Shown here in pieces: positions 1-64,000 of a stretch of 64,000 nt of DNA. The first letter of the stretch is position 1; each line of letters begins with the position of its first letter. The position numbers and the translations under genes were made by a program. Where the stretch lies: contig CADADB010000006.1 of the NCBI GenBank assembly GCA_902786595.1, positions 62,001-126,000 of the forward strand. Reading direction: 5' to 3'. Under the pieces are notes generated by a model. It was not told where the DNA came from, did not search any database, and saw only the letters and a list, made by a program, of their open reading frames with translations. The stretch comes from an uncultured Bacteroidota bacterium (GTDB lineage: Bacteria > Bacteroidota > Bacteroidia > Bacteroidales > WCHB1-69).

Positions 1-255
1 CTTCTTCAGCTCTGGAATAATCTCTTCGCGCAACCATAGCTGACCCTCGAAGGAGAGTCCGCTGCGGCTTACGGAAGCGTAGGCCACCGTGGTCATGCCG
101 ATGCCGCCACGAGCCACCGCGGTGTGGTAGTTGAACAATGCTTCCGACGGTGCGTTCTTGACCGCCATATTCTCAAATGCTGCAGAACGGATGGTTCTGT
201 TTCTCAATGTTATAGGCCCAATCTGACAGGGCGTGAAAATGGGAGATTCGATCAT
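1..255 (-). CDS. NADH:flavin oxidoreductase / Old Yellow Enzyme family, N-terminal part only
   Basis: The first 85 codons of a minus-strand gene are visible; the rest lies outside the window. The translation opens MIESPIFTPCQIGPITLRNR and continues with RTIRSAAFENMA and a HTAVARGGIGM stretch. This is the usual N-terminus of the FMN-dependent TIM-barrel NADH:flavin oxidoreductase family, where 'IG.. TLRNR' begins the first strand. The ATG at 253-255 fits the family start well. Family members reduce activated alkenes or related substrates with NAD(P)H; the substrate here cannot be told. A small heptad repeat lies directly upstream of the start codon. Family call is good, the specific role is open. 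Confidence 0.8.
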   Translation of the reverse strand, partial: MIESPIFTPCQIGPITLRNRTIRSAAFENMAVKNAPSEALFNYHTAVARGGIGMTTVAYASVSRSGLSFEGQLWLREEIIPELKK

Positions 256-262
256 TTTTAAG

Positions 263-283
263 GGTTATTGGTTATAGGTTATT
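263..283. repeat. Heptad array, 3 units (GGTTATT/GGTTATA)
   Basis: Three contiguous 7-base units, GGTTATT, GGTTATA, GGTTATT, fill the gap between the 3' end of the outer-membrane protein gene and the start of the oxidoreductase gene. It belongs to the window-wide class of 7-base-period intergenic arrays. Confidence 0.7.
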
Positions 284-300
284 GAGTGGTGATATAATCG

Positions 301-852
301 TTAGAAACGGTAGCGGACACCGAGGGCGATGTTGAGCAGGTTGGAGGTGAAATCGCCTTGGCGTAGGCCGAAGACATTGATCATCGGGCGCCAGTCAAGA
401 CTGAGGTTCAATGGGATGTTAAAATCATATTCCAACCCGATCTGGGCACCGACAGGAAGTCCTAAACGTCTGAATTCCACAAGTTTACCATGTTTGTCAT
501 AATGTGGAAAATTAAAGAAATCACCATAACCCCAGCTCACGCCAGCGGCGGCACCGATATACCAGTATAAACCTGATTTGATGTTCATGACCCAGTCGTA
601 GGCGAGGATCAATTCGGCACGTCCATATTGGTAACGCTGAACAAGAGCATCGCCGTCCTCGTCGTACATGACACCTGTGGAGGTGATGAAGGGTGAAACT
701 CCGGCATCCACTTCCAGCATCCCGTTCGAAATGGCGTGTTGGTAGGAGACTTCAAAATTGTAGCCGATTCGGCCACCAATGGCCTTGGGCTGCGCCATCA
801 CTGCGCCAACCGTCAGGCAAATCATTACGATTAAGGTTAATAGTTTCTTCAT
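301..852 (-). CDS. Small outer-membrane beta-barrel-like protein
   Basis: A 183-residue protein with a clear signal peptide (MKKLLTLIVMICLTVGAVMAQ) followed by alternating polar/aromatic segments. It ends in GVRYRF; a terminal Phe is the classic last-strand signal of outer-membrane barrels recognised by BAM. The ATG at 850-852 is chosen because it begins the signal peptide; a TTG four codons upstream is open but would put NNT before it. It starts 8 bases after the tatD stop, so the two are probably one transcript. No family name can be given from sequence alone; an eight-stranded barrel of the porin/OmpW-like size class is the best guess. Confidence 0.7.
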   Translation of the reverse strand: MKKLLTLIVMICLTVGAVMAQPKAIGGRIGYNFEVSYQHAISNGMLEVDAGVSPFITSTGVMYDEDGDALVQRYQYGRAELILAYDWVMNIKSGLYWYIGAAAGVSWGYGDFFNFPHYDKHGKLVEFRRLGLPVGAQIGLEYDFNIPLNLSLDWRPMINVFGLRQGDFTSNLLNIALGVRYRF

Positions 853-860
853 TGTATTGT

Positions 861-1631
861 TCAATTAAAAAAAATTCGTTCGGCATTCTCCGTTGTCCGT
901 TCCATCACTTCTTTTACAGGAACTTCCATGATTTCGGCGATTTTTTGGGCGATGAGTGGAATGTAGCTGCTCTCGTTTGGCTTGCCCCGGTGTGGGGTAG
1001 GGGCGAGGTAGGGTGCGTCGGTTTCCAACACGATGTGTTCCAGTCCGATTTTCGGGATCAGCTCCTGCAATTTGCTGTTCTTGAAAGTCACAATGCCGCC
1101 GATACCGATGACAAAACCATGTTTCGCCGCCCAGTCCGCCTCCTGGATGCCACCCGAAAAACAGTGAAGGACACCGCGCAATGATCCTATCGGGTATTCG
1201 TTCAGAATCGGGATGGCCTCGCTGTAACCGTTGCGGATGTGCAGCGAAAGAGGCATCTTGCGGTCACGGGCCCAGTCTAATTGCTTTCGGAAGACAATCA
1301 ACTGTTCCTGCTCAAAGTCGCGGTCGTGGTAAAAATCCAGCCCGATTTCCCCGATGCCGACGATGTTGCGGTCGCCAATATGCGTTTCCAGCTCCGCCAG
1401 CTGTGCTTCGTAGTCCTCCTTCACATCGGAAGGATGCAGTCCGATGAGTCCGAAGATGTTCTCCGGAAACAGTTCCACCGCCTCAGCAATCATCGGGGGC
1501 GTGAGTGCATCCACGCAGGCAAGGAGCACCTTCTCCACATGCGCATCCACTGCGCGCTGAATCACCCCTTGAAGATCTTCAGGGTAATATTCTCGGTACA
1601 GGTGCGCATGGGTATCTATGTAATAATTCAT
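861..1631 (-). CDS. tatD: TatD family metal-dependent hydrolase (DNase)
   Basis: 256 residues, the normal TatD length. The metal site is complete: THAH near the N-terminus, GEIGLDFYH (Glu about residue 97), SLHIRN, LHCFSGG and ETDAPYLAP (Asp about 204). TatD proteins are cytosolic two-metal TIM-barrel 3'-5' deoxyribonucleases linked to DNA repair and quality control. The ATG at 1629-1631 is the last unit of a heptad repeat (ATGAATT on this strand) that also contains the stop codon of the upstream MATE gene, so the two genes are closely coupled. Confidence 0.93.
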   Translation of the reverse strand: MNYYIDTHAHLYREYYPEDLQGVIQRAVDAHVEKVLLACVDALTPPMIAEAVELFPENIFGLIGLHPSDVKEDYEAQLAELETHIGDRNIVGIGEIGLDFYHDRDFEQEQLIVFRKQLDWARDRKMPLSLHIRNGYSEAIPILNEYPIGSLRGVLHCFSGGIQEADWAAKHGFVIGIGGIVTFKNSKLQELIPKIGLEHIVLETDAPYLAPTPHRGKPNESSYIPLIAQKIAEIMEVPVKEVMERTTENAERIFFN

Positions 1632-1659
1632 AATTCACAATTCATAATTCATAATTCAT
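1625..1659. repeat. Heptad array, 5 units (AATTCAT), spanning a stop and a start codon
   Basis: Five contiguous 7-base units, four AATTCAT and one AATTCAC (ATGAATT/GTGAATT on the minus strand). The array contains the last codons and TGA stop of the MATE gene (1649-1651) and the ATG of tatD (1629-1631). Every unit but one supplies an ATG on the minus strand. Confidence 0.9.
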
Positions 1660-3025
1660 CGTTCTGAATTGAGAACACGTGGCGTTGCGTGAAGAGCAAG
1701 ATGGCCGCGAGGATGGCGCCGAGGATGTCGGAAATAGTCAGAGAAACCCAGACTCCGTTGAGACCGTTCCAACCCAAATTGGTGAAAACCATGGGAAGGA
1801 GGAGACTCATCGGGACGAGGAAGATGACTTGTCGTGACAAGCTGGTGGTGATGGCCACCCAGGGCTTGTCGATGGATTGGAAGAAGTTGGAGTTGACGAT
1901 GGTGAATCCGATGAACGGGAACATCACCATACTATACCGCAATGCTGTTTTGCCAAGTTCAATAAGGTGAGCGTCGCTGGTGAAAACGCGCATCAGCAAG
2001 CGCGGGAAGGAGCAGGAAATCACACTGCCGATCAAGCCGGCAATCACACAAATCCACATGGTCAGCGTATATACGTGCTTGAGACGGTGGCCATGACCTG
2101 CACCATAGTTGTATCCAGCAATCGGCTGCATACCTTGACAAACACCTATAATTATGAGTACCAGGAAATTACCGTATGTATTGCAGATACCGTAGGCGCC
2201 AACCGCGTAGTCACCGCCATAAAACAGCAGCTGGCGGTTCAGGATGGCGACCACACCGGCGGCGGCTAAGTTCATCAGGAACGGACTCATACCGATAAGT
2301 GTGATGTTCTTGAAAATATAGCCCCGCAACTTCCAGCCGTGGGATGTGAAACGGATGAACGAGCCGGGTTGCACAAAATGGAGGATCGACACTACAGTCA
2401 TGCAGAAAATGGAGATGGAGGATGCAATGGCCGCACCTTTGATGCCCATGCCAAGGGCAAAAATAAAAATAGGGTCGAGGATAATGTTGAAAATGGCACC
2501 TCCTGCCATAATTAACATTGCCTTGGTGGGATAGCCGGAAGCACGAATCAGACCCGTGAGGTTGAAGGTGATGGTGATCATGAACATCCCCGGAAGGATA
2601 TAGATCATATATTCGCGGGCGTAAGCCAATGTCTCAGCCGTCGCACCGAACATCATCAAAATCCGGTCTAAGAAGAAATAACAGAAAAGAACGACACATC
2701 CACTTAATATAAGCGTGAAAATCAAGCTGTTACCTAGAATATTCTCGGCCCATTCCTTGTCCTTTTTGCCGAGGACGATGGACATCCGCGAGGCGGACCC
2801 CACCCCGATCAGCGAACCGAACGCGTGAATGATGTTCATCAACGGGAAGGTGATGGCGAGTCCGGCAATGGCCAAAGGACCAACACCATGCCCGATGAAA
2901 ATTCTATCTACAATATTATAAATGGAGGCGATAATCTGGCTGATCACCGCCGGCAGGGCATAAATCCACAATAGCTGCCCGATAGGTCTCGTTTCAAGTT
3001 CTTTTGTTCTGTCTAGAGTTTCCAA
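1649..3025 (-). CDS. MATE family efflux transporter
   Basis: 458 residues, highly hydrophobic with about twelve membrane segments, the size and layout of MATE exporters. Typical features are the N-terminal LLWIYALPAVISQIIASIYN segment, NIVDRIFIGHGVGPLAIAG, and the repeat-half counterpart GVCQGMQPIAGYNYGAG near residue 290. Such proteins expel cationic drugs or metabolites in exchange for Na+ or H+; the closest well-known relatives are of the MepA/DinF type. No ATG is available at the N-terminus, so the start is taken as TTG at 3023-3025, 8 residues before the conserved RPIGQLLW segment. Its 3' end lies in a heptad array. Confidence 0.88.
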   Translation of the reverse strand: METLDRTKELETRPIGQLLWIYALPAVISQIIASIYNIVDRIFIGHGVGPLAIAGLAITFPLMNIIHAFGSLIGVGSASRMSIVLGKKDKEWAENILGNSLIFTLILSGCVVLFCYFFLDRILMMFGATAETLAYAREYMIYILPGMFMITITFNLTGLIRASGYPTKAMLIMAGGAIFNIILDPIFIFALGMGIKGAAIASSISIFCMTVVSILHFVQPGSFIRFTSHGWKLRGYIFKNITLIGMSPFLMNLAAAGVVAILNRQLLFYGGDYAVGAYGICNTYGNFLVLIIIGVCQGMQPIAGYNYGAGHGHRLKHVYTLTMWICVIAGLIGSVISCSFPRLLMRVFTSDAHLIELGKTALRYSMVMFPFIGFTIVNSNFFQSIDKPWVAITTSLSRQVIFLVPMSLLLPMVFTNLGWNGLNGVWVSLTISDILGAILAAILLFTQRHVFSIQNDEL

Positions 3026-3080
3026 CTATCTGAAATTTTAAACCGCGAAAATACAATTTTTTTCGTTGTGAGGGGAGGGA

Positions 3081-4946
3081 CTAATTTACATTGTCGCCGC
3101 GCAACGCCCGGTAACGGTTTCGTGCTTGTACGACGTACAAGCTGTCGCTATGGTCTTTGAGGATTTTCTGATAATACTCCATAGCTTGCGTTACGTCTTT
3201 CAGATAGTACTCGTATAATTCCGCCAGTTTGAACACGGCGTCGTCAGCCAACAGCTGGTCTCCGTAATTTTCGACGATTCTCTTGAGCAGTTTTTCCGCT
3301 TCAAAATAATTTTTCTGCTTGATGTAGATAAGAGCTTTCTGATACAACGCATCGTCCACAAGTGTGCCGAAAGGCGAGAGAATCATTACGGAGTCAAGAG
3401 CTTTCAAAGCTTCGTCATCTTTGTTCTGGAAAATCAGGAATTCGGCTTTGGCATACATTTTCAGTGCGAGATTGCCCTCGGAGTTGTCGAACAGTGCCGT
3501 CGTGGTGTCTGCCTCGTCTTCTTCCTCCTCTTCCAGATTGTCGGAGATGAGCATGGAAGAGTAGATGGCGTCGTTGGCGATAAGCTTGGTAGTGGCAGCG
3601 GCAAGCACATCGAGTTGGCTCTTGGCCCAGTTGAACTCACCGATATAGAACGACAACTTGGCATTCTTGAACTTGGCTTCGTTGCCTAACACATCGTTGG
3701 GCAGGTCTTTATCGACTTGCGAATAGTTGAGCGAAGCATCCCAAATTTCGCCAGTGTAAAGTTGCACGTCAGCAAGGTCGATCTTGTATTGGTTTTTCTC
3801 CTTGATGTCGCGGGTGGCGGTCATTGCCTGGTTGAGCACATCTATCGCCTCCTGCGGCTTGTTGACGTAAAAAGCAAGCAGATGGGCGTATTTACGGATC
3901 CAATCCATTGTGCCGGAATGGATACCGTTCTCTTCCAATGCCTTACGGAAATCCTGTTCCAAATTGACGGCGTCCACCATCTTCACGGGAGAGGATTCAA
4001 TGAGCTGCATGTACTTGACATCCAGGATTTTCATCTTGGCTTGGATGTAGTTGTGTGTCTCCTCGCCTTTCTTGATGATGTAATTAAGCGCGTCTATGGC
4101 TGTAGTATAATCGTGATTGGATGCGGCAACGGTAGCCAGTTCGTAAGTGAAAATACCTTCCATCTTAAGCCGTTTGTCCAATGACTTTGCCAGCACAAGG
4201 GCCTCTTCAAAATCTTTATGCAATTGGCTTATCCAATATAATTCCTTGATACATAGAATATTGGATGGATTCTTTTGGGAAAACTTCTGAAGCGCGGTAC
4301 GAATGGACATGTAAAGCTGATTGTCTTCGTCATCCATCAGCAAATCCTGAATGGCAGTCTGCACATCCTTTTCATACTTTTCATTGTCAGTTTTTACCAA
4401 AGAGATGATCTCATCAATGATTTTATCGTTCTGATGCAGTAATTTATAGATATTGATGAGGTTTTTGGAGAGTAGCTGTTCGTTGTTGAGCAGTTTCCTG
4501 CCTTTGAGAATGGTTTCCGACGCATAGTCGTATTTGCCTCTGGACATAAAGGCATTGTTGAGTTCGTTGACAGCCGTCTCTTTGGCCTGCAGGTTTTTCA
4601 GGCATTCCTGATAGATTTTCTCCGCTTTTGGATTATCGCCGGAACGCTCATAGACATAGCCCAGGTCGATTTTGTAGCGCGGGACGTTAGGAAACGCTTT
4701 CACCTGCTTTTTGAGCATCTTTTCCGCCGCGTCATAACGTTCCAGCTCCATAAGGGAGTAGTAATAGTAGTAGTAAATGTAGGAATCCGGCTTTTTGGCG
4801 TGGATTTTTTCAAAAAGCTCCACCGCTTTGTCGTATTCTTTTTCTTTGTAATACTGCAAAGCAAGCTGCTCTTCCTGGCTTTGTTGCGCTATGACGGCAC
4901 CGCCGCAGGAGAAGAGCAGCAGGAGTATGAGAAGTATTTTTTTCAT
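3081..4946 (-). CDS. Secreted tetratricopeptide-repeat protein
   Basis: 621 residues with a signal peptide (MKKILLILLLLFSCGGAVIAQ). It then carries a long alpha-helical array of TPR units, for example around residues 25-110 (LQYYKEKEYDKAVELFEKI, YKIDLGYVYERSGDNPKAEK) and at the C-terminus (ALYQKALIYIKQKNYFEAEK, YEYYLKDVTQAMEYYQKILK). An acidic run of Glu/Asp sits near residue 475. TPR proteins of this kind in Bacteroidota act as periplasmic scaffolds. It starts 6 bases after serS ends, so it is co-transcribed with serS. The function is not known. Confidence 0.82.
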   Translation of the reverse strand: MKKILLILLLLFSCGGAVIAQQSQEEQLALQYYKEKEYDKAVELFEKIHAKKPDSYIYYYYYYSLMELERYDAAEKMLKKQVKAFPNVPRYKIDLGYVYERSGDNPKAEKIYQECLKNLQAKETAVNELNNAFMSRGKYDYASETILKGRKLLNNEQLLSKNLINIYKLLHQNDKIIDEIISLVKTDNEKYEKDVQTAIQDLLMDDEDNQLYMSIRTALQKFSQKNPSNILCIKELYWISQLHKDFEEALVLAKSLDKRLKMEGIFTYELATVAASNHDYTTAIDALNYIIKKGEETHNYIQAKMKILDVKYMQLIESSPVKMVDAVNLEQDFRKALEENGIHSGTMDWIRKYAHLLAFYVNKPQEAIDVLNQAMTATRDIKEKNQYKIDLADVQLYTGEIWDASLNYSQVDKDLPNDVLGNEAKFKNAKLSFYIGEFNWAKSQLDVLAAATTKLIANDAIYSSMLISDNLEEEEEDEADTTTALFDNSEGNLALKMYAKAEFLIFQNKDDEALKALDSVMILSPFGTLVDDALYQKALIYIKQKNYFEAEKLLKRIVENYGDQLLADDAVFKLAELYEYYLKDVTQAMEYYQKILKDHSDSLYVVQARNRYRALRGDNVN

Positions 4947-4952
4947 CAGAGG

Positions 4953-6224
4953 TTAGTCGATGATGTCGAAACGGGTGTACGGGCGCAGCACTTCGGGAAT
5001 GACGATGCCCTTGTCGGTCTGGTTGTTTTCCAGCAGGGCGGCGAGCACGCGCGGGAGTGCCAAGGCGCTACCGTTGAGCGTGTGGGCGAGTTTCGTTTTG
5101 CCCGTGGCATCTTTGTATCTCAGTTTCAGACGGTTGGCCTGGTAGGATTCGAAATTGGACACGGAGCTGACCTCGAGCCATTTCTGTTGGGCTTTGGAAT
5201 AGACCTCCAAGTCGTAGGTCAAGGCGGAGGTGAAGCTGATGTCGCCGCCGCAGAGACGCAGCACGCGGAACGGAAGACCGAGCTTGTTAAGCAACATCTT
5301 GCCGTGGTTGGTCATCTGCTCCAGCGTCTCGTAGGAGCGGTCGGGGTGCTCGATGGTCACGATCTCGATCTTGTCGAACTGGTGCAGACGGTTGAGGCCG
5401 CGCACGTCTTTGCCGTAAGAGCCGGCTTCGCGACGGAAGCAGGCGGAGTAGGCGCAGTTCTTCAACGGGAAGTCACTCTCCTTGAGGATGACATCGCGGT
5501 AGATGTTGGTGACGGGCACCTCGGCGGTGGGAATCAAGTAAAAGTTATCGACCTGGCAGTGGTACATTTGTCCCTCTTTGTCAGGCAATTGGCCAGTGCC
5601 GTAAGCGGAATCCTCGTTCACCATGTAGGGTGGCTGGATTTCCACGAAGCCGGCGGCAGTCGCTTCGTCGAGGAAGAAGTCGATGAGGGCGCGTTGCAGG
5701 CGTGCACCTTTGCCCTTATAGACGGGGAAGCCGGCGCCGGTGATCTTGGTGCCGAGCTCAAAGTCGATGATGTCGTATTTTTTGACCAACTCCCAGTGAG
5801 GCAGGGCGCCTTCCGGCAGATTGGAAGCATCACCTTCGGTATAGACGATTTCATTGTCCTCGGCGCCTTTGCCGGGAGCGACGGCGGCGTTGGGCAGGTT
5901 GGGCAGCAGCACCATCTTGCTCTGCAGCAGATCTTCCTGCTCTTGCAGTTTGGCGCGGTCGGTACGCTCGCTCTCTTTCAAGGTAGCCATTTCGGCTTTA
6001 AGTTTTTCTGCCTCATCGCGTTTGCCCTCTTTGAAGAGTTGCCCGATTTTCTTGGCGCCTTGGTTTTGGGCCATCAAGTTGTCGTCGATTTTCTTCTTCA
6101 GGTTGCGGTTTTCGCTATCTAATTCACGAATCTCAGCCACCAACTTCGTGGCATCGAAATTCTTAATTTTCAGTCTGTCAATAACTTCCTGTGGATTTTC
6201 TCTTAAAAGTTGAATCTGTAACAT
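4953..6224 (-). CDS. serS: Seryl-tRNA synthetase
   Basis: 423 residues, full length for SerRS. The first ~110 residues form the tRNA-binding antiparallel coiled coil (KLVAEIRELDSENRNLKKKI). The class II catalytic core follows: motif 2 FRREAGSYGKDVRGLNRLHQ near residues 263-282 and motif 3 NGSALALPRVLAALLENNQ near the C-terminus. The enzyme charges tRNA-Ser in the cytosol. The first gene of a two-gene unit with the TPR protein; a TATCTTTG promoter box lies about 20 bases upstream. Confidence 0.98.
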   Translation of the reverse strand: MLQIQLLRENPQEVIDRLKIKNFDATKLVAEIRELDSENRNLKKKIDDNLMAQNQGAKKIGQLFKEGKRDEAEKLKAEMATLKESERTDRAKLQEQEDLLQSKMVLLPNLPNAAVAPGKGAEDNEIVYTEGDASNLPEGALPHWELVKKYDIIDFELGTKITGAGFPVYKGKGARLQRALIDFFLDEATAAGFVEIQPPYMVNEDSAYGTGQLPDKEGQMYHCQVDNFYLIPTAEVPVTNIYRDVILKESDFPLKNCAYSACFRREAGSYGKDVRGLNRLHQFDKIEIVTIEHPDRSYETLEQMTNHGKMLLNKLGLPFRVLRLCGGDISFTSALTYDLEVYSKAQQKWLEVSSVSNFESYQANRLKLRYKDATGKTKLAHTLNGSALALPRVLAALLENNQTDKGIVIPEVLRPYTRFDIID

Positions 6225-6244
6225 CGTCTAAAAATTTTAAGCCG

Positions 6245-6252
6245 CAAAGATA
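6245..6252 (-). promoter_or_regulatory. Promoter -7 box of serS (TATCTTTG)
   Basis: Exact Bacteroidota consensus TAnnTTTG on the minus strand, followed by GCGGC, about 20 bases before the serS ATG. Confidence 0.8.
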
Positions 6253-6286
6253 CGATTTTTTTAGGGAATAGGCAATGGGGTATTAA

Positions 6287-6377
6287 GACTTAGGACTTAA
6301 GACTTAGGACTTAAGATTTAGGACTTAAGATTTAGGACTTAGGATTTAGGGTATAGGATTAATGACTTGAGACTAAA
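6287..6377. repeat. Heptad array, 13 units (GACTTAG/GACTTAA/GATTTAG)
   Basis: The longest array in the window: thirteen contiguous 7-base units without a frame break. The units are variants of GACTTAR that become more degenerate towards the right end. It lies between the serS promoter and the 3' end of the YD-repeat gene, and faces a second array of opposite sense across a GGAATATTCC palindrome at 6382-6391. Confidence 0.92.
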
Positions 6378-6393
6378 GATTGGAATATTCCCA

Positions 6394-6435
6394 AAGTCTT
6401 ACGTCTTACGTCTTACGTCTCACGTCTCACGTCTT
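6394..6435. repeat. Heptad array, 6 units (ACGTCTT/ACGTCTC), inverted relative to its neighbour
   Basis: Six units, AAGTCTT then ACGTCTT and ACGTCTC variants. Read on the minus strand they are AAGACGT/GAGACGT, the same sense as the downstream arrays of other genes. Together with 6287-6377 it can form a long imperfect hairpin. Confidence 0.88.
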
Positions 6436-6459
6436 TTTTCGTGTAAGCCATGGATTTTG

Positions 6460-7350
6460 CTACTCGCGTATGTAATTCGTTTCCCGCAACATGCGGAAAT
6501 TTTCGGGCTCTACTTCATCGTGGATGAACTCGCGGGCCATACTCTGGCGGCCGTCGTCAGCGTATTCATACTCCGCCCATCCGGTAATTTCGCCTTCTTT
6601 GTTGAACATGGTGTTTTTCACCACCTTGTCACCATCATATTCCAACGTGATGCGGCGGTAGCTGTCCAGATCCTCCTCCACAATCTCGATTTGACGGTTT
6701 TGTTCGTCAAATGTGCGTAATACTTTGGCAATCAGCGTCATGTCGTAGTCGTAGATGAGGTCTTTCACGCGGTCGCCGTTCTCGTTGTAGGTGAATTCGT
6801 AGGTGCGGCGATCATTGTTCTGCACTTCATCGCGGACATAAACGGACACCTGCCCTTTTTCGTCATATTGATACCGATGGATGTACATCGGCTTGCCGTA
6901 ATCGTCATTCTCGGTCACCGTGTCGGGGAGACCATCCTTGAAGGTGGTGGTTTTTTCCACGTAATCCAGCTTGCCGTTTACGTAAACCTCCTGTTTCACT
7001 ACGTTGCCGGCTTCATCATGATAGAATTTGGTAACATACTCCTCGGAGGCGTCCCCGTAATAGTTGGATTGCGCCACTAGACGATGGGTTTCATCATATT
7101 GATTGACCGTCTTTTGCAGCAAAATGTCATCTTGGTCATATTGCTCGGTCTGTTCTAAATCCCCGTTGGCGTTGTAGGTGTTGATCGTCAGTGTGTTGAG
7201 GGTGCCGTCGGGTTCATAGCGTTCTTCGCGGGTGATATGCCCTTGGTCGTCATATTCGGCGTAGTCTTCGGTATATTCCAAGGGTTCAATGTCTTGCGCG
7301 TCATATCCGACCCGTTGGTATTCTTTCTTGATGATTTTCAGACTTTTCAT
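6460..7350 (-). CDS. YD-repeat (RHS-like) protein without signal peptide
   Basis: 296 residues made almost wholly of short beta-hairpin repeats of the YD/RHS type: aromatic-Asp-x-x-Gly units such as YDDQGHITREERYEPDG, YHDEAGNVVKQEV, YNENGDRVKDLI and YEYADDGRQSMA, spaced about 20-25 residues. It is strongly acidic. No signal peptide, lipobox or membrane helix is visible, so it should stay in the cytosol, which is unusual for this repeat type. It follows the CHU_C protein gene on the same strand after 71 bases, possibly in one operon. No specific function can be assigned. Confidence 0.7.
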   Translation of the reverse strand: MKSLKIIKKEYQRVGYDAQDIEPLEYTEDYAEYDDQGHITREERYEPDGTLNTLTINTYNANGDLEQTEQYDQDDILLQKTVNQYDETHRLVAQSNYYGDASEEYVTKFYHDEAGNVVKQEVYVNGKLDYVEKTTTFKDGLPDTVTENDDYGKPMYIHRYQYDEKGQVSVYVRDEVQNNDRRTYEFTYNENGDRVKDLIYDYDMTLIAKVLRTFDEQNRQIEIVEEDLDSYRRITLEYDGDKVVKNTMFNKEGEITGWAEYEYADDGRQSMAREFIHDEVEPENFRMLRETNYIRE

Positions 7351-7421
7351 TATTTTTTATTTTGATGATTGATTGATGACATGAGAGCGAGCCATTTTGG
7401 CAAAAACGCGCCAACCGTCCA

Positions 7422-9617
7422 TTACCGGACAATGGTGATGGAGCCGTGCCATTGGGTGGTTTTGGCTTTTCCTTTGTAGATGAACGTATAGAAATAGGTG
7501 CCGTCAGAGAGGTTATCGCCAGTGAAGGGGTTCGAGCCCATGTGTATTTGACCGTCTTTGGCCCAAGTGTCATAGTTTTTGGTATGGAAGACCACTTTGC
7601 CCCAACGGTCTGAAATGCGCACTTCATTGTGGCGGTATTCGTCGGGGTCTTCAGGATTGATGTCCGTGTTGAGGTTCTCAATCGCCCATACGTCGTTGAT
7701 GCCGTCGCCGTTGGGGGTGATCACATTCGGGAAAATCAAATCATCTTCAATGACAATCAAGTGACTGACAGAGTCCCCGCATCCAGATTCCGTAGTGAGG
7801 GAAAGCGTGACGACATAGTCGCCCCATGACGAATAAGTATGGGACGTGGTGGTCTCGTTAAGGGTTTCGTCCCCGTCTCCGAATCTCCAAACCAGATTGT
7901 TGTCGGGGTTGTCAATCACATTGCTGGAGAGGACGGCGGTGAAATTGATCTCGCCATTGGTTTCATTCATCATGCAAATTTCAGGAGTGGCGATAAAATC
8001 CAATTCCGGCTGAGGGGCGGTGATGATGTAGTTCCATTTGGTAATGGAGTCTTTGCATCCTTCTGCTGTGGTAATGACGAGTTTCACCGAAAAGTTTCCG
8101 GCTGAATTGAAGTGGATTATAGGATTTTCTTCGGAGGAGTAATCCAGGATATTGAAGTTTTCATCAAAGAAATACCACGCGCAGGAGATGGTGTCGGAGG
8201 CAGTGTTGGTGAGATTAGTGAATCTGGAGATGACAGGTGTACAGCCAGAGGTGATATCGGCTTCAAAATCAGGTTGAGGCAAATCCCAGAAAGTGATCAA
8301 AACGGTGTCGGAGCTTTTACAGTTCGTCTGGGTGGCGGGATTCATTACCTCCACATTCAGAATATACTCGCCGGAAGTGATTACCTCAATGGAGCTGGAT
8401 GTATCACCCGTGTTCCAGTGTAATCCGGCGGAGTTTTCGTCATAGTTGGAGGTGATTGTGGCCACCTCGCCAGTGCAAAGCCACTGGTCTTCTCCCAAAT
8501 CCGGTTTGAAAGTGTTGATGACAGAGATGTTCAAACTGTCGTATGTCCACAGGTCCACACAGGGAAGTGCGCTGTGCGCGTACAGGTAATAGAGACCGCT
8601 GTCGCTCACATCGGCGTCATACAAGGTGAAAGGTTCGTTCCAGAGGGTGTCCCCCTTAGGAGTTACCACATAAACGGTATCTACTTCGTCGGAAATGTAG
8701 TCAAAAACAATGTTTTCGTGCAGGCAATAGACATCCCGCATCAACAGGTGGGTTTCCACGCTACTTTGGAAACTCTTTCCTTCGAGGAAAACGCCGGAGT
8801 CGTAAGAATAGTCCATCACATTGCCGATGGCCAAGTGCATGTGATAGGTTTCGCAGGCCAGAATGTTGCCTTCCGCGCTCAATTGGACGGTTGTGCCGTT
8901 GTATTGCACGCCTTGGCTGTTCGTGCCATTGGAAATGTAATAAGCCGCATAGGTTCCGCCATAGCAGTCAGGTCCCGCATTTCCAAAAGAGCCGATTCCC
9001 CCGTTGACATTGTTAATGGAAACTGGGAGGCCTTGAGGATTGGTAGCGCTGATGGTGCCAGGGATAATAGCCACATTTTTAGTGGTAGTGAGCCCTGTGG
9101 TGGGATCCGGACCGGTCAGAAGAAAAATGAAAATATCGTTATAATCAGCGCATACGTAATCCGGATATTCTTCTGAACCGAAGACATAGTTGAAAGCAAA
9201 GGTGTCGGCGTATGCCAGAAAGTCAAAATCCAATGCGGCACAGTTGGTCACCGTATTGGTGGCATATTGTTGCAGGGTGGCATCAGTGTAATCGCCAGCG
9301 GTGCCTGATGCGCCAGTTTGGCTGTTCGGTCCGGCAGCCACGCTGACGGCGCCAGTGGTCATCACCAGTCCTGTGGCGAATGGGAATTGGGTGTTGTTGT
9401 TGCGGTTGAATGTTCCAATCTGGTCGTCTGTCACAATTCCGGGGGAATTGTTGAATTTCCCGTTGGTCAATTCCACACCCTCACCCGCCAAATGGTACTT
9501 GAGAATGGTGTCAATATGTGTGCCCATCAAGGACTGCACGGTGACATTGGTCCCTTGTGCAAACAGGGAGACCTGCACTCCGGTTATTATTATGGCAAGT
9601 AGTAAAAATCTTCTCAT
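7422..9617 (-). CDS. T9SS type B (CHU_C) secreted protein with choice-of-anchor L domain
   Basis: 731 residues. The ATG at 9615-9617 is chosen because it starts the signal peptide MRRFLLLAIIITGVQVSLFAQ; a longer open frame starts inside the promoter. Residues about 35-260 match the choice-of-anchor L domain (the FAFNYVFGSEEYPDYVC and NDIFIFLLTGPDP stretches). PKD-like domains follow (LVWRFGDGDET...HTYSSWGDYVVTLSL). The last ~90 residues are the gliding-motility-associated C-terminal domain (FPNVITPNGDGINDVW ... DGTYFYTFIYKG). In this family that domain directs export through the type IX system, whose translocon gene sprA lies 27 kb away. Likely a surface-bound adhesin or binding protein. Confidence 0.9.
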   Translation of the reverse strand: MRRFLLLAIIITGVQVSLFAQGTNVTVQSLMGTHIDTILKYHLAGEGVELTNGKFNNSPGIVTDDQIGTFNRNNNTQFPFATGLVMTTGAVSVAAGPNSQTGASGTAGDYTDATLQQYATNTVTNCAALDFDFLAYADTFAFNYVFGSEEYPDYVCADYNDIFIFLLTGPDPTTGLTTTKNVAIIPGTISATNPQGLPVSINNVNGGIGSFGNAGPDCYGGTYAAYYISNGTNSQGVQYNGTTVQLSAEGNILACETYHMHLAIGNVMDYSYDSGVFLEGKSFQSSVETHLLMRDVYCLHENIVFDYISDEVDTVYVVTPKGDTLWNEPFTLYDADVSDSGLYYLYAHSALPCVDLWTYDSLNISVINTFKPDLGEDQWLCTGEVATITSNYDENSAGLHWNTGDTSSSIEVITSGEYILNVEVMNPATQTNCKSSDTVLITFWDLPQPDFEADITSGCTPVISRFTNLTNTASDTISCAWYFFDENFNILDYSSEENPIIHFNSAGNFSVKLVITTAEGCKDSITKWNYIITAPQPELDFIATPEICMMNETNGEINFTAVLSSNVIDNPDNNLVWRFGDGDETLNETTTSHTYSSWGDYVVTLSLTTESGCGDSVSHLIVIEDDLIFPNVITPNGDGINDVWAIENLNTDINPEDPDEYRHNEVRISDRWGKVVFHTKNYDTWAKDGQIHMGSNPFTGDNLSDGTYFYTFIYKGKAKTTQWHGSITIVR

Positions 9618-9653
9618 ACAAAAATAAGTATCAAAATATAAATTAATCAAATT

Positions 9654-9661
9654 GCAAAAAT
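9654..9661 (-). promoter_or_regulatory. Promoter -7 box of the CHU_C protein gene (TTTTTGC core of TATTTTTGC)
   Basis: The minus strand reads TATTTTTGC at 9654-9662, with a TTG about 20 bases upstream (complement of caa at 9683-9685), matching the Bacteroidota TTTG/TAnnTTTG layout. The gene starts about 37 bases downstream. Confidence 0.75.
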
Positions 9662-9810
9662 ACATTTTTTTATATAAAGCATCAAGAAAAGTTTGCGAAC
9701 AAAATTTTTATTTTTCGCAGATTTTCCCTCTGTTTTATGTAAGGACGCAATAAGTTGACGATTTGTTACATCGATTTATTTTTTTTTGTATGAGGTTGAG
9801 TACAAACAAA

Positions 9811-9843
9811 AAAGCAGAGACACAAGCGCTGTGTCTCTGCTTT
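9811..9843 (-). terminator. Rho-independent terminator of glutamine synthetase gene
   Basis: A perfect 14-base-pair stem (AAAGCAGAGACACA and its complement) with a 5-base AGCGC loop. On the minus strand it is followed by a T-rich run (complement of caaacaaa). It lies 23 bases beyond the gene stop. The remaining gap to the next gene holds only AT-rich sequence and that gene's promoter. Confidence 0.9.
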
Positions 9844-9865
9844 GTATGATGAGGTACGGTGAATA

Positions 9866-11374
9866 TTAACCGCAGTAGAAGAATTCTTTCACGATTTTCA
9901 TCATCAAATCCGGGTTTTTGACAATTTCGTTGCGGATGTTTTTGTCGTTGAAGGATTTGAGTTGTTTGATGATGTCATCGATCATGGAGCGGTCGAAGAC
10001 GCCGTAACGTTCGAAGATTTCGCGGTGGGCGCTGAGTTCGTCGGCGGATTCCCAGCAGGAGGCGGGCAGTTGTGCCAGACTCTCCACGAGGGCTTTGTTC
10101 TCGGCGCGGTGGATATCGACGTCCACATAGGTTTTCTTGGCGAATTCGAGGGCGTTCTCCATTTCGAAGCCGTGGCGTGCGGCGCAGACCAGACCGGCGA
10201 GGAGCAGGTAGAGGTCGGCGGAGCCGTCAGGACAGCGGAATTCCACGGTCTGTTTCTGGGAGCGGTCTTTGTTGACGGCTTTCTCCAGCGGGTTCAGTTC
10301 TGCCACGATGTCGTTCTTGTGGGTCCAGCCCAGCGGGACGCGCACCAGGACGGAACGGTTGCGGTCACCCCAACAGACGGAAGTGGGCGCCTCCTGATGC
10401 GGCACAAGGCGGAAGTAGGAGGTCGGGTTGGTGTTGCCGAAAGCCGTGAGAGAGCCGGCGCAGGTCATGTAGCCGGCGATGGCGGTCTTGGCAATGGAAT
10501 TGAGTTTGCCCTTGGTCACCATTTGGTTCTTGCCTTTGCCGTCCACAATGCAAGTGTGGATATGGAGGCCGCTGCCGGCCTTGCCTGCGGTGATCTTCGG
10601 CGAGAAGGTCACGTCGAAGCCGTATTCGTAAGCGAGGTTGCGGATAACCCACTTGGCCAGAATCAGTTGGTCGGCGGCATCCTGCACGTCCGTGACTAGG
10701 AATTCGATTTCGTTTTGTTCGTAAATCTTGCCGTCCATGGTGAAGTTGCCTACTTCGGAGTGGCCGTATTTGATGAGGCCGCCCATCTTGGCGATGTTGA
10801 GCATGCACTCGGCGCGGAACTGCTCGAACTTGGTGAACGGGGAGGATTCATGGTAGCCCTTCTGATCAGGGATGGTGAACAGGTCATCCTCTTCGCCGAT
10901 AACGTAATATTCCAGCTCACCCATGGCCTGGAAGTAGTTGCCCGTCACCTCGGTGAACGATTTCGCAGCTTTGCGCAAGATGTATTCCGGAGAATTTTCC
11001 AGCGGTTTGCCCTCGTTGTTGTAGTAAGAGCAGAGGAAGGAAAGGGTGGGGATTTCCGCGAACGGATTGAGGAAGGCGGTGGAGAACCGCGGAATCACGT
11101 AGAGGTCGCTCGAACCCGCATGGATGAAGGCAGGGAAGATGTTGGAACCATCCACACGCTCGCCGTTGGAGAGGATTTGCTCCAGATATTCGCGGCTGTG
11201 AAGCACAAAACCCAACGTCTTGATGCGTCCGTCGCCGGCGACATAATGGAAGTTCACCATCGGGATGTTGTTCTCTTCCACATATTTAATCATATCCGCC
11301 TTGGTGAATTCTTTCGGACTCTTCTTGAAATAATTCACGAGCGGATTCAAACTCATGGTGATGTTGTCTTTCAT
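9866..11374 (-). CDS. glnA: Glutamine synthetase (type I-like)
   Basis: 502 residues. Visible family blocks: a beta-grasp N-terminus (GDGRIKTLGFVLH, GERVDGSNIF), the metal/ATP region AGKAGSGLHIHTCI, NTNPTSYFRLVPHQEAPTSV, CWGDRNRSVLVRVPLGW, and VEFRCPDGSADLYLLLAGLV. The enzyme makes glutamine from glutamate, ammonia and ATP. The Tyr adenylylation loop of enterobacterial GlnA (NLYDLPP) is absent, so control by adenylylation is unlikely. It is shorter than the type III GlnN of Bacteroides. The start at MKDNITM is supported by a TATCTTTG box 36 bases upstream; a second ATG (MSLNP) is possible. Transcribed divergently from the giant T9SS protein and closed by its own terminator. Confidence 0.93.
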   Translation of the reverse strand: MKDNITMSLNPLVNYFKKSPKEFTKADMIKYVEENNIPMVNFHYVAGDGRIKTLGFVLHSREYLEQILSNGERVDGSNIFPAFIHAGSSDLYVIPRFSTAFLNPFAEIPTLSFLCSYYNNEGKPLENSPEYILRKAAKSFTEVTGNYFQAMGELEYYVIGEEDDLFTIPDQKGYHESSPFTKFEQFRAECMLNIAKMGGLIKYGHSEVGNFTMDGKIYEQNEIEFLVTDVQDAADQLILAKWVIRNLAYEYGFDVTFSPKITAGKAGSGLHIHTCIVDGKGKNQMVTKGKLNSIAKTAIAGYMTCAGSLTAFGNTNPTSYFRLVPHQEAPTSVCWGDRNRSVLVRVPLGWTHKNDIVAELNPLEKAVNKDRSQKQTVEFRCPDGSADLYLLLAGLVCAARHGFEMENALEFAKKTYVDVDIHRAENKALVESLAQLPASCWESADELSAHREIFERYGVFDRSMIDDIIKQLKSFNDKNIRNEIVKNPDLMMKIVKEFFYCG

Positions 11375-11409
11375 ATTTTCTTGAATTTTTAAGTTTCTGA
11401 ATGCGGGGG

Positions 11410-11417
11410 CAAAGATA
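11410..11417 (-). promoter_or_regulatory. Promoter -7 box of glnA (TATCTTTG)
   Basis: Exact TAnnTTTG match on the minus strand followed by CCCCC; about 36 bases upstream of the glutamine synthetase ATG. Confidence 0.8.
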
Positions 11418-11491
11418 GCATTTTTTATGAATCAAAAAAGCCGTTTTCACTTATTTAGTGAATGTTTTTCACTCTGATGCCATTTTTCAAA

Positions 11492-11512
11492 TGGTATGGA
11501 TGGCATATACCA
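11492..11512. promoter_or_regulatory. Inverted repeat TGGTAT-N9-ATACCA upstream of the giant T9SS gene
   Basis: A 6-base inverted repeat with a 9-base spacer sits where the -33 region of the plus-strand promoter would be (the -7 box starts 10 bases on). It could be an operator for the giant surface-protein gene. Based on symmetry and position only. Confidence 0.35.
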
Positions 11513-11521
11513 AAAAATATG

Positions 11522-11529
11522 TATTTTTG
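11522..11529 (+). promoter_or_regulatory. Promoter -7 box of the giant T9SS protein gene (TATTTTTG)
   Basis: Consensus TAnnTTTG followed by CGG. It gives a leader of about 75 bases that is AT-rich and has no clear hairpin. Confidence 0.75.
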
Positions 11530-11609
11530 CGGCTTGGTTACAATAATAATATATTGGAGTTTTTTTGTGAGAATAAAGAAATAATAAGTGTTCATATAAA
11601 TTCAAAAAA

Positions 11610-14600
11610 ATGAGAAAAGTTTACAATTTCAAAAAGCTGACCGAAAAGGTCATGAACGTTGCCGTTCTCTTGCTTATGCTAGTGATGACGGCCGGTACTC
11701 TTTTCGCTGAAGAGGTGACGATTGTCTTCTCGGAGGCGGGATTGGTTAACACACAGGTGCTCCCTGACGGTGATATCAATGGGATCATCATGTACAGCGG
11801 CGACCAACAAGGTGCCGCCACTGACGGCCCGAAATATTATAGCTCGGGATCCGCCTTGCGTTTTTACAATGGTTCTGGCAACACTCTGGGCAATGCCTTG
11901 ATCCTCACCCCTGCTTTCGGATATCAGATTACGGGGCTTACCATTAATGGTGTTGCCAATTACACTCCTGTGGTAGGATATGTCGTGGATGGCGGGGAGA
12001 CCATGATGGTCAATGCCGATGATCAGGTTTACACCATCTCCGACATAGAGGCAACCACTAGTCTGAGATTCTACAATGCCGGCGACTTCCAGCTGCGCGT
12101 CTCTTCCATCACCATTTCTTATACGACTGCTGATGTTCCTGCCGTGGCTACTCCGACATTCAACCCGCAACCGGGTATTTGCACCCTCCCTACCAATGTT
12201 TCTCTTTCTTGTGCCACCCCAGGCGCCATCATTTATTACACCTTGAATGACGGCGAATACTATGCTTCTTATGAATCAGAGATAGCATTAGACACCACCA
12301 CTACCATCCATGCCTTTGCCGTTCTGGGCGAAGATACCAGTGACATAGTGAATGCCACGTACGTGTTCCCGCAAAATGTGAATCTGAATGGCTTCAAAAA
12401 TGGAGTTCCTGGTGGGTTATATATGATCCAAAACGCTAATGAGAAGTTGGATTTTGTTTTCCGGGATGGCCGGAATATCTACTTCATGTCTGAACAGCTG
12501 GGCTCTTCAAGAGGTTTGTTGGTATATGACAACAGTAATCCAGTGGTCACCACTTCATTTGAAGAGGGTGAATCTGTCGACATGCTGATGGGAACATTGG
12601 CTTTTTATAATGGCATTCCGGAGATGATTCCGGTTGCAAATCCAGGACTCGCAGCGGGTTCGGCACCTCATACGGTGGCTCCTGTGCAAGTGACTGTCGC
12701 GGAACTGCTGGCTAACCCTGAAATGTACATTTCCTCATTGGTTATCATCAAAGACGGCCAATTCCAAGCCGGTGCCTTCAACACTAGCACCAAAACCGGA
12801 GTGCAATTCACTCAAGGCACCGACGCCATAGTGGTTTACAACAACTTCAAAACGGTGTCTGCCACCTTTGAAGGAGGCGAAAAAGCTTCTGTGGTGGGAC
12901 TTGTGGGCATGTATAACGGTGTGCCTCAGATTTATCCTCGCGGCAATAGTGACATTATCCGTGTCGCTCTCCCCTATGTTTGCGACTTTGAGGGAGGCGC
13001 AGCGCTGGAATGGAACTTTAAGAACGCCACTAAGAACAAATGGTTTATCCATAACGCCCAGGGCTTTGACAACAAGAAAATGTTTGTCTCTTCCACAACT
13101 GGCTTCACGAATATGTATGACCCGACGATTTCTGCCGTCAGCCATGCCTACCTCAATGTCACGTTGCCCGAATCTGACATGTTGTTGAATTTCGATTGCA
13201 GAGTCGTGGGTAACGGGAATGACTTCCTGCAGGTATCCGTGCTTGATGAAGCTCCTGCAGACATGGTGCTCCCCGAAACCTACCTGGCACGCTATCATGG
13301 CATCAACGAGTTCACCAACCAGACTGTGCTGATTCCTTCGTCTTATGCCGGGGAGAAGGTCATTGTCTTTACCTGGATCAACGACAACAGCGTTGGAAAC
13401 CAAACGCCTGCCGCCATTGATAATATCACGTTGCGTACCACTTGTACGATGGTCTCCAATGTGACTGCCACGGTGGATAACCGTACAGCAGTCGTCACTT
13501 GGGTAGCTCCTGAAGGACAGGAGGCATGGACGCTGCAATACAAAGCGGTGGACGCTGACGCTTGGCAGAGCGTGAACACCACGTCAACCAGCGTTACGCT
13601 GAACAACCTTGCTACGGAGACCTCATACGATTTGCGAGTCAGAGCCAACTGTGAGGCAGAGGCCAGCGCATGGAACACCGTCCAGTTTACGGTTCCTTGT
13701 ATCGACCTGACGTCAGAAGAGATGGAAGTGTCCATCGGAACGGGCACATCCAGCTCTTACAACGCCCCGATGAATGCCTATTATGGAAATTCTTGGACGC
13801 AGATGATTTATCCCGCCTCCAATTTCTCCACGCCCGGCTTCATCAATTCGTTGTCTTGGCAGACCGCCAACGCCACTTCCCACGCTTATACTTCTTTGAA
13901 GATATATCTCGGCACGACCACCATGTCAGGGCACAGTTCTTCATCCGACTGGTTGTCCATGGACGATCTGACCCTCGTGTATGAGAACAATAACGGCACT
14001 ATTGGTGGTGCTACTGGTTGGGAAACTTATACATTGAATAATCCTTATTATTATAATGCAGAAGATAATCTGGTGGTGGTGGTTTCCCGTGCCGCTCCCA
14101 GTTGGGCAACGGTCAACTACTATTACACTTCAACTCCGAGTGCTGTTCTCTACAGACGTGCTGATGGCAATTCCTCTTATGCAGAACATCCCGGTTCCGC
14201 AACAGGTTCCCAGCTTAATCAACTTCCGAACATGAGAGTTGACTACTTGGGTTATGTGTGTGGTGATGACCATTGCGCTGCCCCTGAAGAGGTGCTCGTG
14301 AACAATATTACGACAAACAGTGCGGCTCTTCTTTGGGAACCCGGTGAAGCATCCAGCTGGAGAGTGAGTTACAAGGGCGAAAATGAGGAAGACTGGACCA
14401 GTTTCAGCGTTGGCACCAATTTCTGCCAGCTGTCCAATCTGGCACAGAATACCCATTACGAGGTGCGCGTGATGGCGGATTGCGGCAATATCGGAAGAAG
14501 CGCTGAGGCGTCAGTCGCGTTCACCACTGTTGCCGATTGTCCCGCCCCGACAAACCTTACGGTCACCCATAATCTGAACAATACGATTGTTTCTTGGACT

Positions 14601-17600
14601 CCTGTCGCAGGTGTGAATTCCTACGTGTTGCAATATTCTCATGTGAATTCCGGTATGTGGCAGAATGTCAACGTGAACTACGCCTCCACGTTTGTGCTGG
14701 GCGGTTTGACCGAAGGCGAAAGTTACATTGTGCGCGTGAAATCCGTTTGCGATGCTGAAACCGAGCTGGAGAGCAGCTGGGCTACCTGTACTTTCGTAAG
14801 ACCGGTTTACTGTGATGTTCCCACCCAATTCACCGTGTCGGAAATTACAAGCACTTCTGCAAAGATTGCTTGGGACACCCTTTCTGCCAATTCTTGGACA
14901 GTTCAATATGGTGAAGCCGGATTCGAGTTGGGACATGGTACTGTCTTGACGGTGAGTGCTCCTGTGGCCACGATTTCGGGCTTGACCCCGCAGACCACCT
15001 ACGACGTGTATGTGAGACCTAACTGTGCTGGTTTCTGGGGTGCGTGGTCATCTGTTTACTCCTTCACAACCGCTTGCGGTGGTATTACCATTACGGAAGC
15101 CAATCCTTGGTTTGAAGATTTCGAGGGTTACCACGGTAGCGGCGCCATCGGCGTTGGAGATTGCTGGAGCGCTCCTGTGACCGCAAATGCCAGCAATGGT
15201 GTCTTCCCGTCTGTATATGTCGGTTATTCCGGTTCAACCTATTCCGGCGCCAACTCCATGGAGTTCAAGGGTGCCAGCAACTTGTTGGTGCTGCCTCTCT
15301 TCACGAATGCCATGAACACGTTGCAGTTCACCTTCTGGGCGAACACCACCGCCTATAGCGATTACTCAGCAGGTACTATGGAAGTGGGTATTATCACGGA
15401 TATCACGGATCCCACTACATTCACGGTGGTGGAGAACATTCCTCCGACGGCATTCAACCGCGTTGGTCAGGATGCTCCTCATGCGAACTTTGTTGGACCC
15501 GTCTCCTTTGCTAATGTTACTCCCGCACCTGGACAGAGAATCGCCATGCGCTATTCGAACCCCAGTTATACCACGCAATCATGGAATTTGGATGACTTTA
15601 CCGTTTCCATCGTTCAAGATTGTCCTGTTCCCGGCAATGTTGCCGCTTCCGAAATTACCGACAGCACAGCCAAGATCACATGGACTCCCAATGGCGAAGA
15701 GACCCAATGGCAACTCCAATATGGTGTTGAGGGATTCATTCTCGGCTTAGGCAATACTGTCAATGTCACTACGAATCAATATGTTTTGACCAATCTCAGC
15801 GAAGGAACTTCATACGATGTTTACGTGAAGGCCGTTTGTGACGAGAACACTTCCAGTGTCTGGTTCGGACCTTACACCTTCGAGACTACCACGACCGCTA
15901 TTGAACCTCAACCGCTTTGCGAAGACGGTTGTCAATACACTTTTGTGCTCACTGATACCTATGGTTCAGGTTGGACGGATATCAATTACGCCACGGGCGA
16001 GACTGTGGTGGGTTCTCTGGTTATCAAACAGAACGATATCGTTGTCTCTTCTTTGACCATGACGGAAGAAGATGGCGAAACGGTCACCTATCAAGTGCCG
16101 TTGTGTGACTCTATGCCGACCACTTTCATTCTCACGCCGAGTTACTGGGGTGATGAAATGGGTGTTGCAGTGTATGACCCTAATGGTGAGTTGGTATGGT
16201 TGTTTGAAGAGAACACATTTGAAGGATTCGGCGATGACGATCCTGTTGAGTTCAATTTCACCGCTGTGTGTCCTGAAATCATCAACTGTGTGAATCCTGA
16301 AAATCTGGTGTTGACAGCATTGACCGACTCCACCGCCACTTTGGCTTGGACAGGCGATCCCACGGTCACGTATGTGGTTTATTATGGTCCTGCTGGTCAG
16401 GTAGTTCAATACACGGACACTGTGACGGCCACGGAGATCACGCTTACGGGTCTTACGTCTGGAGTCACCTATATGGCTTGTGTGCGCGCCCTTTGCAACA
16501 ATACGGATGTTATTTCCAATGTGGTGGTCTTCTATCCGACGCAATTCACCACGAAAGACATAGCTTTGTCGGAAATCAAACCGATTTCAAATGCTTGCGA
16601 TTTGACGAATATCCCGGTTACCATTACCGTCCAAAACGCTGGTGAAGGCGAGTTCAATATTTTCGAAGCTTACTATATGGTGAATAGCGGTAACGTTGTT
16701 CACGAGACGATTACGCTCATTGCCCCGTTGGCAGCGAATGAAACTATGACGTACACCTTCGTTACCAAAGCAAACCTGACGGAGTCCTCCAACGTGGTCA
16801 CCGCATGGGTTGAACTTCCTGGCGACGGCAATTCGATGAACAACATGTTGATTACCAATCCTGTCATCATCCTTGATCCTGCTTCCGTTCCTTTTGTGGA
16901 GACCTTTGAAGCAGAGGAAATTCATGACGGCTGGGTGAATGTTGACAACCAATTTATCATTACCGGTGGCAAGCTCGTGGCTTTGCCGAAAGCTGAGTTT
17001 GATGCCCAGAGCCGCTTGATTTCTCCGTGCATGTATATTCCTGCCGGCCATTATGATGTTTCTTACTCCTATAACGCGGTTGATCCGATGTTCACGGAGA
17101 AAATGGATGTCTATTTCGGCACGAAGGAGAATGGCGAATATGATATGACATTGCTGGCTTCTGAGGAATTTTCCAATCAAAATGTGATTACCGCCCACTA
17201 TACATTAGAGGTTGCGGAGAGCGGTATTTACTACTTCCAGATTAACTCCAGCAGTATTTATGGTACAGCCGGTTTCGTTGTTGATAATTTTGCTGTGAAG
17301 AATATGATTAATTTCACGGTGTATGCTGGCGAAAACGGTACTGTGATTCCTGAAGGCGCTGTGGAGTATGTTGCTGGTGAGCCCTACACCTTCGCCATCA
17401 TTCCGGATCCTGGTTATCATGTGATGGGTATTTACAGAAATATGCAATTAGTGAGTGGTGAGAATGCAAATAATGCAGGTGTTCAATACTTCACCTTCAC
17501 TCCTCAAAACAATGACAATATCTATGTGACGTTCACTTCCAGCCACTTTGAGGTGAATGCTACGGTGGATAACCTCCATTACACCGATTTCAATGAAAAC

Positions 17601-20000
17601 GCCATTGGAGCGGTCTATACTCCGAATCATGCAACGGTTAACTACGGCGCATCCCATAGCGGTCTCATTACGCTGGCAGCACACTATCATGTCTATTCTG
17701 TCACTGTTAATGGTTTGGATGTCACGGAAAGTCTGGTTCCTGTCAATGAACATCAATATATGTTGACTATTGACAATATTGTGGAAGACAAGAATATCCA
17801 TGTGGTGGCTGGTCTTGACAGCACGACTATCGTTTACACGGTTCTGGCAGGTCAGGGCACAATCAACAACGACATCGTGGTGGATGCCACAACAGAGCTT
17901 CCTGCCGTTTATACCGTCACGTTGCCTGGATATTCCGACCTGTTGAGTACGATTACCCCTGCTCCTGGTTACCATGTGTCCAGCATTATTGTGGACGGTG
18001 TGGAACACAATATCATTGACATGTATTCTTTCGAGCATCTTTTCGGTTATCATACAGTTACCGTGGTCTTCTCCAAGAACCACTATACTATTACCACTGT
18101 CGCTTACGGCAATGGTACAGTGTCGGAGGGTGCTGAATTCGAGTATGATCCCAACTATGTGTATGATTTCATCGCCACTCCTGCAGAAGGATACCGTATT
18201 GCCAGCATCTTGCGCAACAATGTGGAGATTCCTGTCGCCAATCCGGCGGTCACTTATACGGAGTCTCTGACAAACATCACCACCGATTATGTTTATGAGG
18301 TGCATTTTGCCCAGAACACGTTTACCATTACGGCTGCTTCTGGCGCCCACGGCACGGTTTCACCGGTGGGAGTTACCTATTATCTCTATCATCAGGATGC
18401 TGTGTATGAGATCAATGCCGAACAAGGATATTACATCGCTTCTGTGACCATCGATGGAGAGACCTCCAACTTCACGCAGGCAGATGCATTGACCAGTTAT
18501 ACGACCACGTTCTCTCAGATCAGCGAAGACCACACCATCAGCGCGACATTCGCCCAGATGATCTTCACTGTGACGGCGAATCCTGTCACGAATGGCAATA
18601 TCACCATTCCTGGTAACGGCACCTATCCTTACGGAGCCACTCCGACATGCGTCATCACTCCTAACGAAGGTTACCTTATCAGCGATGTGACCGTTGACGG
18701 CGAGTCTGTGGGTGCAGTTAGCTCCTACACCTTCACTCCTCTGGCATCGAATCACACTATCGGCGCCACCTTCAGCGCGGCGTTGTTCACCATCACGGCC
18801 ACTGCCGGTAATGGTGGTAACATCACTCCTGCCGGAGTTACGAATATGGCCTACAACGGCAGCCAGGCCTACACGATTTCAGCCAACGCCGGTTATCATA
18901 TCAGCGATGTGTATGTGGACGGCGTTTCCGTTGGCGCTGTGGCTTCCTACACCTTCAACAATGTCACTGCCAACCACTCCATCTATGCCGCATTCGAGGC
19001 AAATGAATACACCATTACGGTGAACCAGCCCGCTAATGGTGTCATCACGCCTGGTACCACCACCGTCGTGAGCGGTGCCACCCCGACCTTTGTGTTCACT
19101 CCCGCTCTTGGATACGCCGTTACTGCAATTACGGTGAACGGCACAAATGTCATTGCCAATGCCACTAACTTGAATGACATCTACACCTATGTGTTCCCCG
19201 CCGTTAACGCTAACCAAACCCTTACGGCTACCATGACGGCCAAGTCCTTCACTATCAATGCTACGGCAGGTGCTAACGGCTCCATCACGCCGAGCGGCAG
19301 CACAACCGTCTATTATGGTAACACGCAGTCTTACAATATTACTCCTGCAAATGGATATGTTGTGGATAATGTGGTTGTGGATGGTATGAGTGTGGGTGCG
19401 CTCACCAGCTATATTTTCACGAACGTGGTGGCTAACCACACCATCAGCGTGACGTTCAAGCTGGCTGACTGCGACATCCCCACCTTCTTATATACCAGCC
19501 ATATTGACAGTACTTCCGCTGAGCTGCACTGGTCTCACCCGACAGCTACTTCCTTCGATATTCAGTACAAGACGCCCACCGGCACCATGACTGCGGTTTC
19601 TGCAATTGCCGGTACCAGCTACCTCTTGACTGACCTGACACCGAATACGACCTACCTGTGGCAAGTGCGCGCAAACTGCTCGTCAACTAATCACAGTGAA
19701 TGGTCCAACATGGTCTCCTTCACCACTGAAAGCACCACGATTGATGAAACAGGTATCGAGGATCTCGTGAAGAGCAGCATCAAAGTCTATGCGGAACATC
19801 AAAATGTCCATATCCTCAACAACGAGGGTCTGAACATTGACAATGTGCGTATCTTTGACGCTTACGGCAAACTGATTTACAACGGTACGGTGAACACCAC
19901 GCACGAGGTCATCGGCCTTACCGTGGCTGCCGGCACGTACATCGTGAATGTAACCACCGACAAGGGTGTTGCTAACTACAAGGTTGTGATTATGAAGTAA
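11610..20000 (+). CDS. Giant T9SS-exported adhesin-like protein (FN3, choice-of-anchor J-like, InlB-type repeats, type A sorting domain)
   Basis: 2796 residues, the largest gene here. Order seen: signal segment (residues 1-34); a beta domain; a chitobiase C-terminal-like domain (about 175-250, PGAIIYYTLNDG); three DFEG/FEDF/ETFE jelly-roll modules of the cleaved-adhesin or choice-of-anchor J kind (about 455-610, 1165-1330, 1760-1898); and six fibronectin type III-like modules between them (SYDLRVRANC, TYDVYVRPNC). Nine tandem InlB/Listeria-Bacteroides-type repeats follow at about 1900-2620 (GYHISDVYVDGVSVGAVASY and variants), then a seventh FN3. The C-terminal ~75 residues (VRIFDAYGKLIYNG ... 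AAGTYIVNVTT) match the type A sorting signal. No catalytic domain is evident, so an adhesive or cell-surface binding role is inferred. It has its own promoter and terminator. Confidence 0.88.
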   Translation: MRKVYNFKKLTEKVMNVAVLLLMLVMTAGTLFAEEVTIVFSEAGLVNTQVLPDGDINGIIMYSGDQQGAATDGPKYYSSGSALRFYNGSGNTLGNALILTPAFGYQITGLTINGVANYTPVVGYVVDGGETMMVNADDQVYTISDIEATTSLRFYNAGDFQLRVSSITISYTTADVPAVATPTFNPQPGICTLPTNVSLSCATPGAIIYYTLNDGEYYASYESEIALDTTTTIHAFAVLGEDTSDIVNATYVFPQNVNLNGFKNGVPGGLYMIQNANEKLDFVFRDGRNIYFMSEQLGSSRGLLVYDNSNPVVTTSFEEGESVDMLMGTLAFYNGIPEMIPVANPGLAAGSAPHTVAPVQVTVAELLANPEMYISSLVIIKDGQFQAGAFNTSTKTGVQFTQGTDAIVVYNNFKTVSATFEGGEKASVVGLVGMYNGVPQIYPRGNSDIIRVALPYVCDFEGGAALEWNFKNATKNKWFIHNAQGFDNKKMFVSSTTGFTNMYDPTISAVSHAYLNVTLPESDMLLNFDCRVVGNGNDFLQVSVLDEAPADMVLPETYLARYHGINEFTNQTVLIPSSYAGEKVIVFTWINDNSVGNQTPAAIDNITLRTTCTMVSNVTATVDNRTAVVTWVAPEGQEAWTLQYKAVDADAWQSVNTTSTSVTLNNLATETSYDLRVRANCEAEASAWNTVQFTVPCIDLTSEEMEVSIGTGTSSSYNAPMNAYYGNSWTQMIYPASNFSTPGFINSLSWQTANATSHAYTSLKIYLGTTTMSGHSSSSDWLSMDDLTLVYENNNGTIGGATGWETYTLNNPYYYNAEDNLVVVVSRAAPSWATVNYYYTSTPSAVLYRRADGNSSYAEHPGSATGSQLNQLPNMRVDYLGYVCGDDHCAAPEEVLVNNITTNSAALLWEPGEASSWRVSYKGENEEDWTSFSVGTNFCQLSNLAQNTHYEVRVMADCGNIGRSAEASVAFTTVADCPAPTNLTVTHNLNNTIVSWTPVAGVNSYVLQYSHVNSGMWQNVNVNYASTFVLGGLTEGESYIVRVKSVCDAETELESSWATCTFVRPVYCDVPTQFTVSEITSTSAKIAWDTLSANSWTVQYGEAGFELGHGTVLTVSAPVATISGLTPQTTYDVYVRPNCAGFWGAWSSVYSFTTACGGITITEANPWFEDFEGYHGSGAIGVGDCWSAPVTANASNGVFPSVYVGYSGSTYSGANSMEFKGASNLLVLPLFTNAMNTLQFTFWANTTAYSDYSAGTMEVGIITDITDPTTFTVVENIPPTAFNRVGQDAPHANFVGPVSFANVTPAPGQRIAMRYSNPSYTTQSWNLDDFTVSIVQDCPVPGNVAASEITDSTAKITWTPNGEETQWQLQYGVEGFILGLGNTVNVTTNQYVLTNLSEGTSYDVYVKAVCDENTSSVWFGPYTFETTTTAIEPQPLCEDGCQYTFVLTDTYGSGWTDINYATGETVVGSLVIKQNDIVVSSLTMTEEDGETVTYQVPLCDSMPTTFILTPSYWGDEMGVAVYDPNGELVWLFEENTFEGFGDDDPVEFNFTAVCPEIINCVNPENLVLTALTDSTATLAWTGDPTVTYVVYYGPAGQVVQYTDTVTATEITLTGLTSGVTYMACVRALCNNTDVISNVVVFYPTQFTTKDIALSEIKPISNACDLTNIPVTITVQNAGEGEFNIFEAYYMVNSGNVVHETITLIAPLAANETMTYTFVTKANLTESSNVVTAWVELPGDGNSMNNMLITNPVIILDPASVPFVETFEAEEIHDGWVNVDNQFIITGGKLVALPKAEFDAQSRLISPCMYIPAGHYDVSYSYNAVDPMFTEKMDVYFGTKENGEYDMTLLASEEFSNQNVITAHYTLEVAESGIYYFQINSSSIYGTAGFVVDNFAVKNMINFTVYAGENGTVIPEGAVEYVAGEPYTFAIIPDPGYHVMGIYRNMQLVSGENANNAGVQYFTFTPQNNDNIYVTFTSSHFEVNATVDNLHYTDFNENAIGAVYTPNHATVNYGASHSGLITLAAHYHVYSVTVNGLDVTESLVPVNEHQYMLTIDNIVEDKNIHVVAGLDSTTIVYTVLAGQGTINNDIVVDATTELPAVYTVTLPGYSDLLSTITPAPGYHVSSIIVDGVEHNIIDMYSFEHLFGYHTVTVVFSKNHYTITTVAYGNGTVSEGAEFEYDPNYVYDFIATPAEGYRIASILRNNVEIPVANPAVTYTESLTNITTDYVYEVHFAQNTFTITAASGAHGTVSPVGVTYYLYHQDAVYEINAEQGYYIASVTIDGETSNFTQADALTSYTTTFSQISEDHTISATFAQMIFTVTANPVTNGNITIPGNGTYPYGATPTCVITPNEGYLISDVTVDGESVGAVSSYTFTPLASNHTIGATFSAALFTITATAGNGGNITPAGVTNMAYNGSQAYTISANAGYHISDVYVDGVSVGAVASYTFNNVTANHSIYAAFEANEYTITVNQPANGVITPGTTTVVSGATPTFVFTPALGYAVTAITVNGTNVIANATNLNDIYTYVFPAVNANQTLTATMTAKSFTINATAGANGSITPSGSTTVYYGNTQSYNITPANGYVVDNVVVDGMSVGALTSYIFTNVVANHTISVTFKLADCDIPTFLYTSHIDSTSAELHWSHPTATSFDIQYKTPTGTMTAVSAIAGTSYLLTDLTPNTTYLWQVRANCSSTNHSEWSNMVSFTTESTTIDETGIEDLVKSSIKVYAEHQNVHILNNEGLNIDNVRIFDAYGKLIYNGTVNTTHEVIGLTVAAGTYIVNVTTDKGVANYKVVIMK

Positions 20001-20023
20001 CCTTTGGTTGATATGATATTTCG

Positions 20024-20051
20024 AAGGGATTCCGGAAGGGATCCCTTTTTT
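20024..20051 (+). terminator. Rho-independent terminator of the giant T9SS gene
   Basis: AAGGGAT pairs with ATCCCTT across a 10-base loop and is followed by a T run; 24 bases after the stop codon. Confidence 0.8.
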
Positions 20052-20053
20052 GT

Positions 20054-20074
20054 TTAAGGGTTAAGGGTTAAGGG
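20054..20074. repeat. Heptad array, 3 units (TTAAGGG)
   Basis: Three perfect TTAAGGG units directly behind the terminator and before the radA promoter. Confidence 0.85.
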
Positions 20075-20119
20075 ATAAATCAAAAATTGATTCAGGATAT
20101 TCGGGTTCATAGAATTGTG

Positions 20120-20127
20120 TATCTTTG
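20120..20127 (+). promoter_or_regulatory. Promoter -7 box of radA (TATCTTTG)
   Basis: Exact consensus followed by CCG, 20 bases before the radA ATG. Confidence 0.8.
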
Positions 20128-20147
20128 CCGTTCTAAAACAAAGAAGA

Positions 20148-21521
20148 ATGGCGAAGAGCAAAACGATGTACTATTGCAAGAACTGCGGGGCGCAGTCAGC
20201 GAAGTGGCTGGGTCGTTGTCCGGAATGTAACGAGTGGAACACTTTTGAGGAAGAGGTCATCCTGTCGGAGTCTGCGACCGCCTCAAAAGGCCATTATTCG
20301 CCTGTTGTCACGCAAAGTGCCCCCAAGGTGATTGACGACATTGAACTGACCAAATTCCCGCGCACGGAAACCGGGTTCGCCGAATTTGACCGCGTGTTAG
20401 GCGGCGGCATCGTCCGCGGTTCCATCGTGCTCTTGGGCGGTGAGCCGGGTATCGGCAAATCGACCCTGCTGTTGCAGATGGCGCTGCACCTGCAAGGGCA
20501 GAAGGTGCTCTATGTTTCCGGCGAGGAGAGCGAAGCGCAGCTCAAAATGCGCGCCGCCCGACTGTCGGATGCGCCCGCGCCGCATTGCTATGTTCTCACC
20601 GAAACCAGTACCCAACAGATTTTCAAACATATAGAGGCATTACAGCCCGACATTCTCATTGTGGATTCTATCCAGACGATGCAGAGCGATCTGATTGAGT
20701 CGGCGGCGGGTTCCATTTCCCAGCTGAAGGAGTGCGCGGCCGAGTTCCAACACTTCGCCAAACGCACCGCCTGTCCCGTCTTCCTTATCGGCCACATCAC
20801 GAAGGACGGATCCTTGGCTGGTCCGAAACTGCTGGAGCACATCGTGGATACGGTGCTGCAGTTCGAAGGCGACCAGCACTACGGCTACCGTATGGTGCGC
20901 TGCATCAAGAACCGCTTTGGTTCCACCGCCGAGTTAGGTATTTTCGAGATGTTGCAGGACGGTCTTCGTGAGGTGACAAACCCTTCTGAAATCCTTGTCT
21001 CCCAGCACGATGAAGACTACAGCGGCAACGCCATCGCCTGCATTCTGGAGGGAAATCGCCCGATGATGATTGAGACGCAGGCGCTGGTGAGCACGGCGGT
21101 GTATGGCACGCCGCAACGCTCCGCCACGGGTTACGACATCCGCCGCATGAACATGCTGCTGGCGGTGTTGGAGAAGCGATGTCGGTTCAAACTCGGAGCC
21201 AAAGACGTCTTCCTGAACATTGCCGGTGGACTGCGTGTGGAAGACCCGGCCATCAACGTGGCCATCGTGGCCGCCATCCTGTCGTCGGCCACAGACATCG
21301 CTCTCGACAACAAGACCTGTTTCGCCGGCGAGATGGGTCTGAGCGGCGAGGTGCGACCCGTGACCCGTATCGCCCAGCGCATCGCCGAAGCCGACAAACT
21401 TGGCTTCACCCGCATGTTCGTTTCCAAATACAACCTCAAGGGCATCCGCACCTCGGACTATAACCTGCAAATTGTGCCGATTACGAAGGTGGAGGAGATG
21501 GCGCGGCTATTATTTCAATGA
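20148..21521 (+). CDS. radA: DNA repair protein RadA
   Basis: 457 residues. An N-terminal four-cysteine zinc finger (Cys 10, 13, 24, 27: CKNCGAQSAKWLGRCPEC) is followed by the RecA-like ATPase with Walker A GGEPGIGKST near residue 98. The RadA-specific KNRFG motif is near 254, and the Lon-protease-like C-terminal domain follows (VFLNIAGGLRVEDPAINVAI, FAGEMGLSGEVRPV). RadA promotes branch migration in recombination. The ATG at 20148 is chosen over an open frame 11 codons upstream because that one starts within the promoter. It overlaps the next gene by four bases (ATGA). Confidence 0.97.
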   Translation: MAKSKTMYYCKNCGAQSAKWLGRCPECNEWNTFEEEVILSESATASKGHYSPVVTQSAPKVIDDIELTKFPRTETGFAEFDRVLGGGIVRGSIVLLGGEPGIGKSTLLLQMALHLQGQKVLYVSGEESEAQLKMRAARLSDAPAPHCYVLTETSTQQIFKHIEALQPDILIVDSIQTMQSDLIESAAGSISQLKECAAEFQHFAKRTACPVFLIGHITKDGSLAGPKLLEHIVDTVLQFEGDQHYGYRMVRCIKNRFGSTAELGIFEMLQDGLREVTNPSEILVSQHDEDYSGNAIACILEGNRPMMIETQALVSTAVYGTPQRSATGYDIRRMNMLLAVLEKRCRFKLGAKDVFLNIAGGLRVEDPAINVAIVAAILSSATDIALDNKTCFAGEMGLSGEVRPVTRIAQRIAEADKLGFTRMFVSKYNLKGIRTSDYNLQIVPITKVEEMARLLFQ

Positions 21522-21961
21522 TTATGAACAACGAAGAGAACAACATCTGCCGAGAAGGCATCGTCCGCGCCGTCGATGGCGACGATATCAGCGTGGAAAT
21601 CATCGTGAGCTCCGCATGCAGCGGATGCCACGCCAAAAGCATCTGCATCCCCTCCGACCGCCGGCAGGAGATCATCACCGTGAAGAACACCCGACAAGAG
21701 GAGTACCAAATAGGGGAGACCGTGGAACTGCTGCTGGAGACCTCGGCAGGCAACAAGGCGGTGATATTGGCCTACGTGTTGCCGCTTGTCGTGTTGCTTG
21801 TGCTCCTTTTCAGTTGTTACGCACTTACCCACAATGAGTTGTTGAGTGTCGGAATCGGGGTGTTAGGCGTGGTGCTCTATTACCTTATCCTGAAGTCCGC
21901 TGGAAAGTCCGTGGAGAAGGGAATCACATTTGGGATTCGAAAGAAAAAACGTGTTAATTAG
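21518..21961 (+). CDS. rseC: RseC/MucC-type SoxR-reducing system protein
   Basis: 147 residues. The N-terminal half has the cysteine pattern SACSGCHAKSIC typical of RseC, then two adjacent membrane helices (AVILAYVLPLVVLLVLLFSC and LLSVGIGVLGVVLYYLIL) and a basic tail. In many Bacteroidota rseC precedes the rnf operon; here it is coupled to radA by an ATGA overlap and no rnf gene follows. The start could also be the ATG two codons later. In E. coli the family modulates sigma E or helps reduce SoxR; the role in Bacteroidota is not settled. Confidence 0.85.
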   Translation: MIMNNEENNICREGIVRAVDGDDISVEIIVSSACSGCHAKSICIPSDRRQEIITVKNTRQEEYQIGETVELLLETSAGNKAVILAYVLPLVVLLVLLFSCYALTHNELLSVGIGVLGVVLYYLILKSAGKSVEKGITFGIRKKKRVN

Positions 21962-22047
21962 TAGTTAAAGTTTAAACTATCTATTACATCAAAAGTCCCA
22001 TGCATCGCGTCCGAAAATTAACTTAATGTTTGCATATAAAAAAAAGT

Positions 22048-22055
22048 TATTTTTG
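22048..22055 (+). promoter_or_regulatory. Promoter -7 box of the first PepSY-like gene (TATTTTTG)
   Basis: TAnnTTTG followed by CGC. It implies a leader of about 80 bases before the ATG at 22139; no known riboswitch pattern was recognised in it. Confidence 0.7.
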
Positions 22056-22138
22056 CGCTTTCAAAAAAAGTCATGTTCGGGTCAAAGAGTTCTGCCCGCA
22101 GCAAGGCGATTTTAGTTTAGAACTCACATTGTAAAAAA

Positions 22139-22555
22139 ATGAAGAAACTATTTGTTTTATTATTGGGATTAATGACGCTCAATGTGTTTGCGGCCAACGA
22201 CAGACCTGTCACGTTCCAGCAACTGCCTCAGAAGGCACAGCAGTTCATCAATACGCATTTCAGCGGTGTTGAGTTTCTTTCCGCTACGGTGGATGACGAC
22301 TACGAAGTCTATCTTGGCAATGGCACGAAAGTGGAATTCACCCTTCAAGGTGATTGGAAAGAGGTGAAATGCCCCGGTTCCGCTGTTCCCGCCGCCATCA
22401 TTCCTGCTGCTATCTCCAAGTATGTGAAAGCACAATTCCCCAACACCACCATTGTCAAAATCGACAAAAAATATGGCGGTTACGATGTTGAATTGAACAC
22501 CGACATGGAGCTGAAATTCGATAAAAATGGCAGGTTCCTTTCATACGATGACTAA
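22139..22555 (+). CDS. PepSY-like secreted protein 1
   Basis: 138 residues: signal peptide (MKKLFVLLLGLMTLNVFA) and two PepSY-like halves, each starting with a helix (QLPQKAQQFINTHFSGVE; AAISKYVKAQFPNTTIVK). Each continues into strands with a D..YEV.L..G..VEF pattern and ends FDKNGRFLSYDD. This matches the short periplasmic PepSY-like family common in Bacteroides. It is the first of three tandem paralogues; unlike the other two it has an Ala-type cleavage site, so it should be soluble in the periplasm. Molecular function is unknown. Confidence 0.82.
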   Translation: MKKLFVLLLGLMTLNVFAANDRPVTFQQLPQKAQQFINTHFSGVEFLSATVDDDYEVYLGNGTKVEFTLQGDWKEVKCPGSAVPAAIIPAAISKYVKAQFPNTTIVKIDKKYGGYDVELNTDMELKFDKNGRFLSYDD

Positions 22556-22562
22556 GAGATAA

Positions 22563-22618
22563 GGCAATAGGCAATAGGCAATAGGCAACAGGCAATAGGC
22601 AACAGGCAACAGGCAATA
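22563..22618. repeat. Heptad array, 8 units (GGCAATA/GGCAACA)
   Basis: Eight contiguous units, five GGCAATA and three GGCAACA, starting 7 bases after the stop of PepSY-like gene 1. Confidence 0.93.
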
Positions 22619-22683
22619 GTGAATGGTCTATGTCAAAGTTTGTCTAGAGTGAATCATTCAGATTAATATTAATATTCTTAACA

Positions 22684-23103
22684 ATGAAAAAATACCTTTT
22701 AGTATTGATGAGTTTTATCGCCATGAGCGCGTTTGTGTCGTGTGACAGGGTTGTGTCTCCAGACAAACTGCCTGCACAGGCCAAACAGTTCATCACCGCC
22801 CATTTCAACGGAGTGGATGTACTTTCTGTGCGGAAGGATGGTTTCCAGTATGATGCAGTATTGTTTGACGGCACGGAATTGGAATTCACTCACGGAGGTC
22901 AGTGGATTAAGGTTGATTGCGGCTTGAACCCGCTGCCCGAAGGAATCCTTCCTGCCAACACTGCCAAATACATTACAGCCAAATTCCCTATGAATTTTGC
23001 CACCCATGTCAAGTATGAACACAAACGCTATGAAGTGGAGTTGAACAACGAACTTGACCTGCTTTTCGACAAAAACGGCAACTTCATGGGTGCTGATGAT
23101 TAA
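22684..23103 (+). CDS. PepSY-like lipoprotein 2
   Basis: 139 residues, a paralogue of the neighbours on both sides. The N-terminus ends in a lipobox (AFVSC), so the mature protein should be acylated at the Cys. The two-half pattern is conserved: KLPAQAKQFITAHFNGVDVL, a YDAVLFDGTELEF strand pair, then TAKYITAKFP and a YEVELNNELDLLFDKNGNF end. Separated from gene 1 by a heptad array and from gene 3 by 54 bases. Confidence 0.82.
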   Translation: MKKYLLVLMSFIAMSAFVSCDRVVSPDKLPAQAKQFITAHFNGVDVLSVRKDGFQYDAVLFDGTELEFTHGGQWIKVDCGLNPLPEGILPANTAKYITAKFPMNFATHVKYEHKRYEVELNNELDLLFDKNGNFMGADD

Positions 23104-23157
23104 TCCATCATCATCAGATTGTATAGTTAATTCACCATTTTAATTTAAATTTAAGCA

Positions 23158-23586
23158 ATGAAAAAGTTATTTTTGATTTTATTAAGCGTTGTTGCTATGA
23201 CCGCTTTCATGTCTTGTGACGACAAGCCGGTTTCCGGCGACAAGCTGCCGGCTAAGGCAAAAACGTTCCTCAACACCTATTTCCCGGGAATTGACATTTT
23301 GTCTGTCATCAAAGACAACGATAGTTACGATGTGGATTTGGTTGATGGTACAGATGTGGATTTTAGACTTAACGGCGAATGGAAGAAAGTGGATTGCGAA
23401 GGCAGACCGGTGCCTGTGGGTTTTTATCCTACGAATATCGACAGCTACGTGACCACCAATTATTCAATGGCATACATTGAAGATATCGAGTTTGAACATA
23501 ACCGTTATAAAGTTGGGCTTAACTTCCCACTTGATATTGACTTGGTTTTCGACAAGAACGGTAACTTCATCGGAATTGATGATTAA
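23158..23586 (+). CDS. PepSY-like lipoprotein 3
   Basis: 142 residues with lipobox AFMSC. Same architecture as its two neighbours (KLPAKAKTFLNTYFPGIDIL, YDVDLVDGTDVDF, LVFDKNGNFIGIDD). The cluster is closed by a strong terminator right after the stop codon. The three copies differ enough in sequence to be old duplications rather than recent ones. Confidence 0.82.
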   Translation: MKKLFLILLSVVAMTAFMSCDDKPVSGDKLPAKAKTFLNTYFPGIDILSVIKDNDSYDVDLVDGTDVDFRLNGEWKKVDCEGRPVPVGFYPTNIDSYVTTNYSMAYIEDIEFEHNRYKVGLNFPLDIDLVFDKNGNFIGIDD

Positions 23587-23593
23587 TTCTTAT

Positions 23594-23623
23594 AAAGACC
23601 CGCGATTGCGGGTCTTTTTTTAT
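23594..23623 (+). terminator. Rho-independent terminator of the PepSY-like cluster
   Basis: AAAGACCCGC pairs perfectly with GCGGGTCTTT around a GATT loop, followed by T residues; 8 bases after the stop codon. Confidence 0.95.
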
Positions 23624-23637
23624 ATTCGGATTTTGTG

Positions 23638-23645
23638 TACCTTTG
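23638..23645 (+). promoter_or_regulatory. Promoter -7 box of the M64 peptidase gene (TACCTTTG)
   Basis: TAnnTTTG followed by CCGTC, 25 bases before the ATG at 23671 and just after the preceding terminator. Confidence 0.78.
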
Positions 23646-23670
23646 CCGTCCGAAAAATATATTGATAAAC

Positions 23671-24957
23671 ATGAGGAAGAATATTATTGCACTCCTGATT
23701 TTGCTTATGTGCGGCATCACGTATGCCCATGCCCAGCATTTCAATGACTATTTTGTTGACAAAACATTGAGGATTAACTATCTGCATATCGGCAACAAAA
23801 ATGTGGAGCAGTTGCAGATCGATCATTTCACGCTGGTGAACCATTGGAACGGCACCCGTTCGCAGCTGGTGGAGCCCTACCACTACGGGGACATCCTCAT
23901 CGAGGTGCTTGACAATGGCTCACAGAAGTTGATTTACAGTCGCAGTTATTCCTGTCTCTTCACGGAATACCGCACCACGGAGCGCGGCGAGACGGAGATC
24001 GCCCGTATGGAGGAGTGCGTCAACATGCCTATGCCGAAGAATCCGGTACGCTTGCGCCTCACCTCCTTCGACCGCTATCGTAAGCCCACTGTCTTGAAAG
24101 ACACGGTGTTGGATCCTGCTCATCTTCCTGTGCAGATGGCGAAGAAAGAGTATGCCGTCATGAACCTTCACAAGGGTAATTCGCCCAAGAAAGCCATTGA
24201 CATTCTCTTTATCCCCGATGGTTACGCCCAAAGCGACGCGAAAACGCTAAGGTACGATATGAAGCGCTTCGCCAAATACGTGATGAAATGTACGCCGTAT
24301 AAAGAGAACCGCCGTCACGTGAACATCCGCGCCATCAAGGGCTTTTCGGAGCAGTCGGGCATCACACAACCGCAGAACAACTTCTATGTCAATACGTTGC
24401 TGAACTGCACCTATAACGCCATCGACCTGGATCGCTACCTGATGTGCATGGGTGTTTGGAACCTGCACGAGGTGGCCGACGATGCACCCTACGATGCCAT
24501 CATCATCATCTGCAACAGCGAGAAATACGGCGGCGGCGGCATCTACAACTTCTACTGCACCGTCTATAACCATGGCGAATATCCTGATTATGTGGTGGTT
24601 CACGAGATGGGGCACCTCATTGGTGGTCTTGCCGATGAGTACTACACCTCCGAGGTTTCCGTGCAAGATTTTTACCCTGCTGGTGTCGAACCTACGGAAC
24701 CCAATCTGACCACATTGGTGGATTTCGATTCCAAATGGAAGGACAAAGTGGAAAGCGGCACACCGATTCCTACTCCGCCTGTCACCAAAAATCATCCCGA
24801 CTATAATCGCATAGGAGTCTATGAAGGAGGCGGTTACGTGGCCAAGGGGGTTTATCGTCCGACACTTCACTGCACCATGAACAGCATCAGCTACAACGAC
24901 TTCTGCCCTGTTTGTCGGGAGGCGTTGGAAAAGGTGATACAGTATTATTCACGATGA
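23671..24957 (+). CDS. Peptidase M64 family (IgA-peptidase-like) zinc metalloprotease
   Basis: 428 residues from the ATG that begins the signal peptide (MRKNIIALLILLMCGITYAHA). An N-terminal beta domain is followed by the M64 catalytic part: IDILFIPDGYA, an AIIIICNSEKYGGGGIYN segment, and the zinc site HEMGHLIGGLADEYY near residue 311 (the HExxH type). The family was named for a Clostridium enzyme that cuts IgA, but most members have unknown substrates. No T9SS tail is present, so it is likely periplasmic or secreted by another route. The stop codon lies in a short repeat. Confidence 0.9.
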   Translation: MRKNIIALLILLMCGITYAHAQHFNDYFVDKTLRINYLHIGNKNVEQLQIDHFTLVNHWNGTRSQLVEPYHYGDILIEVLDNGSQKLIYSRSYSCLFTEYRTTERGETEIARMEECVNMPMPKNPVRLRLTSFDRYRKPTVLKDTVLDPAHLPVQMAKKEYAVMNLHKGNSPKKAIDILFIPDGYAQSDAKTLRYDMKRFAKYVMKCTPYKENRRHVNIRAIKGFSEQSGITQPQNNFYVNTLLNCTYNAIDLDRYLMCMGVWNLHEVADDAPYDAIIIICNSEKYGGGGIYNFYCTVYNHGEYPDYVVVHEMGHLIGGLADEYYTSEVSVQDFYPAGVEPTEPNLTTLVDFDSKWKDKVESGTPIPTPPVTKNHPDYNRIGVYEGGGYVAKGVYRPTLHCTMNSISYNDFCPVCREALEKVIQYYSR

Positions 24958-24989
24958 AGGGACGATGAAATAAGATGAAGAAAGATGAA
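24953..24989. repeat. Short GATGAA repeat, period 10-11
   Basis: GATGAA recurs at 24953, 24964, 24974 and 24984, starting inside the stop codon of the M64 gene. The last 16 bases (GATGAAGAAAGATGAA) recur exactly, on the minus strand, just after the xylB stop codon. Confidence 0.75.
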
Positions 24990-25012
24990 TTTTAACGGTT
25001 AATTTTACGATT

Positions 25013-25879
25013 ATGAGAATTATTGATGGAAAAATATGTGCACAGCAGGTGAAGAATCAGATTGCCAAGGAGGTGGCGGAAATCAAAGCCAAGGGACAAC
25101 GCCCTCCGAGATTGGACATTTTTCTTGTCGGCGACCGTCCTGACAGTCTTTCCTATGTACATACCAAAGACAAGACCTGCAGGGCGTTAGGAATGGATAG
25201 CCAGTTGCATCTCCTGCCCGACACCACGACCGAGAGCGAGCTGATGGTCATGATCGATGAATGTAACCGCAACGATGATGTCGATGCCATTCTCATCCAG
25301 CTGCCCCTGCCCGACCACTACAATTCCGCTCGGGTGCTGGACTTTATCGACTATCGCAAGGATGCCGATGGACTACACCTGATGAATGTCGGGTTGCTGC
25401 ATTTGGGTGAACCCTACGTGATGCCTTGCACGCCGAAAGGGATACTCTCTTTGTTGGAAACCAACGGGATAGAGGTGTCTGGCGAGCATGTGGTAATGAT
25501 TGGGCGCAGTCAACTGGTAGGCGAGCCCACCGCGCAACTGCTGATACACAAGAACGCCACGGTCACGCTATGTCACTCCCGTACGAAAAATCTGTCGGAA
25601 ATCGCGCATCTCGGCGACATAGTCATAACCGCTGTTGGATGTCCGAATCTGCTCCAACCCTACGATTTCAAGCAAGGTGCAGTGCTCATCGATGTGGCCA
25701 TGAACCGCGTGAATGGCAAATTGCAGGGAGATGTCTATAGCGAAGAAACCCGTCCGGAACTGGAGAAACGGCTCCGTGCCTGCACACCTGTTCCTGGCGG
25801 TGTCGGTCCCATGACCATCGCCATGCTTATGCAGAACGTCCTGGACATTTACAAATTAAGAATGCAGAATCCTTCTTAA
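25013..25879 (+). CDS. folD: Bifunctional methylenetetrahydrofolate dehydrogenase / methenyltetrahydrofolate cyclohydrolase
   Basis: 288 residues, standard FolD length. Motifs: SYVHTKDKTCRALGM (contains the catalytic Lys of the family), ILIQLPLPDH, PCTPKGILSLLE, VVMIGRSQLVGEPTAQLL (NADP binding), CHSRTKNLSE, and PVPGGVGPMTIAMLMQN at the end. It interconverts C1-tetrahydrofolate forms in the cytosol. Its stop codon touches a heptad array that is the only sequence separating it from the convergent SPOR gene. Confidence 0.97.
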   Translation: MRIIDGKICAQQVKNQIAKEVAEIKAKGQRPPRLDIFLVGDRPDSLSYVHTKDKTCRALGMDSQLHLLPDTTTESELMVMIDECNRNDDVDAILIQLPLPDHYNSARVLDFIDYRKDADGLHLMNVGLLHLGEPYVMPCTPKGILSLLETNGIEVSGEHVVMIGRSQLVGEPTAQLLIHKNATVTLCHSRTKNLSEIAHLGDIVITAVGCPNLLQPYDFKQGAVLIDVAMNRVNGKLQGDVYSEETRPELEKRLRACTPVPGGVGPMTIAMLMQNVLDIYKLRMQNPS

Positions 25880-25913
25880 GTCCAAAGTCCTCAGTCCTCA
25901 GTCCTCAGTCTTA
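25879..25913. repeat. Heptad array, 5 units (AGTCCTC)
   Basis: Units AGTCCAA, three AGTCCTC and AGTCTTA. It starts at the last base of the folD stop codon and ends 2 bases before the stop codon of the convergent SPOR gene, so the array is the whole intergenic region. Confidence 0.92.
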
Positions 25914-25915
25914 TA

Positions 25916-26305
25916 TCACCGGTAGCTGATCTTGTCAGGTACGATATATGCGCTGGGATAAGTTAACTTTATGGTTTCCAGGTCTTTGTGCGCTTGCAAG
26001 CGGGAGCGGTAATTGCCTACCCGCACTTTGAAATAGGGCTCATTATAGATGAGGTAGGCGCGGGTGTATGGGAAGAGGTTGTTGAAACTGTTTCTGGCGT
26101 ATTCGGCCTGGGATTTGGAATTGACCCCCGAATAGGCGGCGATTTGGATACGATAGCCGTTGATTTCCCCTACTTTCCTCCAGTTGTTGACATAATCCTC
26201 TTGGATTCTTACAATTCCAGGTTCAATGTCATAACGGACTGTGCCTTGCGAAAAGGCAAAGCCCCAAGCCGTGGAGAGGAAGAATATGGTCAATAACTTT
26301 TTCAT
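25916..26305 (-). CDS. SPOR-domain protein
   Basis: 129 residues from the ATG at 26303-26305: signal peptide (MKKLLTIFFLSTAWGFAFSQ), then a single SPOR domain (GYRIQIAAYSG...SQAEYARNSF, YLIYNEPYFKVRVGNYRSRL, PSAYIVPDKI). SPOR domains bind denuded glycan strands of septal peptidoglycan. The -7 box ends only four bases before the ATG, so the mRNA should be leaderless or nearly so. Confidence 0.9.
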   Translation of the reverse strand: MKKLLTIFFLSTAWGFAFSQGTVRYDIEPGIVRIQEDYVNNWRKVGEINGYRIQIAAYSGVNSKSQAEYARNSFNNLFPYTRAYLIYNEPYFKVRVGNYRSRLQAHKDLETIKLTYPSAYIVPDKISYR

Positions 26306-26309
26306 GCGG

Positions 26310-26317
26310 CAAAAATA
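26310..26317 (-). promoter_or_regulatory. Promoter -7 box of the SPOR gene (TATTTTTG)
   Basis: TAnnTTTG on the minus strand four bases upstream of the ATG; transcription should start at or within a few bases of the start codon. Confidence 0.7.
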
Positions 26318-26404
26318 CAAAAATTACACTAGCATCATCTGTTTTTTACAGAATATTCAAAACAGCAATGCCTGTTGACTTTTTCACACTCTCTGCGATT
26401 ATTC

Positions 26405-26965
26405 TTACCCTAATAATATTTTCAATCCGATGAGTATCAAGACGATGCCTCCTATGGTTTCGGCGTATTTTCCGATTTTGGGTTTGGAGAGTTTCCGCAC
26501 AAATGTGTAGGCCAAGAACGAGACAACGAACGAGGTGATGCCGATGGTCAGGAAGGAGCGGGTGACGTGCTCCTCGTGGATCATGGCGAAGCTAAACCCC
26601 ACGGCCAGAGCGTCAATGCTCGTGGCCACGGCCAGCAGAATGACGTTTTTCCATTTCGTGATGTCTAGATGTTCAGGTTGTTCTTCTTCGTTCTTCTTGA
26701 AGCTTTCTATCAGCATCTTGCCACCAATGAATGCCAAAATGCCAAAAGCGATAAAGGGAGCGGCCTTTCCTAACGGTCCCAACAGCGACTCGCCGAACAG
26801 CCAGCCAATAAGCGGCATTCCACCTTGGAAAATACCGAATGCCAGCGAAAACCGCAGGACATACAAACGTTTGAGATTCGGCTGTAACATTCCGACCACA
26901 CAACTGATGGCAAAGCAGTCCATTGCCAAGCTCAACGACAGGAGCAATAATTCAATCCAACCCAT
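26405..26965 (-). CDS. mntP: MntP-type manganese efflux pump
   Basis: 186 residues, six membrane segments in two repeated halves. Each half carries the family's acidic motif: LSLAMDCFAISCVVG near the N-terminus and ATSIDALAVGFSFAM in the middle. MntP proteins export Mn2+ across the inner membrane. The ATG at 26963-26965 is preferred over a TTG eight codons upstream. No manganese riboswitch (yybP-ykoY) was recognised in the short upstream region. Confidence 0.88.
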   Translation of the reverse strand: MGWIELLLLSLSLAMDCFAISCVVGMLQPNLKRLYVLRFSLAFGIFQGGMPLIGWLFGESLLGPLGKAAPFIAFGILAFIGGKMLIESFKKNEEEQPEHLDITKWKNVILLAVATSIDALAVGFSFAMIHEEHVTRSFLTIGITSFVVSFLAYTFVRKLSKPKIGKYAETIGGIVLILIGLKILLG

Positions 26966-26986
26966 GTTCAATAGCAAAAGAGGGCG

Positions 26987-26994
26987 CAAAAATA
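26987..26994 (-). promoter_or_regulatory. Promoter -7 box of mntP (TATTTTTG)
   Basis: TAnnTTTG followed by CGCCC, about 21 bases before the mntP ATG. Confidence 0.75.
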
Positions 26995-27032
26995 CAATTT
27001 TTTAACATAGATTATGGCTATTGACCAACCTC

Positions 27033-27067
27033 TTGGACTTTGAACCTTGAACCTTGAACTTTGAACT
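27033..27067. repeat. Heptad array, 5 units (TTGAACC/TTGAACT)
   Basis: TTGGACT, two TTGAACC and two TTGAACT units in the divergent region between mntP and the Gfo/Idh/MocA gene, ending 8 bases before the latter's -7 box. Confidence 0.9.
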
Positions 27068-27075
27068 AAAAATTG

Positions 27076-27083
27076 TACTTTTG
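27076..27083 (+). promoter_or_regulatory. Promoter -7 box of the Gfo/Idh/MocA gene (TACTTTTG)
   Basis: TAnnTTTG followed by CGCC, 25 bases before the ATG at 27109; its -33 region falls inside the heptad array. Confidence 0.75.
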
Positions 27084-27108
27084 CGCCTCATTTTTTGACA
27101 AGAAAAGT

Positions 27109-28077
27109 ATGAAAAATTTTGCTGTTTTCGGAGTGGGCGGTTATGTGGCACCAAGGCATTTGAGGGCTATTAAAGAGACTGGTAACCAGATGGTTGCTGC
27201 ATACGATAAGTCGGATAGTGTCGGTATCATTGACAGTTTTTTTCCGGAAGCCGCTTTTTTCACCGAAATGGAACTCTTCGACCGTCATGTTTCCAAACTC
27301 AAACATACGGACAACCAGCTGGACATCATTTCAGTCTGCACGCCGAACTACCTGCATGATGCGCATACGCGCTATGCGCTACGCCTGGGTACGGATGTGA
27401 TTTGCGAGAAGCCGCTTGTGTTGAACCCTTGGAATGTGGATGTTTTACAAAATGTTGAAAATGAAACAGGTAGAAAGGTGTATAACATTCTGCAGCTCCG
27501 GTTGCATCCCGCCATTATCGCTTTGAAGCAAAAGGTGGACAGTGCCCCTCAAGACATCGTCTATGATGTTGATTTAACCTATATTACCTCTCGTGGTTAT
27601 TGGTATTACACCAGCTGGAAAGGATCCGAGAGCAAGAGCGGCGGCATCGCCACCAACATCGGCATCCATTTTTATGACATGCTTTGTTATATATTCGGCA
27701 ATGTTCAGGAGAATATTGTGCATGTCGCAACCCACGACCGAGTAGCCGGTTTTATCCGTTTTGACAAAGCTCGAGTGCGCTATTTCTTGAGTATCAATAA
27801 GAAAACACTGCCAAAAGAAATTTTGGAAAGTGGAAAAACCACCTTCCGGCAAATCGTTATCAATGGAGAGCCGTTTGAATTCAGTGACGGTTTCACGGAT
27901 CTGCATACCGAGAGTTATCGTAAAATTCTGGCAGGAGACGGTTATGGATTGGATGAGGTGCGTCCGTGCATCCAGATTGTCTATGACATCCGTAATGCCT
28001 CGCCAATAGGATTAAAGGGTGACTATCATCCCCTGGCTGCGCTTCCGTGCGAAAGCCATCCGTTTTATACGCGGTAA
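27109..28077 (+). CDS. Gfo/Idh/MocA family oxidoreductase, WlbA/WbpB-like
   Basis: 322 residues. N-terminal Rossmann fold (FAVFGVGGYVAPRHLRAI), SVCTPNYLHDAHTRYALRLG and the catalytic Lys motif CEKPLVLNPWN. The C-terminal part has TNIGIHFYDMLCYIFG, a typical family His. The YVAPRHLRAI start and overall length resemble the UDP-GlcNAcA 3-dehydrogenases WlbA/WbpB that make acetamido-sugars for surface polysaccharides. No other genes of that pathway are next to it, so the substrate is inferred only. The ATG after the promoter is used rather than the longer open frame. Confidence 0.82.
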   Translation: MKNFAVFGVGGYVAPRHLRAIKETGNQMVAAYDKSDSVGIIDSFFPEAAFFTEMELFDRHVSKLKHTDNQLDIISVCTPNYLHDAHTRYALRLGTDVICEKPLVLNPWNVDVLQNVENETGRKVYNILQLRLHPAIIALKQKVDSAPQDIVYDVDLTYITSRGYWYYTSWKGSESKSGGIATNIGIHFYDMLCYIFGNVQENIVHVATHDRVAGFIRFDKARVRYFLSINKKTLPKEILESGKTTFRQIVINGEPFEFSDGFTDLHTESYRKILAGDGYGLDEVRPCIQIVYDIRNASPIGLKGDYHPLAALPCESHPFYTR

Positions 28078-28086
28078 GTAGCTTGT

Positions 28087-29634
28087 TTATTTCCGTTTCC
28101 AGTATTTTTCCATCTCCTCCAACGACTTGCCCGTCGTTTCCGGCACCATTTTCCAGATAAAGAGAGCCGCGAGAACACCCATCAGACCATAAATCCAGTA
28201 GGAGAAACCGTGGTTGAACATCGCGGTAAGGGTCTCATTCTTGTCCAGCATCGGGAACGTCCAAGAGACTAAGAAGTTGGAGATCCATTGCGAGGCCACG
28301 GCAACGCTCATCACCATGGAGCGGATGGAGTTGGGGAAGATTTCCGACAGCAGTACCCAGCAGACGGGCCCCCACGACATGGCGAAACCCGCCGTATAGA
28401 CCAGCATGCAGACGAGCGAACCCATGCCCACATGATGTGTATAAAAAGTGGTGCCGAGGATGAACATGGAGAGCGCCATCACGAGCGCACCGATGATCAT
28501 CAGCGGGCGGCGACCGAACTTATCGACGGTCAAGATAGCCAGGATGGTGAAGGAGAGGTTCACCGCGCCCACGATAATCTGCTGAAGCAGAGCGGTGTCG
28601 GTGGCCGCACCCATCGTCTTGAAGATTTCCGGGGCGTAGTAAAGCACCACGTTGATACCGATGAATTGCTGCAGGGAGGCCAGCAGGACACCCACCACGA
28701 TGATGCCGAGACCGTAGTTGCGGATTGGAACGATAAGCGAGATAAGGAAGCTGACCAACAGGGCGATTTCCAACGCGCTGTTGACCGAACAGAGTTTCAG
28801 AATGAAATAGCCCGCCACAAACAGGATAAGCCAGTCGAGCATGAAGAGGTAGAACGCCCGCATGGACTGCCCTTTCTCGTTCAGACTCTCGCGGATGGCC
28901 GACATCTCTTTTTCGGCATCGTCGCCGGAAATTTTGCGCAGCACGTTGAGGGCTTTCTCTTCGCGACCGCGCATGACGAGATAGCGTGGAGTCTCGGGCA
29001 CGAAGAAGAGGGCGACGAGGAATATACCCGCCGGGATCATCTCGGAGGCGAACATCTGCCGCCAGCCGATGGTGTGCAGCCAGGTAGCGTCACCGCGCCG
29101 TGCGATATTGTAGTTCACGAAGTAGATGATCAACATGCCGAGGATAATGGCGAACTGGTTGAGGGAGACCAGCGTGCCACGCCGGTTCGAAGGTGCGATT
29201 TCAGCAATGTACATCGGGGAAAGCATGGAGGCAATGCCCACGCCCACACCTCCGCTGATGCGGTAGAAGACAAAGTGGTTGATGAAGGTGTAGTCGCCGG
29301 AGCCGGGAGGCCCCCAGAAGATTTCCGGCCATGCGGAACGGACTGCGGAGGCCAAAAAGAGTATGGCGGCTATCATCAACGCCGGTTTGCGGCCGAGTTT
29401 CTGCGACAGCCAACCTGCCAGACAAGCCCCTATAATACAGCCGATTAGCGCGCTGCTTACCACAAATCCCTCCAGCGCGTTGGCCTGCGCTGCCGGAAGA
29501 TTTTGAGGATCAATGAAGAAGACGCGCAACGACTCCACCGTACCGGAAATCACCGCTGTGTCGTAACCGAACAGCAAGCCGCCCATCGTGGCCACGAGCG
29601 TCAGCGCGAGAATGTAAAGTTTGTTACTTTTCAT
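28087..29634 (-). CDS. xylE: D-xylose/H+ symporter (sugar porter MFS) with an extra hydrophobic insert
   Basis: 515 residues with sugar-porter signatures: GGLLFGYDTAVISG, RISGGVGVGIASMLSPMYIAE, VPETPRYLVMRG, LQQFIGINVVLYYAPEIFKT, SWGPVCWVLLSEIFP and VPETTGKSLEEME. The C-terminal half tracks E. coli XylE closely, including the QQ..GINV sugar-site motif. Between the central cytoplasmic loop and the helix before LQQF (about residues 259-307) there is an insert with two hydrophobic stretches that I do not recall in E. coli XylE. Third gene of the xylose operon, 156 bases after xylA, with two heptad arrays in that gap. Confidence 0.92.
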   Translation of the reverse strand: MKSNKLYILALTLVATMGGLLFGYDTAVISGTVESLRVFFIDPQNLPAAQANALEGFVVSSALIGCIIGACLAGWLSQKLGRKPALMIAAILFLASAVRSAWPEIFWGPPGSGDYTFINHFVFYRISGGVGVGIASMLSPMYIAEIAPSNRRGTLVSLNQFAIILGMLIIYFVNYNIARRGDATWLHTIGWRQMFASEMIPAGIFLVALFFVPETPRYLVMRGREEKALNVLRKISGDDAEKEMSAIRESLNEKGQSMRAFYLFMLDWLILFVAGYFILKLCSVNSALEIALLVSFLISLIVPIRNYGLGIIVVGVLLASLQQFIGINVVLYYAPEIFKTMGAATDTALLQQIIVGAVNLSFTILAILTVDKFGRRPLMIIGALVMALSMFILGTTFYTHHVGMGSLVCMLVYTAGFAMSWGPVCWVLLSEIFPNSIRSMVMSVAVASQWISNFLVSWTFPMLDKNETLTAMFNHGFSYWIYGLMGVLAALFIWKMVPETTGKSLEEMEKYWKRK

Positions 29635-29668
29635 TTGATTCTATTGATAGTTGTTGTTTTATTATTTA

Positions 29669-29703
29669 GACGTATGACTTGAGAAGTGTGACTTTGGACT
29701 TTT
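29669..29703. repeat. Heptad array, 5 units (GACTTGA/GACTTTG family)
   Basis: GACGTAT, GACTTGA, GAAGTGT, GACTTTG, GACTTTT; a degenerate member of the GACTT family between xylA and xylE. Confidence 0.7.
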
Positions 29704-29762
29704 TTGTATTGTTTTACATTGATATTTAAATTTCTGTTCCCCATGTTAATTACACCTTAACT

Positions 29763-29797
29763 TCTCAAATCACACGTCACACATCACACATCACAAA
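29763..29797. repeat. Heptad array, 5 units (TCACACA)
   Basis: TCTCAAA, TCACACG, two TCACACA and TCACAAA. The last unit contains the TGA stop codon of xylA. Confidence 0.85.
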
Positions 29798-31119
29798 TAC
29801 ATATTCACTATCATCTCATACAATTCCTGCTGACCGCTAATCTGTTGCGGCTCGGGAAGTTGCAGGGCGATATTGCGCATATCTTCCAGTGTTAGCTTGC
29901 CCTCTTCGAAGGCCTTGCCTTGCCCTTCGTCGAAGGAAGCGTATCGTTGGGCACGCATCTTCAGAAGATCGGAGTTTTCCATGATGGCAGCAGCCGTGAG
30001 CAGGGCGCGGGCAAAAGCGTCCATGCCGCTGATGTGCGCATAGAAGAGGTCCTCCAAATCGGTGGAGTTGCGACGCGTCTTGGCATCGAAATTGGTGCCG
30101 CCGGTGGTAAAGCCGCCTCCTTGCAGAATCACCAACCAGGCCATCGTCAGCTCGTAGATGTCAATGGGGAACTGGTCGGTGTCCCAGCCGTTTTGGTAGT
30201 CGCCGCGGTTGATGTCGATGCTGCACAACATGCCCGCATCGGCGGCACACTGCAGCTCGTGCTCGAAGGTGTGGCCGGCCAATGTAGCGTGGTTCACCTC
30301 GATGTTCAGGGCGAAGTCTTTGTCCAAACCATAATGGCGCAGGAACCCGATGACGGTTTCGGCATCCACATCGTACTGGTGCTTCGTGGGCTCCATCGGC
30401 TTCGGCTCTACGAGGAAAGTTCCCTTGAAACCGTTCTTGCGGCCATAGTCACGGGCCATCGTCAGCATCATGGCGAGGTGCTCCTTCTCGCGTTTCATGT
30501 CGGTGTTGAGCAACGACATGTACCCCTCGCGACCGCCCCAGAAAACGTAGTTTTGACCGCCCAATGCGATGCATGCGTCAATGGCGTTCTTGATTTGCGT
30601 GGCGGCAAAGGTGGTGACCTGGAAGTCGGGGTTGGTGGCCGCGCCGTTCATGTAACGTTTATGCCCGAAGACGTTGGCCGTGGACCACAGAAGTTTCTGT
30701 CCCGTAGTCTGTTGCAACCCTTTGGCATGTTCCACCATCGTGGCTAAGCGTTTCTCGAATTCGGCCAACGTGTCGCCCGGTTCCACCACATCCACATCGT
30801 GGAAGCAGTAGTATGGGATCGAACATTTGGTCATGAACTCGAACGCGGCGTCCATCTTGTACTTAGCACGCGAAATCGGGTCGGCGGCATTGTTCCACGG
30901 GAACGTCTTGGTAGGCCCGCCGAACTGATCGACCCCGTCGGCGCAGAGCGTGTGCCAGTAGGCCATCGCGAACTTGAGGTGCTCCTTCATGGTTTTGCCC
31001 ATGACGACACGGTTCTCATCATAATAGTGGAAAGCTAACGGATTCTTGGAGTCCTTGCCTTCGAAATTGATTTTCCCGATGTTGGGAAAAAATGCGGTTT
31101 GTCCTTGGTAATATTCCAT
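29791..31119 (-). CDS. xylA: Xylose isomerase
   Basis: 442 residues, the class II length. Catalytic features: [14 protein letters not shown] (His and Asp of the active site), [20 protein letters not shown] (metal-binding Glu), the [14 protein letters not shown] His motif, and [17 protein letters not shown]. It converts D-xylose to D-xylulose in the cytosol with two divalent metals. It stands between xylB and xylE in one minus-strand operon, feeding the xylulokinase. Confidence 0.98.
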
Positions 31120-31185
31120 ATTGTTTAAGATTTATTGCTAAGTTTAAGAATCAAATAGTTACGTGATATCCACACTTGTTGTCTT

Positions 31186-31224
31186 TCATCTTTCTTCATC
31201 GCCTCATCGCGTCATCGTCTCATC
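31186..31224. repeat. Short TCATC repeat, period 8-10, overlapping the xylB 3' end
   Basis: TCATC recurs at 31186, 31196, 31204, 31212 and 31220 (steps of 10, then three steps of 8). It encodes the last residues (DETMTR) and stop of xylB and shares the 16-mer noted after the M64 peptidase gene. Confidence 0.7.
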
Positions 31225-32691
31225 GCACCTCCGCCAGCGTTCATACGCTTCCAGATAGGCGGACTTGTTAGCCACGTCCGGTTCTACGACTGCCAGCTTG
31301 CGTAACGTCCGGAAGGCCTCCTCGGGTGTGGCGTAATAGCCGCAACCGAGTGCGGCTCCGATGGCCGCGCCCATGGCTCCGTTGGTGTCGTACAACTCGA
31401 TGACGGCATTGGCAATGGTGGACAGTGTGGTCCGGAAAATCGGACTCAAGAACATATTGGCGTGTCCGGCGCGGATGACCTTGGCGTCCATGCCTGCTTG
31501 CTGCATGATGTCCATTCCGTATTTGAACGAAAAGGCCACACCCTCCTGTGCGGCTCGTGCCAACGTATTGGCATTGTGGATGTTGAAATTAATGCCGTGG
31601 ATGGAGGAACCAACCTGGCGGTTTTCAAGGATACGTTCGGAACCGTTGCCGAAGGGCAAAATGGAAACACCGTCGGAGCCGATTGGGGCTTGGGCGGCCA
31701 TTTCGTTGAATTGTTCGTAACTCTTTCCAGGGGCCACCATCCGCTTCATCCAGGCATTCTGGATACCAACGCCGTTGGTGCAGTGCATTACACCCAATCG
31801 GGGAGCGTTGGTGCTGTGGTTGACGTGTGCGAAGATATTGATACGGGATTTCGGATCAGTGCAGACTTGGTCGCTGATGCCATAAACCACGCCCGAAGTG
31901 CCAGCCGTGGCCGCTACCTCTCCAGGATTCAACACGTTGAGTGAGAGTGCGTTGTTCGGCTGGTCGCCGGCCCGATAGCAAATGGGGGTGCCTGGGGCGA
32001 GACCCAACTCCGCCGCGGCTTCCACAGTTAACCGTCCTTGTTCCCCGAAAGTCGGTACCAAATCGGCAATCAGATCGGCAGGGATTCCGAGCTGCGAAAG
32101 TAGAGATTCTGACACACGATTCTCCTTGAAATCCCAGAGGATTCCCTCCGAAAGTCCTGGCACGGTGGTGCGTACCTCGCCGGTCATCCGCATGGCAATG
32201 TAGTCGCCCGGCAGCATGAATTTGTAGATTCGCTCGAAAAGTTCCGGCTCGTTCTCCCGTACCCATGCCAGTTTGGAGGCCGTGAAGTTGCCCGGATTGT
32301 TGAGCAGATGCTGCAGACAAAAGTCCTTCCCCAACATCTCGAAAGCCCGGTTTCCGTATGGCACCGCCCGACTGTCGCACCAGATGATGCTAGGACGGAG
32401 CACTTGTAACTTCTTGTCAACCAATACTAAACCATGCATCTGGTAGGTGATGCCGATGGCTCGGATTTCGTGTGCGTCTGTGTGGGATTTGCATAGAACA
32501 TCCTGCAACGCGGTTTTGAGATAGTTCCACCAATCGGACGGATTCTGTTCCGCCCAACCGTTCTGAGGGGCCGAAATGGGTGCTTCGGATTGCGGAGCGA
32601 AAGAAGAAGCCGCAGGTTGACCCATGACACCGTCCATAATAGTCACTTTGACGGAGGAACTGCCAATATCTATTCCAAGAAAATACTCCAT
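31204..32691 (-). CDS. xylB: Xylulokinase (FGGY family)
   Basis: 495 residues. The N-terminal ATPase fold begins YFLGIDIGSSSVKVTIMD, followed by ITYQMHGLVLVD (substrate binding), RPSIIWCDSR, and the second domain motifs CYRAGDQPNNALSLN and ATAGTSGVVYG. FGGY kinases phosphorylate D-xylulose to D-xylulose 5-phosphate, which enters the pentose phosphate pathway. First gene of the xylB-xylA-xylE operon; a TATTTTTG box lies 85 bases upstream. The C-terminal few residues are encoded by a short repeat. No XylR-like regulator is adjacent. Confidence 0.95.
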   Translation of the reverse strand: MEYFLGIDIGSSSVKVTIMDGVMGQPAASSFAPQSEAPISAPQNGWAEQNPSDWWNYLKTALQDVLCKSHTDAHEIRAIGITYQMHGLVLVDKKLQVLRPSIIWCDSRAVPYGNRAFEMLGKDFCLQHLLNNPGNFTASKLAWVRENEPELFERIYKFMLPGDYIAMRMTGEVRTTVPGLSEGILWDFKENRVSESLLSQLGIPADLIADLVPTFGEQGRLTVEAAAELGLAPGTPICYRAGDQPNNALSLNVLNPGEVAATAGTSGVVYGISDQVCTDPKSRINIFAHVNHSTNAPRLGVMHCTNGVGIQNAWMKRMVAPGKSYEQFNEMAAQAPIGSDGVSILPFGNGSERILENRQVGSSIHGINFNIHNANTLARAAQEGVAFSFKYGMDIMQQAGMDAKVIRAGHANMFLSPIFRTTLSTIANAVIELYDTNGAMGAAIGAALGCGYYATPEEAFRTLRKLAVVEPDVANKSAYLEAYERWRRCDETMTR

Positions 32692-32775
32692 GTATCTGAA
32701 ATTGGATTACTCGATAGGTTTGGTTAATAAGGTGTTTTTGTCTGTCCTGCTATTCTGGAGAGCCAAATGAACATG

Positions 32776-32783
32776 CAAAAATA
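32776..32783 (-). promoter_or_regulatory. Promoter -7 box of the xylose operon (TATTTTTG)
   Basis: TAnnTTTG on the minus strand, about 85 bases upstream of xylB. The rest of this 296-base divergent region is AT-rich, with a GATAAA/TTTATC inverted pair near 32842-32875 and no recognised gene. Confidence 0.7.
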
Positions 32784-32935
32784 CATTTTTTTGGTCAAAG
32801 CGGTAAAAACTGCGAAATTCTCCCATTCTTTTATTTTAATTTGATAAATTATTGTTAATTATAAATTTTATCATAGTAATTTTTTCAACATAATTGATTT
32901 ATAGTCAGCGTGATAAATAAAAGTTTAAAAAACCC

Positions 32936-32966
32936 TTGACAAATGTTTAAATTTGTTGTATTTTTG
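32936..32966 (+). promoter_or_regulatory. Promoter of the exo/endonuclease/phosphatase gene (TTGACA-N17-TATTTTTG)
   Basis: TTGACA at 32936-32941 and TATTTTTG at 32959-32966. This is the clearest two-part Bacteroidota promoter in the window; the gene starts 21 bases downstream. Confidence 0.85.
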
Positions 32967-32987
32967 CCTCGACAAATAGAAGACAAA

Positions 32988-34022
32988 ATGAAACAAAAGT
33001 GGTTATTGATATGTGGCTTATTGTGGTTTGTAAGCAGCTTTTCACAGCCAGAGGAAAGCACACACAAGATAATGTTCTATAATGTGGAGAATCTGTTTCA
33101 CCCATCAGACGACAGTCTGACATTGGATGATGATTTCACACCGACAGGCAGCTATCACTGGACTTACAAAAAGTACTACCGAAAGGTAGCGATGATAAGC
33201 AAAGTGATAATGGCGGCGGGAATGGGTGACCCGCCGTGGCTTGTCGGTTTGTCAGAAATAGAGAATGAAAAGGTCTTGAAGGATTTATGCTACAACTCGC
33301 CGCTGCGGAAGTTCGGGTACCGATATGTGCACTATGACTCCCCGGACCGCCGCGGCGTGGATGTGGCAATGCTATATCGCGACAGTTGCGTACAGATTTT
33401 GCGAAGCCGTAAAATCCCCGTCGTGTTTCCATTCGACTCGTTCGCCCGAAACCGCGATATCCTGTACGCTGTCGTGCAATTTCCATCTGGTGACTCACTC
33501 AACGTGCTGGTCAACCATTGGACCTCGCGCTATGGAGGGTATGCCGCCACGGTGCCCAAGCGCAACTGCTATGCAAAGGTGGTGCGTTGTCTAGTGGACT
33601 CCCTGATGGCCGAGAATCCTCGAGCTAAGATTCTGATTACCGGTGACTTCAATGACTATGCCACGGACGAGAGTATGACGGAACACATGCGAGTGCACGA
33701 ATATGGTGTTCGCTTGCCGAGAGACACACTCTACAATCTGATGCTGCCCTATGCACGGCAAAGTCTGCGCGGCTCGCACAAACACGAGGACTTCTGGGGC
33801 TGTTTAGACCAGTTCATCGTTTCAGACGCTTGGTTGACCGATTCTAGTGGTGTGCATCAGATCGGAGATGCACAAATCTTTGATGCAGACTTTTTGCTTG
33901 TGGATGATGAGAAATATGGTGGGAAGAAGAACTATCGAACCTTCCTTGGGCCACGCTACATCGGTGGCTTCGCTGACCACCTGCCCGTTTATGTAACGTT
34001 CCGGGACGATGCTGGCTATTAG
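32988..34022 (+). CDS. Secreted endonuclease/exonuclease/phosphatase family protein
   Basis: 344 residues. Signal-like N-terminus (MKQKWLLICGLLWFVSSFSQ), then the family core: KIMFYNVENLFH, WLVGLSEIENEKVLKDL, RRGVDVAMLYR, VLVNHWTSR, LITGDFND and, at the end, FADHLPVYVTF. These give the usual Asn/Glu/His/Asp metal and catalytic residues. Such proteins cleave nucleic acids or phosphoesters; in Bacteroidota they are often exported. The ATG at 32988 is chosen because the longer frame begins inside the promoter. Followed 127 bases later by comEC. Confidence 0.88.
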   Translation: MKQKWLLICGLLWFVSSFSQPEESTHKIMFYNVENLFHPSDDSLTLDDDFTPTGSYHWTYKKYYRKVAMISKVIMAAGMGDPPWLVGLSEIENEKVLKDLCYNSPLRKFGYRYVHYDSPDRRGVDVAMLYRDSCVQILRSRKIPVVFPFDSFARNRDILYAVVQFPSGDSLNVLVNHWTSRYGGYAATVPKRNCYAKVVRCLVDSLMAENPRAKILITGDFNDYATDESMTEHMRVHEYGVRLPRDTLYNLMLPYARQSLRGSHKHEDFWGCLDQFIVSDAWLTDSSGVHQIGDAQIFDADFLLVDDEKYGGKKNYRTFLGPRYIGGFADHLPVYVTFRDDAGY

Positions 34023-34149
34023 CTGCTGGCAGTTGACGGTTGGATGGATATGGTTTTACCGTTATATCGAGTGTTCCCAGTTTTCATCAGAGAAAGAAAT
34101 AAATTTATAAAACATTGTAAACCAAAATATTACACAAAAACTAATAACC

Positions 34150-36225
34150 ATGAAGCTTGAAAACTATCCTGTTGTGAAGTTGTTGTTTCCGTACGTTATC
34201 GGTGTTGTCATTGCCTATTACGCTGATTTCGGGAATCGGATGCGTCTTGTAATGTTCCTCTTGACGGGTACGTTTTTCTTGATGGTTTTCTCATTGACCT
34301 TCGTCAAGGCATACCGTTGTCGCGTGGTAAAGACGATCGTGATGAACATCGCTTTTGTTCTTACTGGTATTTTGTTGACAGAATTACAGTTGCATCCCGA
34401 TTATTCTCCAGATTATATGGAAAACAATACAGAATGGATGGTGCGAGTGGAGGAGGAGCCCACCTTGCGCAAAAAAAGCGTGAAGGTTCCGGCAATTGTT
34501 CTGACTACGGATAGAAAAAAAGAGAAAGCCAAAGCAAAAATCCTGCTCTATCTGAAACCAACTCCAGATGCTTTAGGATTACATTACGGAGATCTTTTGT
34601 TTGTTCACTCAAAGCTGTCGAGGATTCCTCCGCCCTGCAATCCCGCCACTTTCAACAACCAACGGTACATGCAGCGGCGAGGCATATTCTATTCGGGATT
34701 TGTAAATGAAAACGGCTGGGAACGCATCGGCAACAAACCGGGCAACTTGTTGAAATACTTTTCAAAAAGCACCCGTGACAAACTGACAGCCATCTACTCT
34801 TCTGCCGGAATGAGTGGTGAAGAACTGGACATTTTGAAGGCCATCCTTTTGGGTGATGACGACACCTTGGATCCCGAATTGAAAGCATCCTATTCGTCTG
34901 CGGGAGTGAGTCACATTCTATGCGTTTCTGGAATGCACGTGGGCGTTATCTTTATGATTATCAACTTCTTGCTAATGCCACTGAATCTTTTTCGCAGTTC
35001 CAGAATTATCAAAACGATACTTGTAATGTTGGTGATCTGGCTGTATGCACACATTACCGGATTGGCCCCGTCAGTGACCCGTTCCGCCACTATGTTCACC
35101 TTTGTGGCCATTGGACAGCTCTTGCAACGAAACACCAACGTTTTCCACAGTCTGTTTGCTTCCATGTTTATCCTCCTGATCATCCATCCGTTGCTGCTGT
35201 TCGAGGTGGGTTTCCAACTCAGCTACCTTGCTGTGGCGGGAATTGTGTTGTTCCAACCGAAGTTGTCAGCGCTATACACGTGCAGAACTCGCATCGGACA
35301 CTATTTTTGGGAGTTGGTTACGGTTTCCATGGCGGCCCAAATCGGTACTTTCCCCATTTCCATCTACTATTATGCGAAATTCCCCAACTATTTCTTGTTC
35401 TCCAACCTGTCCGTTATCACCCTCTCTTTCGCTGTCATCATCACCGGCATCTCGCTACTGCCGTTCTCGTTCATTCCCTCCTTCACCCGATATGTCTCTT
35501 GGATGCTGACAAAGGAAATCAGCATCATGAACAGCATTATCCGATTCATTGAGCATCTTCCCTGCTCAGTAACGGAAAATATTGATTACCATGTTGTTCA
35601 AGTGATTCTTTTATATGCCGTTATCGGATGTGTATGTATGTTGCTTTATCAGAGAAGCCGCAAAACGTTTTGGATTGCCAGCACCTTTTTCACCCTGTTC
35701 TCTGTTTCCTTTGCCGTGCGGAAAGTCCTGTTGGACAGCGAAACAAGATTTTTGGCCTACCATATAAGGAAAAGCAGTGCATTGGGATTTCAAAAGCAGG
35801 GCGACATGGTGCTGTTTTCGGATTCCATTCAGGACGAAAAGAGCGATTTATACCGTTACAATATCAGCAACTATGTGAGGAAGCATCATCTGAAGGTCGT
35901 GGTAGTGCCGATAGACACTTTCAGTTTTGATACGCCGTTTCTGTGCAAACGCGGGAATTTCATCCGATTTGATGACAAAAACTACTATGTACTCAACAAA
36001 AATCAGAAAAATATGGTTCGAAACAAAAATGATAGCCCATGTGTTGACTGTCTGCTTCTTTGCCAAAATCCGAGAATGCCTCCCGACGAGCTGATGGCGC
36101 AAATTCCTTTCAAGGAGGTAATGGCGGACGGTTCAAATTCCGATTATTGCGTGGAAAAATGGCGTGTTTTCTGTGCGGAAAATCATATTCCGTTTCATTA
36201 TACAGGGGAAGAAAATGAAAAATAG
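34150..36225 (+). CDS. comEC: ComEC/Rec2-type membrane protein
   Basis: 691 residues. N-terminal membrane helices and a soluble DUF4131-like beta domain (about 75-190, SKLSRIPPPCNPATFNNQRY) precede the competence core: LKAILLGDDDTLDPELKASY, SSAGVSHILCVSGMHVGVI, ITGLAPSVTRSATMF, FEVGFQLSYLAVAGIV. ComEC forms the inner-membrane channel for single-stranded DNA uptake. The C-terminal ~190 residues show no HxHxDH metallo-beta-lactamase motif, as is common for the Bacteroidota form. It overlaps the ruvA promoter region, which starts right after its stop. Confidence 0.9.
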   Translation: MKLENYPVVKLLFPYVIGVVIAYYADFGNRMRLVMFLLTGTFFLMVFSLTFVKAYRCRVVKTIVMNIAFVLTGILLTELQLHPDYSPDYMENNTEWMVRVEEEPTLRKKSVKVPAIVLTTDRKKEKAKAKILLYLKPTPDALGLHYGDLLFVHSKLSRIPPPCNPATFNNQRYMQRRGIFYSGFVNENGWERIGNKPGNLLKYFSKSTRDKLTAIYSSAGMSGEELDILKAILLGDDDTLDPELKASYSSAGVSHILCVSGMHVGVIFMIINFLLMPLNLFRSSRIIKTILVMLVIWLYAHITGLAPSVTRSATMFTFVAIGQLLQRNTNVFHSLFASMFILLIIHPLLLFEVGFQLSYLAVAGIVLFQPKLSALYTCRTRIGHYFWELVTVSMAAQIGTFPISIYYYAKFPNYFLFSNLSVITLSFAVIITGISLLPFSFIPSFTRYVSWMLTKEISIMNSIIRFIEHLPCSVTENIDYHVVQVILLYAVIGCVCMLLYQRSRKTFWIASTFFTLFSVSFAVRKVLLDSETRFLAYHIRKSSALGFQKQGDMVLFSDSIQDEKSDLYRYNISNYVRKHHLKVVVVPIDTFSFDTPFLCKRGNFIRFDDKNYYVLNKNQKNMVRNKNDSPCVDCLLLCQNPRMPPDELMAQIPFKEVMADGSNSDYCVEKWRVFCAENHIPFHYTGEENEK

Positions 36226-36245
36226 GAAGATAACCCCAAATTTTG

Positions 36246-36253
36246 TATCTTTG
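36246..36253 (+). promoter_or_regulatory. Promoter -7 box of ruvA-sprA (TATCTTTG)
   Basis: Exact consensus followed by CCGC, 20 bases after the comEC stop and 19 bases before the ruvA ATG. Confidence 0.8.
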
Positions 36254-36271
36254 CCGCTTGTTTTTTTGAAT

Positions 36272-36862
36272 ATGATAAATTACATAAAAGGCAGAATAGA
36301 AGAAGTGAATCCCGCGTACGTCATCATAGAGACCGCCGGCGGAATTGGGTATTATGTAAACATATCTCTTGCAACTTTTTCTGAGATAAAGGATTGCCAG
36401 GACATCAAACTCCTCACGCACTATATCGTGAAAGAGGATGCTCAGGTTTTATACGGGTTTGCCACGGAAGAGGAACGGGAGCTGTTCAAGTTGTTGCTGT
36501 CCGTAAACGGCATCGGTCCGAACACTTCCCGGCTGATTCTGTCCTCCATGAGCGTGGGCGAAGTGTTGAATGCCATTGCCACCGAAAATGTCAAAGCTAT
36601 CCAATCGGTCAAGGGCATTGGCGCCAAAACAGCGCAACGAGTCGTGATTGAATTGAAAGACAAAGCGAAGAAGGCGTCTTGGGCGGATGCAACAAAAATT
36701 AACGTGGCATACAATAATAACAAATATGAAGCGTTATCTGCTCTTGTTGCTTTGGGATTTCCAAAGTCTGGAGCAGAAACTGTTTTAGACAAAATTATCA
36801 AATCCGAAGGAATACAACTATCTGTAGAAGAGCTTATTAAGAAGTCGTTGAAGTTGTTGTAA
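36272..36862 (+). CDS. ruvA: Holliday junction branch migration protein RuvA
   Basis: 196 residues starting MINYIKGRIEEVNPAYVIIE, the conserved RuvA N-terminus. The OB fold is followed by two helix-hairpin-helix motifs (LLLSVNGIGPNTSRLIL and IQSVKGIGAKTAQRVVIEL) and a C-terminal helical domain (YEALSALVALGFPKSGAE) that contacts RuvB. It binds four-way junctions as a tetramer. A longer open frame upstream is rejected because it runs through the promoter. sprA starts 16 bases after its stop. Confidence 0.97.
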   Translation: MINYIKGRIEEVNPAYVIIETAGGIGYYVNISLATFSEIKDCQDIKLLTHYIVKEDAQVLYGFATEEERELFKLLLSVNGIGPNTSRLILSSMSVGEVLNAIATENVKAIQSVKGIGAKTAQRVVIELKDKAKKASWADATKINVAYNNNKYEALSALVALGFPKSGAETVLDKIIKSEGIQLSVEELIKKSLKLL

Positions 36863-36878
36863 CAAAAAAGGAAGAAAT

Positions 36879-39800
36879 TTGAAAGTAAGACAATATATAT
36901 ATGCTGTCATAGTAGCATTTCTATTCATCGGATTCGGGCATCTGAGTTTGCGTGCTTCGAATTCGATTGGAGTGCATAATGCTTTACCTGTAGGGGAGAT
37001 GTTGTTGTATCCTATATGTCCTCCCGATACAAATCCGCCGACCTTGCCCCAACCGGACAACAATCCGCTGAATCCACCCACAAACAACCCTTTCTATCTT
37101 CAGAATCCTCCGGGTATTGGTCCGTCCATCATCTATGACCCTACTACCAACACGTACAATTTCCAGTACATGACGGGTAACACCCCGTTTGGACCTGGTG
37201 CCTACATGAACATTAATGAATACATTGACTACGACCTGCAACAGAGCATTCACGACTATTGGCAGAATCAAAGTCGCAGTATCGGCGGCAAAGGAAATTC
37301 GCGAACAGGCAGCGGTCTGATTCCGCAACTGCATATTGGGGGTGACATTTTTGAAGGCATCTTCGGCAGCAACACGATAGATATCCGCCCTTCCGGAAAC
37401 CTCGGATTGAAATTAGGGGTCAAATATGTCAAAACAGACAACTTCAACATTCCGGTCAAAAAGAGACGCAATCTGCAACTTGACTTTGACGAGGATATTC
37501 AATTGAACTTGTTGGCGAAAATCGGTGAAAAAATCGAATTCAACTTGAATTACTCCACCGACGAGCTGTCCGTAACTACCAAATCGGACCAGATCAAGCT
37601 GAAATACAACGGCAAGGAAGATGACATTCTGCAATTGATTGAATTCGGCGACATCACTTTCCCGTTGAACAGCACTCTGATTACGGGTAGTCAGAGTTTG
37701 TTTGGTGTAAAGACGCAACTCAAATTCGGGAACCTGTTTGTCACGGCGGTGGCTTCACGGAAAAAGAGTTCTTCACAATCCATCACGATTTCAGGGGGCG
37801 CAGAAGAGACTGAATTCTACTTCCGGGCTGACGAATATGAGGAAAACAAGCACTTCTTCCTCGGACAGTTCTTTGAGGAGCATTACAACCAATACCTCAG
37901 CACATTACCTCTCGTAAGTTCTCCTATCATCATCACCAAGATCGAAGTTTGGCGTACCACAGTGGGCTCGGCTACTACAAACAACCGAAACATCGTGGCT
38001 TTTACGGACTTGGGTGAATATGACCCTGAATTTTCAAACCTTTCGTATAACCCGGCATATTCGGGAGGCCAATATCCTGACAACAACATCAACAATTTGA
38101 CTGCCTATGCTGACAGTTCTTTGATCCGCAATATCGCCAACGTGTCTGGCAACATGCAGTCGCTTGGCTTGAAATCGGGGACCAACTATGAGAAAGTGGA
38201 GAGTGCACGCTTGCTTTCTCCCAGCGAATATACGGTGAATACCAAATTGGGTTTCATTTCATTGAATTCGGCTTTGGCCGCTGACCAAGTGCTGGCAGTG
38301 GCGTTCCAATATACGGTCATTGGTGACGACCATGTTTATCAAGTGGGTGAGTTTTCCAACGAGGTGGCCACCCCGAACTGTATTCGAGTCAAATTGCTGA
38401 AGAGTTCCAGCTTGAACACCAAGTCGCCGTTGTGGAAACTTATGATGAAGAACGTTTACAGTCTTTCCGCTTATCAGCTTTCTCCCGACAAGTTCCGTCT
38501 GAACGTTTTATACACGGGCGATGCGGAAGGCACTCCCAACGGTTTCTTTACCCAAGGGGCACAGAAGGGTATTCCTTTGATCCGACTCATGGGATTAGAC
38601 CGTTTGAACAAACAGCAAGACCCCACGCCAGACGGTGTTTTCGACTTCATTGACGGAGCGGCCACCAAAGGCGGTACCATTAATTCCAACAATGGACGTG
38701 TCTATTTCCCAACTACGGAGCCGTTCGGTAAAGATTTGCGTGCCGTGCTTGACGACCCTGAGCTGGCTGACAAATATGCGTTCGATTCGCTCTATACGAT
38801 GACGAAGACGATGGCGCAGCAGATTACCAACAAGAACAAGTATTACATTGAGGGAAGCTATCGTTCGTCTTACGGTTCCGAGTATCATTTCCCCAGCGGA
38901 GGCGCGACGAAGTCGGTCAAAGTGACCGCCGGTGGCGTTTCTTTGACGGAAAACGTGGACTATACAGTCAACTATGACATGGGTGTGGTGACCATCATCA
39001 ACCAAAGCATTTTAGCTTCAGGTACTCCCATTACGGTCACACCGGAAACCGATGACAACTACCAGACAGACAAACGGATGTTCGGGGTGAATTTGGATTA
39101 CGTTTTCTCGCAAGACTTCACTATAGGGGCAACTTTGTTGAACCTTCGCGAACGTCCTATCACCAATAAGGTCAACTATGGTGACGAACCCATCAACAAC
39201 TTGATATGGGGTATGAATTTCGCCTATAAAGCCGAACTTCCTTTTATCACCAAAGCCATTGACTTGCTGAGTTTCCATCATACCACCACCAAATCGTATC
39301 TGAATTTGGACGGTGAGTTCGCGCATTTCATCCCCGGTCATAACCGGCAGATTGGCAAGAGTGGTACCACTTATATTGACAATTTCGAGTCGGCGAAATC
39401 GACCATAGATTTGATGAATATGGGCAACTGGGTGCTGGCATCCACGCCTCAAGGTCAACCAGACCTTTTCCCCGAGGCCTCTCCAGTGACCATCTCTGCC
39501 TCTGCCCGTCGTCATTTGGCATACGGGTTTAACCGAGCCAAGATGGCATGGTACACCATTGACCCGTTGTTCTACAACGGCGGTACCGCAGTTCCGTCGA
39601 ATCTGACCGCAGAAGATCTTTCACAGCCATATACCCGTGCGGTGTATGAACCCGAGCTTTTCCCCTATAAGGAGCAACCTACCACAGCGCTTTCCACCTT
39701 GATGACCGTGTTTAACATTGCTTATTTCCCTTCTGAACGCGGGGCGTACAACTATGATGTCGATGGGTCGGAAGGATTCTCCCGAGGATTGAATGAGGAC

Positions 39801-42800
39801 GGTACCCTGCGTGATCCCGAAACCCGTTGGGGCGGTATCATGCGGAAGTTCGACAACACCGACTTCGAATCCTCCAACTACGAATATATCGAGTTCTGGA
39901 TGATGGACCCGTTCATTGAGAACCCTGAACACAAAGGTGGTAAGCTCTATTTTAACTTAGGAGATATTTCCGAGGATATTTTGCGTGATGGACGTAAATT
40001 CTATGAAAACGGTTTGCCAACTGATGAATCCGATCAAGATATTGAGTTTACCCCTTGGGGACGTGTGCCTACCAAACAAATGATAGTGAATGCCTTTGAC
40101 AACAAAACGGGTTCACGTATCTATCAGGATGTTGGTTACGATGGTTTACCGTCCGTCCGTGAAGCCGAGTATTTCCAGGAAACATTCCTTGACAGAGTTG
40201 CTGCGGCCTTTGGTGTTGGTTCCCAGGCCTATCAGATGGCGCTGGCTGACCCTTCTGCTGACGATTATCACTACTTCAGGGGTAGTGATTACGATGAGGC
40301 AGACCTTAAAATCACAGAACGTTATAAATATTTCAACAACGCTGAAGGCAACTCCCCGGAGCAAGGCCAGGGTGGCGAGAACTATCCTACCTCCGCTACC
40401 AGCATGCCTAACATGGAGGATATGAACAATGACAACACCTTGAGCGAGGATGAACGCTACTACCAATATGTCATTGACTTGTCTCCTGATAAAATGGTGG
40501 TGGGTGAGAACTATATCAATGATGTTTACGAAGGACACCCCAGAGCGCTTCCCGACGGAAGCCGTCCCGCCACAAAATGGTATCAGTTCCGTATCCCGAT
40601 TCACAATCCCGACAAGGTGGTGAACAACATGTCGGGGTTCAACTCCATACGCTTCATGCGTGTTTTCATGAAAGATTTCGAGGAGCCCATTATCTGCCGT
40701 CTGGCCACTTTTGAGTTGGTTCGCAGCGATTGGCGCACCTATAACTTAAGCTTGCGTGAAGACGGTGACTACAATCCTACCCAAGATGATGGAGAGTGCT
40801 CATTCTATGTCGGAACGGTGAGTTTGGAAGAGAATGCCAACAGAGTGCCGATACCATACGTGCTTCCTCCCGGAATTGTTCGGGAGCAAACGTTCGGTAT
40901 GACGGCCCAACTCATCAATGAAAATGAGCAGTCTTTGACCATGAAAGTGGTCAACCTGCCTGATGGTGACTCCCGTGCCGTGTATAAGAATACCTCCTAC
41001 GACTTGCGTCAGTTCAACAACCTGCAAATGTACATCCACGCGGAGGATGCCCAATCCACGGGTGACATAAAGCCGGGCGATGTCAGAGTTTTCATCCGTT
41101 TGGGTTCCGATTTCACGGAAAACTACTACGAATACGAAATTCCAGTCGAAATCACTCCTTGGAACGTCGGGCGTGACACCAATGCCATCTGGCCAGACAA
41201 AAACCAAATGTACATCACACTGGACTCATTAGTGTCGCTGAAGATGCAGCGCAATGCCGCTGTCAGAAACGGTCTGCATCCGAGCATTATGGTGCCTTAT
41301 CCGCCTAAGGGTCTTGAAAGCGAGGAAAACAGGATGTCTGTGGTGGGTAATCCTAATTTGGGAGAGATTACTACCATCATGGTTGGCGTACGTAACCCAA
41401 AGAAACAGACCCAGGGAGTGGATCCTCATGGTTACTACGACGACATGTTGCCTAAATCTGCGGAAATATGGATCAACGAGTTGCGTTTGAGCGGATTTGA
41501 TGATCGTCAGGGATTTGCTGCACTTTTGCGTGCCCGCACCACCCTCGCTGATGTCGGTAACATCACCGTGTCGGGAACTTATTCCACCCCCGGATACGGT
41601 GCGTTGGAACAATCCATCACCGAAAGATCCCATGAAACCAATATCAATCTGGATATTGCCACCAATATAGATGGTGGAAAACTGTTCTTCCCCGAAAAAT
41701 GGAATATCCGTATCCCTATCCACTATGACTACTCTTTAGGTGTTGTTCAACCTGAATACAACCCGCTCAACCCCGACGTGAAGATGAAGGATGACCTGGC
41801 GCAGCTTCATTCCGCAGAGGCGCGCGATTCTCTGCGTTTCTTGACAAACACCGTCACACAGCGACAGAATGTCAATTTGATGAATGTCAGAAAAGAGCGT
41901 GATTTCTCGAAGGGCAATAACAAAATGCACCCATGGGATGTTGAAAACCTTGACTTCTCCTATTCCTACTCAGAACTGATTCAGCGCAATGAGGATATGG
42001 AAATGAACAATGAGTTCATCCATCATGGGGAAATCGGATACACGTTCAGCACAAACCCGAAAAATTACCGGCCCTTCTCCCGTGCAAAATGGACTAAGAG
42101 CAAATGGTTGCAGCTGATTCGGGATTTCAACGTGACCCCCATGCCAAAGAATGTGACCTTCCGCACCTCTCTGCACCGAGATTTGCAGGAGTTCAAGTAT
42201 CGTCCTAAGAGCCAAGGGAATATCATTATTGATACCAATTATGTGAAATCTTTTGATTGGACAAGAAACTACGGCATCAACTGGGATATTTTCCAAAGCT
42301 TGAAACTGGAGTTCAAAGCCGATGCATCCGCACGCATTGACGAACCGGACGGACGTATTGACACTCGCGTGAAAAAGGACTCCTTGTGGCACTGTATCGG
42401 CAAAGGTGGCCGAACCACTGATTACCGCCAGAACTTCAATGCCACTTATCAGCTCCCGCTGAATAAAATTCCGTTGTTCAAGTTTGTGAGTGCGAACGTG
42501 CGCTACACCTCCATGTACACATTCACGGCCTCCGCACTCTCCCTTGCCTATCTGGGCAACACCATCCAGAATTCTCAAAATGTTCAAGGAAATGCTTCTT
42601 TGAATTTCGTGACACTTTATAATTCTGTCCCCTACCTTAAAAAGGTGAATCAAGGCATTCTCCAAAACAATAAATCCGGCAAAAACGCCAATCCAAAGGA
42701 TCAAAAAGGCAAAGGTTCCAAAGATGTTGAAGAGGATATCGAAGAGGAAATCCAAAAAGGTAAAAAAGGCAAGGGTAAAGACAAAAACGATTCCCTGAAG

Positions 42801-44183
42801 GAAAAACCGCAGATTGGTAGGATTATTCTGGACGGAACTGTGCGCCTGTTGATGTCTGTCAGGAATGTATCTGCAAACTACACCCAAGGGCGCGGAACAG
42901 TACTGCCCGGTTATATGTATTCGGCCACTTTGGTGGGGCATAGCAAGGAAACCAGCACTCCCGGATTCCTCTTTATGTTCGGTGGCCAGCCAGACATTCA
43001 AGCTATCGCAGCAAGAGACCATTGGCTGACCACAGACTCTCTGATGAATACCGCCTATCAACGGACCAAAAACCAGGTGATGAATTTCCGGGCTTCCGTG
43101 GAGCCGTTCAAGGATTTCAGAATAGATGTTTCCGCAAACCGGAACTTCACTGAAAACTACTCAGAATATTTCCATGTGGATGAAATGGGCAATGTGGAGC
43201 ATTACACTCCTCAACGTTCAGGATCGTTCAGTATGACCTATTGCGGATTAGGTACGTTCTTCAAGAATCACGATGATTTATTCCAAGATTTCCGTGCTAT
43301 AAGAGCGGAATTGTCAAAGCGTTATTCTGAAAACAATCCTAACTATAATGGCGAGGTGGATCCAGAGACGGGCTTCCCTGTCGGTTACAGCGCGATATCC
43401 CAAGATGTGCTGATGGGCGCCTTCTTCACCACTTACATGGGTAAAGATTCCAAAAAAGCAGATATTTTCTCTCCTTTCTTGAAAATCCCGTTGCCTAACT
43501 GGCGTATCAATTACAATGGTTTGACGAAGATCAAGGGCATGAACAAAGTGTTCCAGACCTTCTCTCTTATCCATAATTACACTTGTAACTATAATGTTAA
43601 CGGCTACTCTACGAATATTGCTTATACTCAAGACGCCAACGGATTCCCTAACGCATACAATGCTCTTGGAGACTTCATCTCCACCCATGAGCTCAGTCAG
43701 ATGGCCTTGTCTGAGCAGTTCTCTCCGCTCATCGGCTTTGATATGACTTTGAAGAATAGCATGGTGTTGAAAATCGAATACAAACAATCCCGCAATTTGT
43801 CTTTGAGTTTCACGAACACTCAAATTTCGGAAACCACGAGCAAAGAGGTTGCTGTTTCGGCAGGTTATCGCTTTAAAGACATCAAGATCGGACTTGTGTT
43901 CTCCGGCATGAAACGCCAGTTTGTCAGTGACTTGAATCTCACAGCCGGTTTTGGTTTGAAAGACAACCAGACAATGCTGCGTAGAATTACGGAAGATGAC
44001 GAGCAGGTTACTTCGGGTTCGTTAGACATCACCATTAATGTGGCTGCCGATTACCAATTCAGCCGTATGGTCGGTATCAAATTCTACTACGACCAAACCA
44101 TCAACCGGCCGAAAAACCAGAATCAATACAACCAGATGAATTTCCAGACGGGTATTCAGCTTCAGCTGATGCTGTCGCAGTAG
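36879..44183 (+). CDS. sprA: Type IX secretion translocon SprA (Sov)
   Basis: 2434 residues, close to the known size of SprA/Sov (about 2400-2500). It starts at a TTG preceded by AAGGAAG, 16 bases after ruvA. A signal segment (IYAVIVAFLFIGFGHLSL) precedes long stretches of alternating beta-strand pattern ending in an aromatic-rich C-terminus, as expected for the 36-strand outer-membrane barrel through which T9SS cargo passes. Family-like blocks include LHIGGDIFEGIFGSNTIDIR, NLQLDFDEDIQLNLLAKIGE and AEIWINELRLSGFD. Near residues 1931-1976 there is a Lys/Glu-rich low-complexity insert. The window holds two probable cargo proteins, at 7.4-9.6 kb and 11.6-20.0 kb. Confidence 0.93.
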   Translation: MKVRQYIYAVIVAFLFIGFGHLSLRASNSIGVHNALPVGEMLLYPICPPDTNPPTLPQPDNNPLNPPTNNPFYLQNPPGIGPSIIYDPTTNTYNFQYMTGNTPFGPGAYMNINEYIDYDLQQSIHDYWQNQSRSIGGKGNSRTGSGLIPQLHIGGDIFEGIFGSNTIDIRPSGNLGLKLGVKYVKTDNFNIPVKKRRNLQLDFDEDIQLNLLAKIGEKIEFNLNYSTDELSVTTKSDQIKLKYNGKEDDILQLIEFGDITFPLNSTLITGSQSLFGVKTQLKFGNLFVTAVASRKKSSSQSITISGGAEETEFYFRADEYEENKHFFLGQFFEEHYNQYLSTLPLVSSPIIITKIEVWRTTVGSATTNNRNIVAFTDLGEYDPEFSNLSYNPAYSGGQYPDNNINNLTAYADSSLIRNIANVSGNMQSLGLKSGTNYEKVESARLLSPSEYTVNTKLGFISLNSALAADQVLAVAFQYTVIGDDHVYQVGEFSNEVATPNCIRVKLLKSSSLNTKSPLWKLMMKNVYSLSAYQLSPDKFRLNVLYTGDAEGTPNGFFTQGAQKGIPLIRLMGLDRLNKQQDPTPDGVFDFIDGAATKGGTINSNNGRVYFPTTEPFGKDLRAVLDDPELADKYAFDSLYTMTKTMAQQITNKNKYYIEGSYRSSYGSEYHFPSGGATKSVKVTAGGVSLTENVDYTVNYDMGVVTIINQSILASGTPITVTPETDDNYQTDKRMFGVNLDYVFSQDFTIGATLLNLRERPITNKVNYGDEPINNLIWGMNFAYKAELPFITKAIDLLSFHHTTTKSYLNLDGEFAHFIPGHNRQIGKSGTTYIDNFESAKSTIDLMNMGNWVLASTPQGQPDLFPEASPVTISASARRHLAYGFNRAKMAWYTIDPLFYNGGTAVPSNLTAEDLSQPYTRAVYEPELFPYKEQPTTALSTLMTVFNIAYFPSERGAYNYDVDGSEGFSRGLNEDGTLRDPETRWGGIMRKFDNTDFESSNYEYIEFWMMDPFIENPEHKGGKLYFNLGDISEDILRDGRKFYENGLPTDESDQDIEFTPWGRVPTKQMIVNAFDNKTGSRIYQDVGYDGLPSVREAEYFQETFLDRVAAAFGVGSQAYQMALADPSADDYHYFRGSDYDEADLKITERYKYFNNAEGNSPEQGQGGENYPTSATSMPNMEDMNNDNTLSEDERYYQYVIDLSPDKMVVGENYINDVYEGHPRALPDGSRPATKWYQFRIPIHNPDKVVNNMSGFNSIRFMRVFMKDFEEPIICRLATFELVRSDWRTYNLSLREDGDYNPTQDDGECSFYVGTVSLEENANRVPIPYVLPPGIVREQTFGMTAQLINENEQSLTMKVVNLPDGDSRAVYKNTSYDLRQFNNLQMYIHAEDAQSTGDIKPGDVRVFIRLGSDFTENYYEYEIPVEITPWNVGRDTNAIWPDKNQMYITLDSLVSLKMQRNAAVRNGLHPSIMVPYPPKGLESEENRMSVVGNPNLGEITTIMVGVRNPKKQTQGVDPHGYYDDMLPKSAEIWINELRLSGFDDRQGFAALLRARTTLADVGNITVSGTYSTPGYGALEQSITERSHETNINLDIATNIDGGKLFFPEKWNIRIPIHYDYSLGVVQPEYNPLNPDVKMKDDLAQLHSAEARDSLRFLTNTVTQRQNVNLMNVRKERDFSKGNNKMHPWDVENLDFSYSYSELIQRNEDMEMNNEFIHHGEIGYTFSTNPKNYRPFSRAKWTKSKWLQLIRDFNVTPMPKNVTFRTSLHRDLQEFKYRPKSQGNIIIDTNYVKSFDWTRNYGINWDIFQSLKLEFKADASARIDEPDGRIDTRVKKDSLWHCIGKGGRTTDYRQNFNATYQLPLNKIPLFKFVSANVRYTSMYTFTASALSLAYLGNTIQNSQNVQGNASLNFVTLYNSVPYLKKVNQGILQNNKSGKNANPKDQKGKGSKDVEEDIEEEIQKGKKGKGKDKNDSLKEKPQIGRIILDGTVRLLMSVRNVSANYTQGRGTVLPGYMYSATLVGHSKETSTPGFLFMFGGQPDIQAIAARDHWLTTDSLMNTAYQRTKNQVMNFRASVEPFKDFRIDVSANRNFTENYSEYFHVDEMGNVEHYTPQRSGSFSMTYCGLGTFFKNHDDLFQDFRAIRAELSKRYSENNPNYNGEVDPETGFPVGYSAISQDVLMGAFFTTYMGKDSKKADIFSPFLKIPLPNWRINYNGLTKIKGMNKVFQTFSLIHNYTCNYNVNGYSTNIAYTQDANGFPNAYNALGDFISTHELSQMALSEQFSPLIGFDMTLKNSMVLKIEYKQSRNLSLSFTNTQISETTSKEVAVSAGYRFKDIKIGLVFSGMKRQFVSDLNLTAGFGLKDNQTMLRRITEDDEQVTSGSLDITINVAADYQFSRMVGIKFYYDQTINRPKNQNQYNQMNFQTGIQLQLMLSQ

Positions 44184-44185
44184 TT

Positions 44186-44227
44186 GGCTTTTAGCTATTG
44201 GCTATTGGCTGTTAGCTGTTGGCTGTT
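44186..44227. repeat. Heptad array, 6 units (GGCTATT/GGCTGTT/AGCTGTT)
   Basis: Starts 3 bases after the sprA stop: GGCTTTT, AGCTATT, GGCTATT, GGCTGTT, AGCTGTT, GGCTGTT. It fills most of the gap to the convergent symporter gene. Confidence 0.92.
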
Positions 44228-44242
44228 GGTGCTTCGCCAATA

Positions 44243-45886
44243 TTACCAAAATACGGCGTAAATTACCACCAGGAGAATGCATATCGCGTATGCTGCGATA
44301 TGGAAATCGCGCTTGGTTTGGAACATACTGGATGTTAACGCAATACCCTTAACATCGTCTTCGTTTTCGCAGGTGCATAAACTCACCATCACGATGATGG
44401 CCATCGTGAGCAGACAGGTGTAGAACATCTGGTCGATGAAGGGCATGTCAATGGGCAAGAACTTGAGCGCCAATGCAATGGGGATGGATAACACCACGCC
44501 CGTAATGGCGCCTTTGTTGGTGGTCTTCTTCCAGAAAAGTCCTAACAAGAAGAGTGCGAGGATGCCCGGACTCACCAATCCCGTATATTCCTGGATATAC
44601 TGGAACATCTGTCCCACACTTCCGAGCAGTGGGGCAATCAGAATGGCGATAATGAGGAAAAGTCCGGCGGAAATCTGTCCGACCGCTACCAAACGAGGCT
44701 CTCTTCCTAACCTTTCTTCTGCTTTCGAAGTAAAATAGGGTTTGAAAATATCCATCGTAAATATGGTGGAAGCGGAGTTGAGCATAGAAGCCAACGAGGA
44801 GATGATGGCGGCGGCTAACGCAGCGAGTACCAGTCCTTTAAGACCCGTCGGGATGAAGGTGCTGATCAGCCACGGATAGGCGTTGTCGTTGTTGAGGGCG
44901 CCGTTGGCCTTGGTGAGGGCCTCCATTGCTCCCGGATGACCTTCAGTAAACATCACGTAGGCCACAATGCCAGGAATAACCACGATGAACGGGATGAGCA
45001 ACTTGAGGAAGGCCGCGAAAGCCAAGCCCTTTTGCGCTTCGGGCAGCGATTTGGCGGCAAACGCCCGCTGGATGATGTATTGGTTGAAGCCCCAATAGTA
45101 GAGGTTGGCCACCCACAGTCCGCCGATGAGCATCGCAATGCCAGGCAGGTTATGGTATTCAGGGTTGTCTTTCGGCAAAATCAGATGCATACGGTCGCCC
45201 GCTGAATCCGTGAGATGCCGGATGCCTTGCATCACGGTGCCGTCGGGACTGATGACCTGCAACGCCACCACCGTGGTGATAAGGCCGCCCAACACAAGCA
45301 GAATGACCTGCAGGATGTCCGTCCACGCCACTGAGGAAAGGCCGCCTGTGATGGAATAGAGCGCGGCAACCACCCCCAGCCCAATGATAGCGGGCATGAT
45401 GAGCGAGCCGTCACCTGTGCCGATGATGGTGTCAATGGCCTTGGCGCCGAGGAAGAGCACCGAGGTGAGGTTCACGAAGATGAACAAACCAAGCCAAAAC
45501 ACCGCGAGAATAGTTTTGAGATTTCGAGAGTAACGTTGCTCCACGAATTGGGGAATGGTGTAAATTCCCTGTTTCACAAACACAGGCATGAAAAACTTGG
45601 CCACAATGATGAGGGTGAGCGCTGCCATGAACTCGTATGAAGCCACTGCGAAACCGCCCGCGAAGCCCGACCCGGACATCCCGATAAACTGCTCTGCCGA
45701 GATGTTCGCGGCAATCAGCGACGCGCCTATCGTCCACCACGGCAGCGACTTGCCCGCAAGAAAGTAGTCCTCAGCGGTCTTGTCTTTATTCTTCTTCCGA
45801 TGTGAAATCCAGATGCCTAATCCAACAATAATTACCAGATAAGCAGCGAAAATGATGATGTCCAGGGTATGAAATGCGGGGTTCAT
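44243..45886 (-). CDS. Sodium/solute symporter, vSGLT-like (probable Na+/galactose)
   Basis: 547 residues, SSS family. It resembles Vibrio vSGLT very closely. The N61, Q66 and E85 positions in SLIAANISAEQFIG and SYEF correspond to the vSGLT galactose ligands N64, Q69 and E88. The segment GGLWVANLYYWGFNQYIIQR holds the equivalents of the Asn and Tyr that gate the sugar. The usual 14 membrane segments are visible. It should carry galactose or glucose with Na+ across the inner membrane. It has its own TACTTTTG promoter. Upstream lies a decayed copy of the membrane gene that sits upstream of galK, hinting at a shared history with galK. Confidence 0.92.
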   Translation of the reverse strand: MNPAFHTLDIIIFAAYLVIIVGLGIWISHRKKNKDKTAEDYFLAGKSLPWWTIGASLIAANISAEQFIGMSGSGFAGGFAVASYEFMAALTLIIVAKFFMPVFVKQGIYTIPQFVEQRYSRNLKTILAVFWLGLFIFVNLTSVLFLGAKAIDTIIGTGDGSLIMPAIIGLGVVAALYSITGGLSSVAWTDILQVILLVLGGLITTVVALQVISPDGTVMQGIRHLTDSAGDRMHLILPKDNPEYHNLPGIAMLIGGLWVANLYYWGFNQYIIQRAFAAKSLPEAQKGLAFAAFLKLLIPFIVVIPGIVAYVMFTEGHPGAMEALTKANGALNNDNAYPWLISTFIPTGLKGLVLAALAAAIISSLASMLNSASTIFTMDIFKPYFTSKAEERLGREPRLVAVGQISAGLFLIIAILIAPLLGSVGQMFQYIQEYTGLVSPGILALFLLGLFWKKTTNKGAITGVVLSIPIALALKFLPIDMPFIDQMFYTCLLTMAIIVMVSLCTCENEDDVKGIALTSSMFQTKRDFHIAAYAICILLVVIYAVFW

Positions 45887-45911
45887 TCTTTTGGGGTTTT
45901 AAGTTGGGGGG

Positions 45912-45919
45912 CAAAAGTA
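45912..45919 (-). promoter_or_regulatory. Promoter -7 box of the symporter gene (TACTTTTG)
   Basis: TAnnTTTG followed by CCCCCC; about 25 bases before the ATG. The surrounding sequence resembles the promoters of galK and ddpX (GGGGGCAAA.GTAC.AATTTTT in plus-strand reading). Confidence 0.75.
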
Positions 45920-45928
45920 CAAATTTTT

Positions 45929-45963
45929 GGCTATGGGCTGTTAACTTTTGGCTGTTGTCTTTT
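45929..45963. repeat. Heptad array, 5 units (GGCTGTT family)
   Basis: GGCTATG, GGCTGTT, AACTTTT, GGCTGTT, GTCTTTT. It sits exactly between the symporter promoter and the membrane-gene remnant, at the place where the intact paralogue has its stop codon. Confidence 0.82.
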
Positions 45964-45967
45964 GCAA

Positions 45968-46063
45968 CTTGGCGATGCAACGGACTGGAATGCCTATGGC
46001 TATAAGAAAAACCATAAGTACAAGTATCTGAAAAAAGAACATTGCCGCTTTGCTGGTCAAATG
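45968..46063 (-). pseudogene. Decayed 3' fragment of the small membrane protein gene found intact at 51262-51573
   Basis: About 95 bases align without gaps to the 3' end of the intact gene upstream of galK, at roughly two thirds identity by eye. The fragment translates as SKAAMFFFQILVLMVFLIAI followed by GIPVRCIAK; the intact protein ends SGAALFFLQMLSVVVVLLVI then GIPVRRIAKR. The fragment has no start and no stop of its own; it is abutted on one side by the XRE gene stop codon and on the other by a heptad array. The similarity lies on the same strand and in the same position relative to a galactose gene in both places. Confidence 0.8.
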
Positions 46064-46366
46064 TTACAGCACAGCCGCAGCCAAATTCACTTTCTTACGA
46101 GGTCTGACAACTTGGATAATATCCTGACCAAGGGCAACAGATATCTTTGCGATGGTGGCGGTAGTTAAGTTGTGCGTTCCGGAAAGCCATCTGCTAACCT
46201 CGGTTTCTGTTTTGCCCAGCGCATACGCCAAATCCTTCTGACTCATCCCCTTCTCTTCCAAAATCTCATAGATACGATTGGCTATGCTCACTGACAACTC
46301 CATCTGCTTTTTCATTTCAGGAGTCATAGTCTGCCTAATTTCATCCATCAACTTATTGGTTTTCAT
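46064..46366 (-). CDS. XRE-family helix-turn-helix protein (antitoxin-like)
   Basis: 100 residues. The HTH is clear at about residues 40-80 (GMSQKDLAYALGKTETEVSR WLSG, then TTATIAKISVALG). The N-terminal helix KKQMELSVSIANRIYEILEE and the length resemble HigA-like antitoxins. No toxin gene is next to it, so it is either an orphan antitoxin or a small repressor. A TAGTTTTG box lies 24 bases upstream. Its stop codon abuts the decayed membrane-gene fragment, which suggests it arrived by an insertion that cut that gene. Confidence 0.8.
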   Translation of the reverse strand: MKTNKLMDEIRQTMTPEMKKQMELSVSIANRIYEILEEKGMSQKDLAYALGKTETEVSRWLSGTHNLTTATIAKISVALGQDIIQVVRPRKKVNLAAAVL

Positions 46367-46389
46367 ATTGTTAAATTTAATAGTTAATG

Positions 46390-46397
46390 CAAAACTA
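46390..46397 (-). promoter_or_regulatory. Promoter -7 box of the XRE gene (TAGTTTTG)
   Basis: Matches TAnnTTTG on the minus strand, 24 bases upstream of the ATG. Confidence 0.55.
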
Positions 46398-46464
46398 TAC
46401 CATGCCTCTAATATTTTCTATACGCGGCAAATACACTTTTTCCAACTAAAGATTAATGTTTCAT

Positions 46465-47919
46465 TCACTCCCGCACCGGACAAATCATCAAAACCTTATA
46501 ACCGGGTTGCTCTTCGGTATGTCTTGCAATGGTTTCTTGCTTGATGGTTATTTTTGAGATACTGTTTGGACAAATGGAATCCATTTGCTGGCACAAGAAC
46601 GTCCCTCTTCTTGCAGCAAGATACGAGGACTCATCTTCAATGTAATAATCCCAATATGTAAGTTCAAAACGGCCATTTTCCGGACAAACGGAATGTATGG
46701 TTCTCTTCAAATCGTCCAGCGAAAAGTCCAATAGTTCCTCTTTCGCTAATTTCCAGTATAGTCTCACCAAAATCGTGTCTTTGGAGGGCTTAATGTTCTG
46801 CCATTCGGAAAACTTAGACTCTTGGATAGTCATAATCTCGGAAACATCCTGTGCCGTCATCGGCTGCTTGCGCAATCCTTCGGTGCGTACCATTTTCTGA
46901 ACACCAGGGATGTCAAAAGTGAGCGTCGCACCGTCCGCACGCACCTCCATGGTGACGGGCGCGCCTATCACGAGCGGCAGGTTCAGCTTTTCGTGACCGG
47001 CAGGAAAGCCGCAGAGCAACGGGATATGGTACGGTTCAATGTATTGGCGCAGCATCGCCTCCACACTTTCATAGCCGACATCGTTGGTGCAGTCGGTGAA
47101 ATCGCCTAAGATAATGCCTTTGCAATGCGCGAGTACACCACTCATTTTCAGCATGTTGAAAAGCCGGTCGATGTTATGGTGGGTCTCCTCCACCTCTTCC
47201 ACGAAGAGGATGATGTCTGACTGGCCGATTTCGTTGACCTGAGAGCAGAGCAGCGGGGCGAAGGTGGCGAGATTGCCGCCCACGAGGGTGCCCTTGGCCC
47301 GACCGAGGATGTTCTCTTTGTGGGCAGGCAGCTCATAGCGCGGCACCTGACCCTTGAGCAGGTCGCGCAGCAACATGCGGGATTGTTCTCCATGAATACT
47401 TCCTGAACCAGTAATGTTGCAGCCCATCACTCCATGGATACTCATCACGCCAGCGCAAGCTTCCATGCTAAGGAGCGTGGTGATGTCGCTGTACCCGATG
47501 AGCCATTTCGGAGATGCAGCAAACTCTTTCAAGGGCAACCCTTCCACCAAATGCAGGGTGCTGTAACCGCCGCGCAGACAGATGATGGCCTTGATGTCGG
47601 GGTCTTTGAGTGCCCAGCGGAGGTCGGCGAGCCGCTCCTCCACGGTTCCAGCATAGTGTTCCAAAAACTTCTTGCCGACGTTCGGCCCGATGACCGGCTC
47701 GTACCCCCAACTGCGAAGGGTGTCAACCGCCGCAAGAGCCGTCTCCATCGAACAGTAGTACGACGGGGAGATGAGCGCCACCTTGTCGCCCGGTTTCAGG
47801 TAGGCAGGAGCCGCACACTTAAGCGGCTTCTTAGGTTCCGCGCCCTTCACCACGGGAACCAAGAGGATGAAGCTCAGAATCACGAGCATGATTCGGATTG
47901 AAAAGGCGCGTTTATTCAT
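46465..47919 (-). CDS. ldcA: LD-carboxypeptidase (peptidase S66) with C-terminal extension
   Basis: 484 residues from the ATG that begins a signal/anchor segment (FSIRIMLVILSFILLVPVVK). Core motifs: LKPGDKVALISPSYY, AIICLRGGYSTLHLVEGLP, KWLIGYSDITTLL (nucleophile Ser), ILFVEEVEETHHNIDRLFNM (Glu of the triad) and LCGFPAGHEKLNLPL (His). S66 enzymes remove D-Ala from muropeptide tetrapeptides during recycling. About 140 residues after the core are not part of usual LdcA (near 300-350 residues). It sits behind ddpX on the same strand, so the two probably act on the same peptidoglycan peptides. Confidence 0.9.
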   Translation of the reverse strand: MNKRAFSIRIMLVILSFILLVPVVKGAEPKKPLKCAAPAYLKPGDKVALISPSYYCSMETALAAVDTLRSWGYEPVIGPNVGKKFLEHYAGTVEERLADLRWALKDPDIKAIICLRGGYSTLHLVEGLPLKEFAASPKWLIGYSDITTLLSMEACAGVMSIHGVMGCNITGSGSIHGEQSRMLLRDLLKGQVPRYELPAHKENILGRAKGTLVGGNLATFAPLLCSQVNEIGQSDIILFVEEVEETHHNIDRLFNMLKMSGVLAHCKGIILGDFTDCTNDVGYESVEAMLRQYIEPYHIPLLCGFPAGHEKLNLPLVIGAPVTMEVRADGATLTFDIPGVQKMVRTEGLRKQPMTAQDVSEIMTIQESKFSEWQNIKPSKDTILVRLYWKLAKEELLDFSLDDLKRTIHSVCPENGRFELTYWDYYIEDESSYLAARRGTFLCQQMDSICPNSISKITIKQETIARHTEEQPGYKVLMICPVRE

Positions 47920-47961
47920 TTCTCTATCATTTAATTGGCAAAGTACATTTTTGTTTTTGGT

Positions 47962-47996
47962 CAACAGTTAACAGCCAACAGCTAACAGCCAATAGC
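47962..47996. repeat. Heptad array, 5 units (TAACAGC/CAACAGC)
   Basis: CAACAGT, TAACAGC, CAACAGC, TAACAGC, CAATAGC, directly abutting the ddpX stop codon. On the minus strand it reads GCTATTG/GCTGTTA, the same family and sense as the array behind sprA. Confidence 0.92.
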
Positions 47997-48812
47997 TTAC
48001 CTCAGCTCCTTCACTGGAAACTCAAAGTACGTCTCCGGATACGGTTCGTCCTTTAACGTGAAGTGCCACCATTCGCTGTCGAGGGGTTTGAAACCGTGGC
48101 GGAGCATCGCGGCCCGCAAAATCATGCGGTTTCGGAACTGCTCTTCGGTGATGGTACGGCCTGCGGGAGAGGGTTTTCCGTTGAACTCGCCCGTCTCGGG
48201 GTTGCCGCCGAAATCAGGGTGGCTCTCCTCGCCGAACCAGTCGAAGGTGCCGCCCATGTCAACCTCCTTCTCGGTGGTCATGTCGAAGAGGGTGAGATCG
48301 ACGGTGGAGCCGCGGGTGTGGCCGCTTTTCGCCGCGATGTAGTCCAGTTCGAACAACCGACTCTTATCGACCTCGGGGTAGAAATAGCGCCGCATCATCG
48401 TGTCGGGGATGTTGGCGGCCCAGCGCACGAAATGATCGACGGCCATCTGCGGACGGTAGGCGTCGTAGATTTTCAGCCGGTAGCCCATGCGCATCACGTC
48501 GTCGCTGACGGCCTTGAGACTGTCGGCGGCGCGTCTGGTCATCAGGGCGGTGGGCTGCAGGTAACCATCAATGCGCTGTCCCACAAAGTTGTAGGTGCTG
48601 AAATAGCGGATTTCCAAAATCGCGTCCGGCACCACGTCGGTGATGTTCACGAACTGGCTGGCGTCCTGCTCGGGCTTCACGGTTGTGCTGGAAGCGGCGG
48701 AGGTGCAGGGTGCAAACCCGGCCACGACGACATGCCCGTTTTGGGCGGTGGCCGTCAAGGTGAAACACAACGCGACGGTACATATAAACAGAGTTTTGAG
48801 GTCTCTTTTCAT
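47997..48812 (-). CDS. ddpX: D-Ala-D-Ala dipeptidase (VanX/DdpX family)
   Basis: 271 residues with a signal peptide (CTVALCFTLTATAQ). The zinc-site motifs of the M15D family are complete: SGHTRGSTVDLTL (His, Asp), a DSEWWHF motif (Glu, His), and YDAYRPQMAVDHF upstream (Arg of the active site). These enzymes cut D-Ala-D-Ala or related cell-wall dipeptides. No vanH or vanA homologue is nearby, so a recycling role is more likely than vancomycin resistance. The promoter box is TACTTTTG at 48833-48840. Confidence 0.93.
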   Translation of the reverse strand: MKRDLKTLFICTVALCFTLTATAQNGHVVVAGFAPCTSAASSTTVKPEQDASQFVNITDVVPDAILEIRYFSTYNFVGQRIDGYLQPTALMTRRAADSLKAVSDDVMRMGYRLKIYDAYRPQMAVDHFVRWAANIPDTMMRRYFYPEVDKSRLFELDYIAAKSGHTRGSTVDLTLFDMTTEKEVDMGGTFDWFGEESHPDFGGNPETGEFNGKPSPAGRTITEEQFRNRMILRAAMLRHGFKPLDSEWWHFTLKDEPYPETYFEFPVKELR

Positions 48813-48832
48813 AATTGGGAATTTTCAAGGGG

Positions 48833-48840
48833 CAAAAGTA
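48833..48840 (-). promoter_or_regulatory. Promoter -7 box of ddpX (TACTTTTG)
   Basis: TAnnTTTG on the minus strand, 21 bases before the ATG. Confidence 0.75.
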
Positions 48841-48881
48841 CGAATTTTTAGGCACAATGACTTAGGGCAAATAAAAAAATG

Positions 48882-48889
48882 TATTTTTG
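48882..48889 (+). promoter_or_regulatory. Promoter -7 box of the DUF4143 ATPase gene (TATTTTTG)
   Basis: TAnnTTTG followed by CAGC; the gene starts 58 bases downstream. Confidence 0.72.
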
Positions 48890-48946
48890 CAGCTCAAAAT
48901 TTGATTGAAAATTTAAGTTATAATCTGAAAAATTCAATAAAAATAT

Positions 48947-50092
48947 ATGGTTTTATACGACAGGATAATTCGACTTGAAGAAGAACTGGACATGAGTCTG
49001 TTTCTTTTTGGTGCACGTAAGACGGGTAAATCCACTTTATTGTGCAACACTTTTCCTCATGCCATATATATTGATTTACTTGATAATGAAGTACGTCGAT
49101 TGTATAAGGAGAGGCCGTCAAGATTGTATGAGCAACTTGCAGGAAAGCCGGAAGAGACATTGGTGATTATCGATGAGATCACGGAAGTGCCAGAACTGTT
49201 GAATGAGGTACATCGCTTGATATTCAAGTTTAACATCCTCTTTATTTTATGTGCCAGTAGTGCGAGAAAACTGAAACGAAAAGGTTATAACACTTTGGGG
49301 GGCAGGGCTTACCCTTGTTATTTGTATCCTTTGGTCAGCCGGGAAATTACGGATTTTGACCTTGAGCGTGCCGTAAATTACGGATTGATTCCGCAACACT
49401 ATACGGCCAAGAATCCTCAAAAGCACCTCGCCGCATACATTGATATTTATTTGCGGGAGGAGATTCGGGCCGAGTCGGTAGTGCGGAACTTGGATTCGTT
49501 CGAGCGTTTTTTGGAGGTTGCGGCGATGACTGACGGTGAGATTGTCAACTACAGCAATATCGCCAGTGATTGCCATGTCAAATCTGTTACCGTAAAAGAG
49601 TATTTCACCATTCTTCAGGACACTCTGATGGGCTATATGATTCCCGCATATCAGGATGCAGAGAAGCGGAAGACAGTTCAGGCGCCGAAATTCTACTATT
49701 TTGATGTGGGAGTAGCGAACTACTTGCTGCATCGGAAGAATCTTGTCCGTGGTACCGTTGAATTCGGTCATGCTTTTGAACACCTGGTGATGCAGGAGAT
49801 TCAAGCGTACATCGGTTATGAACGGAGGGAAAGCAAATTAACCTACTGGCACACTTATACCGGCCATGAGGTGGATGCCGTTATTGACCATAAGATTGCC
49901 ATAGAAATCAAGTCTGCGGATGATATCCAAAACCGGCATTTGAAGGGGCTACGGGCTTTCAGGGAAAATCACGATGGCTTCAGACTTGTTATAGTTTCTT
50001 TGGACCCGATGACTCGCAAGACCGAAGACGGTATCGAAATCATATACGTGCGCGACTTTTTTCGTAAGCTTTGGAATGGGGAATTATTCTGA
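48947..50092 (+). CDS. AAA+ ATPase with C-terminal DUF4143 domain
   Basis: 381 residues. Walker A FGARKTGKSTLL near residues 21-32, Walker B LVIIDEITEVPELL near 72-85 and sensor-like ILFILCASSARKLKRKG. The C-terminal half has the DUF4143 nuclease-like fold pattern: FYYFDVGVANYLLHR, EFGHAFEHLVMQEIQAY, YWHTYTGHEVDAVIDHKIAI EIKSA. The last of these resembles a PD-(D/E)xK site (E..D, EIK). Such proteins are widespread accessory ATPases of unknown function. It ends 8 bases before the convergent galK. No linked gene suggests a role. Confidence 0.88.
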   Translation: MVLYDRIIRLEEELDMSLFLFGARKTGKSTLLCNTFPHAIYIDLLDNEVRRLYKERPSRLYEQLAGKPEETLVIIDEITEVPELLNEVHRLIFKFNILFILCASSARKLKRKGYNTLGGRAYPCYLYPLVSREITDFDLERAVNYGLIPQHYTAKNPQKHLAAYIDIYLREEIRAESVVRNLDSFERFLEVAAMTDGEIVNYSNIASDCHVKSVTVKEYFTILQDTLMGYMIPAYQDAEKRKTVQAPKFYYFDVGVANYLLHRKNLVRGTVEFGHAFEHLVMQEIQAYIGYERRESKLTYWHTYTGHEVDAVIDHKIAIEIKSADDIQNRHLKGLRAFRENHDGFRLVIVSLDPMTRKTEDGIEIIYVRDFFRKLWNGELF

Positions 50093-50100
50093 CTAAACTA

Positions 50101-51210
50101 TTATCTCTCTCCCGCCCCGTCTCCAATCTCCGCCACATAGAAATCAGCCCTGAGGTGGAACTGTTGTTCGTAGGCATCTCCAACTTCCCGCACAAACGCA
50201 TCCACCTGATTTTCCGCAATCAGCGTGACGGTGCAGCCGCCGAAGCCCGCGCCGGTCATGCGGCTGCCGAGCACGCCGGGGGACTGCTGCGCCCGTTCGG
50301 CTAAGAAGTCCAGTTCGGGACAGGTGACCTCGTAGTCGTCGCGCAGGGTGGCGTGCGAAGCGCTCATCAGCTGCCCGAAACGGACCATGTCGCCGGCCTT
50401 GAGCGCGGTGACGGCCTCGCGCACGTTCTCGTTCTCGCGCACCGCGTGCCGGGCGCGCTTGAGTACGTTGCCCTCAAGATATGGCGCAACCGTATTAAAC
50501 TGATCCATCGTGAGTTGGCAGAGACAATCGACCGGTCGGTGCGCACGGATAAGCTCCAACGCCTGCTGGCATTCGCTGCGTCGCTGGTTGTAGGCCGAAT
50601 CCACGAGTCCGCGTTTCTTGTTGGTATTGGCGATGACGAACTTCAGCCCGTGCATCTCCAACGGCACATGCTCGTACTCCAACGTATTGCAGTCCAACGC
50701 GATAGCACAATCCTTCTTCCCGAATCCCGAGGCGAACTGGTCCATGATGCCGCAGTTCATCCCCACGAAGTCGTTTTCCGCATGCTGGGCCAACTGCACG
50801 AGCTCTAACATCGTGAACGGTTCTCCGCAAAGCGCGTTGATGGCAACGGTTGTCACCATCTCAATGGAAGCCGACGACGAAAGCGCCGCCCCGATGGGCA
50901 GGTCGCCACGGTAGTGGAACTGGAGACCGCTCACGGGAAATCCCCTGTCGGTGAACTCCTTGACCACGCCGAGCGGGTAATCCACCCAGCTGTTCCGCTT
51001 CTGCGACAGTTCCTCCTTGCGAATCAGGAACTCCGCCGGATCGTTTTCGGAGATGAAACAGCAAAGATTCGCATCATCGTACTGTTTCACAGTGAGATAC
51101 GTACCCATATTGAGCGCGGCGGGGAAGACAAGTCCGCCGTTGTAGTCGGTGTGGTCGCCGATGAGGTTCACGCGCCCCGGGGCGAAAAAGTGGCGTTTTT
51201 CTTGCTGCAT
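50101..51210 (-). CDS. galK: Galactokinase
   Basis: 369 residues, GHMP kinase family. The N-terminal galactokinase signature FFAPGRVNLIGDHTDYNGGL, the ATP loop PIGAALSSSASIEMVT, the catalytic-Asp region NCGIMDQFASGFG, and motif 3 VLGSRMTGAGFGGCTVTL are all present. It phosphorylates galactose at C1. The promoter is TACCTTTG at 51231-51238. Upstream on the same strand is a small membrane protein gene whose degraded copy sits before the galactose symporter. galT and galE are not in the window. Confidence 0.97.
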   Translation of the reverse strand: MQQEKRHFFAPGRVNLIGDHTDYNGGLVFPAALNMGTYLTVKQYDDANLCCFISENDPAEFLIRKEELSQKRNSWVDYPLGVVKEFTDRGFPVSGLQFHYRGDLPIGAALSSSASIEMVTTVAINALCGEPFTMLELVQLAQHAENDFVGMNCGIMDQFASGFGKKDCAIALDCNTLEYEHVPLEMHGLKFVIANTNKKRGLVDSAYNQRRSECQQALELIRAHRPVDCLCQLTMDQFNTVAPYLEGNVLKRARHAVRENENVREAVTALKAGDMVRFGQLMSASHATLRDDYEVTCPELDFLAERAQQSPGVLGSRMTGAGFGGCTVTLIAENQVDAFVREVGDAYEQQFHLRADFYVAEIGDGAGER

Positions 51211-51230
51211 AGTCGGAGGTTTTCAGGGGG

Positions 51231-51238
51231 CAAAGGTA
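51231..51238 (-). promoter_or_regulatory. Promoter -7 box of galK (TACCTTTG)
   Basis: TAnnTTTG followed by CCCCC on the minus strand, 21 bases before the ATG. Confidence 0.78.
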
Positions 51239-51261
51239 CGAATTTTTCAGGCAAGAAGATA

Positions 51262-51573
51262 TTACCGCTTGGCGATACGGCGGACAGGAATGCCTATAAC
51301 TAAGAGAACCACAACAACACTGAGCATCTGCAAAAAGAACAGGGCCGCTCCGCTGGTGATATACTGCGATAGCCATTTCTCCGTTAATTCTATGATAGGC
51401 ACCGCTATAAGACCGATAGAGAGACCGCCCATGATTTCTGTGAGGTATGCTTTTTTGCGGACCTCTTTTTCTTCTTTCTGAAGTTTATCATTGCGGACTT
51501 CGACATAGACAGAATAGGCATAGCCCACAAATCCTATCAACAGCAGGACGATGTAAACAACTGTTTTCCACAT
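51262..51573 (-). CDS. Small two-helix membrane protein of unknown function
   Basis: 103 residues. An N-terminal helix (VVYIVLLLIGFVGYAYSVYV), a charged segment (RNDKLQKEEKEVRKKAY), a middle hydrophobic stretch (IMGGLSIGLIAVPII), a C-terminal helix (FFLQMLSVVVVLLVIGIPV) and a basic end RRIAKR. No family recognised. It lies 51 bases upstream of galK on the same strand. A decayed 3' copy is at 45968-46063 before the symporter gene, so it has been duplicated in this genome. Promoter box TATATTTG at 51603-51610. Confidence 0.7.
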   Translation of the reverse strand: MWKTVVYIVLLLIGFVGYAYSVYVEVRNDKLQKEEKEVRKKAYLTEIMGGLSIGLIAVPIIELTEKWLSQYITSGAALFFLQMLSVVVVLLVIGIPVRRIAKR

Positions 51574-51602
51574 AATGATTGATTTTAATGTATTTTCGAC
51601 GG

Positions 51603-51610
51603 CAAATATA
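51603..51610 (-). promoter_or_regulatory. Promoter -7 box of the small membrane protein gene (TATATTTG)
   Basis: TAnnTTTG on the minus strand followed by CCGTC, about 30 bases before the ATG. The rest of the 207-base divergent gap is AT-rich without other recognised signals. Confidence 0.65.
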
Positions 51611-51780
51611 CATTTTTATCTACGAGTATTTATTGGTTTGCCGTTGTTCTTCTTTGGATTTTTTCAAAAACAGCTCAATTATTTCTTTGGATATTTTTTT
51701 TATTTTCGCGGCGTATTCGTTTGAACAACGAATCAACCAAAGACAATTAAGAATTGTAATCGATTAAAAATCAATTTATT

Positions 51781-52251
51781 ATGAAAAAATATAGTGTGTT
51801 ATTATTGATGGCATGTTTCATTTTGGTGTGCGTTTCATGCCATCGCGAAGAGGCAACTTCCACAGGTGTATATGGAACTGTGACAGAACGGGTAGGCAAT
51901 TGGATGCCTATGGTGGGAGGAAATGACCCCTCGGCACAAGAATATCCGATAGAATGCGAAGTAGCCATTTTCGACTCTATCAAAATATACGATTTACATG
52001 ATTTATACCCTGACCGGATTGCTATTTCGGATGTCAATATCCACGAGGTGGCACGCACTTCCACTACTGGCGACGGACATTTTAAAATAATGATTCCCGC
52101 CGGAAAATACAGTATTGCTTTAGTGGACGGGGACTCCCTCATTATGAGAAGTTTAAGATCCTTCGAAGGGAACGGATGGATGGAGAAGGTTGTAGTGGTT
52201 GAGGGAAAGATGACCAAACATGATGTTTTAGTTGACTACGCCGCATATTAG
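51781..52251 (+). CDS. Small lipoprotein of unknown function
   Basis: 156 residues with a lipobox ending VCVSC at about residue 20. The mature part has a beta-sandwich look with TGDGHFKIMIPAGKYSIALVD, a pattern seen in carboxypeptidase-regulatory-like or transthyretin-like domains, where a 'G.F.I.IPAG.Y.I' strand pair is common. The GVYGTVTERVGNWMP start is consistent with that. Not assigned to a named family. It is alone between divergent and downstream genes. Confidence 0.65.
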   Translation: MKKYSVLLLMACFILVCVSCHREEATSTGVYGTVTERVGNWMPMVGGNDPSAQEYPIECEVAIFDSIKIYDLHDLYPDRIAISDVNIHEVARTSTTGDGHFKIMIPAGKYSIALVDGDSLIMRSLRSFEGNGWMEKVVVVEGKMTKHDVLVDYAAY

Positions 52252-52411
52252 AATGCAATTGTCATTTAGTTGATGTTCCTGCGGAAGTCTGCGCGTTATG
52301 CGGGAGGACAAATGCAATCATTTCTCATTAATATGACGCAGAAATCCCAAAGGGTTGCGCAATGTTGAAAAATATTTTTTACTCATATTCTCGTATCTCA
52401 TTTATTTTTAG

Positions 52412-52419
52412 TATTTTTG
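52412..52419 (+). promoter_or_regulatory. Promoter -7 box of the AbiEi-like operon (TATTTTTG)
   Basis: TAnnTTTG followed by CCGCG; the first gene starts 80 bases downstream, leaving a leader that holds the inverted repeats. The part of the 247-base gap before the promoter shows no gene or hairpin of note. Confidence 0.75.
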
Positions 52420-52428
52420 CCGCGTTTT

Positions 52429-52484
52429 TGTTCAAAAACAGGAGCATGTTCAAAAAAATTGAACATTGTATAGAAAATGAACAA
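52429..52484 (+). promoter_or_regulatory. Candidate operator: repeated TGTTCAA half-sites around a perfect inverted repeat
   Basis: ATGTTCAA and its complement TTGAACAT flank a five-A spacer at 52446-52466. A further TGTTCAA half-site is at 52429-52435 and a looser inverse TGAACAA near 52479. All lie just downstream of the -7 box in the leader of the AbiEi-like gene. AbiEi-type antitoxins repress their own operon by binding inverted repeats, so this is a likely autoregulatory site. Confidence 0.55.
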
Positions 52485-52498
52485 GGACAAAAGATATT

Positions 52499-53074
52499 AT
52501 GCAAAAGACAGAGTTATTAGTCACCTTTTTTCTCTTGCAATCGAAAGAGAATGTGAACAGGACGATACGGAAAATCGCTGCTGAGACAGGCGTCTCGGTG
52601 GGGTCTGTACATAGTGTGCTCAACAAATTGACAGAGCAAGGATATATCGTAGAATCCGGCGACCGCCGCCTCTTGCGCAAACGGACAAATCTGATTGAAC
52701 GTTGGGCACACGGATATGCCGATGGGGTGAAGAACAAGTTGTTAATCAACCGTTTCACCTTTCTGACCCCGCAAGTCAGGGAACAATGGCAGGATATCGT
52801 GCTGCCTTCTAACTGTCATTGGGGAGGGGAGCCTGCCGCCGCGTTGTTAGATGCTTACATACAGCCCGGAGAATGGGAAGTCTATGTGCCTGACAATGCC
52901 AATGCTTTGATTACAACAGGGAGGATGATTCCCGCTCCTCAAGGTGAAATTTTTGTTTACAAACGGTTTTGGTCGGGCGATGAGATGCCGCTGTTGGTAG
53001 TCTATGCCGACCTGCTGGCAACTGAGGATGACCGTTGTCGTGAGGCCGCCGATCGTTTAAAACCACAAATATAA
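52499..53074 (+). CDS. AbiEi-like winged-helix antitoxin/regulator
   Basis: 191 residues. Residues about 1-60 form a winged HTH (NVNRTIRKIAAETGVSVGSV, HSVLNKLTEQGYI) followed by an RRLLRKRTNLIERWAHGYAD linker. A C-terminal beta-rich domain follows (HWGGEPAAALLDAYIQPGEW, FWSGDEMPLLVVYADLL) like the type IV antitoxin AbiEi/COG4861 family. It ends 2 bases before a nucleotidyltransferase gene, the usual order for this two-gene system. It is expected to repress the operon and counter the partner enzyme. Confidence 0.8.
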   Translation: MQKTELLVTFFLLQSKENVNRTIRKIAAETGVSVGSVHSVLNKLTEQGYIVESGDRRLLRKRTNLIERWAHGYADGVKNKLLINRFTFLTPQVREQWQDIVLPSNCHWGGEPAAALLDAYIQPGEWEVYVPDNANALITTGRMIPAPQGEIFVYKRFWSGDEMPLLVVYADLLATEDDRCREAADRLKPQI

Positions 53075-53076
53075 CC

Positions 53077-53931
53077 ATGGAATATCATATTCGTAAAACG
53101 GATTTGCAGAATGTGCTGCTTGTGGATACGTTGCAAGCGTTGGCCAAATGTTACGTAACGATGGGAATGGAATTATATGTAGTGGGCGCAACGGCACGTG
53201 ACATTGCCATGCATTTGCTTGGCGCAGGTGGTTCTACACGTCGTACACTGGACTTGGATGTGTCTGTGGCCTTGGAAAATTGGGAGCAGTATAGCCACTT
53301 GACAGCCCTTCTCTTGCAACATGATTTTTTGAAATTTCCTGAAAAACAACGTTTTAAGTATATAGGAAAACATCCATACGAATATGAAGTGGATATTGTT
53401 CCTTTTGGAGCAATCGCCAAACATGATCAGGTGGCATGGCCTCCGGATGGGTCACCGGTGATGTCTGTTCGTTGTTTTGAAGATGTGATGAGAACTGCTG
53501 ATACAGTTCATGTTGACGACCTGTTTTCTTTCCGTATAGCCTCCTTGAGCGGTCAGTTCCTGATCAAACTCGACACATGGTTCGATCGTCATAACTTGAC
53601 AAAAAGAGATGCGGTAGATATGGTCTTTTTTCTGCAGAATGTGTATGTGGTGTACGCACTGACTCGAACGGAACTTCCACCCGAAATTGATGTGGATGCC
53701 AACCAATTTGACGTGGTGGTGGCAGGGGCGGAATGGATAGCCTCCGACCTGAAACAGATGCTCACTACGGAACACCGGCATTTTTACGCGAACCAATTAC
53801 AAGAGGAGGTGAACAAGGGTGAAGAAAGTGCATTGCTGAACGACTTCCTTGACATGTCAAGCGCCAAATACTACGACCTGTTCCGCCGCGCCCTGCAGCG
53901 CATGTCCGAAATATTAAAACATTCTTTGTAG
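53077..53931 (+). CDS. Nucleotidyltransferase, AbiEii/COG4914-like toxin candidate
   Basis: 284 residues. Polymerase-beta-type nucleotidyltransferase signs: LYVVGATARDIAMHLLG near residue 30 (G..RD), TLDLDVSVALENW near 58-70 with the DxD metal pair, and a third acidic strand YEVDIVPFG near 104. A helical C-terminal domain follows. Paired with an AbiEi-like regulator 2 bases upstream, it fits the type IV toxin-antitoxin or phage-defence arrangement in which the enzyme modifies tRNA or another nucleic acid. The target is not known for this subfamily. Confidence 0.8.
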   Translation: MEYHIRKTDLQNVLLVDTLQALAKCYVTMGMELYVVGATARDIAMHLLGAGGSTRRTLDLDVSVALENWEQYSHLTALLLQHDFLKFPEKQRFKYIGKHPYEYEVDIVPFGAIAKHDQVAWPPDGSPVMSVRCFEDVMRTADTVHVDDLFSFRIASLSGQFLIKLDTWFDRHNLTKRDAVDMVFFLQNVYVVYALTRTELPPEIDVDANQFDVVVAGAEWIASDLKQMLTTEHRHFYANQLQEEVNKGEESALLNDFLDMSSAKYYDLFRRALQRMSEILKHSL

Positions 53932-53974
53932 TTTTTCCATACCTCCTGCGTCTAACCTGTGTAATTCTAAACCA

Positions 53975-54466
53975 ATGACGAAGAAAGAAACGGATTTTGA
54001 ACGAATGGTCCGGGAGCACAAAAGCACCGTCTATACGGTCTGCTACATGTTCTCCAAGGACGCCGACGAGGTCAATGACCTGTTCCAGGAAGTCCTCATC
54101 AACCTCTGGAAAGGCTTCGACAGTTTCAGGGGCGAGTCGAAGGTGGACACCTGGGTCTGGCGTGTCGCCCTCAATACCTGCATCTCCGACGACCGCAAGA
54201 AAAAGCGGCGAGGCGAGCGTGTGCCCCTCGAAATGGCCGCCGACCTCTACACCGACACCGACGAGGACACCAAGCAGATCCGCCAGCTTTATGCGCGCAT
54301 CAACAAGCTGGGCATCATGGACCGCGCCCTCGTCCTGCTCTGGCTGGAGAACCTCAGCTACGAGGAGATCGGAGCTATCGCCGGCATTTCCGCCAAAAAC
54401 GTTTCCGTGAAGTTGGTTAGAATCAAACAACAGTTAATGAAAATGTCTGACAATCAAGAATGTTAG
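53975..54466 (+). CDS. ECF-family RNA polymerase sigma factor
   Basis: 163 residues. Region 2: YTVCYMFSKDADEVNDLFQE, then VLINLWKGFDSFRG and VDTWVWRVALNTCISDDRKK. Region 4: LVLLWLENLSYEEIGAIAGI, then SAKNVSVKLVRIKQQL. It directs transcription of a specific regulon in response to an unknown signal. The gene runs into the next one (ATG of a possible start overlaps its stop by 7 bases), so the next product may be its partner. No TAnnTTTG box is visible in the 43-base gap before it, so it may be read from the AbiEi-like operon or from an autoregulated ECF promoter. Confidence 0.93.
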   Translation: MTKKETDFERMVREHKSTVYTVCYMFSKDADEVNDLFQEVLINLWKGFDSFRGESKVDTWVWRVALNTCISDDRKKKRRGERVPLEMAADLYTDTDEDTKQIRQLYARINKLGIMDRALVLLWLENLSYEEIGAIAGISAKNVSVKLVRIKQQLMKMSDNQEC

Positions 54467-54468
54467 TT

Positions 54469-55071
54469 ATGGAAAACAATGAAATAAACAACAGCGAATT
54501 GGAAACCATGCGTGCGCAAATCGCACTGCTGAAGGACAAATTAGACAAGGAGACCATCGTTTCCGACAAGCTTCTTCGCGACACGATGCGGCACAAAGCC
54601 CGTAACATCAATGCCAACGCCTGGATTAGCGTGGCAGCCTCTATCTTCGTGATATTCTGGGCATTGTTCTATCTTCCGGGCGAAGGGTTCAGCTGGTGGT
54701 TCTCCGGTGCCACCATCTTGATGATGCTTGTGTGCGACTTCTTTACTTGGAAGTATCATAAGGATGTGAATGACAAAACGATGAGTGGCGACCTGCTTAC
54801 CGTTGCCAAAGTGATGAAACAGCTGCGCGACAACTACAAAAAATGGTTGAAATATAGCATTGTTTTGATTGCCGTTTGGTTTACATGGCTTTCCATAGAA
54901 TTCTGTATCCGGCTGAAAGATTGGAGATTAGCTGTCATCATGATTATTGCATTGCTCATCGGCTTGGCCATCGGTGCCTTCATCGGACTGAAGATGCACA
55001 ATTCGGTGATCCGCAACGCGGAGGAAATCATCAGTCAGATTGAGGAGAACAAAGAAAATGACGAGGAATAG
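54469..55071 (+). CDS. Membrane protein coupled to the ECF sigma factor (possible anti-sigma)
   Basis: 200 residues from the ATG 3 bases after the sigma stop; an upstream ATG at 54460 would overlap the sigma gene. An N-terminal coiled coil (SELETMRAQIALLKDKLDKE), then two helices (NANAWISVAASIFVIFWALF and WFSGATILMMLVCDFFTW), a cytoplasmic stretch and two more helices (YSIVLIAVWFTWLSIEFCI and AVIMIIALLIGLAIGAFIG), and an acidic tail. The gene position suggests it controls the sigma factor. The four-helix form differs from FecR-type anti-sigma factors, so the role is inferred. Confidence 0.65.
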   Translation: MENNEINNSELETMRAQIALLKDKLDKETIVSDKLLRDTMRHKARNINANAWISVAASIFVIFWALFYLPGEGFSWWFSGATILMMLVCDFFTWKYHKDVNDKTMSGDLLTVAKVMKQLRDNYKKWLKYSIVLIAVWFTWLSIEFCIRLKDWRLAVIMIIALLIGLAIGAFIGLKMHNSVIRNAEEIISQIEENKENDEE

Positions 55072-55104
55072 GCCAAAAGCTAATAGCTAATAGCCAAAAG
55101 CCAT
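55070..55104. repeat. Heptad array, 5 units (TAGCTAA/AAGCTAA)
   Basis: AGGCCAA, AAGCTAA, TAGCTAA, TAGCCAA, AAGCCAT. It overlaps the stop codon of the sigma-partner gene. Reverse-complemented it reads TTGGCTA/TTAGCTA, the GGCTATT family again. Confidence 0.85.
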
Positions 55105-55134
55105 TTTAGATGAACATTGTATCAGAATAAAATG

Positions 55135-55142
55135 TACTTTTG
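55135..55142 (+). promoter_or_regulatory. Promoter -7 box of the DUF937 gene (TACTTTTG)
   Basis: TAnnTTTG followed by CCC, 35 bases before the ATG. Confidence 0.72.
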
Positions 55143-55177
55143 CCCTCGTATAATTAAAACTTAAAAAATTAATCATT

Positions 55178-55675
55178 ATGGATCTAAACAGTATCATTTC
55201 CTCGCTCACGGGCAACAACCTCATCGGAGAAATTGCCAAAAAGTTCAACATTGACCCTAACAAAATCATTGAAGTTATCAAGGCCGCTATCCCTAAATTC
55301 CTCGGTTCCATGCATCAAAACGCATCAACAGCGGCGGGAGCTGCAGCGTTAACCCAAGCCCTTGGCAACCACGCTGGTCAGGGATTTGGAATCAACCTTG
55401 AAGATGGACAGAAGATTCTCTCCAAGATTTTCGGTGGCAATCTGGGTTCCGTGATTTCCTCTTTGGGCAAGCAAACGAGCACCCCTAACGATCAGGTTAA
55501 CAACATTTTGGCTTCCATTGCCCCGAACCTCCTTTCCGTTTTGGGCAAAGGTGCTGGCACGGGCAACATCGGCAACATCCTCGGTGGACTGTTGGGCGGT
55601 AGCGCCAGCGCGAATTCCGGTTCCAGCGCAGGCAAAGTCCTCGGCGGCCTACTGGGAAAGATTTTCAAGAAGTAA
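55178..55675 (+). CDS. DUF937 family protein
   Basis: 165 residues, no signal peptide. N-terminal helical domain (MDLNSIISSLTGNNLIGEIA, IIEVIKAAIPKFLGSM), then a Gly/Ser/Leu-rich C-terminal half with GNIGNILGGLLGGSASANSG and a basic end GLLGKIFKK, characteristic of DUF937/YidB-like proteins. It is predicted to be cytosolic; function is unknown. Its stop codon is followed at once by a heptad array and then a bidirectional terminator and palindrome. Confidence 0.85.
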   Translation: MDLNSIISSLTGNNLIGEIAKKFNIDPNKIIEVIKAAIPKFLGSMHQNASTAAGAAALTQALGNHAGQGFGINLEDGQKILSKIFGGNLGSVISSLGKQTSTPNDQVNNILASIAPNLLSVLGKGAGTGNIGNILGGLLGGSASANSGSSAGKVLGGLLGKIFKK

Positions 55676-55717
55676 GACTTGAGACTTAAGACTTAGGACT
55701 TAGGACTTAAGACTTTT
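55676..55717. repeat. Heptad array, 6 units (GACTTAG/GACTTAA)
   Basis: Six contiguous units beginning at the base after the DUF937 stop codon: GACTTGA, GACTTAA, two GACTTAG, GACTTAA, GACTTTT. The same unit family as the 13-unit array before serS. Confidence 0.93.
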
Positions 55718-55742
55718 GGGGCATTCCGCTCCAAACAGCTAC

Positions 55743-55777
55743 AAAAAACACCGTCATCTCACTTGGCGGTGTTTTTT
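55743..55777. terminator. Bidirectional terminator between the DUF937 gene and galM
   Basis: AAAAAACACCG pairs with CGGTGTTTTTT (11 base pairs, 13-base loop). A and T runs on either side let it work in both directions for the two convergent genes. It partly touches the palindrome that follows. Confidence 0.88.
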
Positions 55778-55808
55778 TGTAGAGACGTTTCATGAAACGT
55801 CTCTACAA
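55777..55808. repeat. Perfect 32-base palindrome, copy 1 of 3
   Basis: Arms TTGTAGAGACGTTTCA and its exact complement meet without a spacer. The right arm supplies the last codon and the TAG stop of galM on the minus strand. Related copies are at 61419-61446 and 62063-62092. Confidence 0.95.
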
Positions 55809-56861
55809 TGTCATAAACCGAAACATTGTTCTACTGCGGTAAGTCTCCCCCGGCCGCAAAAATGCATCCGACTCCGGCCATTTCTGGTTCGGCGAATCTG
55901 GGAATTTCTGCGTTTCGAGGCAGACGGCGGCACGCTGCTGATAGACGTTCCCGTACTTGCCTGTCATCGTGCCGTTGAGGAAGTTGCCGGTATAGACCTG
56001 CATTCCCGGTTCGGTGGTGTAAACCTCTAAGGCAATGCCCGTTACGGGACTCTCCAAGCGGGCGCATGGACGGGCATCGTCGCCTTTCGTGTTCAGCACC
56101 CAGTTGTGGTCGTAGCCGCGTCCGATGCGCAGCTGTCCGAAATCGGCGGCGATGTCGCGGCCAATCGGCTTGGGCTGCCGGAAATTCATCGGCGTGCCCT
56201 CCACGGAAGCCAACTCGCCCGTGGGGATGAAGGTTTCGCCAATCGGGGTGTAGCGGTCGGCGTCGATGGTCAGCAGATGGTTGAGGATGTCGGTAGAAGC
56301 GTCGCCGTTGAGGTTGAAGTAGCTGTGGTTGGTCATGTTGATGACCGTCGGCTCGTCCGTAACCGCCTCATACTGAATATCCAGTGCATTGTCGTCCGTC
56401 AGCATGTAGGTGACGCGGGCGCACACGTTGCCCGGGAACCCGCTGTCACCGTCCTCACTGACCAAGCTCAGCACCAGCCGGTTGTCGCCCATTTCCTCAA
56501 CATTGAAGATGCGGTACTGCCAGCCGTCCGGACCGCCGTGCAGACAGTTCTTGCCATCGTTCTGCGGCAGCTGGTACGTTTTCCCGTCAATCGTTATCTG
56601 ACCGTTATTCAGCCGGTTGGCGTACCGTCCGATGGCTGCCCCGAAGTCGGAGCGGTGGTTTTCGGGAAGGTAGTCTTCCACGTTTTCGAATCCGAGCACG
56701 ACATCGCGCAGGATACCGTTTCTGTCGGGCACCAGCAGCGATACGACGCGTCCACCGAGGTTGGTGATGGTGGCCCGGAGGCCGTGGGCGTTTTTCAGTG
56801 TGAAAAGGTTGATGGTGCGGCCGTCGAGCTCGTTCGGGTCTGATTTGGGGGTTGTCAGCAT
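55803..56861 (-). CDS. galM: Aldose 1-epimerase (galactose mutarotase)
   Basis: 352 residues. Motifs: NLGGRVVSLLVPDRNG, GAAIGRYANRL, KNCLHGGPDGWQ (catalytic His of the family HGG), MTNHSYFNLNG (second His), RGYDHNWVLN and VCLETQKFPDSPN (catalytic Glu). It interconverts alpha and beta anomers so that galactose released from glycosides can be used by GalK. It starts 8 bases after the upstream membrane gene. The final Leu codon and stop are part of the 32-base palindrome. Confidence 0.96.
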   Translation of the reverse strand: MLTTPKSDPNELDGRTINLFTLKNAHGLRATITNLGGRVVSLLVPDRNGILRDVVLGFENVEDYLPENHRSDFGAAIGRYANRLNNGQITIDGKTYQLPQNDGKNCLHGGPDGWQYRIFNVEEMGDNRLVLSLVSEDGDSGFPGNVCARVTYMLTDDNALDIQYEAVTDEPTVINMTNHSYFNLNGDASTDILNHLLTIDADRYTPIGETFIPTGELASVEGTPMNFRQPKPIGRDIAADFGQLRIGRGYDHNWVLNTKGDDARPCARLESPVTGIALEVYTTEPGMQVYTGNFLNGTMTGKYGNVYQQRAAVCLETQKFPDSPNQKWPESDAFLRPGETYRSRTMFRFMTL

Positions 56862-56869
56862 AAAAGTTC

Positions 56870-57553
56870 CTATTTTATAAGTGCAAAAAGCGAGTCGTTC
56901 TGAATTTGTTCGTAATAATCTCTGTCGCTTAATCGGTAAAAGGAGGTAAGATGCCGCACACTGTCGCTATCGTATGGCACATAATCCATCTCTTCCTTTA
57001 TCAAATCAAGCGGTTCGTAAATGGTATAATCAACCTTTCGTATCCGACTCATATCTCCAGTGTTGAACAGATATTGCCGCATGTCACCGATCATACCCAA
57101 TCTATCATCCACAATACCTTTCCGTTCGTAAAAAACAAATATCGATGGGCTGCGGAAGCCGCCATTTTCATCGTCAGATACTTTATAGCCATATATCACG
57201 TACTTGCCGTCGCTCCACACCTTATGGTCGGCCTTAAGTATGGCCACGAGGAAGAAAACAACGCATATTATCACTGCCATGCAGCACACCGACCAATTCC
57301 TTATCCTTACTACATATAGAATTTTATTTTCATCCTGACAAATGTCTTTGTTAGCCCTAATAGTAAACAAGATAGCATACACTATTGAGAAAATAGCGGC
57401 CGGAATCAAGGACCAATGCTGCAACTGCCATGCCAATCTGTCACCGGCCGGCAGGATAATCCATGGCACTATGACTATGGCCCAGCACACCAGCGCGGAG
57501 ATGCCCAAGATTCTGCGGATAGTCTCGATTTTTGACTTATGGGATTCATTCAT
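56870..57553 (-). CDS. Membrane protein of unknown function
   Basis: 227 residues from the ATG at 57551-57553 (a TTG eight codons upstream is less likely). Three hydrophobic segments near the N-terminal half (ALVCWAIVIVPWIILPA, LIPAAIFSIVYAILF and MAVIICVVFFLVAIL) precede a soluble, acidic C-terminal part with many Tyr and Asp (VDYTIYEPLDLIKEEMDYVP). No family recognised. It has its own TACTTTTG box and runs into galM, so galM may be read from this promoter. Confidence 0.7.
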   Translation of the reverse strand: MNESHKSKIETIRRILGISALVCWAIVIVPWIILPAGDRLAWQLQHWSLIPAAIFSIVYAILFTIRANKDICQDENKILYVVRIRNWSVCCMAVIICVVFFLVAILKADHKVWSDGKYVIYGYKVSDDENGGFRSPSIFVFYERKGIVDDRLGMIGDMRQYLFNTGDMSRIRKVDYTIYEPLDLIKEEMDYVPYDSDSVRHLTSFYRLSDRDYYEQIQNDSLFALIK

Positions 57554-57574
57554 GCCATTCAATCTTTCAGACGG

Positions 57575-57582
57575 CAAAAGTA
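57575..57582 (-). promoter_or_regulatory. Promoter -7 box of the 56870-57553 gene (TACTTTTG)
   Basis: TAnnTTTG on the minus strand followed by CCGTC, 22 bases before the chosen ATG. Confidence 0.7.
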
Positions 57583-57616
57583 CACTTTATTGGGATAGAC
57601 AATAATAATTGAAAAA

Positions 57617-58204
57617 TCACATTCCGTTTGAATTGAAATTCTTCACGCAAAGCTCCTTGATGCGCTCTATGACAATCTCTTGCTGGTCATAGTTGAGCAA
57701 CAGTCCGAACCGTACCTTTTTGGTCTTGCCTTTTGCGTTTTTGTAGGTCAGACAGAGCGTCTCGTCCCCATCTCGCCCTTTAAATTTGTACCACGGATAG
57801 GAATTAGGTTCCACGTTCAGGATACAATCCCACGGAATCCACAACTCACTGCTGAACAGACTCTTATGCTGGATAAGCAAGTCCTTTTCCGAATAGGTGA
57901 CAAGTTCCTCGCCTTTTATCTGCCAAATCAGCATATCCAAAACCATTAGCGTGTAAGCGATGGGAATACCGCAGATGATGAACGCCTGGATAAAAAGTCT
58001 TAAAAACGGCCCAAAACCGTCTAATCCCTGCCATCCGATTTCTATTATCTCGGAAATCACAAAATAAAACGCCGTGAAGCAGACAAACAGCCCAATCAGG
58101 GTTGTACCACCGAACACCAGTATATTGTCCGGTTCCGGGCGGCTGCGCAGCAGTTTGGTGCGGCCGACGGATTCGCTAAAACTAGATTCGTGATCTTTTG
58201 TCAT
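57617..58204 (-). CDS. Membrane protein with PH-like soluble domain, unknown function
   Basis: 195 residues. Two membrane helices (ILVFGGTTLIGLFVCFTAFY, FIQAFIICGIPIAYTLMVLD), then a beta-rich segment (LVTYSEKDLLIQHKSLFSSE, WIPWDCILNVEPN, TLCLTYKNAKGKTKKVRFGL) that looks like a bacterial PH domain of the YdbS/DUF kind. No named family can be confirmed. On the same strand as the preceding membrane gene and possibly functionally linked to it. Confidence 0.65.
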   Translation of the reverse strand: MTKDHESSFSESVGRTKLLRSRPEPDNILVFGGTTLIGLFVCFTAFYFVISEIIEIGWQGLDGFGPFLRLFIQAFIICGIPIAYTLMVLDMLIWQIKGEELVTYSEKDLLIQHKSLFSSELWIPWDCILNVEPNSYPWYKFKGRDGDETLCLTYKNAKGKTKKVRFGLLLNYDQQEIVIERIKELCVKNFNSNGM

Positions 58205-58296
58205 AACGCTCTTTTTTAACGCGAACCCCCTCCACTAATATTTATCCTTTCTTTTCTTGTCGGAAACCAAACATCCAGTTACTCAGGAAACAACAT

Positions 58297-59334
58297 TCAC
58301 ACATTCCTGTCGAAAACAAACCTCACCAACCGGGGCCACCGGCAACAGAATCCGCTGAAAGCAAGTCCAAATCTAGAATAGAAAAACTTTGTCATCCGCT
58401 GTTCCCGATTTTTCTTCTTGAAAAACAAGCGATTCACCTTTGAGAAACTTTGTCCACTCACAATGGCCTTGTAAGCATTTTCCGCAGTCTTGAAAGCGTA
58501 GAAAAGTCCCTCGTACGTCACCCGGTTGCCAAAACCTCCCGCATCACCGATCAAGAGAATACGATCGTGTCTGACATAATCCGAAGAGACTGTAATGACA
58601 GCACCTTTTATCGTTGTCTCTTCCAAATTCTTGTTTTCCAGAATGGTACGAAATTTTTCGATGCTGTTTTGATGGTCGCAGTAACCGACAGCATCGAAGT
58701 CATTGTTCGGAAAGCGGTAATAATATCCGCAGGAATAATCCTTTGACAACAAAACTTCTATTTCGTTTTTGCTGTTTTTCTCCATATATTGCTCCAAAAT
58801 CAGCACCTTTTGGTCTTTTTGGAGCATCATTTGTCTCCGCACACAGCTGTTTGCTCCATCGGCCCCCACAAGGTAATCACAAACCAACTCCGGACCGCTG
58901 GACAAAGTCACCACGATACTTCCGTCTTTCTCCTCGCGGAAACTCTTCAGTCCTTCATTCACAAAAAGTCCGCCTGTTTGCTCGTATTGTCGCAGCAGCT
59001 CGTGGTCGAACTTCTCACGTCGCACGATACGTATCTCATGGCTTGAATCAAATTCGCAGGTGTGCTTTCCGTTCACGGTAACCTTGATGTGGCGGACAGG
59101 GTTATAATCGTACTGGAAATCAGGATAGAGCTCTGACAGCAGTTTGTAGGCCTTGTGCGTCAGTCCGCCGCCGCAGATCTTGTCGCGGGGAAACTGTGCT
59201 TTGTCGAGCAGTGTCACGTCCACACCGGCCTTGTGCAGCAGGTAGGCGCAGACACTGCCTGCGGGTCCAGCACCTGCCACAATTACGCGTTTATGTTGAA
59301 TCTCGTCCATACTTTCAATTTCAACGGTCAACAT
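58297..59334 (-). CDS. FAD-dependent oxidoreductase, geranylgeranyl-reductase-like
   Basis: 345 residues. N-terminal FAD dinucleotide site VIVAGAGPAGSVCAYLLHKA, then PRDKICGGGLTHKA (the C-G-G-G-L motif of the geranylgeranyl reductase group), CDYLVGADGANSCVRRQ, and RILLIGDAGGFGNRVTYEGL, the second FAD motif. Members reduce isoprenoid chains or hydroxylate aromatic substrates. The ATG at 59334 directly follows the stop of the GH97 gene (TGAATG), but an in-frame ATG at 59310 is also possible. The substrate is not known. Confidence 0.88.
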   Translation of the reverse strand: MLTVEIESMDEIQHKRVIVAGAGPAGSVCAYLLHKAGVDVTLLDKAQFPRDKICGGGLTHKAYKLLSELYPDFQYDYNPVRHIKVTVNGKHTCEFDSSHEIRIVRREKFDHELLRQYEQTGGLFVNEGLKSFREEKDGSIVVTLSSGPELVCDYLVGADGANSCVRRQMMLQKDQKVLILEQYMEKNSKNEIEVLLSKDYSCGYYYRFPNNDFDAVGYCDHQNSIEKFRTILENKNLEETTIKGAVITVSSDYVRHDRILLIGDAGGFGNRVTYEGLFYAFKTAENAYKAIVSGQSFSKVNRLFFKKKNREQRMTKFFYSRFGLAFSGFCCRWPRLVRFVFDRNV

Positions 59335-61380
59335 TCATCGAACCGTAATCGCGGTTCCCCCGCCCGGTGCCAACTCCATTTTCAGCTTTCCGTCGGCGGG
59401 AACGGTTACCGTTTTCTTCTGATAGTCAACGCCTTTTCGGTGGGCGTTGGGACCATCCACAAACATTGTGACCGTGCCGGAGGTGATGCCTAATGCCTTG
59501 AGGTCGATTTCGACGGTGCGGGCATTCCAGTCGGTGATGGCGCCGATGTACCAGGTGTCGCCTTTGCGTTTGGCGGAGACTATAAATTCCCCGACCCTGC
59601 CGTCTAAAATGCGGGTCTCGTCCCATACGGTGGGCACCTTGGCGATAAAATCGGTGCATTCGGGCTCCTGCATGTAGGCCGTGGGGGCATCGCAGAGCAT
59701 CGCGAACGGCGCGTCAAAGACCATGTACTCAGCCAGTTGGCGGCAGCGTGTGCCTTGACTCATCGGCTCGTTCCAGCTCGGGAAGTAGCACCAGTAGGCC
59801 CCGTTGCGCATCGCGCCCTGCGTGAAGTCCATCGGACCCGCGAGCATCCGGATGAACGGAATCGTGACCTCGTACTTCACCATATCGGTCTTGCTGTCGG
59901 CCCATTTGCACTGCTCCAGCCCGAACACGCCTTCGTAGTTGAGCACATTCGGGTAGGTGCGGCTCAGCCCCGTGGGCTTGTACGCCCCGTGGAAGTCGAT
60001 GAAGAGGTGGTATTTGGCGGCTATGGCGGCCATCCGTTCGTAGAAGTTGACCACAATCTGGTCATCGCGGTCCATGAAATCGACCTTGAAGCCCTTCACG
60101 CCCATCTCGGAATAGTGCTTGCAGACGCGCTCCATCTCCTTGTCCATCGCGGCGTAACCGGCCCACAATACGATGCCAACGCCCTTACTTTCAGCGTATT
60201 TCACCAACATCGGCAGATCTATTTCAGGCACCACCTGGAAAAGGTCGGCCTGCTTGTTCACGGCCCAGCCCTCGTCTAAAATCACGTATTCAATACCCTT
60301 ATCCGCGGCAAAATCGATGTAGTATTTGTAGGTCTCGTTGTTGATGCCGGCCTTGAAATCCACGCCCCAGATGTTCCAGTTGTTCCACCAGTCCCATGCC
60401 ACCTTGCCGGGCTTAATCCACGAGATGTCAGCCACTTTCGAAGGTTCGGAAAGCAGATAGACGAGGTCGTTGTCTGCCAAATCTTTATCCTCCGTGGTGA
60501 TGGCGATGACGCGCCACGGAAAGTTTCTTGTGCCGGCGGTCTTGGCGATGTAGTTCTCGCGCTCTTTTACCACATACTGTAGGTTATTGTGCCCGCCCTG
60601 CTCCCAGGTTTTTGGCAGCGGCGCAAAATAACCAATCATCGAGTTGCCCTCGGTGTGCTTGAGGTACATGCCCGGGTAGTCGTGCAGGTCGGCTTCGGTG
60701 ATGACGGCGAAACGTCTGCGCAAACTATCCAAGTATCTCAAATCATTTTCTCTCCTATCGAAATATGATTCTCTGACCAATAAGGGCAAAAAGGCCAGAC
60801 GGTTGTCTTCCATATCGCGAAGTAACGTATCGGCATAGGTATTCTCAAAAGAGGTACAGAATTGTTCTGAAAAATCGCCGTTTTCCGCCGGTTTTCTATT
60901 GACATAAGGGATGTGTGCCCTAATGTCACCATTAAAATTCACAAAATTGAATTCCGCAATCTCATGCTTTACAACAATAGAATCCTTCATTTTGGTCACA
61001 AAACGATAAGCGATGCCTGAGTTGTAAGCACGGAAAATTACTTGAAAGTTGCCTTTGAAGCTGATTTTCAACTCATTGTATTGGTCTTTCACTTTGCTCT
61101 TCCGGTAAAAAGGTGCATCAATTTCTTGATTTACACTCCTCCGTTCTATTTTAGTCACTTTAGGATTCCGGCCTAAAATGGTGCCGTTGTCCAACTCCAT
61201 ACCGATGTCGCAATTCTTCAAAAAAGGGAGTCCGACCGTATAGACGGTGTATTGAAGTTGCCCGGATGAACCGTCTATTTCCACAAAAATTTGTCTGTTG
61301 GGGGAATAGAGAGTCTCTTTTTGCGCGGAAAGGGTCATCAGCAGTCCGCAAAACAGCATCAGGAGGAGGTGTTTTTTCAT
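59335..61380 (-). CDS. GH97 glycoside hydrolase, retaining (alpha-galactosidase-like) type
   Basis: 681 residues with signal peptide (MKKHLLLMLFCGLLMTLSAQ), an N-terminal beta-sandwich, a TIM barrel and a C-terminal beta domain. The barrel has GVKGFKVDFMDRDDQ, whose Asp near residue 430 matches the nucleophile of retaining GH97 alpha-galactosidases. The SusB type (inverting) lacks it. The acid/base Glu lies in NVLNYEGVFGLEQ (about 481). It is predicted to release galactose from alpha-galactosides in the periplasm. It fits with the galactose symporter, galM and galK in this window. The FAD oxidoreductase gene starts immediately after its stop. Confidence 0.92.
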   Translation of the reverse strand: MKKHLLLMLFCGLLMTLSAQKETLYSPNRQIFVEIDGSSGQLQYTVYTVGLPFLKNCDIGMELDNGTILGRNPKVTKIERRSVNQEIDAPFYRKSKVKDQYNELKISFKGNFQVIFRAYNSGIAYRFVTKMKDSIVVKHEIAEFNFVNFNGDIRAHIPYVNRKPAENGDFSEQFCTSFENTYADTLLRDMEDNRLAFLPLLVRESYFDRRENDLRYLDSLRRRFAVITEADLHDYPGMYLKHTEGNSMIGYFAPLPKTWEQGGHNNLQYVVKERENYIAKTAGTRNFPWRVIAITTEDKDLADNDLVYLLSEPSKVADISWIKPGKVAWDWWNNWNIWGVDFKAGINNETYKYYIDFAADKGIEYVILDEGWAVNKQADLFQVVPEIDLPMLVKYAESKGVGIVLWAGYAAMDKEMERVCKHYSEMGVKGFKVDFMDRDDQIVVNFYERMAAIAAKYHLFIDFHGAYKPTGLSRTYPNVLNYEGVFGLEQCKWADSKTDMVKYEVTIPFIRMLAGPMDFTQGAMRNGAYWCYFPSWNEPMSQGTRCRQLAEYMVFDAPFAMLCDAPTAYMQEPECTDFIAKVPTVWDETRILDGRVGEFIVSAKRKGDTWYIGAITDWNARTVEIDLKALGITSGTVTMFVDGPNAHRKGVDYQKKTVTVPADGKLKMELAPGGGTAITVR

Positions 61381-61418
61381 AATGGAAGTTGTTTATGGTG
61401 TTAATAACGGTAATCCGC

Positions 61419-61446
61419 GTAGAGACGTTTCATGAAACGTCTCTAC
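61419..61446. repeat. Perfect 28-base palindrome, copy 2 of 3
   Basis: Same core as copy 1 (GTAGAGACG arms, TTTCATGAAA centre), between GH97 and rfbC on the minus strand, 16 bases beyond the rfbC stop. Confidence 0.95.
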
Positions 61447-61462
61447 AATCGGGAAATTCGGA

Positions 61463-62011
61463 TTAGTATTCAAACGGCGACACAAACGTGGCAAACGCCT
61501 CGCCGTGCATGTCCTTTTCAGAAGTGATGGGGTTCTCAATTTGCCAATCGATGTTCAAATCCTTGTCATTGAACATGATACACCCCTCGGAGGCCTTGTT
61601 GTAGAAATTCGAGCATTTGTAGGCGAAAACGGTGTTATCCTCCAAGGCGGCGAAACCGTGTGCAAAGCCGGCAGGGATGTAGAACTGACGGAAATTATCG
61701 GCGGTAAGCAACGTGGAAACGTACTGTCCGTATGTCGGACTGCCTTTGCGGATATCTACGGCGAAATCTCTTACCGAACCGCGCAGCACCCGCACGATTT
61801 TGGCCTGCGCGTAAGGCGGCTTCTGAAAATGCAACCCGCGCACCACACCCTTCTGCGAACACGACTGGTTGTCTTGCACGAAATCGTCTGTGATTCCTAA
61901 CTCCTTGTAGCGTTGCTCGTTATAACTCTCGAAAAAATACCCGCGGTCATCCTTGAAAACCGTCGGCTCAATGATTAACAATCCTTCAATTTGTGTTTTT
62001 ATTATTTCCAT
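61463..62011 (-). CDS. rfbC: dTDP-4-dehydrorhamnose 3,5-epimerase
   Basis: 182 residues, the RmlC/RfbC length. Cupin motifs: FKDDRGYFFESYNEQRY, DNQSCSQKGVVRGLHFQKPP (catalytic His), RVLRGSVRDFAVDIRKGSPT and IPAGFAHGFAALEDNTVFAY. It epimerises the 4-keto sugar in dTDP-L-rhamnose synthesis for surface polysaccharide. rfbA, rfbB and rfbD are not in the window, so this is a solitary copy here. It is flanked by palindromes on both sides and by a heptad array at its 5' end. Confidence 0.96.
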   Translation of the reverse strand: MEIIKTQIEGLLIIEPTVFKDDRGYFFESYNEQRYKELGITDDFVQDNQSCSQKGVVRGLHFQKPPYAQAKIVRVLRGSVRDFAVDIRKGSPTYGQYVSTLLTADNFRQFYIPAGFAHGFAALEDNTVFAYKCSNFYNKASEGCIMFNDKDLNIDWQIENPITSEKDMHGEAFATFVSPFEY

Positions 62012-62017
62012 TATTCT

Positions 62018-62045
62018 AGTGAATAGTGATCAGTGATTAGTGAAC
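62018..62045. repeat. Heptad array, 4 units (AGTGAAT/AGTGATC/AGTGATT/AGTGAAC)
   Basis: Four contiguous units just upstream of the rfbC start codon, with a looser fifth (TATGATA) at 62046-62052. Confidence 0.85.
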
Positions 62046-62062
62046 TATGATAGGTGGATGTC

Positions 62063-62092
62063 TGTAGAGACGCTATGCATAGCGTCTCTACA
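62063..62092. repeat. Perfect 30-base palindrome, copy 3 of 3
   Basis: TGTAGAGACG arms as in the other copies, but the centre is CTATGCATAG instead of TTTCATGAAA. The change is compensated on both sides, so the palindrome is kept. It lies between two arrays in the rfbC/CLC gap. Confidence 0.95.
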
Positions 62093-62102
62093 CCTATCCA
62101 AT

Positions 62103-62144
62103 TTTCATCATTCATCATTTTTCATTCTACATTGTACATTGAAT
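62103..62144. repeat. Degenerate heptad array, 6 units (TTTCATC/ATTCATC/ATTGTAC)
   Basis: Six 7-base units starting mostly with ATT, of decreasing similarity, ending at the stop codon of the CLC gene. Confidence 0.6.
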
Positions 62145-63931
62145 CAGTCTTCGGAGTTGTCCGCAATAAACGTCTGGTATTCCGACAAGAACTTTGCTTT
62201 GGAGACAAATCCGATATATTTCCGGTCGCGGGTGATGACGGGCATGTTGAAATTACCGGTTCGTTTGAACTTCTCCAGCACTACGGCGGCGGTGTCATCA
62301 TCGTAGATGAACTCTTCGGGCTCAATCATCAGATCTTCAACATGGATAGTGTCGTACAATTCTTGTTTGAAAATGGTTTCACGATGGTCATCCATCACCA
62401 GTAAACCCGCAAAGTAGTTGTCTTCACCAGTCACCACGAAAAGGTTGCGTTTGCAGTGTGCGATGACCTCTGTGTAGGTGCGGAGCGTGCTGTGTACGGG
62501 AACCGTGAGTATATTTGTATCAATAGTCTGATGCCAGTGCAGTTTGCGCAGCGCGTATTTGTCTTTGTTGTGGGTACGGAGGTTGTCCTTCTCGGCTAAG
62601 GGCTGCGTATAGACGGAATATTTCTCGAAAGGGTTGACGCAGAGGTAGGAGCAGGCGGCGGTGACCATCAACGGAATCAGCAGCGTGTAACCTGTTGAGG
62701 ATTCGGCAATTAGGAACATGGCCGTGAGCGGGGCCTGCATCACTCCTGTCATCACGCCGGCCATGCCCGCAAGGATGAAGTTGACGTAAGGCAGATCCAC
62801 ATGGAGGAAGACCTGCGCCACGTGTGCAACCAGAAATCCGACAAATGCACCGATGAAGAGGGTAGGGGCGAAAACGCCGCCCACGCCGCCGGCTGTGGTA
62901 GTGAAGGTGGTGGCAAAGACTTTCATCAGGATGATGCCGATGATGGCCAACACTAACAGACCTTCGTGTCCCATTGCGCCTAACAGAGGCGAGTTGTTAA
63001 AGACGGAAATCCACTCGCCGTGCAACAAATCGTTGACATTATTGTAGCCTTCGCCGTAGAATGCCGGGAAAAGATAGATGAGCAAACACAGTGCTATCGA
63101 GCCAATTAACGCCCGCACATAAACCTTCTTGATGCGGCGCATCTGCTTCTCAATCCAGCGCGACATTCGCAGGAAATAGACGGAGATGAAGCCGCAGAGC
63201 ACGCCCAGAATGATGTAAAATGGGATGTTGCCCACCGAGAATCCCTGTGTCGCATCAATGGTGAACATCACGTCTTGACCCAGGAAAAGGACGGACATTA
63301 CTGTCCCTGTGGCGGCGGAGAGCAGCAACGGCAGAATCGCGCTGCCCGTAAGGTCGAGCATCAGTACCTCGAAGGTGAAGACCAGCGCGGCGATAGGTGC
63401 CTTGAAGATAGCTGCCATGGCCGCCGTGGAGCCGCAGGCCAGCAACAAGGTGGTCTGTTTCGTGTTGAGGTGGAAAAAGCGCGCCACGTTCGAGCCGATG
63501 GCGCTACCGGTGAGCACGATGGGCGCCTCCAGTCCCACGGAACCGCCGAACCCGACGGTGATGGCACTCGCCACCATGGAGGAATAGACGTTGTGAAACC
63601 GCAACATGCCGTCGCTCTTGCAGATGGACTTCAGCACGATGCTCACGCCGTGGCTGAGGTTGTCGCGCACCACGCGCCGCACGAACAGAAGCGTGAGGAA
63701 AATGCCGATGGGCGGGAAAATCAGGTAGAGGTAGTTGACATCGGCCACAGGGAACGCCTGGCTCAGCAACCGAGTGGTGAAGTGCAGCAGGTTCTTGATG
63801 ATAATAGCCGCAGCGGCTCCCAGCATGCCAATCACCACGCTGAGAATCAGCACCATGGTCTTGTCCTTGAAGTGCCGTTTGAAGAACCGCCTGCAACGGG
63901 CGATGAAATATAGAAACCTCCTGCTTTTCAT
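62144..63931 (-). CDS. CLC family chloride channel/transporter with CBS domains
   Basis: 595 residues. CLC signatures: GFGGSVGLEAPIVLTGSAIG (the gating Glu is in GLEAP near residue 135), AAMAAIFKAPIAALVFTFEV and GGVGGVFAPTLFIGAFVG. After the membrane part there are two CBS domains (about 460-520, 530-590: HSTLRTYTEVIAHCKRNLFV, DTAAVVLEKFKRTGNFNMPV). Such proteins are chloride channels or Cl-/H+ exchangers; a Glu at the gate is consistent with either. The start is at MKSRRF after a TACATTTG box. Confidence 0.93.
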   Translation of the reverse strand: MKSRRFLYFIARCRRFFKRHFKDKTMVLILSVVIGMLGAAAAIIIKNLLHFTTRLLSQAFPVADVNYLYLIFPPIGIFLTLLFVRRVVRDNLSHGVSIVLKSICKSDGMLRFHNVYSSMVASAITVGFGGSVGLEAPIVLTGSAIGSNVARFFHLNTKQTTLLLACGSTAAMAAIFKAPIAALVFTFEVLMLDLTGSAILPLLLSAATGTVMSVLFLGQDVMFTIDATQGFSVGNIPFYIILGVLCGFISVYFLRMSRWIEKQMRRIKKVYVRALIGSIALCLLIYLFPAFYGEGYNNVNDLLHGEWISVFNNSPLLGAMGHEGLLVLAIIGIILMKVFATTFTTTAGGVGGVFAPTLFIGAFVGFLVAHVAQVFLHVDLPYVNFILAGMAGVMTGVMQAPLTAMFLIAESSTGYTLLIPLMVTAACSYLCVNPFEKYSVYTQPLAEKDNLRTHNKDKYALRKLHWHQTIDTNILTVPVHSTLRTYTEVIAHCKRNLFVVTGEDNYFAGLLVMDDHRETIFKQELYDTIHVEDLMIEPEEFIYDDDTAAVVLEKFKRTGNFNMPVITRDRKYIGFVSKAKFLSEYQTFIADNSED

Positions 63932-63948
63932 ATTGCAAACTCGGGCGG

Positions 63949-63956
63949 CAAATGTA
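63949..63956 (-). promoter_or_regulatory. Promoter -7 box of the CLC gene (TACATTTG)
   Basis: TAnnTTTG on the minus strand followed by CCGCCC, 17 bases before the ATG. Confidence 0.7.
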
Positions 63957-63987
63957 CATAATTTTCGATATGGTGCAATATATTTTG

Positions 63988-63995
63988 TATTTTTG
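63988..63995 (+). promoter_or_regulatory. Promoter -7 box of a plus-strand gene beyond the window (TATTTTTG)
   Basis: TAnnTTTG followed by CCG at the very end of the window, divergent from the CLC gene. Confidence 0.7.
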
Positions 63996-64000
63996 CCGTT

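What the first reader, a model, noticed from the sequence alone, without database searches (positions are those of the whole stretch)
263..62144. At least seventeen intergenic arrays of degenerate repeats, all with a strict 7-base period but many different unit sequences
Seen directly: arrays at 263, 1625, 6287, 6394, 20054, 22563, 25879, 27033, 29669, 29763, 44186, 45929, 47962, 55070, 55676, 62018 and 62103. The units differ in sequence (GACTTAG, GGCAATA, TTGAACC, AGTCCTC, TCACACA, GGCTGTT, AATTCAT, TTAAGGG and others), but the period is always 7. Eight arrays have exactly five units and four have six. Nearly all lie between genes, and most abut a stop or start codon. Simple slippage would not explain one period shared by unrelated units. 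Heptanucleotide STRR repeats of heterocystous cyanobacteria are the nearest known parallel I can name. The inference is a common mechanism that makes or spreads 7-base arrays at gene ends in this lineage.
Basis: partly seen in the sequence, partly recalled or inferred. Interest (0 to 1): 0.78.

Follow-up and report, generated by a model that had tools for sequence, protein, structure and literature searches.

The report
Gene-edge heptamer repeats with fixed polarity
A gut-type bacterium and its close relatives carry many short seven-letter DNA repeats placed right at gene edges, mostly facing the same way, and their wording differs between sister species; this widens a known but unexplained kind of bacterial repeat.

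Summary
The window has 13 period-7 arrays (score at least 12) against 0.0 in simulations, and at most one at any other base period. In 464 kb of the same genome 98 of 121 arrays have period 7, 14 or 21. Details need correcting. Units are not unrelated: word families recur across the genome (138 identical pairs against about 12 by chance). Unit number varies. Period is not strict: 6-mers and 8-mers occur, and sister species G004 uses mostly 8-mers. Arrays hug gene edges (46 of 83 within 10 nt of a stop codon or overlapping it). The G-rich strand reads away from the nearest gene edge, stop or start, in 77 of 94. One family, four GGTTATD units with a fixed left end, has 92 matches in this genome and 6 to 101 in 17 of 40 genus genomes, none in 19. 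Sister species often hold another word, or none, in the same gap. Polarity, four-unit preference and convergent pairs were already reported for GGGNATC repeats in Xanthomonas and Nostoc (PMC4692102). New here: many words per genome, weaker polarity of words without GG, fast word replacement. Mechanism unproven.

The parts
263..284 (+). worn 3-unit copy of the GGTTATD element (strand = G-rich strand, here and below)
1623..1659 (-). ATAATTC array spanning the junction of two genes; predicted stop (1649-1651) of one and start (1629-1631) of the other lie inside it
6283..6357 (+). GAC-family array (TTAAGAC/TTAGGAC) on the serS side of the gap; convergent partner of the next array
6396..6434 (-). 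GAC-family array (GTCTTAC on +), facing 6283
20054..20078 (+). TTAAGGG array after a hairpin-and-T-run sequence (by eye); G006 has a TTTGCGG inverted pair here
22562..22616 (+). AGGCAAY array, about 8 units; G006 has a longer one, G020 an ATAGTY 6-mer array, G013 a GTAGAGACG palindrome
25878..25910 (-). AGTCCTC (GAC family) filling a convergent gap; G006 and G020 have no such array
27033..27067 (-). TTGAACY array just upstream of a promoter-like box (by eye); same word in G020 and G006; G and C nearly balanced
29669..29702 (+). weak GAC-like stretch (below threshold), facing 29770
   Evidence: read by eye in the output; below threshold
29770..29795 (-). TCACACR array overlapping a predicted stop codon
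44187..44229 (+). RGCTDTT-family array after a stop codon
45929..45964 (+). weak RGCTDTT-like stretch (period 14 in TRF)
47962..47997 (-). RGCTDTT family (AACAGCC on +)
55072..55103 (-). RGCTDTT family (AGCTAAT/AGCCAAA on +); exception to the polarity rule
55673..55715 (+). GAC-family array starting at a stop codon
62017..62043 (+). TAGTGAW array, left arm of a gap with a REP-like palindrome in the middle
62104..62141 (-). TTCATCA / CATTGTA array, right arm of the same gap

Best explanation
These are dispersed short tandem-repeat elements anchored at the edges of functional DNA. Each lineage has its own set of degenerate words, mostly heptamers, also 6-, 8- and 9-mers. Shown: the same words recur at many gene edges; the G-rich strand mostly reads away from the edge; one family has a fixed left end; contents of the same gap differ between sister species. 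Inferred: new arrays are written by copying an existing array into a gap next to a gene edge, growing 5' to 3' on the G-rich strand into the gap, after which slippage changes unit number and point mutations spread among units. The edge placement then needs little more than selection: stop codons, start codons and promoters cannot be overwritten, so arrays fill the dispensable DNA between them. The enzyme that does the copying is unknown.
For: Shared vocabulary: 117 arrays, 138 identical word pairs against 7-17 in 20 letter-shuffled sets. GGTTATD element: 92 matches at up to 2 mismatches (a few overlap one another), 68 with none; reversed-pattern control 0 and 1. In 30 distinct copies positions -3 and -2 are AA in all 30, and -1 is T in 29. 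Of 40 genus genomes (own included, up to 1 mismatch) 17 have 6 to 101 matches, 4 have one, 19 none; reversed controls 0 to 7, i.e. a lineage-specific dispersal. Of 101 copies with both flanks in 102 named stretches and 2 viral-collection contigs (115 found, 0 inside predicted genes), the AAT end is within 15 nt of a gene edge in 72 and the other end in 11; dropping one identical local sequence, 72 and 10 of 100; orthologues remain in that set. Polarity 77 of 94 in the own genome. Adjacent arrays in one gap: 17 convergent, 8 direct, 0 divergent, 2 unsigned (threshold 9). Turnover own against G020: of 27 gaps with an array in at least one, 9 share a word, 6 hold different words, 12 have it in one only (a few 'different' are one family with another consensus). 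G006 has a CAGTTAG array with filler where own and G020 have no gap (gap 296). Identical D-position triplets in GGTTATD copies exceed independence, 564 against 434 +/- 21 (species and orthologues are pooled, so descent may contribute).
Against: The direct test of copying for the GAC family failed: among 21 arrays only 1 pair shares 21 bases or more, against 2.2 after shuffling units, so these arrays are not recent multi-unit copies of each other. The supposed GAC tail GACTTTGGGGNATTCC is hardly more common than its reversed control (12 against 9). Arrays more than 15 nt from a stop edge do not follow the polarity (6 away, 9 toward). No insertion with a clean empty site and target duplication was found. 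No reverse transcriptase or Ku tracks the arrays, and only 1 of 15 RAYT-like loci has a heptamer array within 600 nt.
Confidence: 0.4

Rival explanations
1. Selected regulatory or structural elements: G-rich repeats fold into G-quadruplexes (or the C-rich strand into i-motifs) or bind a protein, and act on transcripts at gene edges, as discussed for GGGNATC repeats.
For: GGTTATD has four GG tracts with 5-nt loops, and the variable position is almost never C on the G strand (2 of 477); core positions are nearly invariant (68 of 92 perfect); polarity is strongest for words with GG (50:7 and 50:6 within 15 nt) and weaker without (41:19) (species pooled, orthologues not independent); four-unit preference and polarity in Xanthomonas and Nostoc (PMC4692102).
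Against: Many families have no GG tract (TAATTGA units, RTGAATT, many GAC units) yet lean the same way. The same gap often holds different words or none in sister species, so no word-specific function is conserved at those sites. A two-tier quadruplex with 5-nt loops is recalled as weak. The Xanthomonas authors could not identify a regulatory role (PMC4692102 discussion).
Confidence: 0.25
2. Polymerase slippage alone: period 7 reflects the DNA segment held by the polymerase, a hypothesis quoted in PMC4692102; arrays arise independently from local seeds.
For: Unit number differs between species in the same gap (gaps 190, 250, 298); in stop-edge arrays 28% of triplets in phase with the gene's stop codon are again stops, against 4-13% in other phases, as if the stop was part of the seed.
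Against: Does not explain shared words at unrelated loci, the fixed left end, polarity, or why a sister species uses 8-mers.
Confidence: 0.15
3. Transcription insulators: RNA entering a gene from outside reads the C-rich, G-poor strand and could load Rho, so arrays would stop unwanted transcripts entering genes; word identity would not matter.
For: The polarity is symmetric about stops and starts, and by eye about promoter boxes; composition of the strand leading away from the edge is C 0.106, G 0.263 in arrays within 15 nt, against 0.177/0.192 (stop) and 0.171/0.184 (start) in array-free gaps; word replacement would be tolerated.
Against: Arrays directly before start codons would hit the gene's own transcript; arrays are short; no transcript data here.
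Confidence: 0.12
4. Hairpin or terminator elements: paired arms form stems.
For: Some gaps with arrays fold very strongly (z down to -12 at C1:178805); convergent gaps with one array call have mean z -5.93 (n=9) against -4.05 without (n=10), two-array tandem gaps -2.36 (n=12); the window pair at 6225-6459 has z -2.4.
Against: Single-array tandem gaps are no more structured than array-free ones (mean z -1.60, n=30, against -1.69, n=88; gaps of 90-350 nt, doublet-block shuffles); terminator-like hairpins sit beside some arrays (by eye).
Confidence: 0.08

Closest known systems
GGGNATC / GGGGA(C/T)T heptamer repeats of Xanthomonas and Nostoc (Rehm et al. 2015, PMC4692102; abstract, passages, sections 10, 14 and 16 read)
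   Same: Period 7 with variable positions, intergenic, preference for four units, located just after stops on the sense strand or just before starts on the antisense strand, convergent pairs, under-represented between divergent genes.
   Different: There one G-tract word type per lineage was studied, 83% kept in the same gene context between two species. Here many words in one genome (17 clusters of at least three arrays in five pooled species), many without G tracts, 6- and 8-mers too, and only 9 of 27 gaps share a word between own and G020.
TAACTGA repeats of Beggiatoaceae, Cyanobacteria and five Bacteroidetes (MacGregor 2015, PMC4679880; abstract and passages read)
   Same: Heptamers near gene edges; Bacteroidetes members with mixed heptamer arrays; gaps differing between relatives.
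   Different: One word; in the main genome mostly before start codons. TAACTGA is not among the array words found in 464 kb here.
Heptamer excess in prokaryotes found by SPADE (PMC6344855; passages and section 14 read)
   Different: A survey; no polarity, words or turnover in what I read.
STRR repeats of heterocystous cyanobacteria (recalled; only listings seen)
   Same: Degenerate intergenic heptamers.
   Different: Words differ as far as recalled; not compared here.
REP / RAYT elements (recalled as a class)
   Same: Dispersed intergenic repeats in the same genomes and gaps.
   Different: REP-like hairpins flank several Y1_Tnp genes here; a heptamer array lies within 600 nt of 1 of 15.

Membership tests
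G-tract heptamer repeats (GGGNATC type) | tandem period of 7 with variable positions, mostly intergenic | tested here: met
   98 of 121 arrays period 7/14/21, 3 of 98 in genes, column make-up
G-tract heptamer repeats (GGGNATC type) | G-rich strand close to the 5' neighbouring ORF edge, stop or start | tested here: met
   77 of 94; 72 of 101 for GGTTATD in named loci; most sister species, but not G014, G022, G017 with few arrays
G-tract heptamer repeats (GGGNATC type) | preference for four units | tested here: inconclusive
   GGTTATD copies carry four units, but the search pattern asked for four; other families vary
G-tract heptamer repeats (GGGNATC type) | runs of three or more G in each unit, forming G-quadruplexes | tested here: not met
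   of the families only some TTAAGGG/GGGTTTA and GGTTATG units give GGG; most have GG or none; folding in vitro not testable here
G-tract heptamer repeats (GGGNATC type) | conserved in the same gene context between related species | tested here: not met
   own/G020 share a word in 9 of 27 gaps; the species distances are not matched to the Xanthomonas pair
TAACTGA repeats | unit TAACTGA | tested here: not met
   not among 56 canonical words of 117 arrays in 464 kb
STRR | the cyanobacterial STRR words | not tested
   words only recalled; plasmid look-ups failed
REP/RAYT | element flanks a Y1_Tnp gene | tested here: not met
   15 Y1_Tnp loci from 8 genomes: heptamer arrays within 600 nt in 1 (G012 C2), a weak 6-mer in 1 more
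telomerase-like or retron-type synthesis | reverse transcriptase present in array-rich genomes | tested here: not met
   RVT_1 not found in G020 (99% complete) and G013 (97%), which have 96 and 78 GGTTATD matches; families outside PF00078 not searched

The most novel reading that the evidence does not exclude
A general process, shared by unrelated bacteria (Xanthomonas, Nostoc, these Bacteroidales) and indifferent to the word and to the exact period, writes tandem arrays outward from the edges of functional DNA with the G-rich strand growing away from the edge, as if 3' ends were extended from the edge into the gap; G-quadruplex words would be only one outcome.
Probability: 0.2. Interest if true: 0.82.

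Novelty: new variant of a known kind. Interest (0 to 1): 0.52.

Why it matters
The excess of heptamers between bacterial genes has been noted without explanation (PMC6344855). This genus gives many words, more than one dominant period, and sister species whose gaps have swapped content, so slippage, quadruplex function and copying make different, testable predictions. Polarity that extends, more weakly, to words without G tracts argues that quadruplex formation is not the whole story.

Tried and rejected
Excess of transitions inside arrays (my impression, hinting at G-U wobble): ti/tv is 1.59 inside arrays against 2.27 between species, so rejected. Stop codons in all frames as the purpose: arrays in tandem gaps have stops in all three sense frames in 39 of 67, antisense 30 of 67, about 22 of 67 after permuting columns; partly explained by the gene's own stop being in register, not pursued. 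Hairpin as general explanation: not supported for single arrays. Recent multi-unit copying of GAC arrays: not supported. Conserved GAC tail: not supported. Reverse transcriptase, Ku, RAYT as the maker: no association seen. Overlap of stop and start (ATGA) amplified by tandem duplication: fits 1623 and the CGATGA 8-mers at C1:18730 but not GGTTATD; kept as a local origin for some arrays. A paper on Borg repeats (PMC9879509) was seen in a listing only. No paper describing this phenomenon in rumen Bacteroidales appeared among the rows listed by searches (20 of 871; 20 of 201); the library lacks most subscription journals. Rows dropped: arrays with equal G and C, arrays inside genes, arrays at stretch ends and gaps over the lengths set in each script were left out of polarity and turnover counts; the G004 set held 5 kb twice, so one of its 25 arrays is doubled, and this carries into. 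The stop-edge profile used arrays chosen to begin -3 to +7 nt from the stop (34), so its sharp start is partly by choice.
Full report
OBSERVATION. A scan of the 64-kb window for runs where each base equals the base p positions on gave 13 period-7 arrays at score 12 or more, 0.0 in ten Markov simulations, and at most one for any other base period; the hits at 14, 21 and 28 are multiples of 7. TRF agrees. The window is G000:C6:62001-126000 of a 2.84-Mb, 40-contig genome. In 464 kb of it (C1:1-200000, C2:1-200000 and the window) 98 of 121 non-overlapping arrays have period 7, 14 or 21. With my own gene predictions, 67 of the 98 lie in tandem gaps, 16 in convergent, 12 in divergent gaps and 3 in genes; gap space is 41.2, 7.9 and 14.7 kb, so divergent gaps are poorest. 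Of 83 with a stop edge 46 are within 10 nt of it or overlap it. In 34 arrays chosen to begin -3 to +7 nt from a stop, periodicity is 0.62-0.85 just after the stop, about 0.5 in the stop codon and 0.12-0.44 in the nine bases before it.

WORDS. The units are not unrelated. Of 117 arrays, 138 pairs share the same canonical consensus against 7-17 in 20 letter-shuffled sets. Greedy grouping of 208 arrays from own, G020, G006, G012 and G013 gives 17 clusters of at least three arrays, with fixed and variable columns, e.g. TAATKGA (other columns 97-100%), TTTRCGR, RGCTDTT, AGGCAAY, GACKTDR (the largest cluster mixes GGTTATD with GGCTATT). G-C and A-C differences between units one period apart are rare on the G-rich strand (4 and 7 of 288).

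THE GGTTATD ELEMENT. One family stands out: 92 matches of GGTTATNGGTTATNGGTTATNGGTTATTGA (up to 2 mismatches, a few overlapping), 68 perfect, reversed control 0 and 1. In 30 distinct copies the left end is AA at -3/-2 in all 30 and T at -1 in 29; the right side loses agreement after GAAGCT. The variable position is T 207, G 161, A 107, C 2 in the pooled copies. Of 40 genus genomes, own included, 17 have 6 to 101 matches, 4 have a single one (in G014 the reversed control gave 3) and 19 none. Of 115 copies in those stretches and two viral-collection contigs none is inside a predicted gene; of 101 with both flanks the AAT end lies within 15 nt of a gene edge in 72 (41 start, 31 stop), the other end in 11. 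Several of the rest abut promoter-like boxes or T runs, by eye.

POLARITY. In the own genome the G-rich strand reads away from the nearest gene edge in 77 of 94 arrays; within 15 nt, 42 to 3 at stops and 15 to 2 at starts; beyond 15 nt, 14 to 3 at starts but 6 to 9 at stops. Array-free gaps show no such skew (0.016). Sister species repeat it in the main, though start edges within 15 nt are mixed in G020 (5:4) and G006 (3:3) and far stop edges lean the other way (1:6, 1:2). G004, which lacks GGTTATD and has mostly 8-mers (GATGAAGR), gives 22 to 3 (one array counted twice); G014, G022 and G017 have few arrays and no trend: 1:3, 2:3 and 3:3. By word type, own and eight relatives pooled, within 15 nt: GG in most units 50:7, some GG 50:6, no GG 41:19; beyond 15 nt 19:5, 26:20 and 22:13. 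So polarity is strongest with GG but not confined to it. Adjacent arrays in a gap are 17 convergent, 8 direct, 0 divergent, 2 unsigned.

TURNOVER. Of 332 own gaps 96 had an orthologue in the fetched relatives. Own against G020: 9 gaps share a word, 6 hold different words, 12 have an array in one only, 58 neither; own against G006: 9, 5, 8 and 46. Where both flanks are at least 92% identical (own against G020 or G006, 25 comparisons): 1 shared, 3 different, 5 in one only, 16 neither. In gap 197 (C2:82975) flanks are 98-99% identical to G020 yet own has GAC arms and G020 has GGTTATD plus GTTTAGTG. Unit numbers also differ.

MECHANISM. Dispersal of GGTTATD within part of the genus is well supported; how it happens is not. 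I favour copying of arrays into gaps at gene edges with later slippage (0.4). The direct test on the GAC family was negative, so for that family the copying must be old or the explanation is wrong. Selection on structure or binding remains possible, most of all for GGTTATD, where four GG tracts and the missing C suit a quadruplex. RT, Ku and RAYT genes do not track the arrays.

KNOWN WORK. PMC4692102 reports for GGGNATC in Xanthomonas and Nostoc the same placement rule, four-unit preference and convergent pairs (abstract, passages and sections 10, 14, 16 read); PMC6344855 states the heptamer excess and the lack of a clue (passages and section 14); PMC4679880 describes TAACTGA repeats including some Bacteroidetes (abstract and passages). 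The present case is therefore a new variant of a known kind: many words per genome, words without G tracts, a second period, and fast replacement between sister species.

Noticed in passing
window 55779-55806, 61419-61446, 62064-62091: Three copies of a GTAGAGACG...CGTCTCTAC palindrome (6 half-sites, 0.21 expected), a REP-like dispersed element; one sits between the arrays at 62017 and 62104.
   Followed up: partly
L310, L317, L324 (own C1, G006 C17, G042): Y1_Tnp (RAYT-like) genes flanked by several copies of the CTACCGAGCT-TTGCCCC / GGGGC-AAAGCTCGGTAG hairpin; L312 and L322 by CCCCACACTGCG-type hairpins. These look like RAYT/REP pairs in this genus.
   Followed up: partly
L274:4977-5009 and L275:5739-5771: Two contigs of the viral collection carry a perfect GGTTATD element filling the gap between two predicted genes; phage origin of the contigs was not checked.
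   Followed up: no
L117:9489-9555 and 16052-16118 (G008:C13): A congener has period-9 arrays ACCCCNNNN, another lineage-specific period.
   Followed up: no
C1:18730 (gap 8), L031: A CGATGA 8-mer array runs from the stop codon of one gene to the start codon of the next, as if an ATGA overlap had been tandemly amplified.
   Followed up: no
L321:2070-2254 (G012 C2): Long AACCGTT-type heptamer arrays about 285 and 426 nt from a Y1_Tnp match, the only such case in 15 loci.
   Followed up: no
window 11610-20000 and 36879-44183: Two giant ORFs (2796 and 2434 aa); the first ends in a T9SS sorting domain, the second was not searched.
   Followed up: partly
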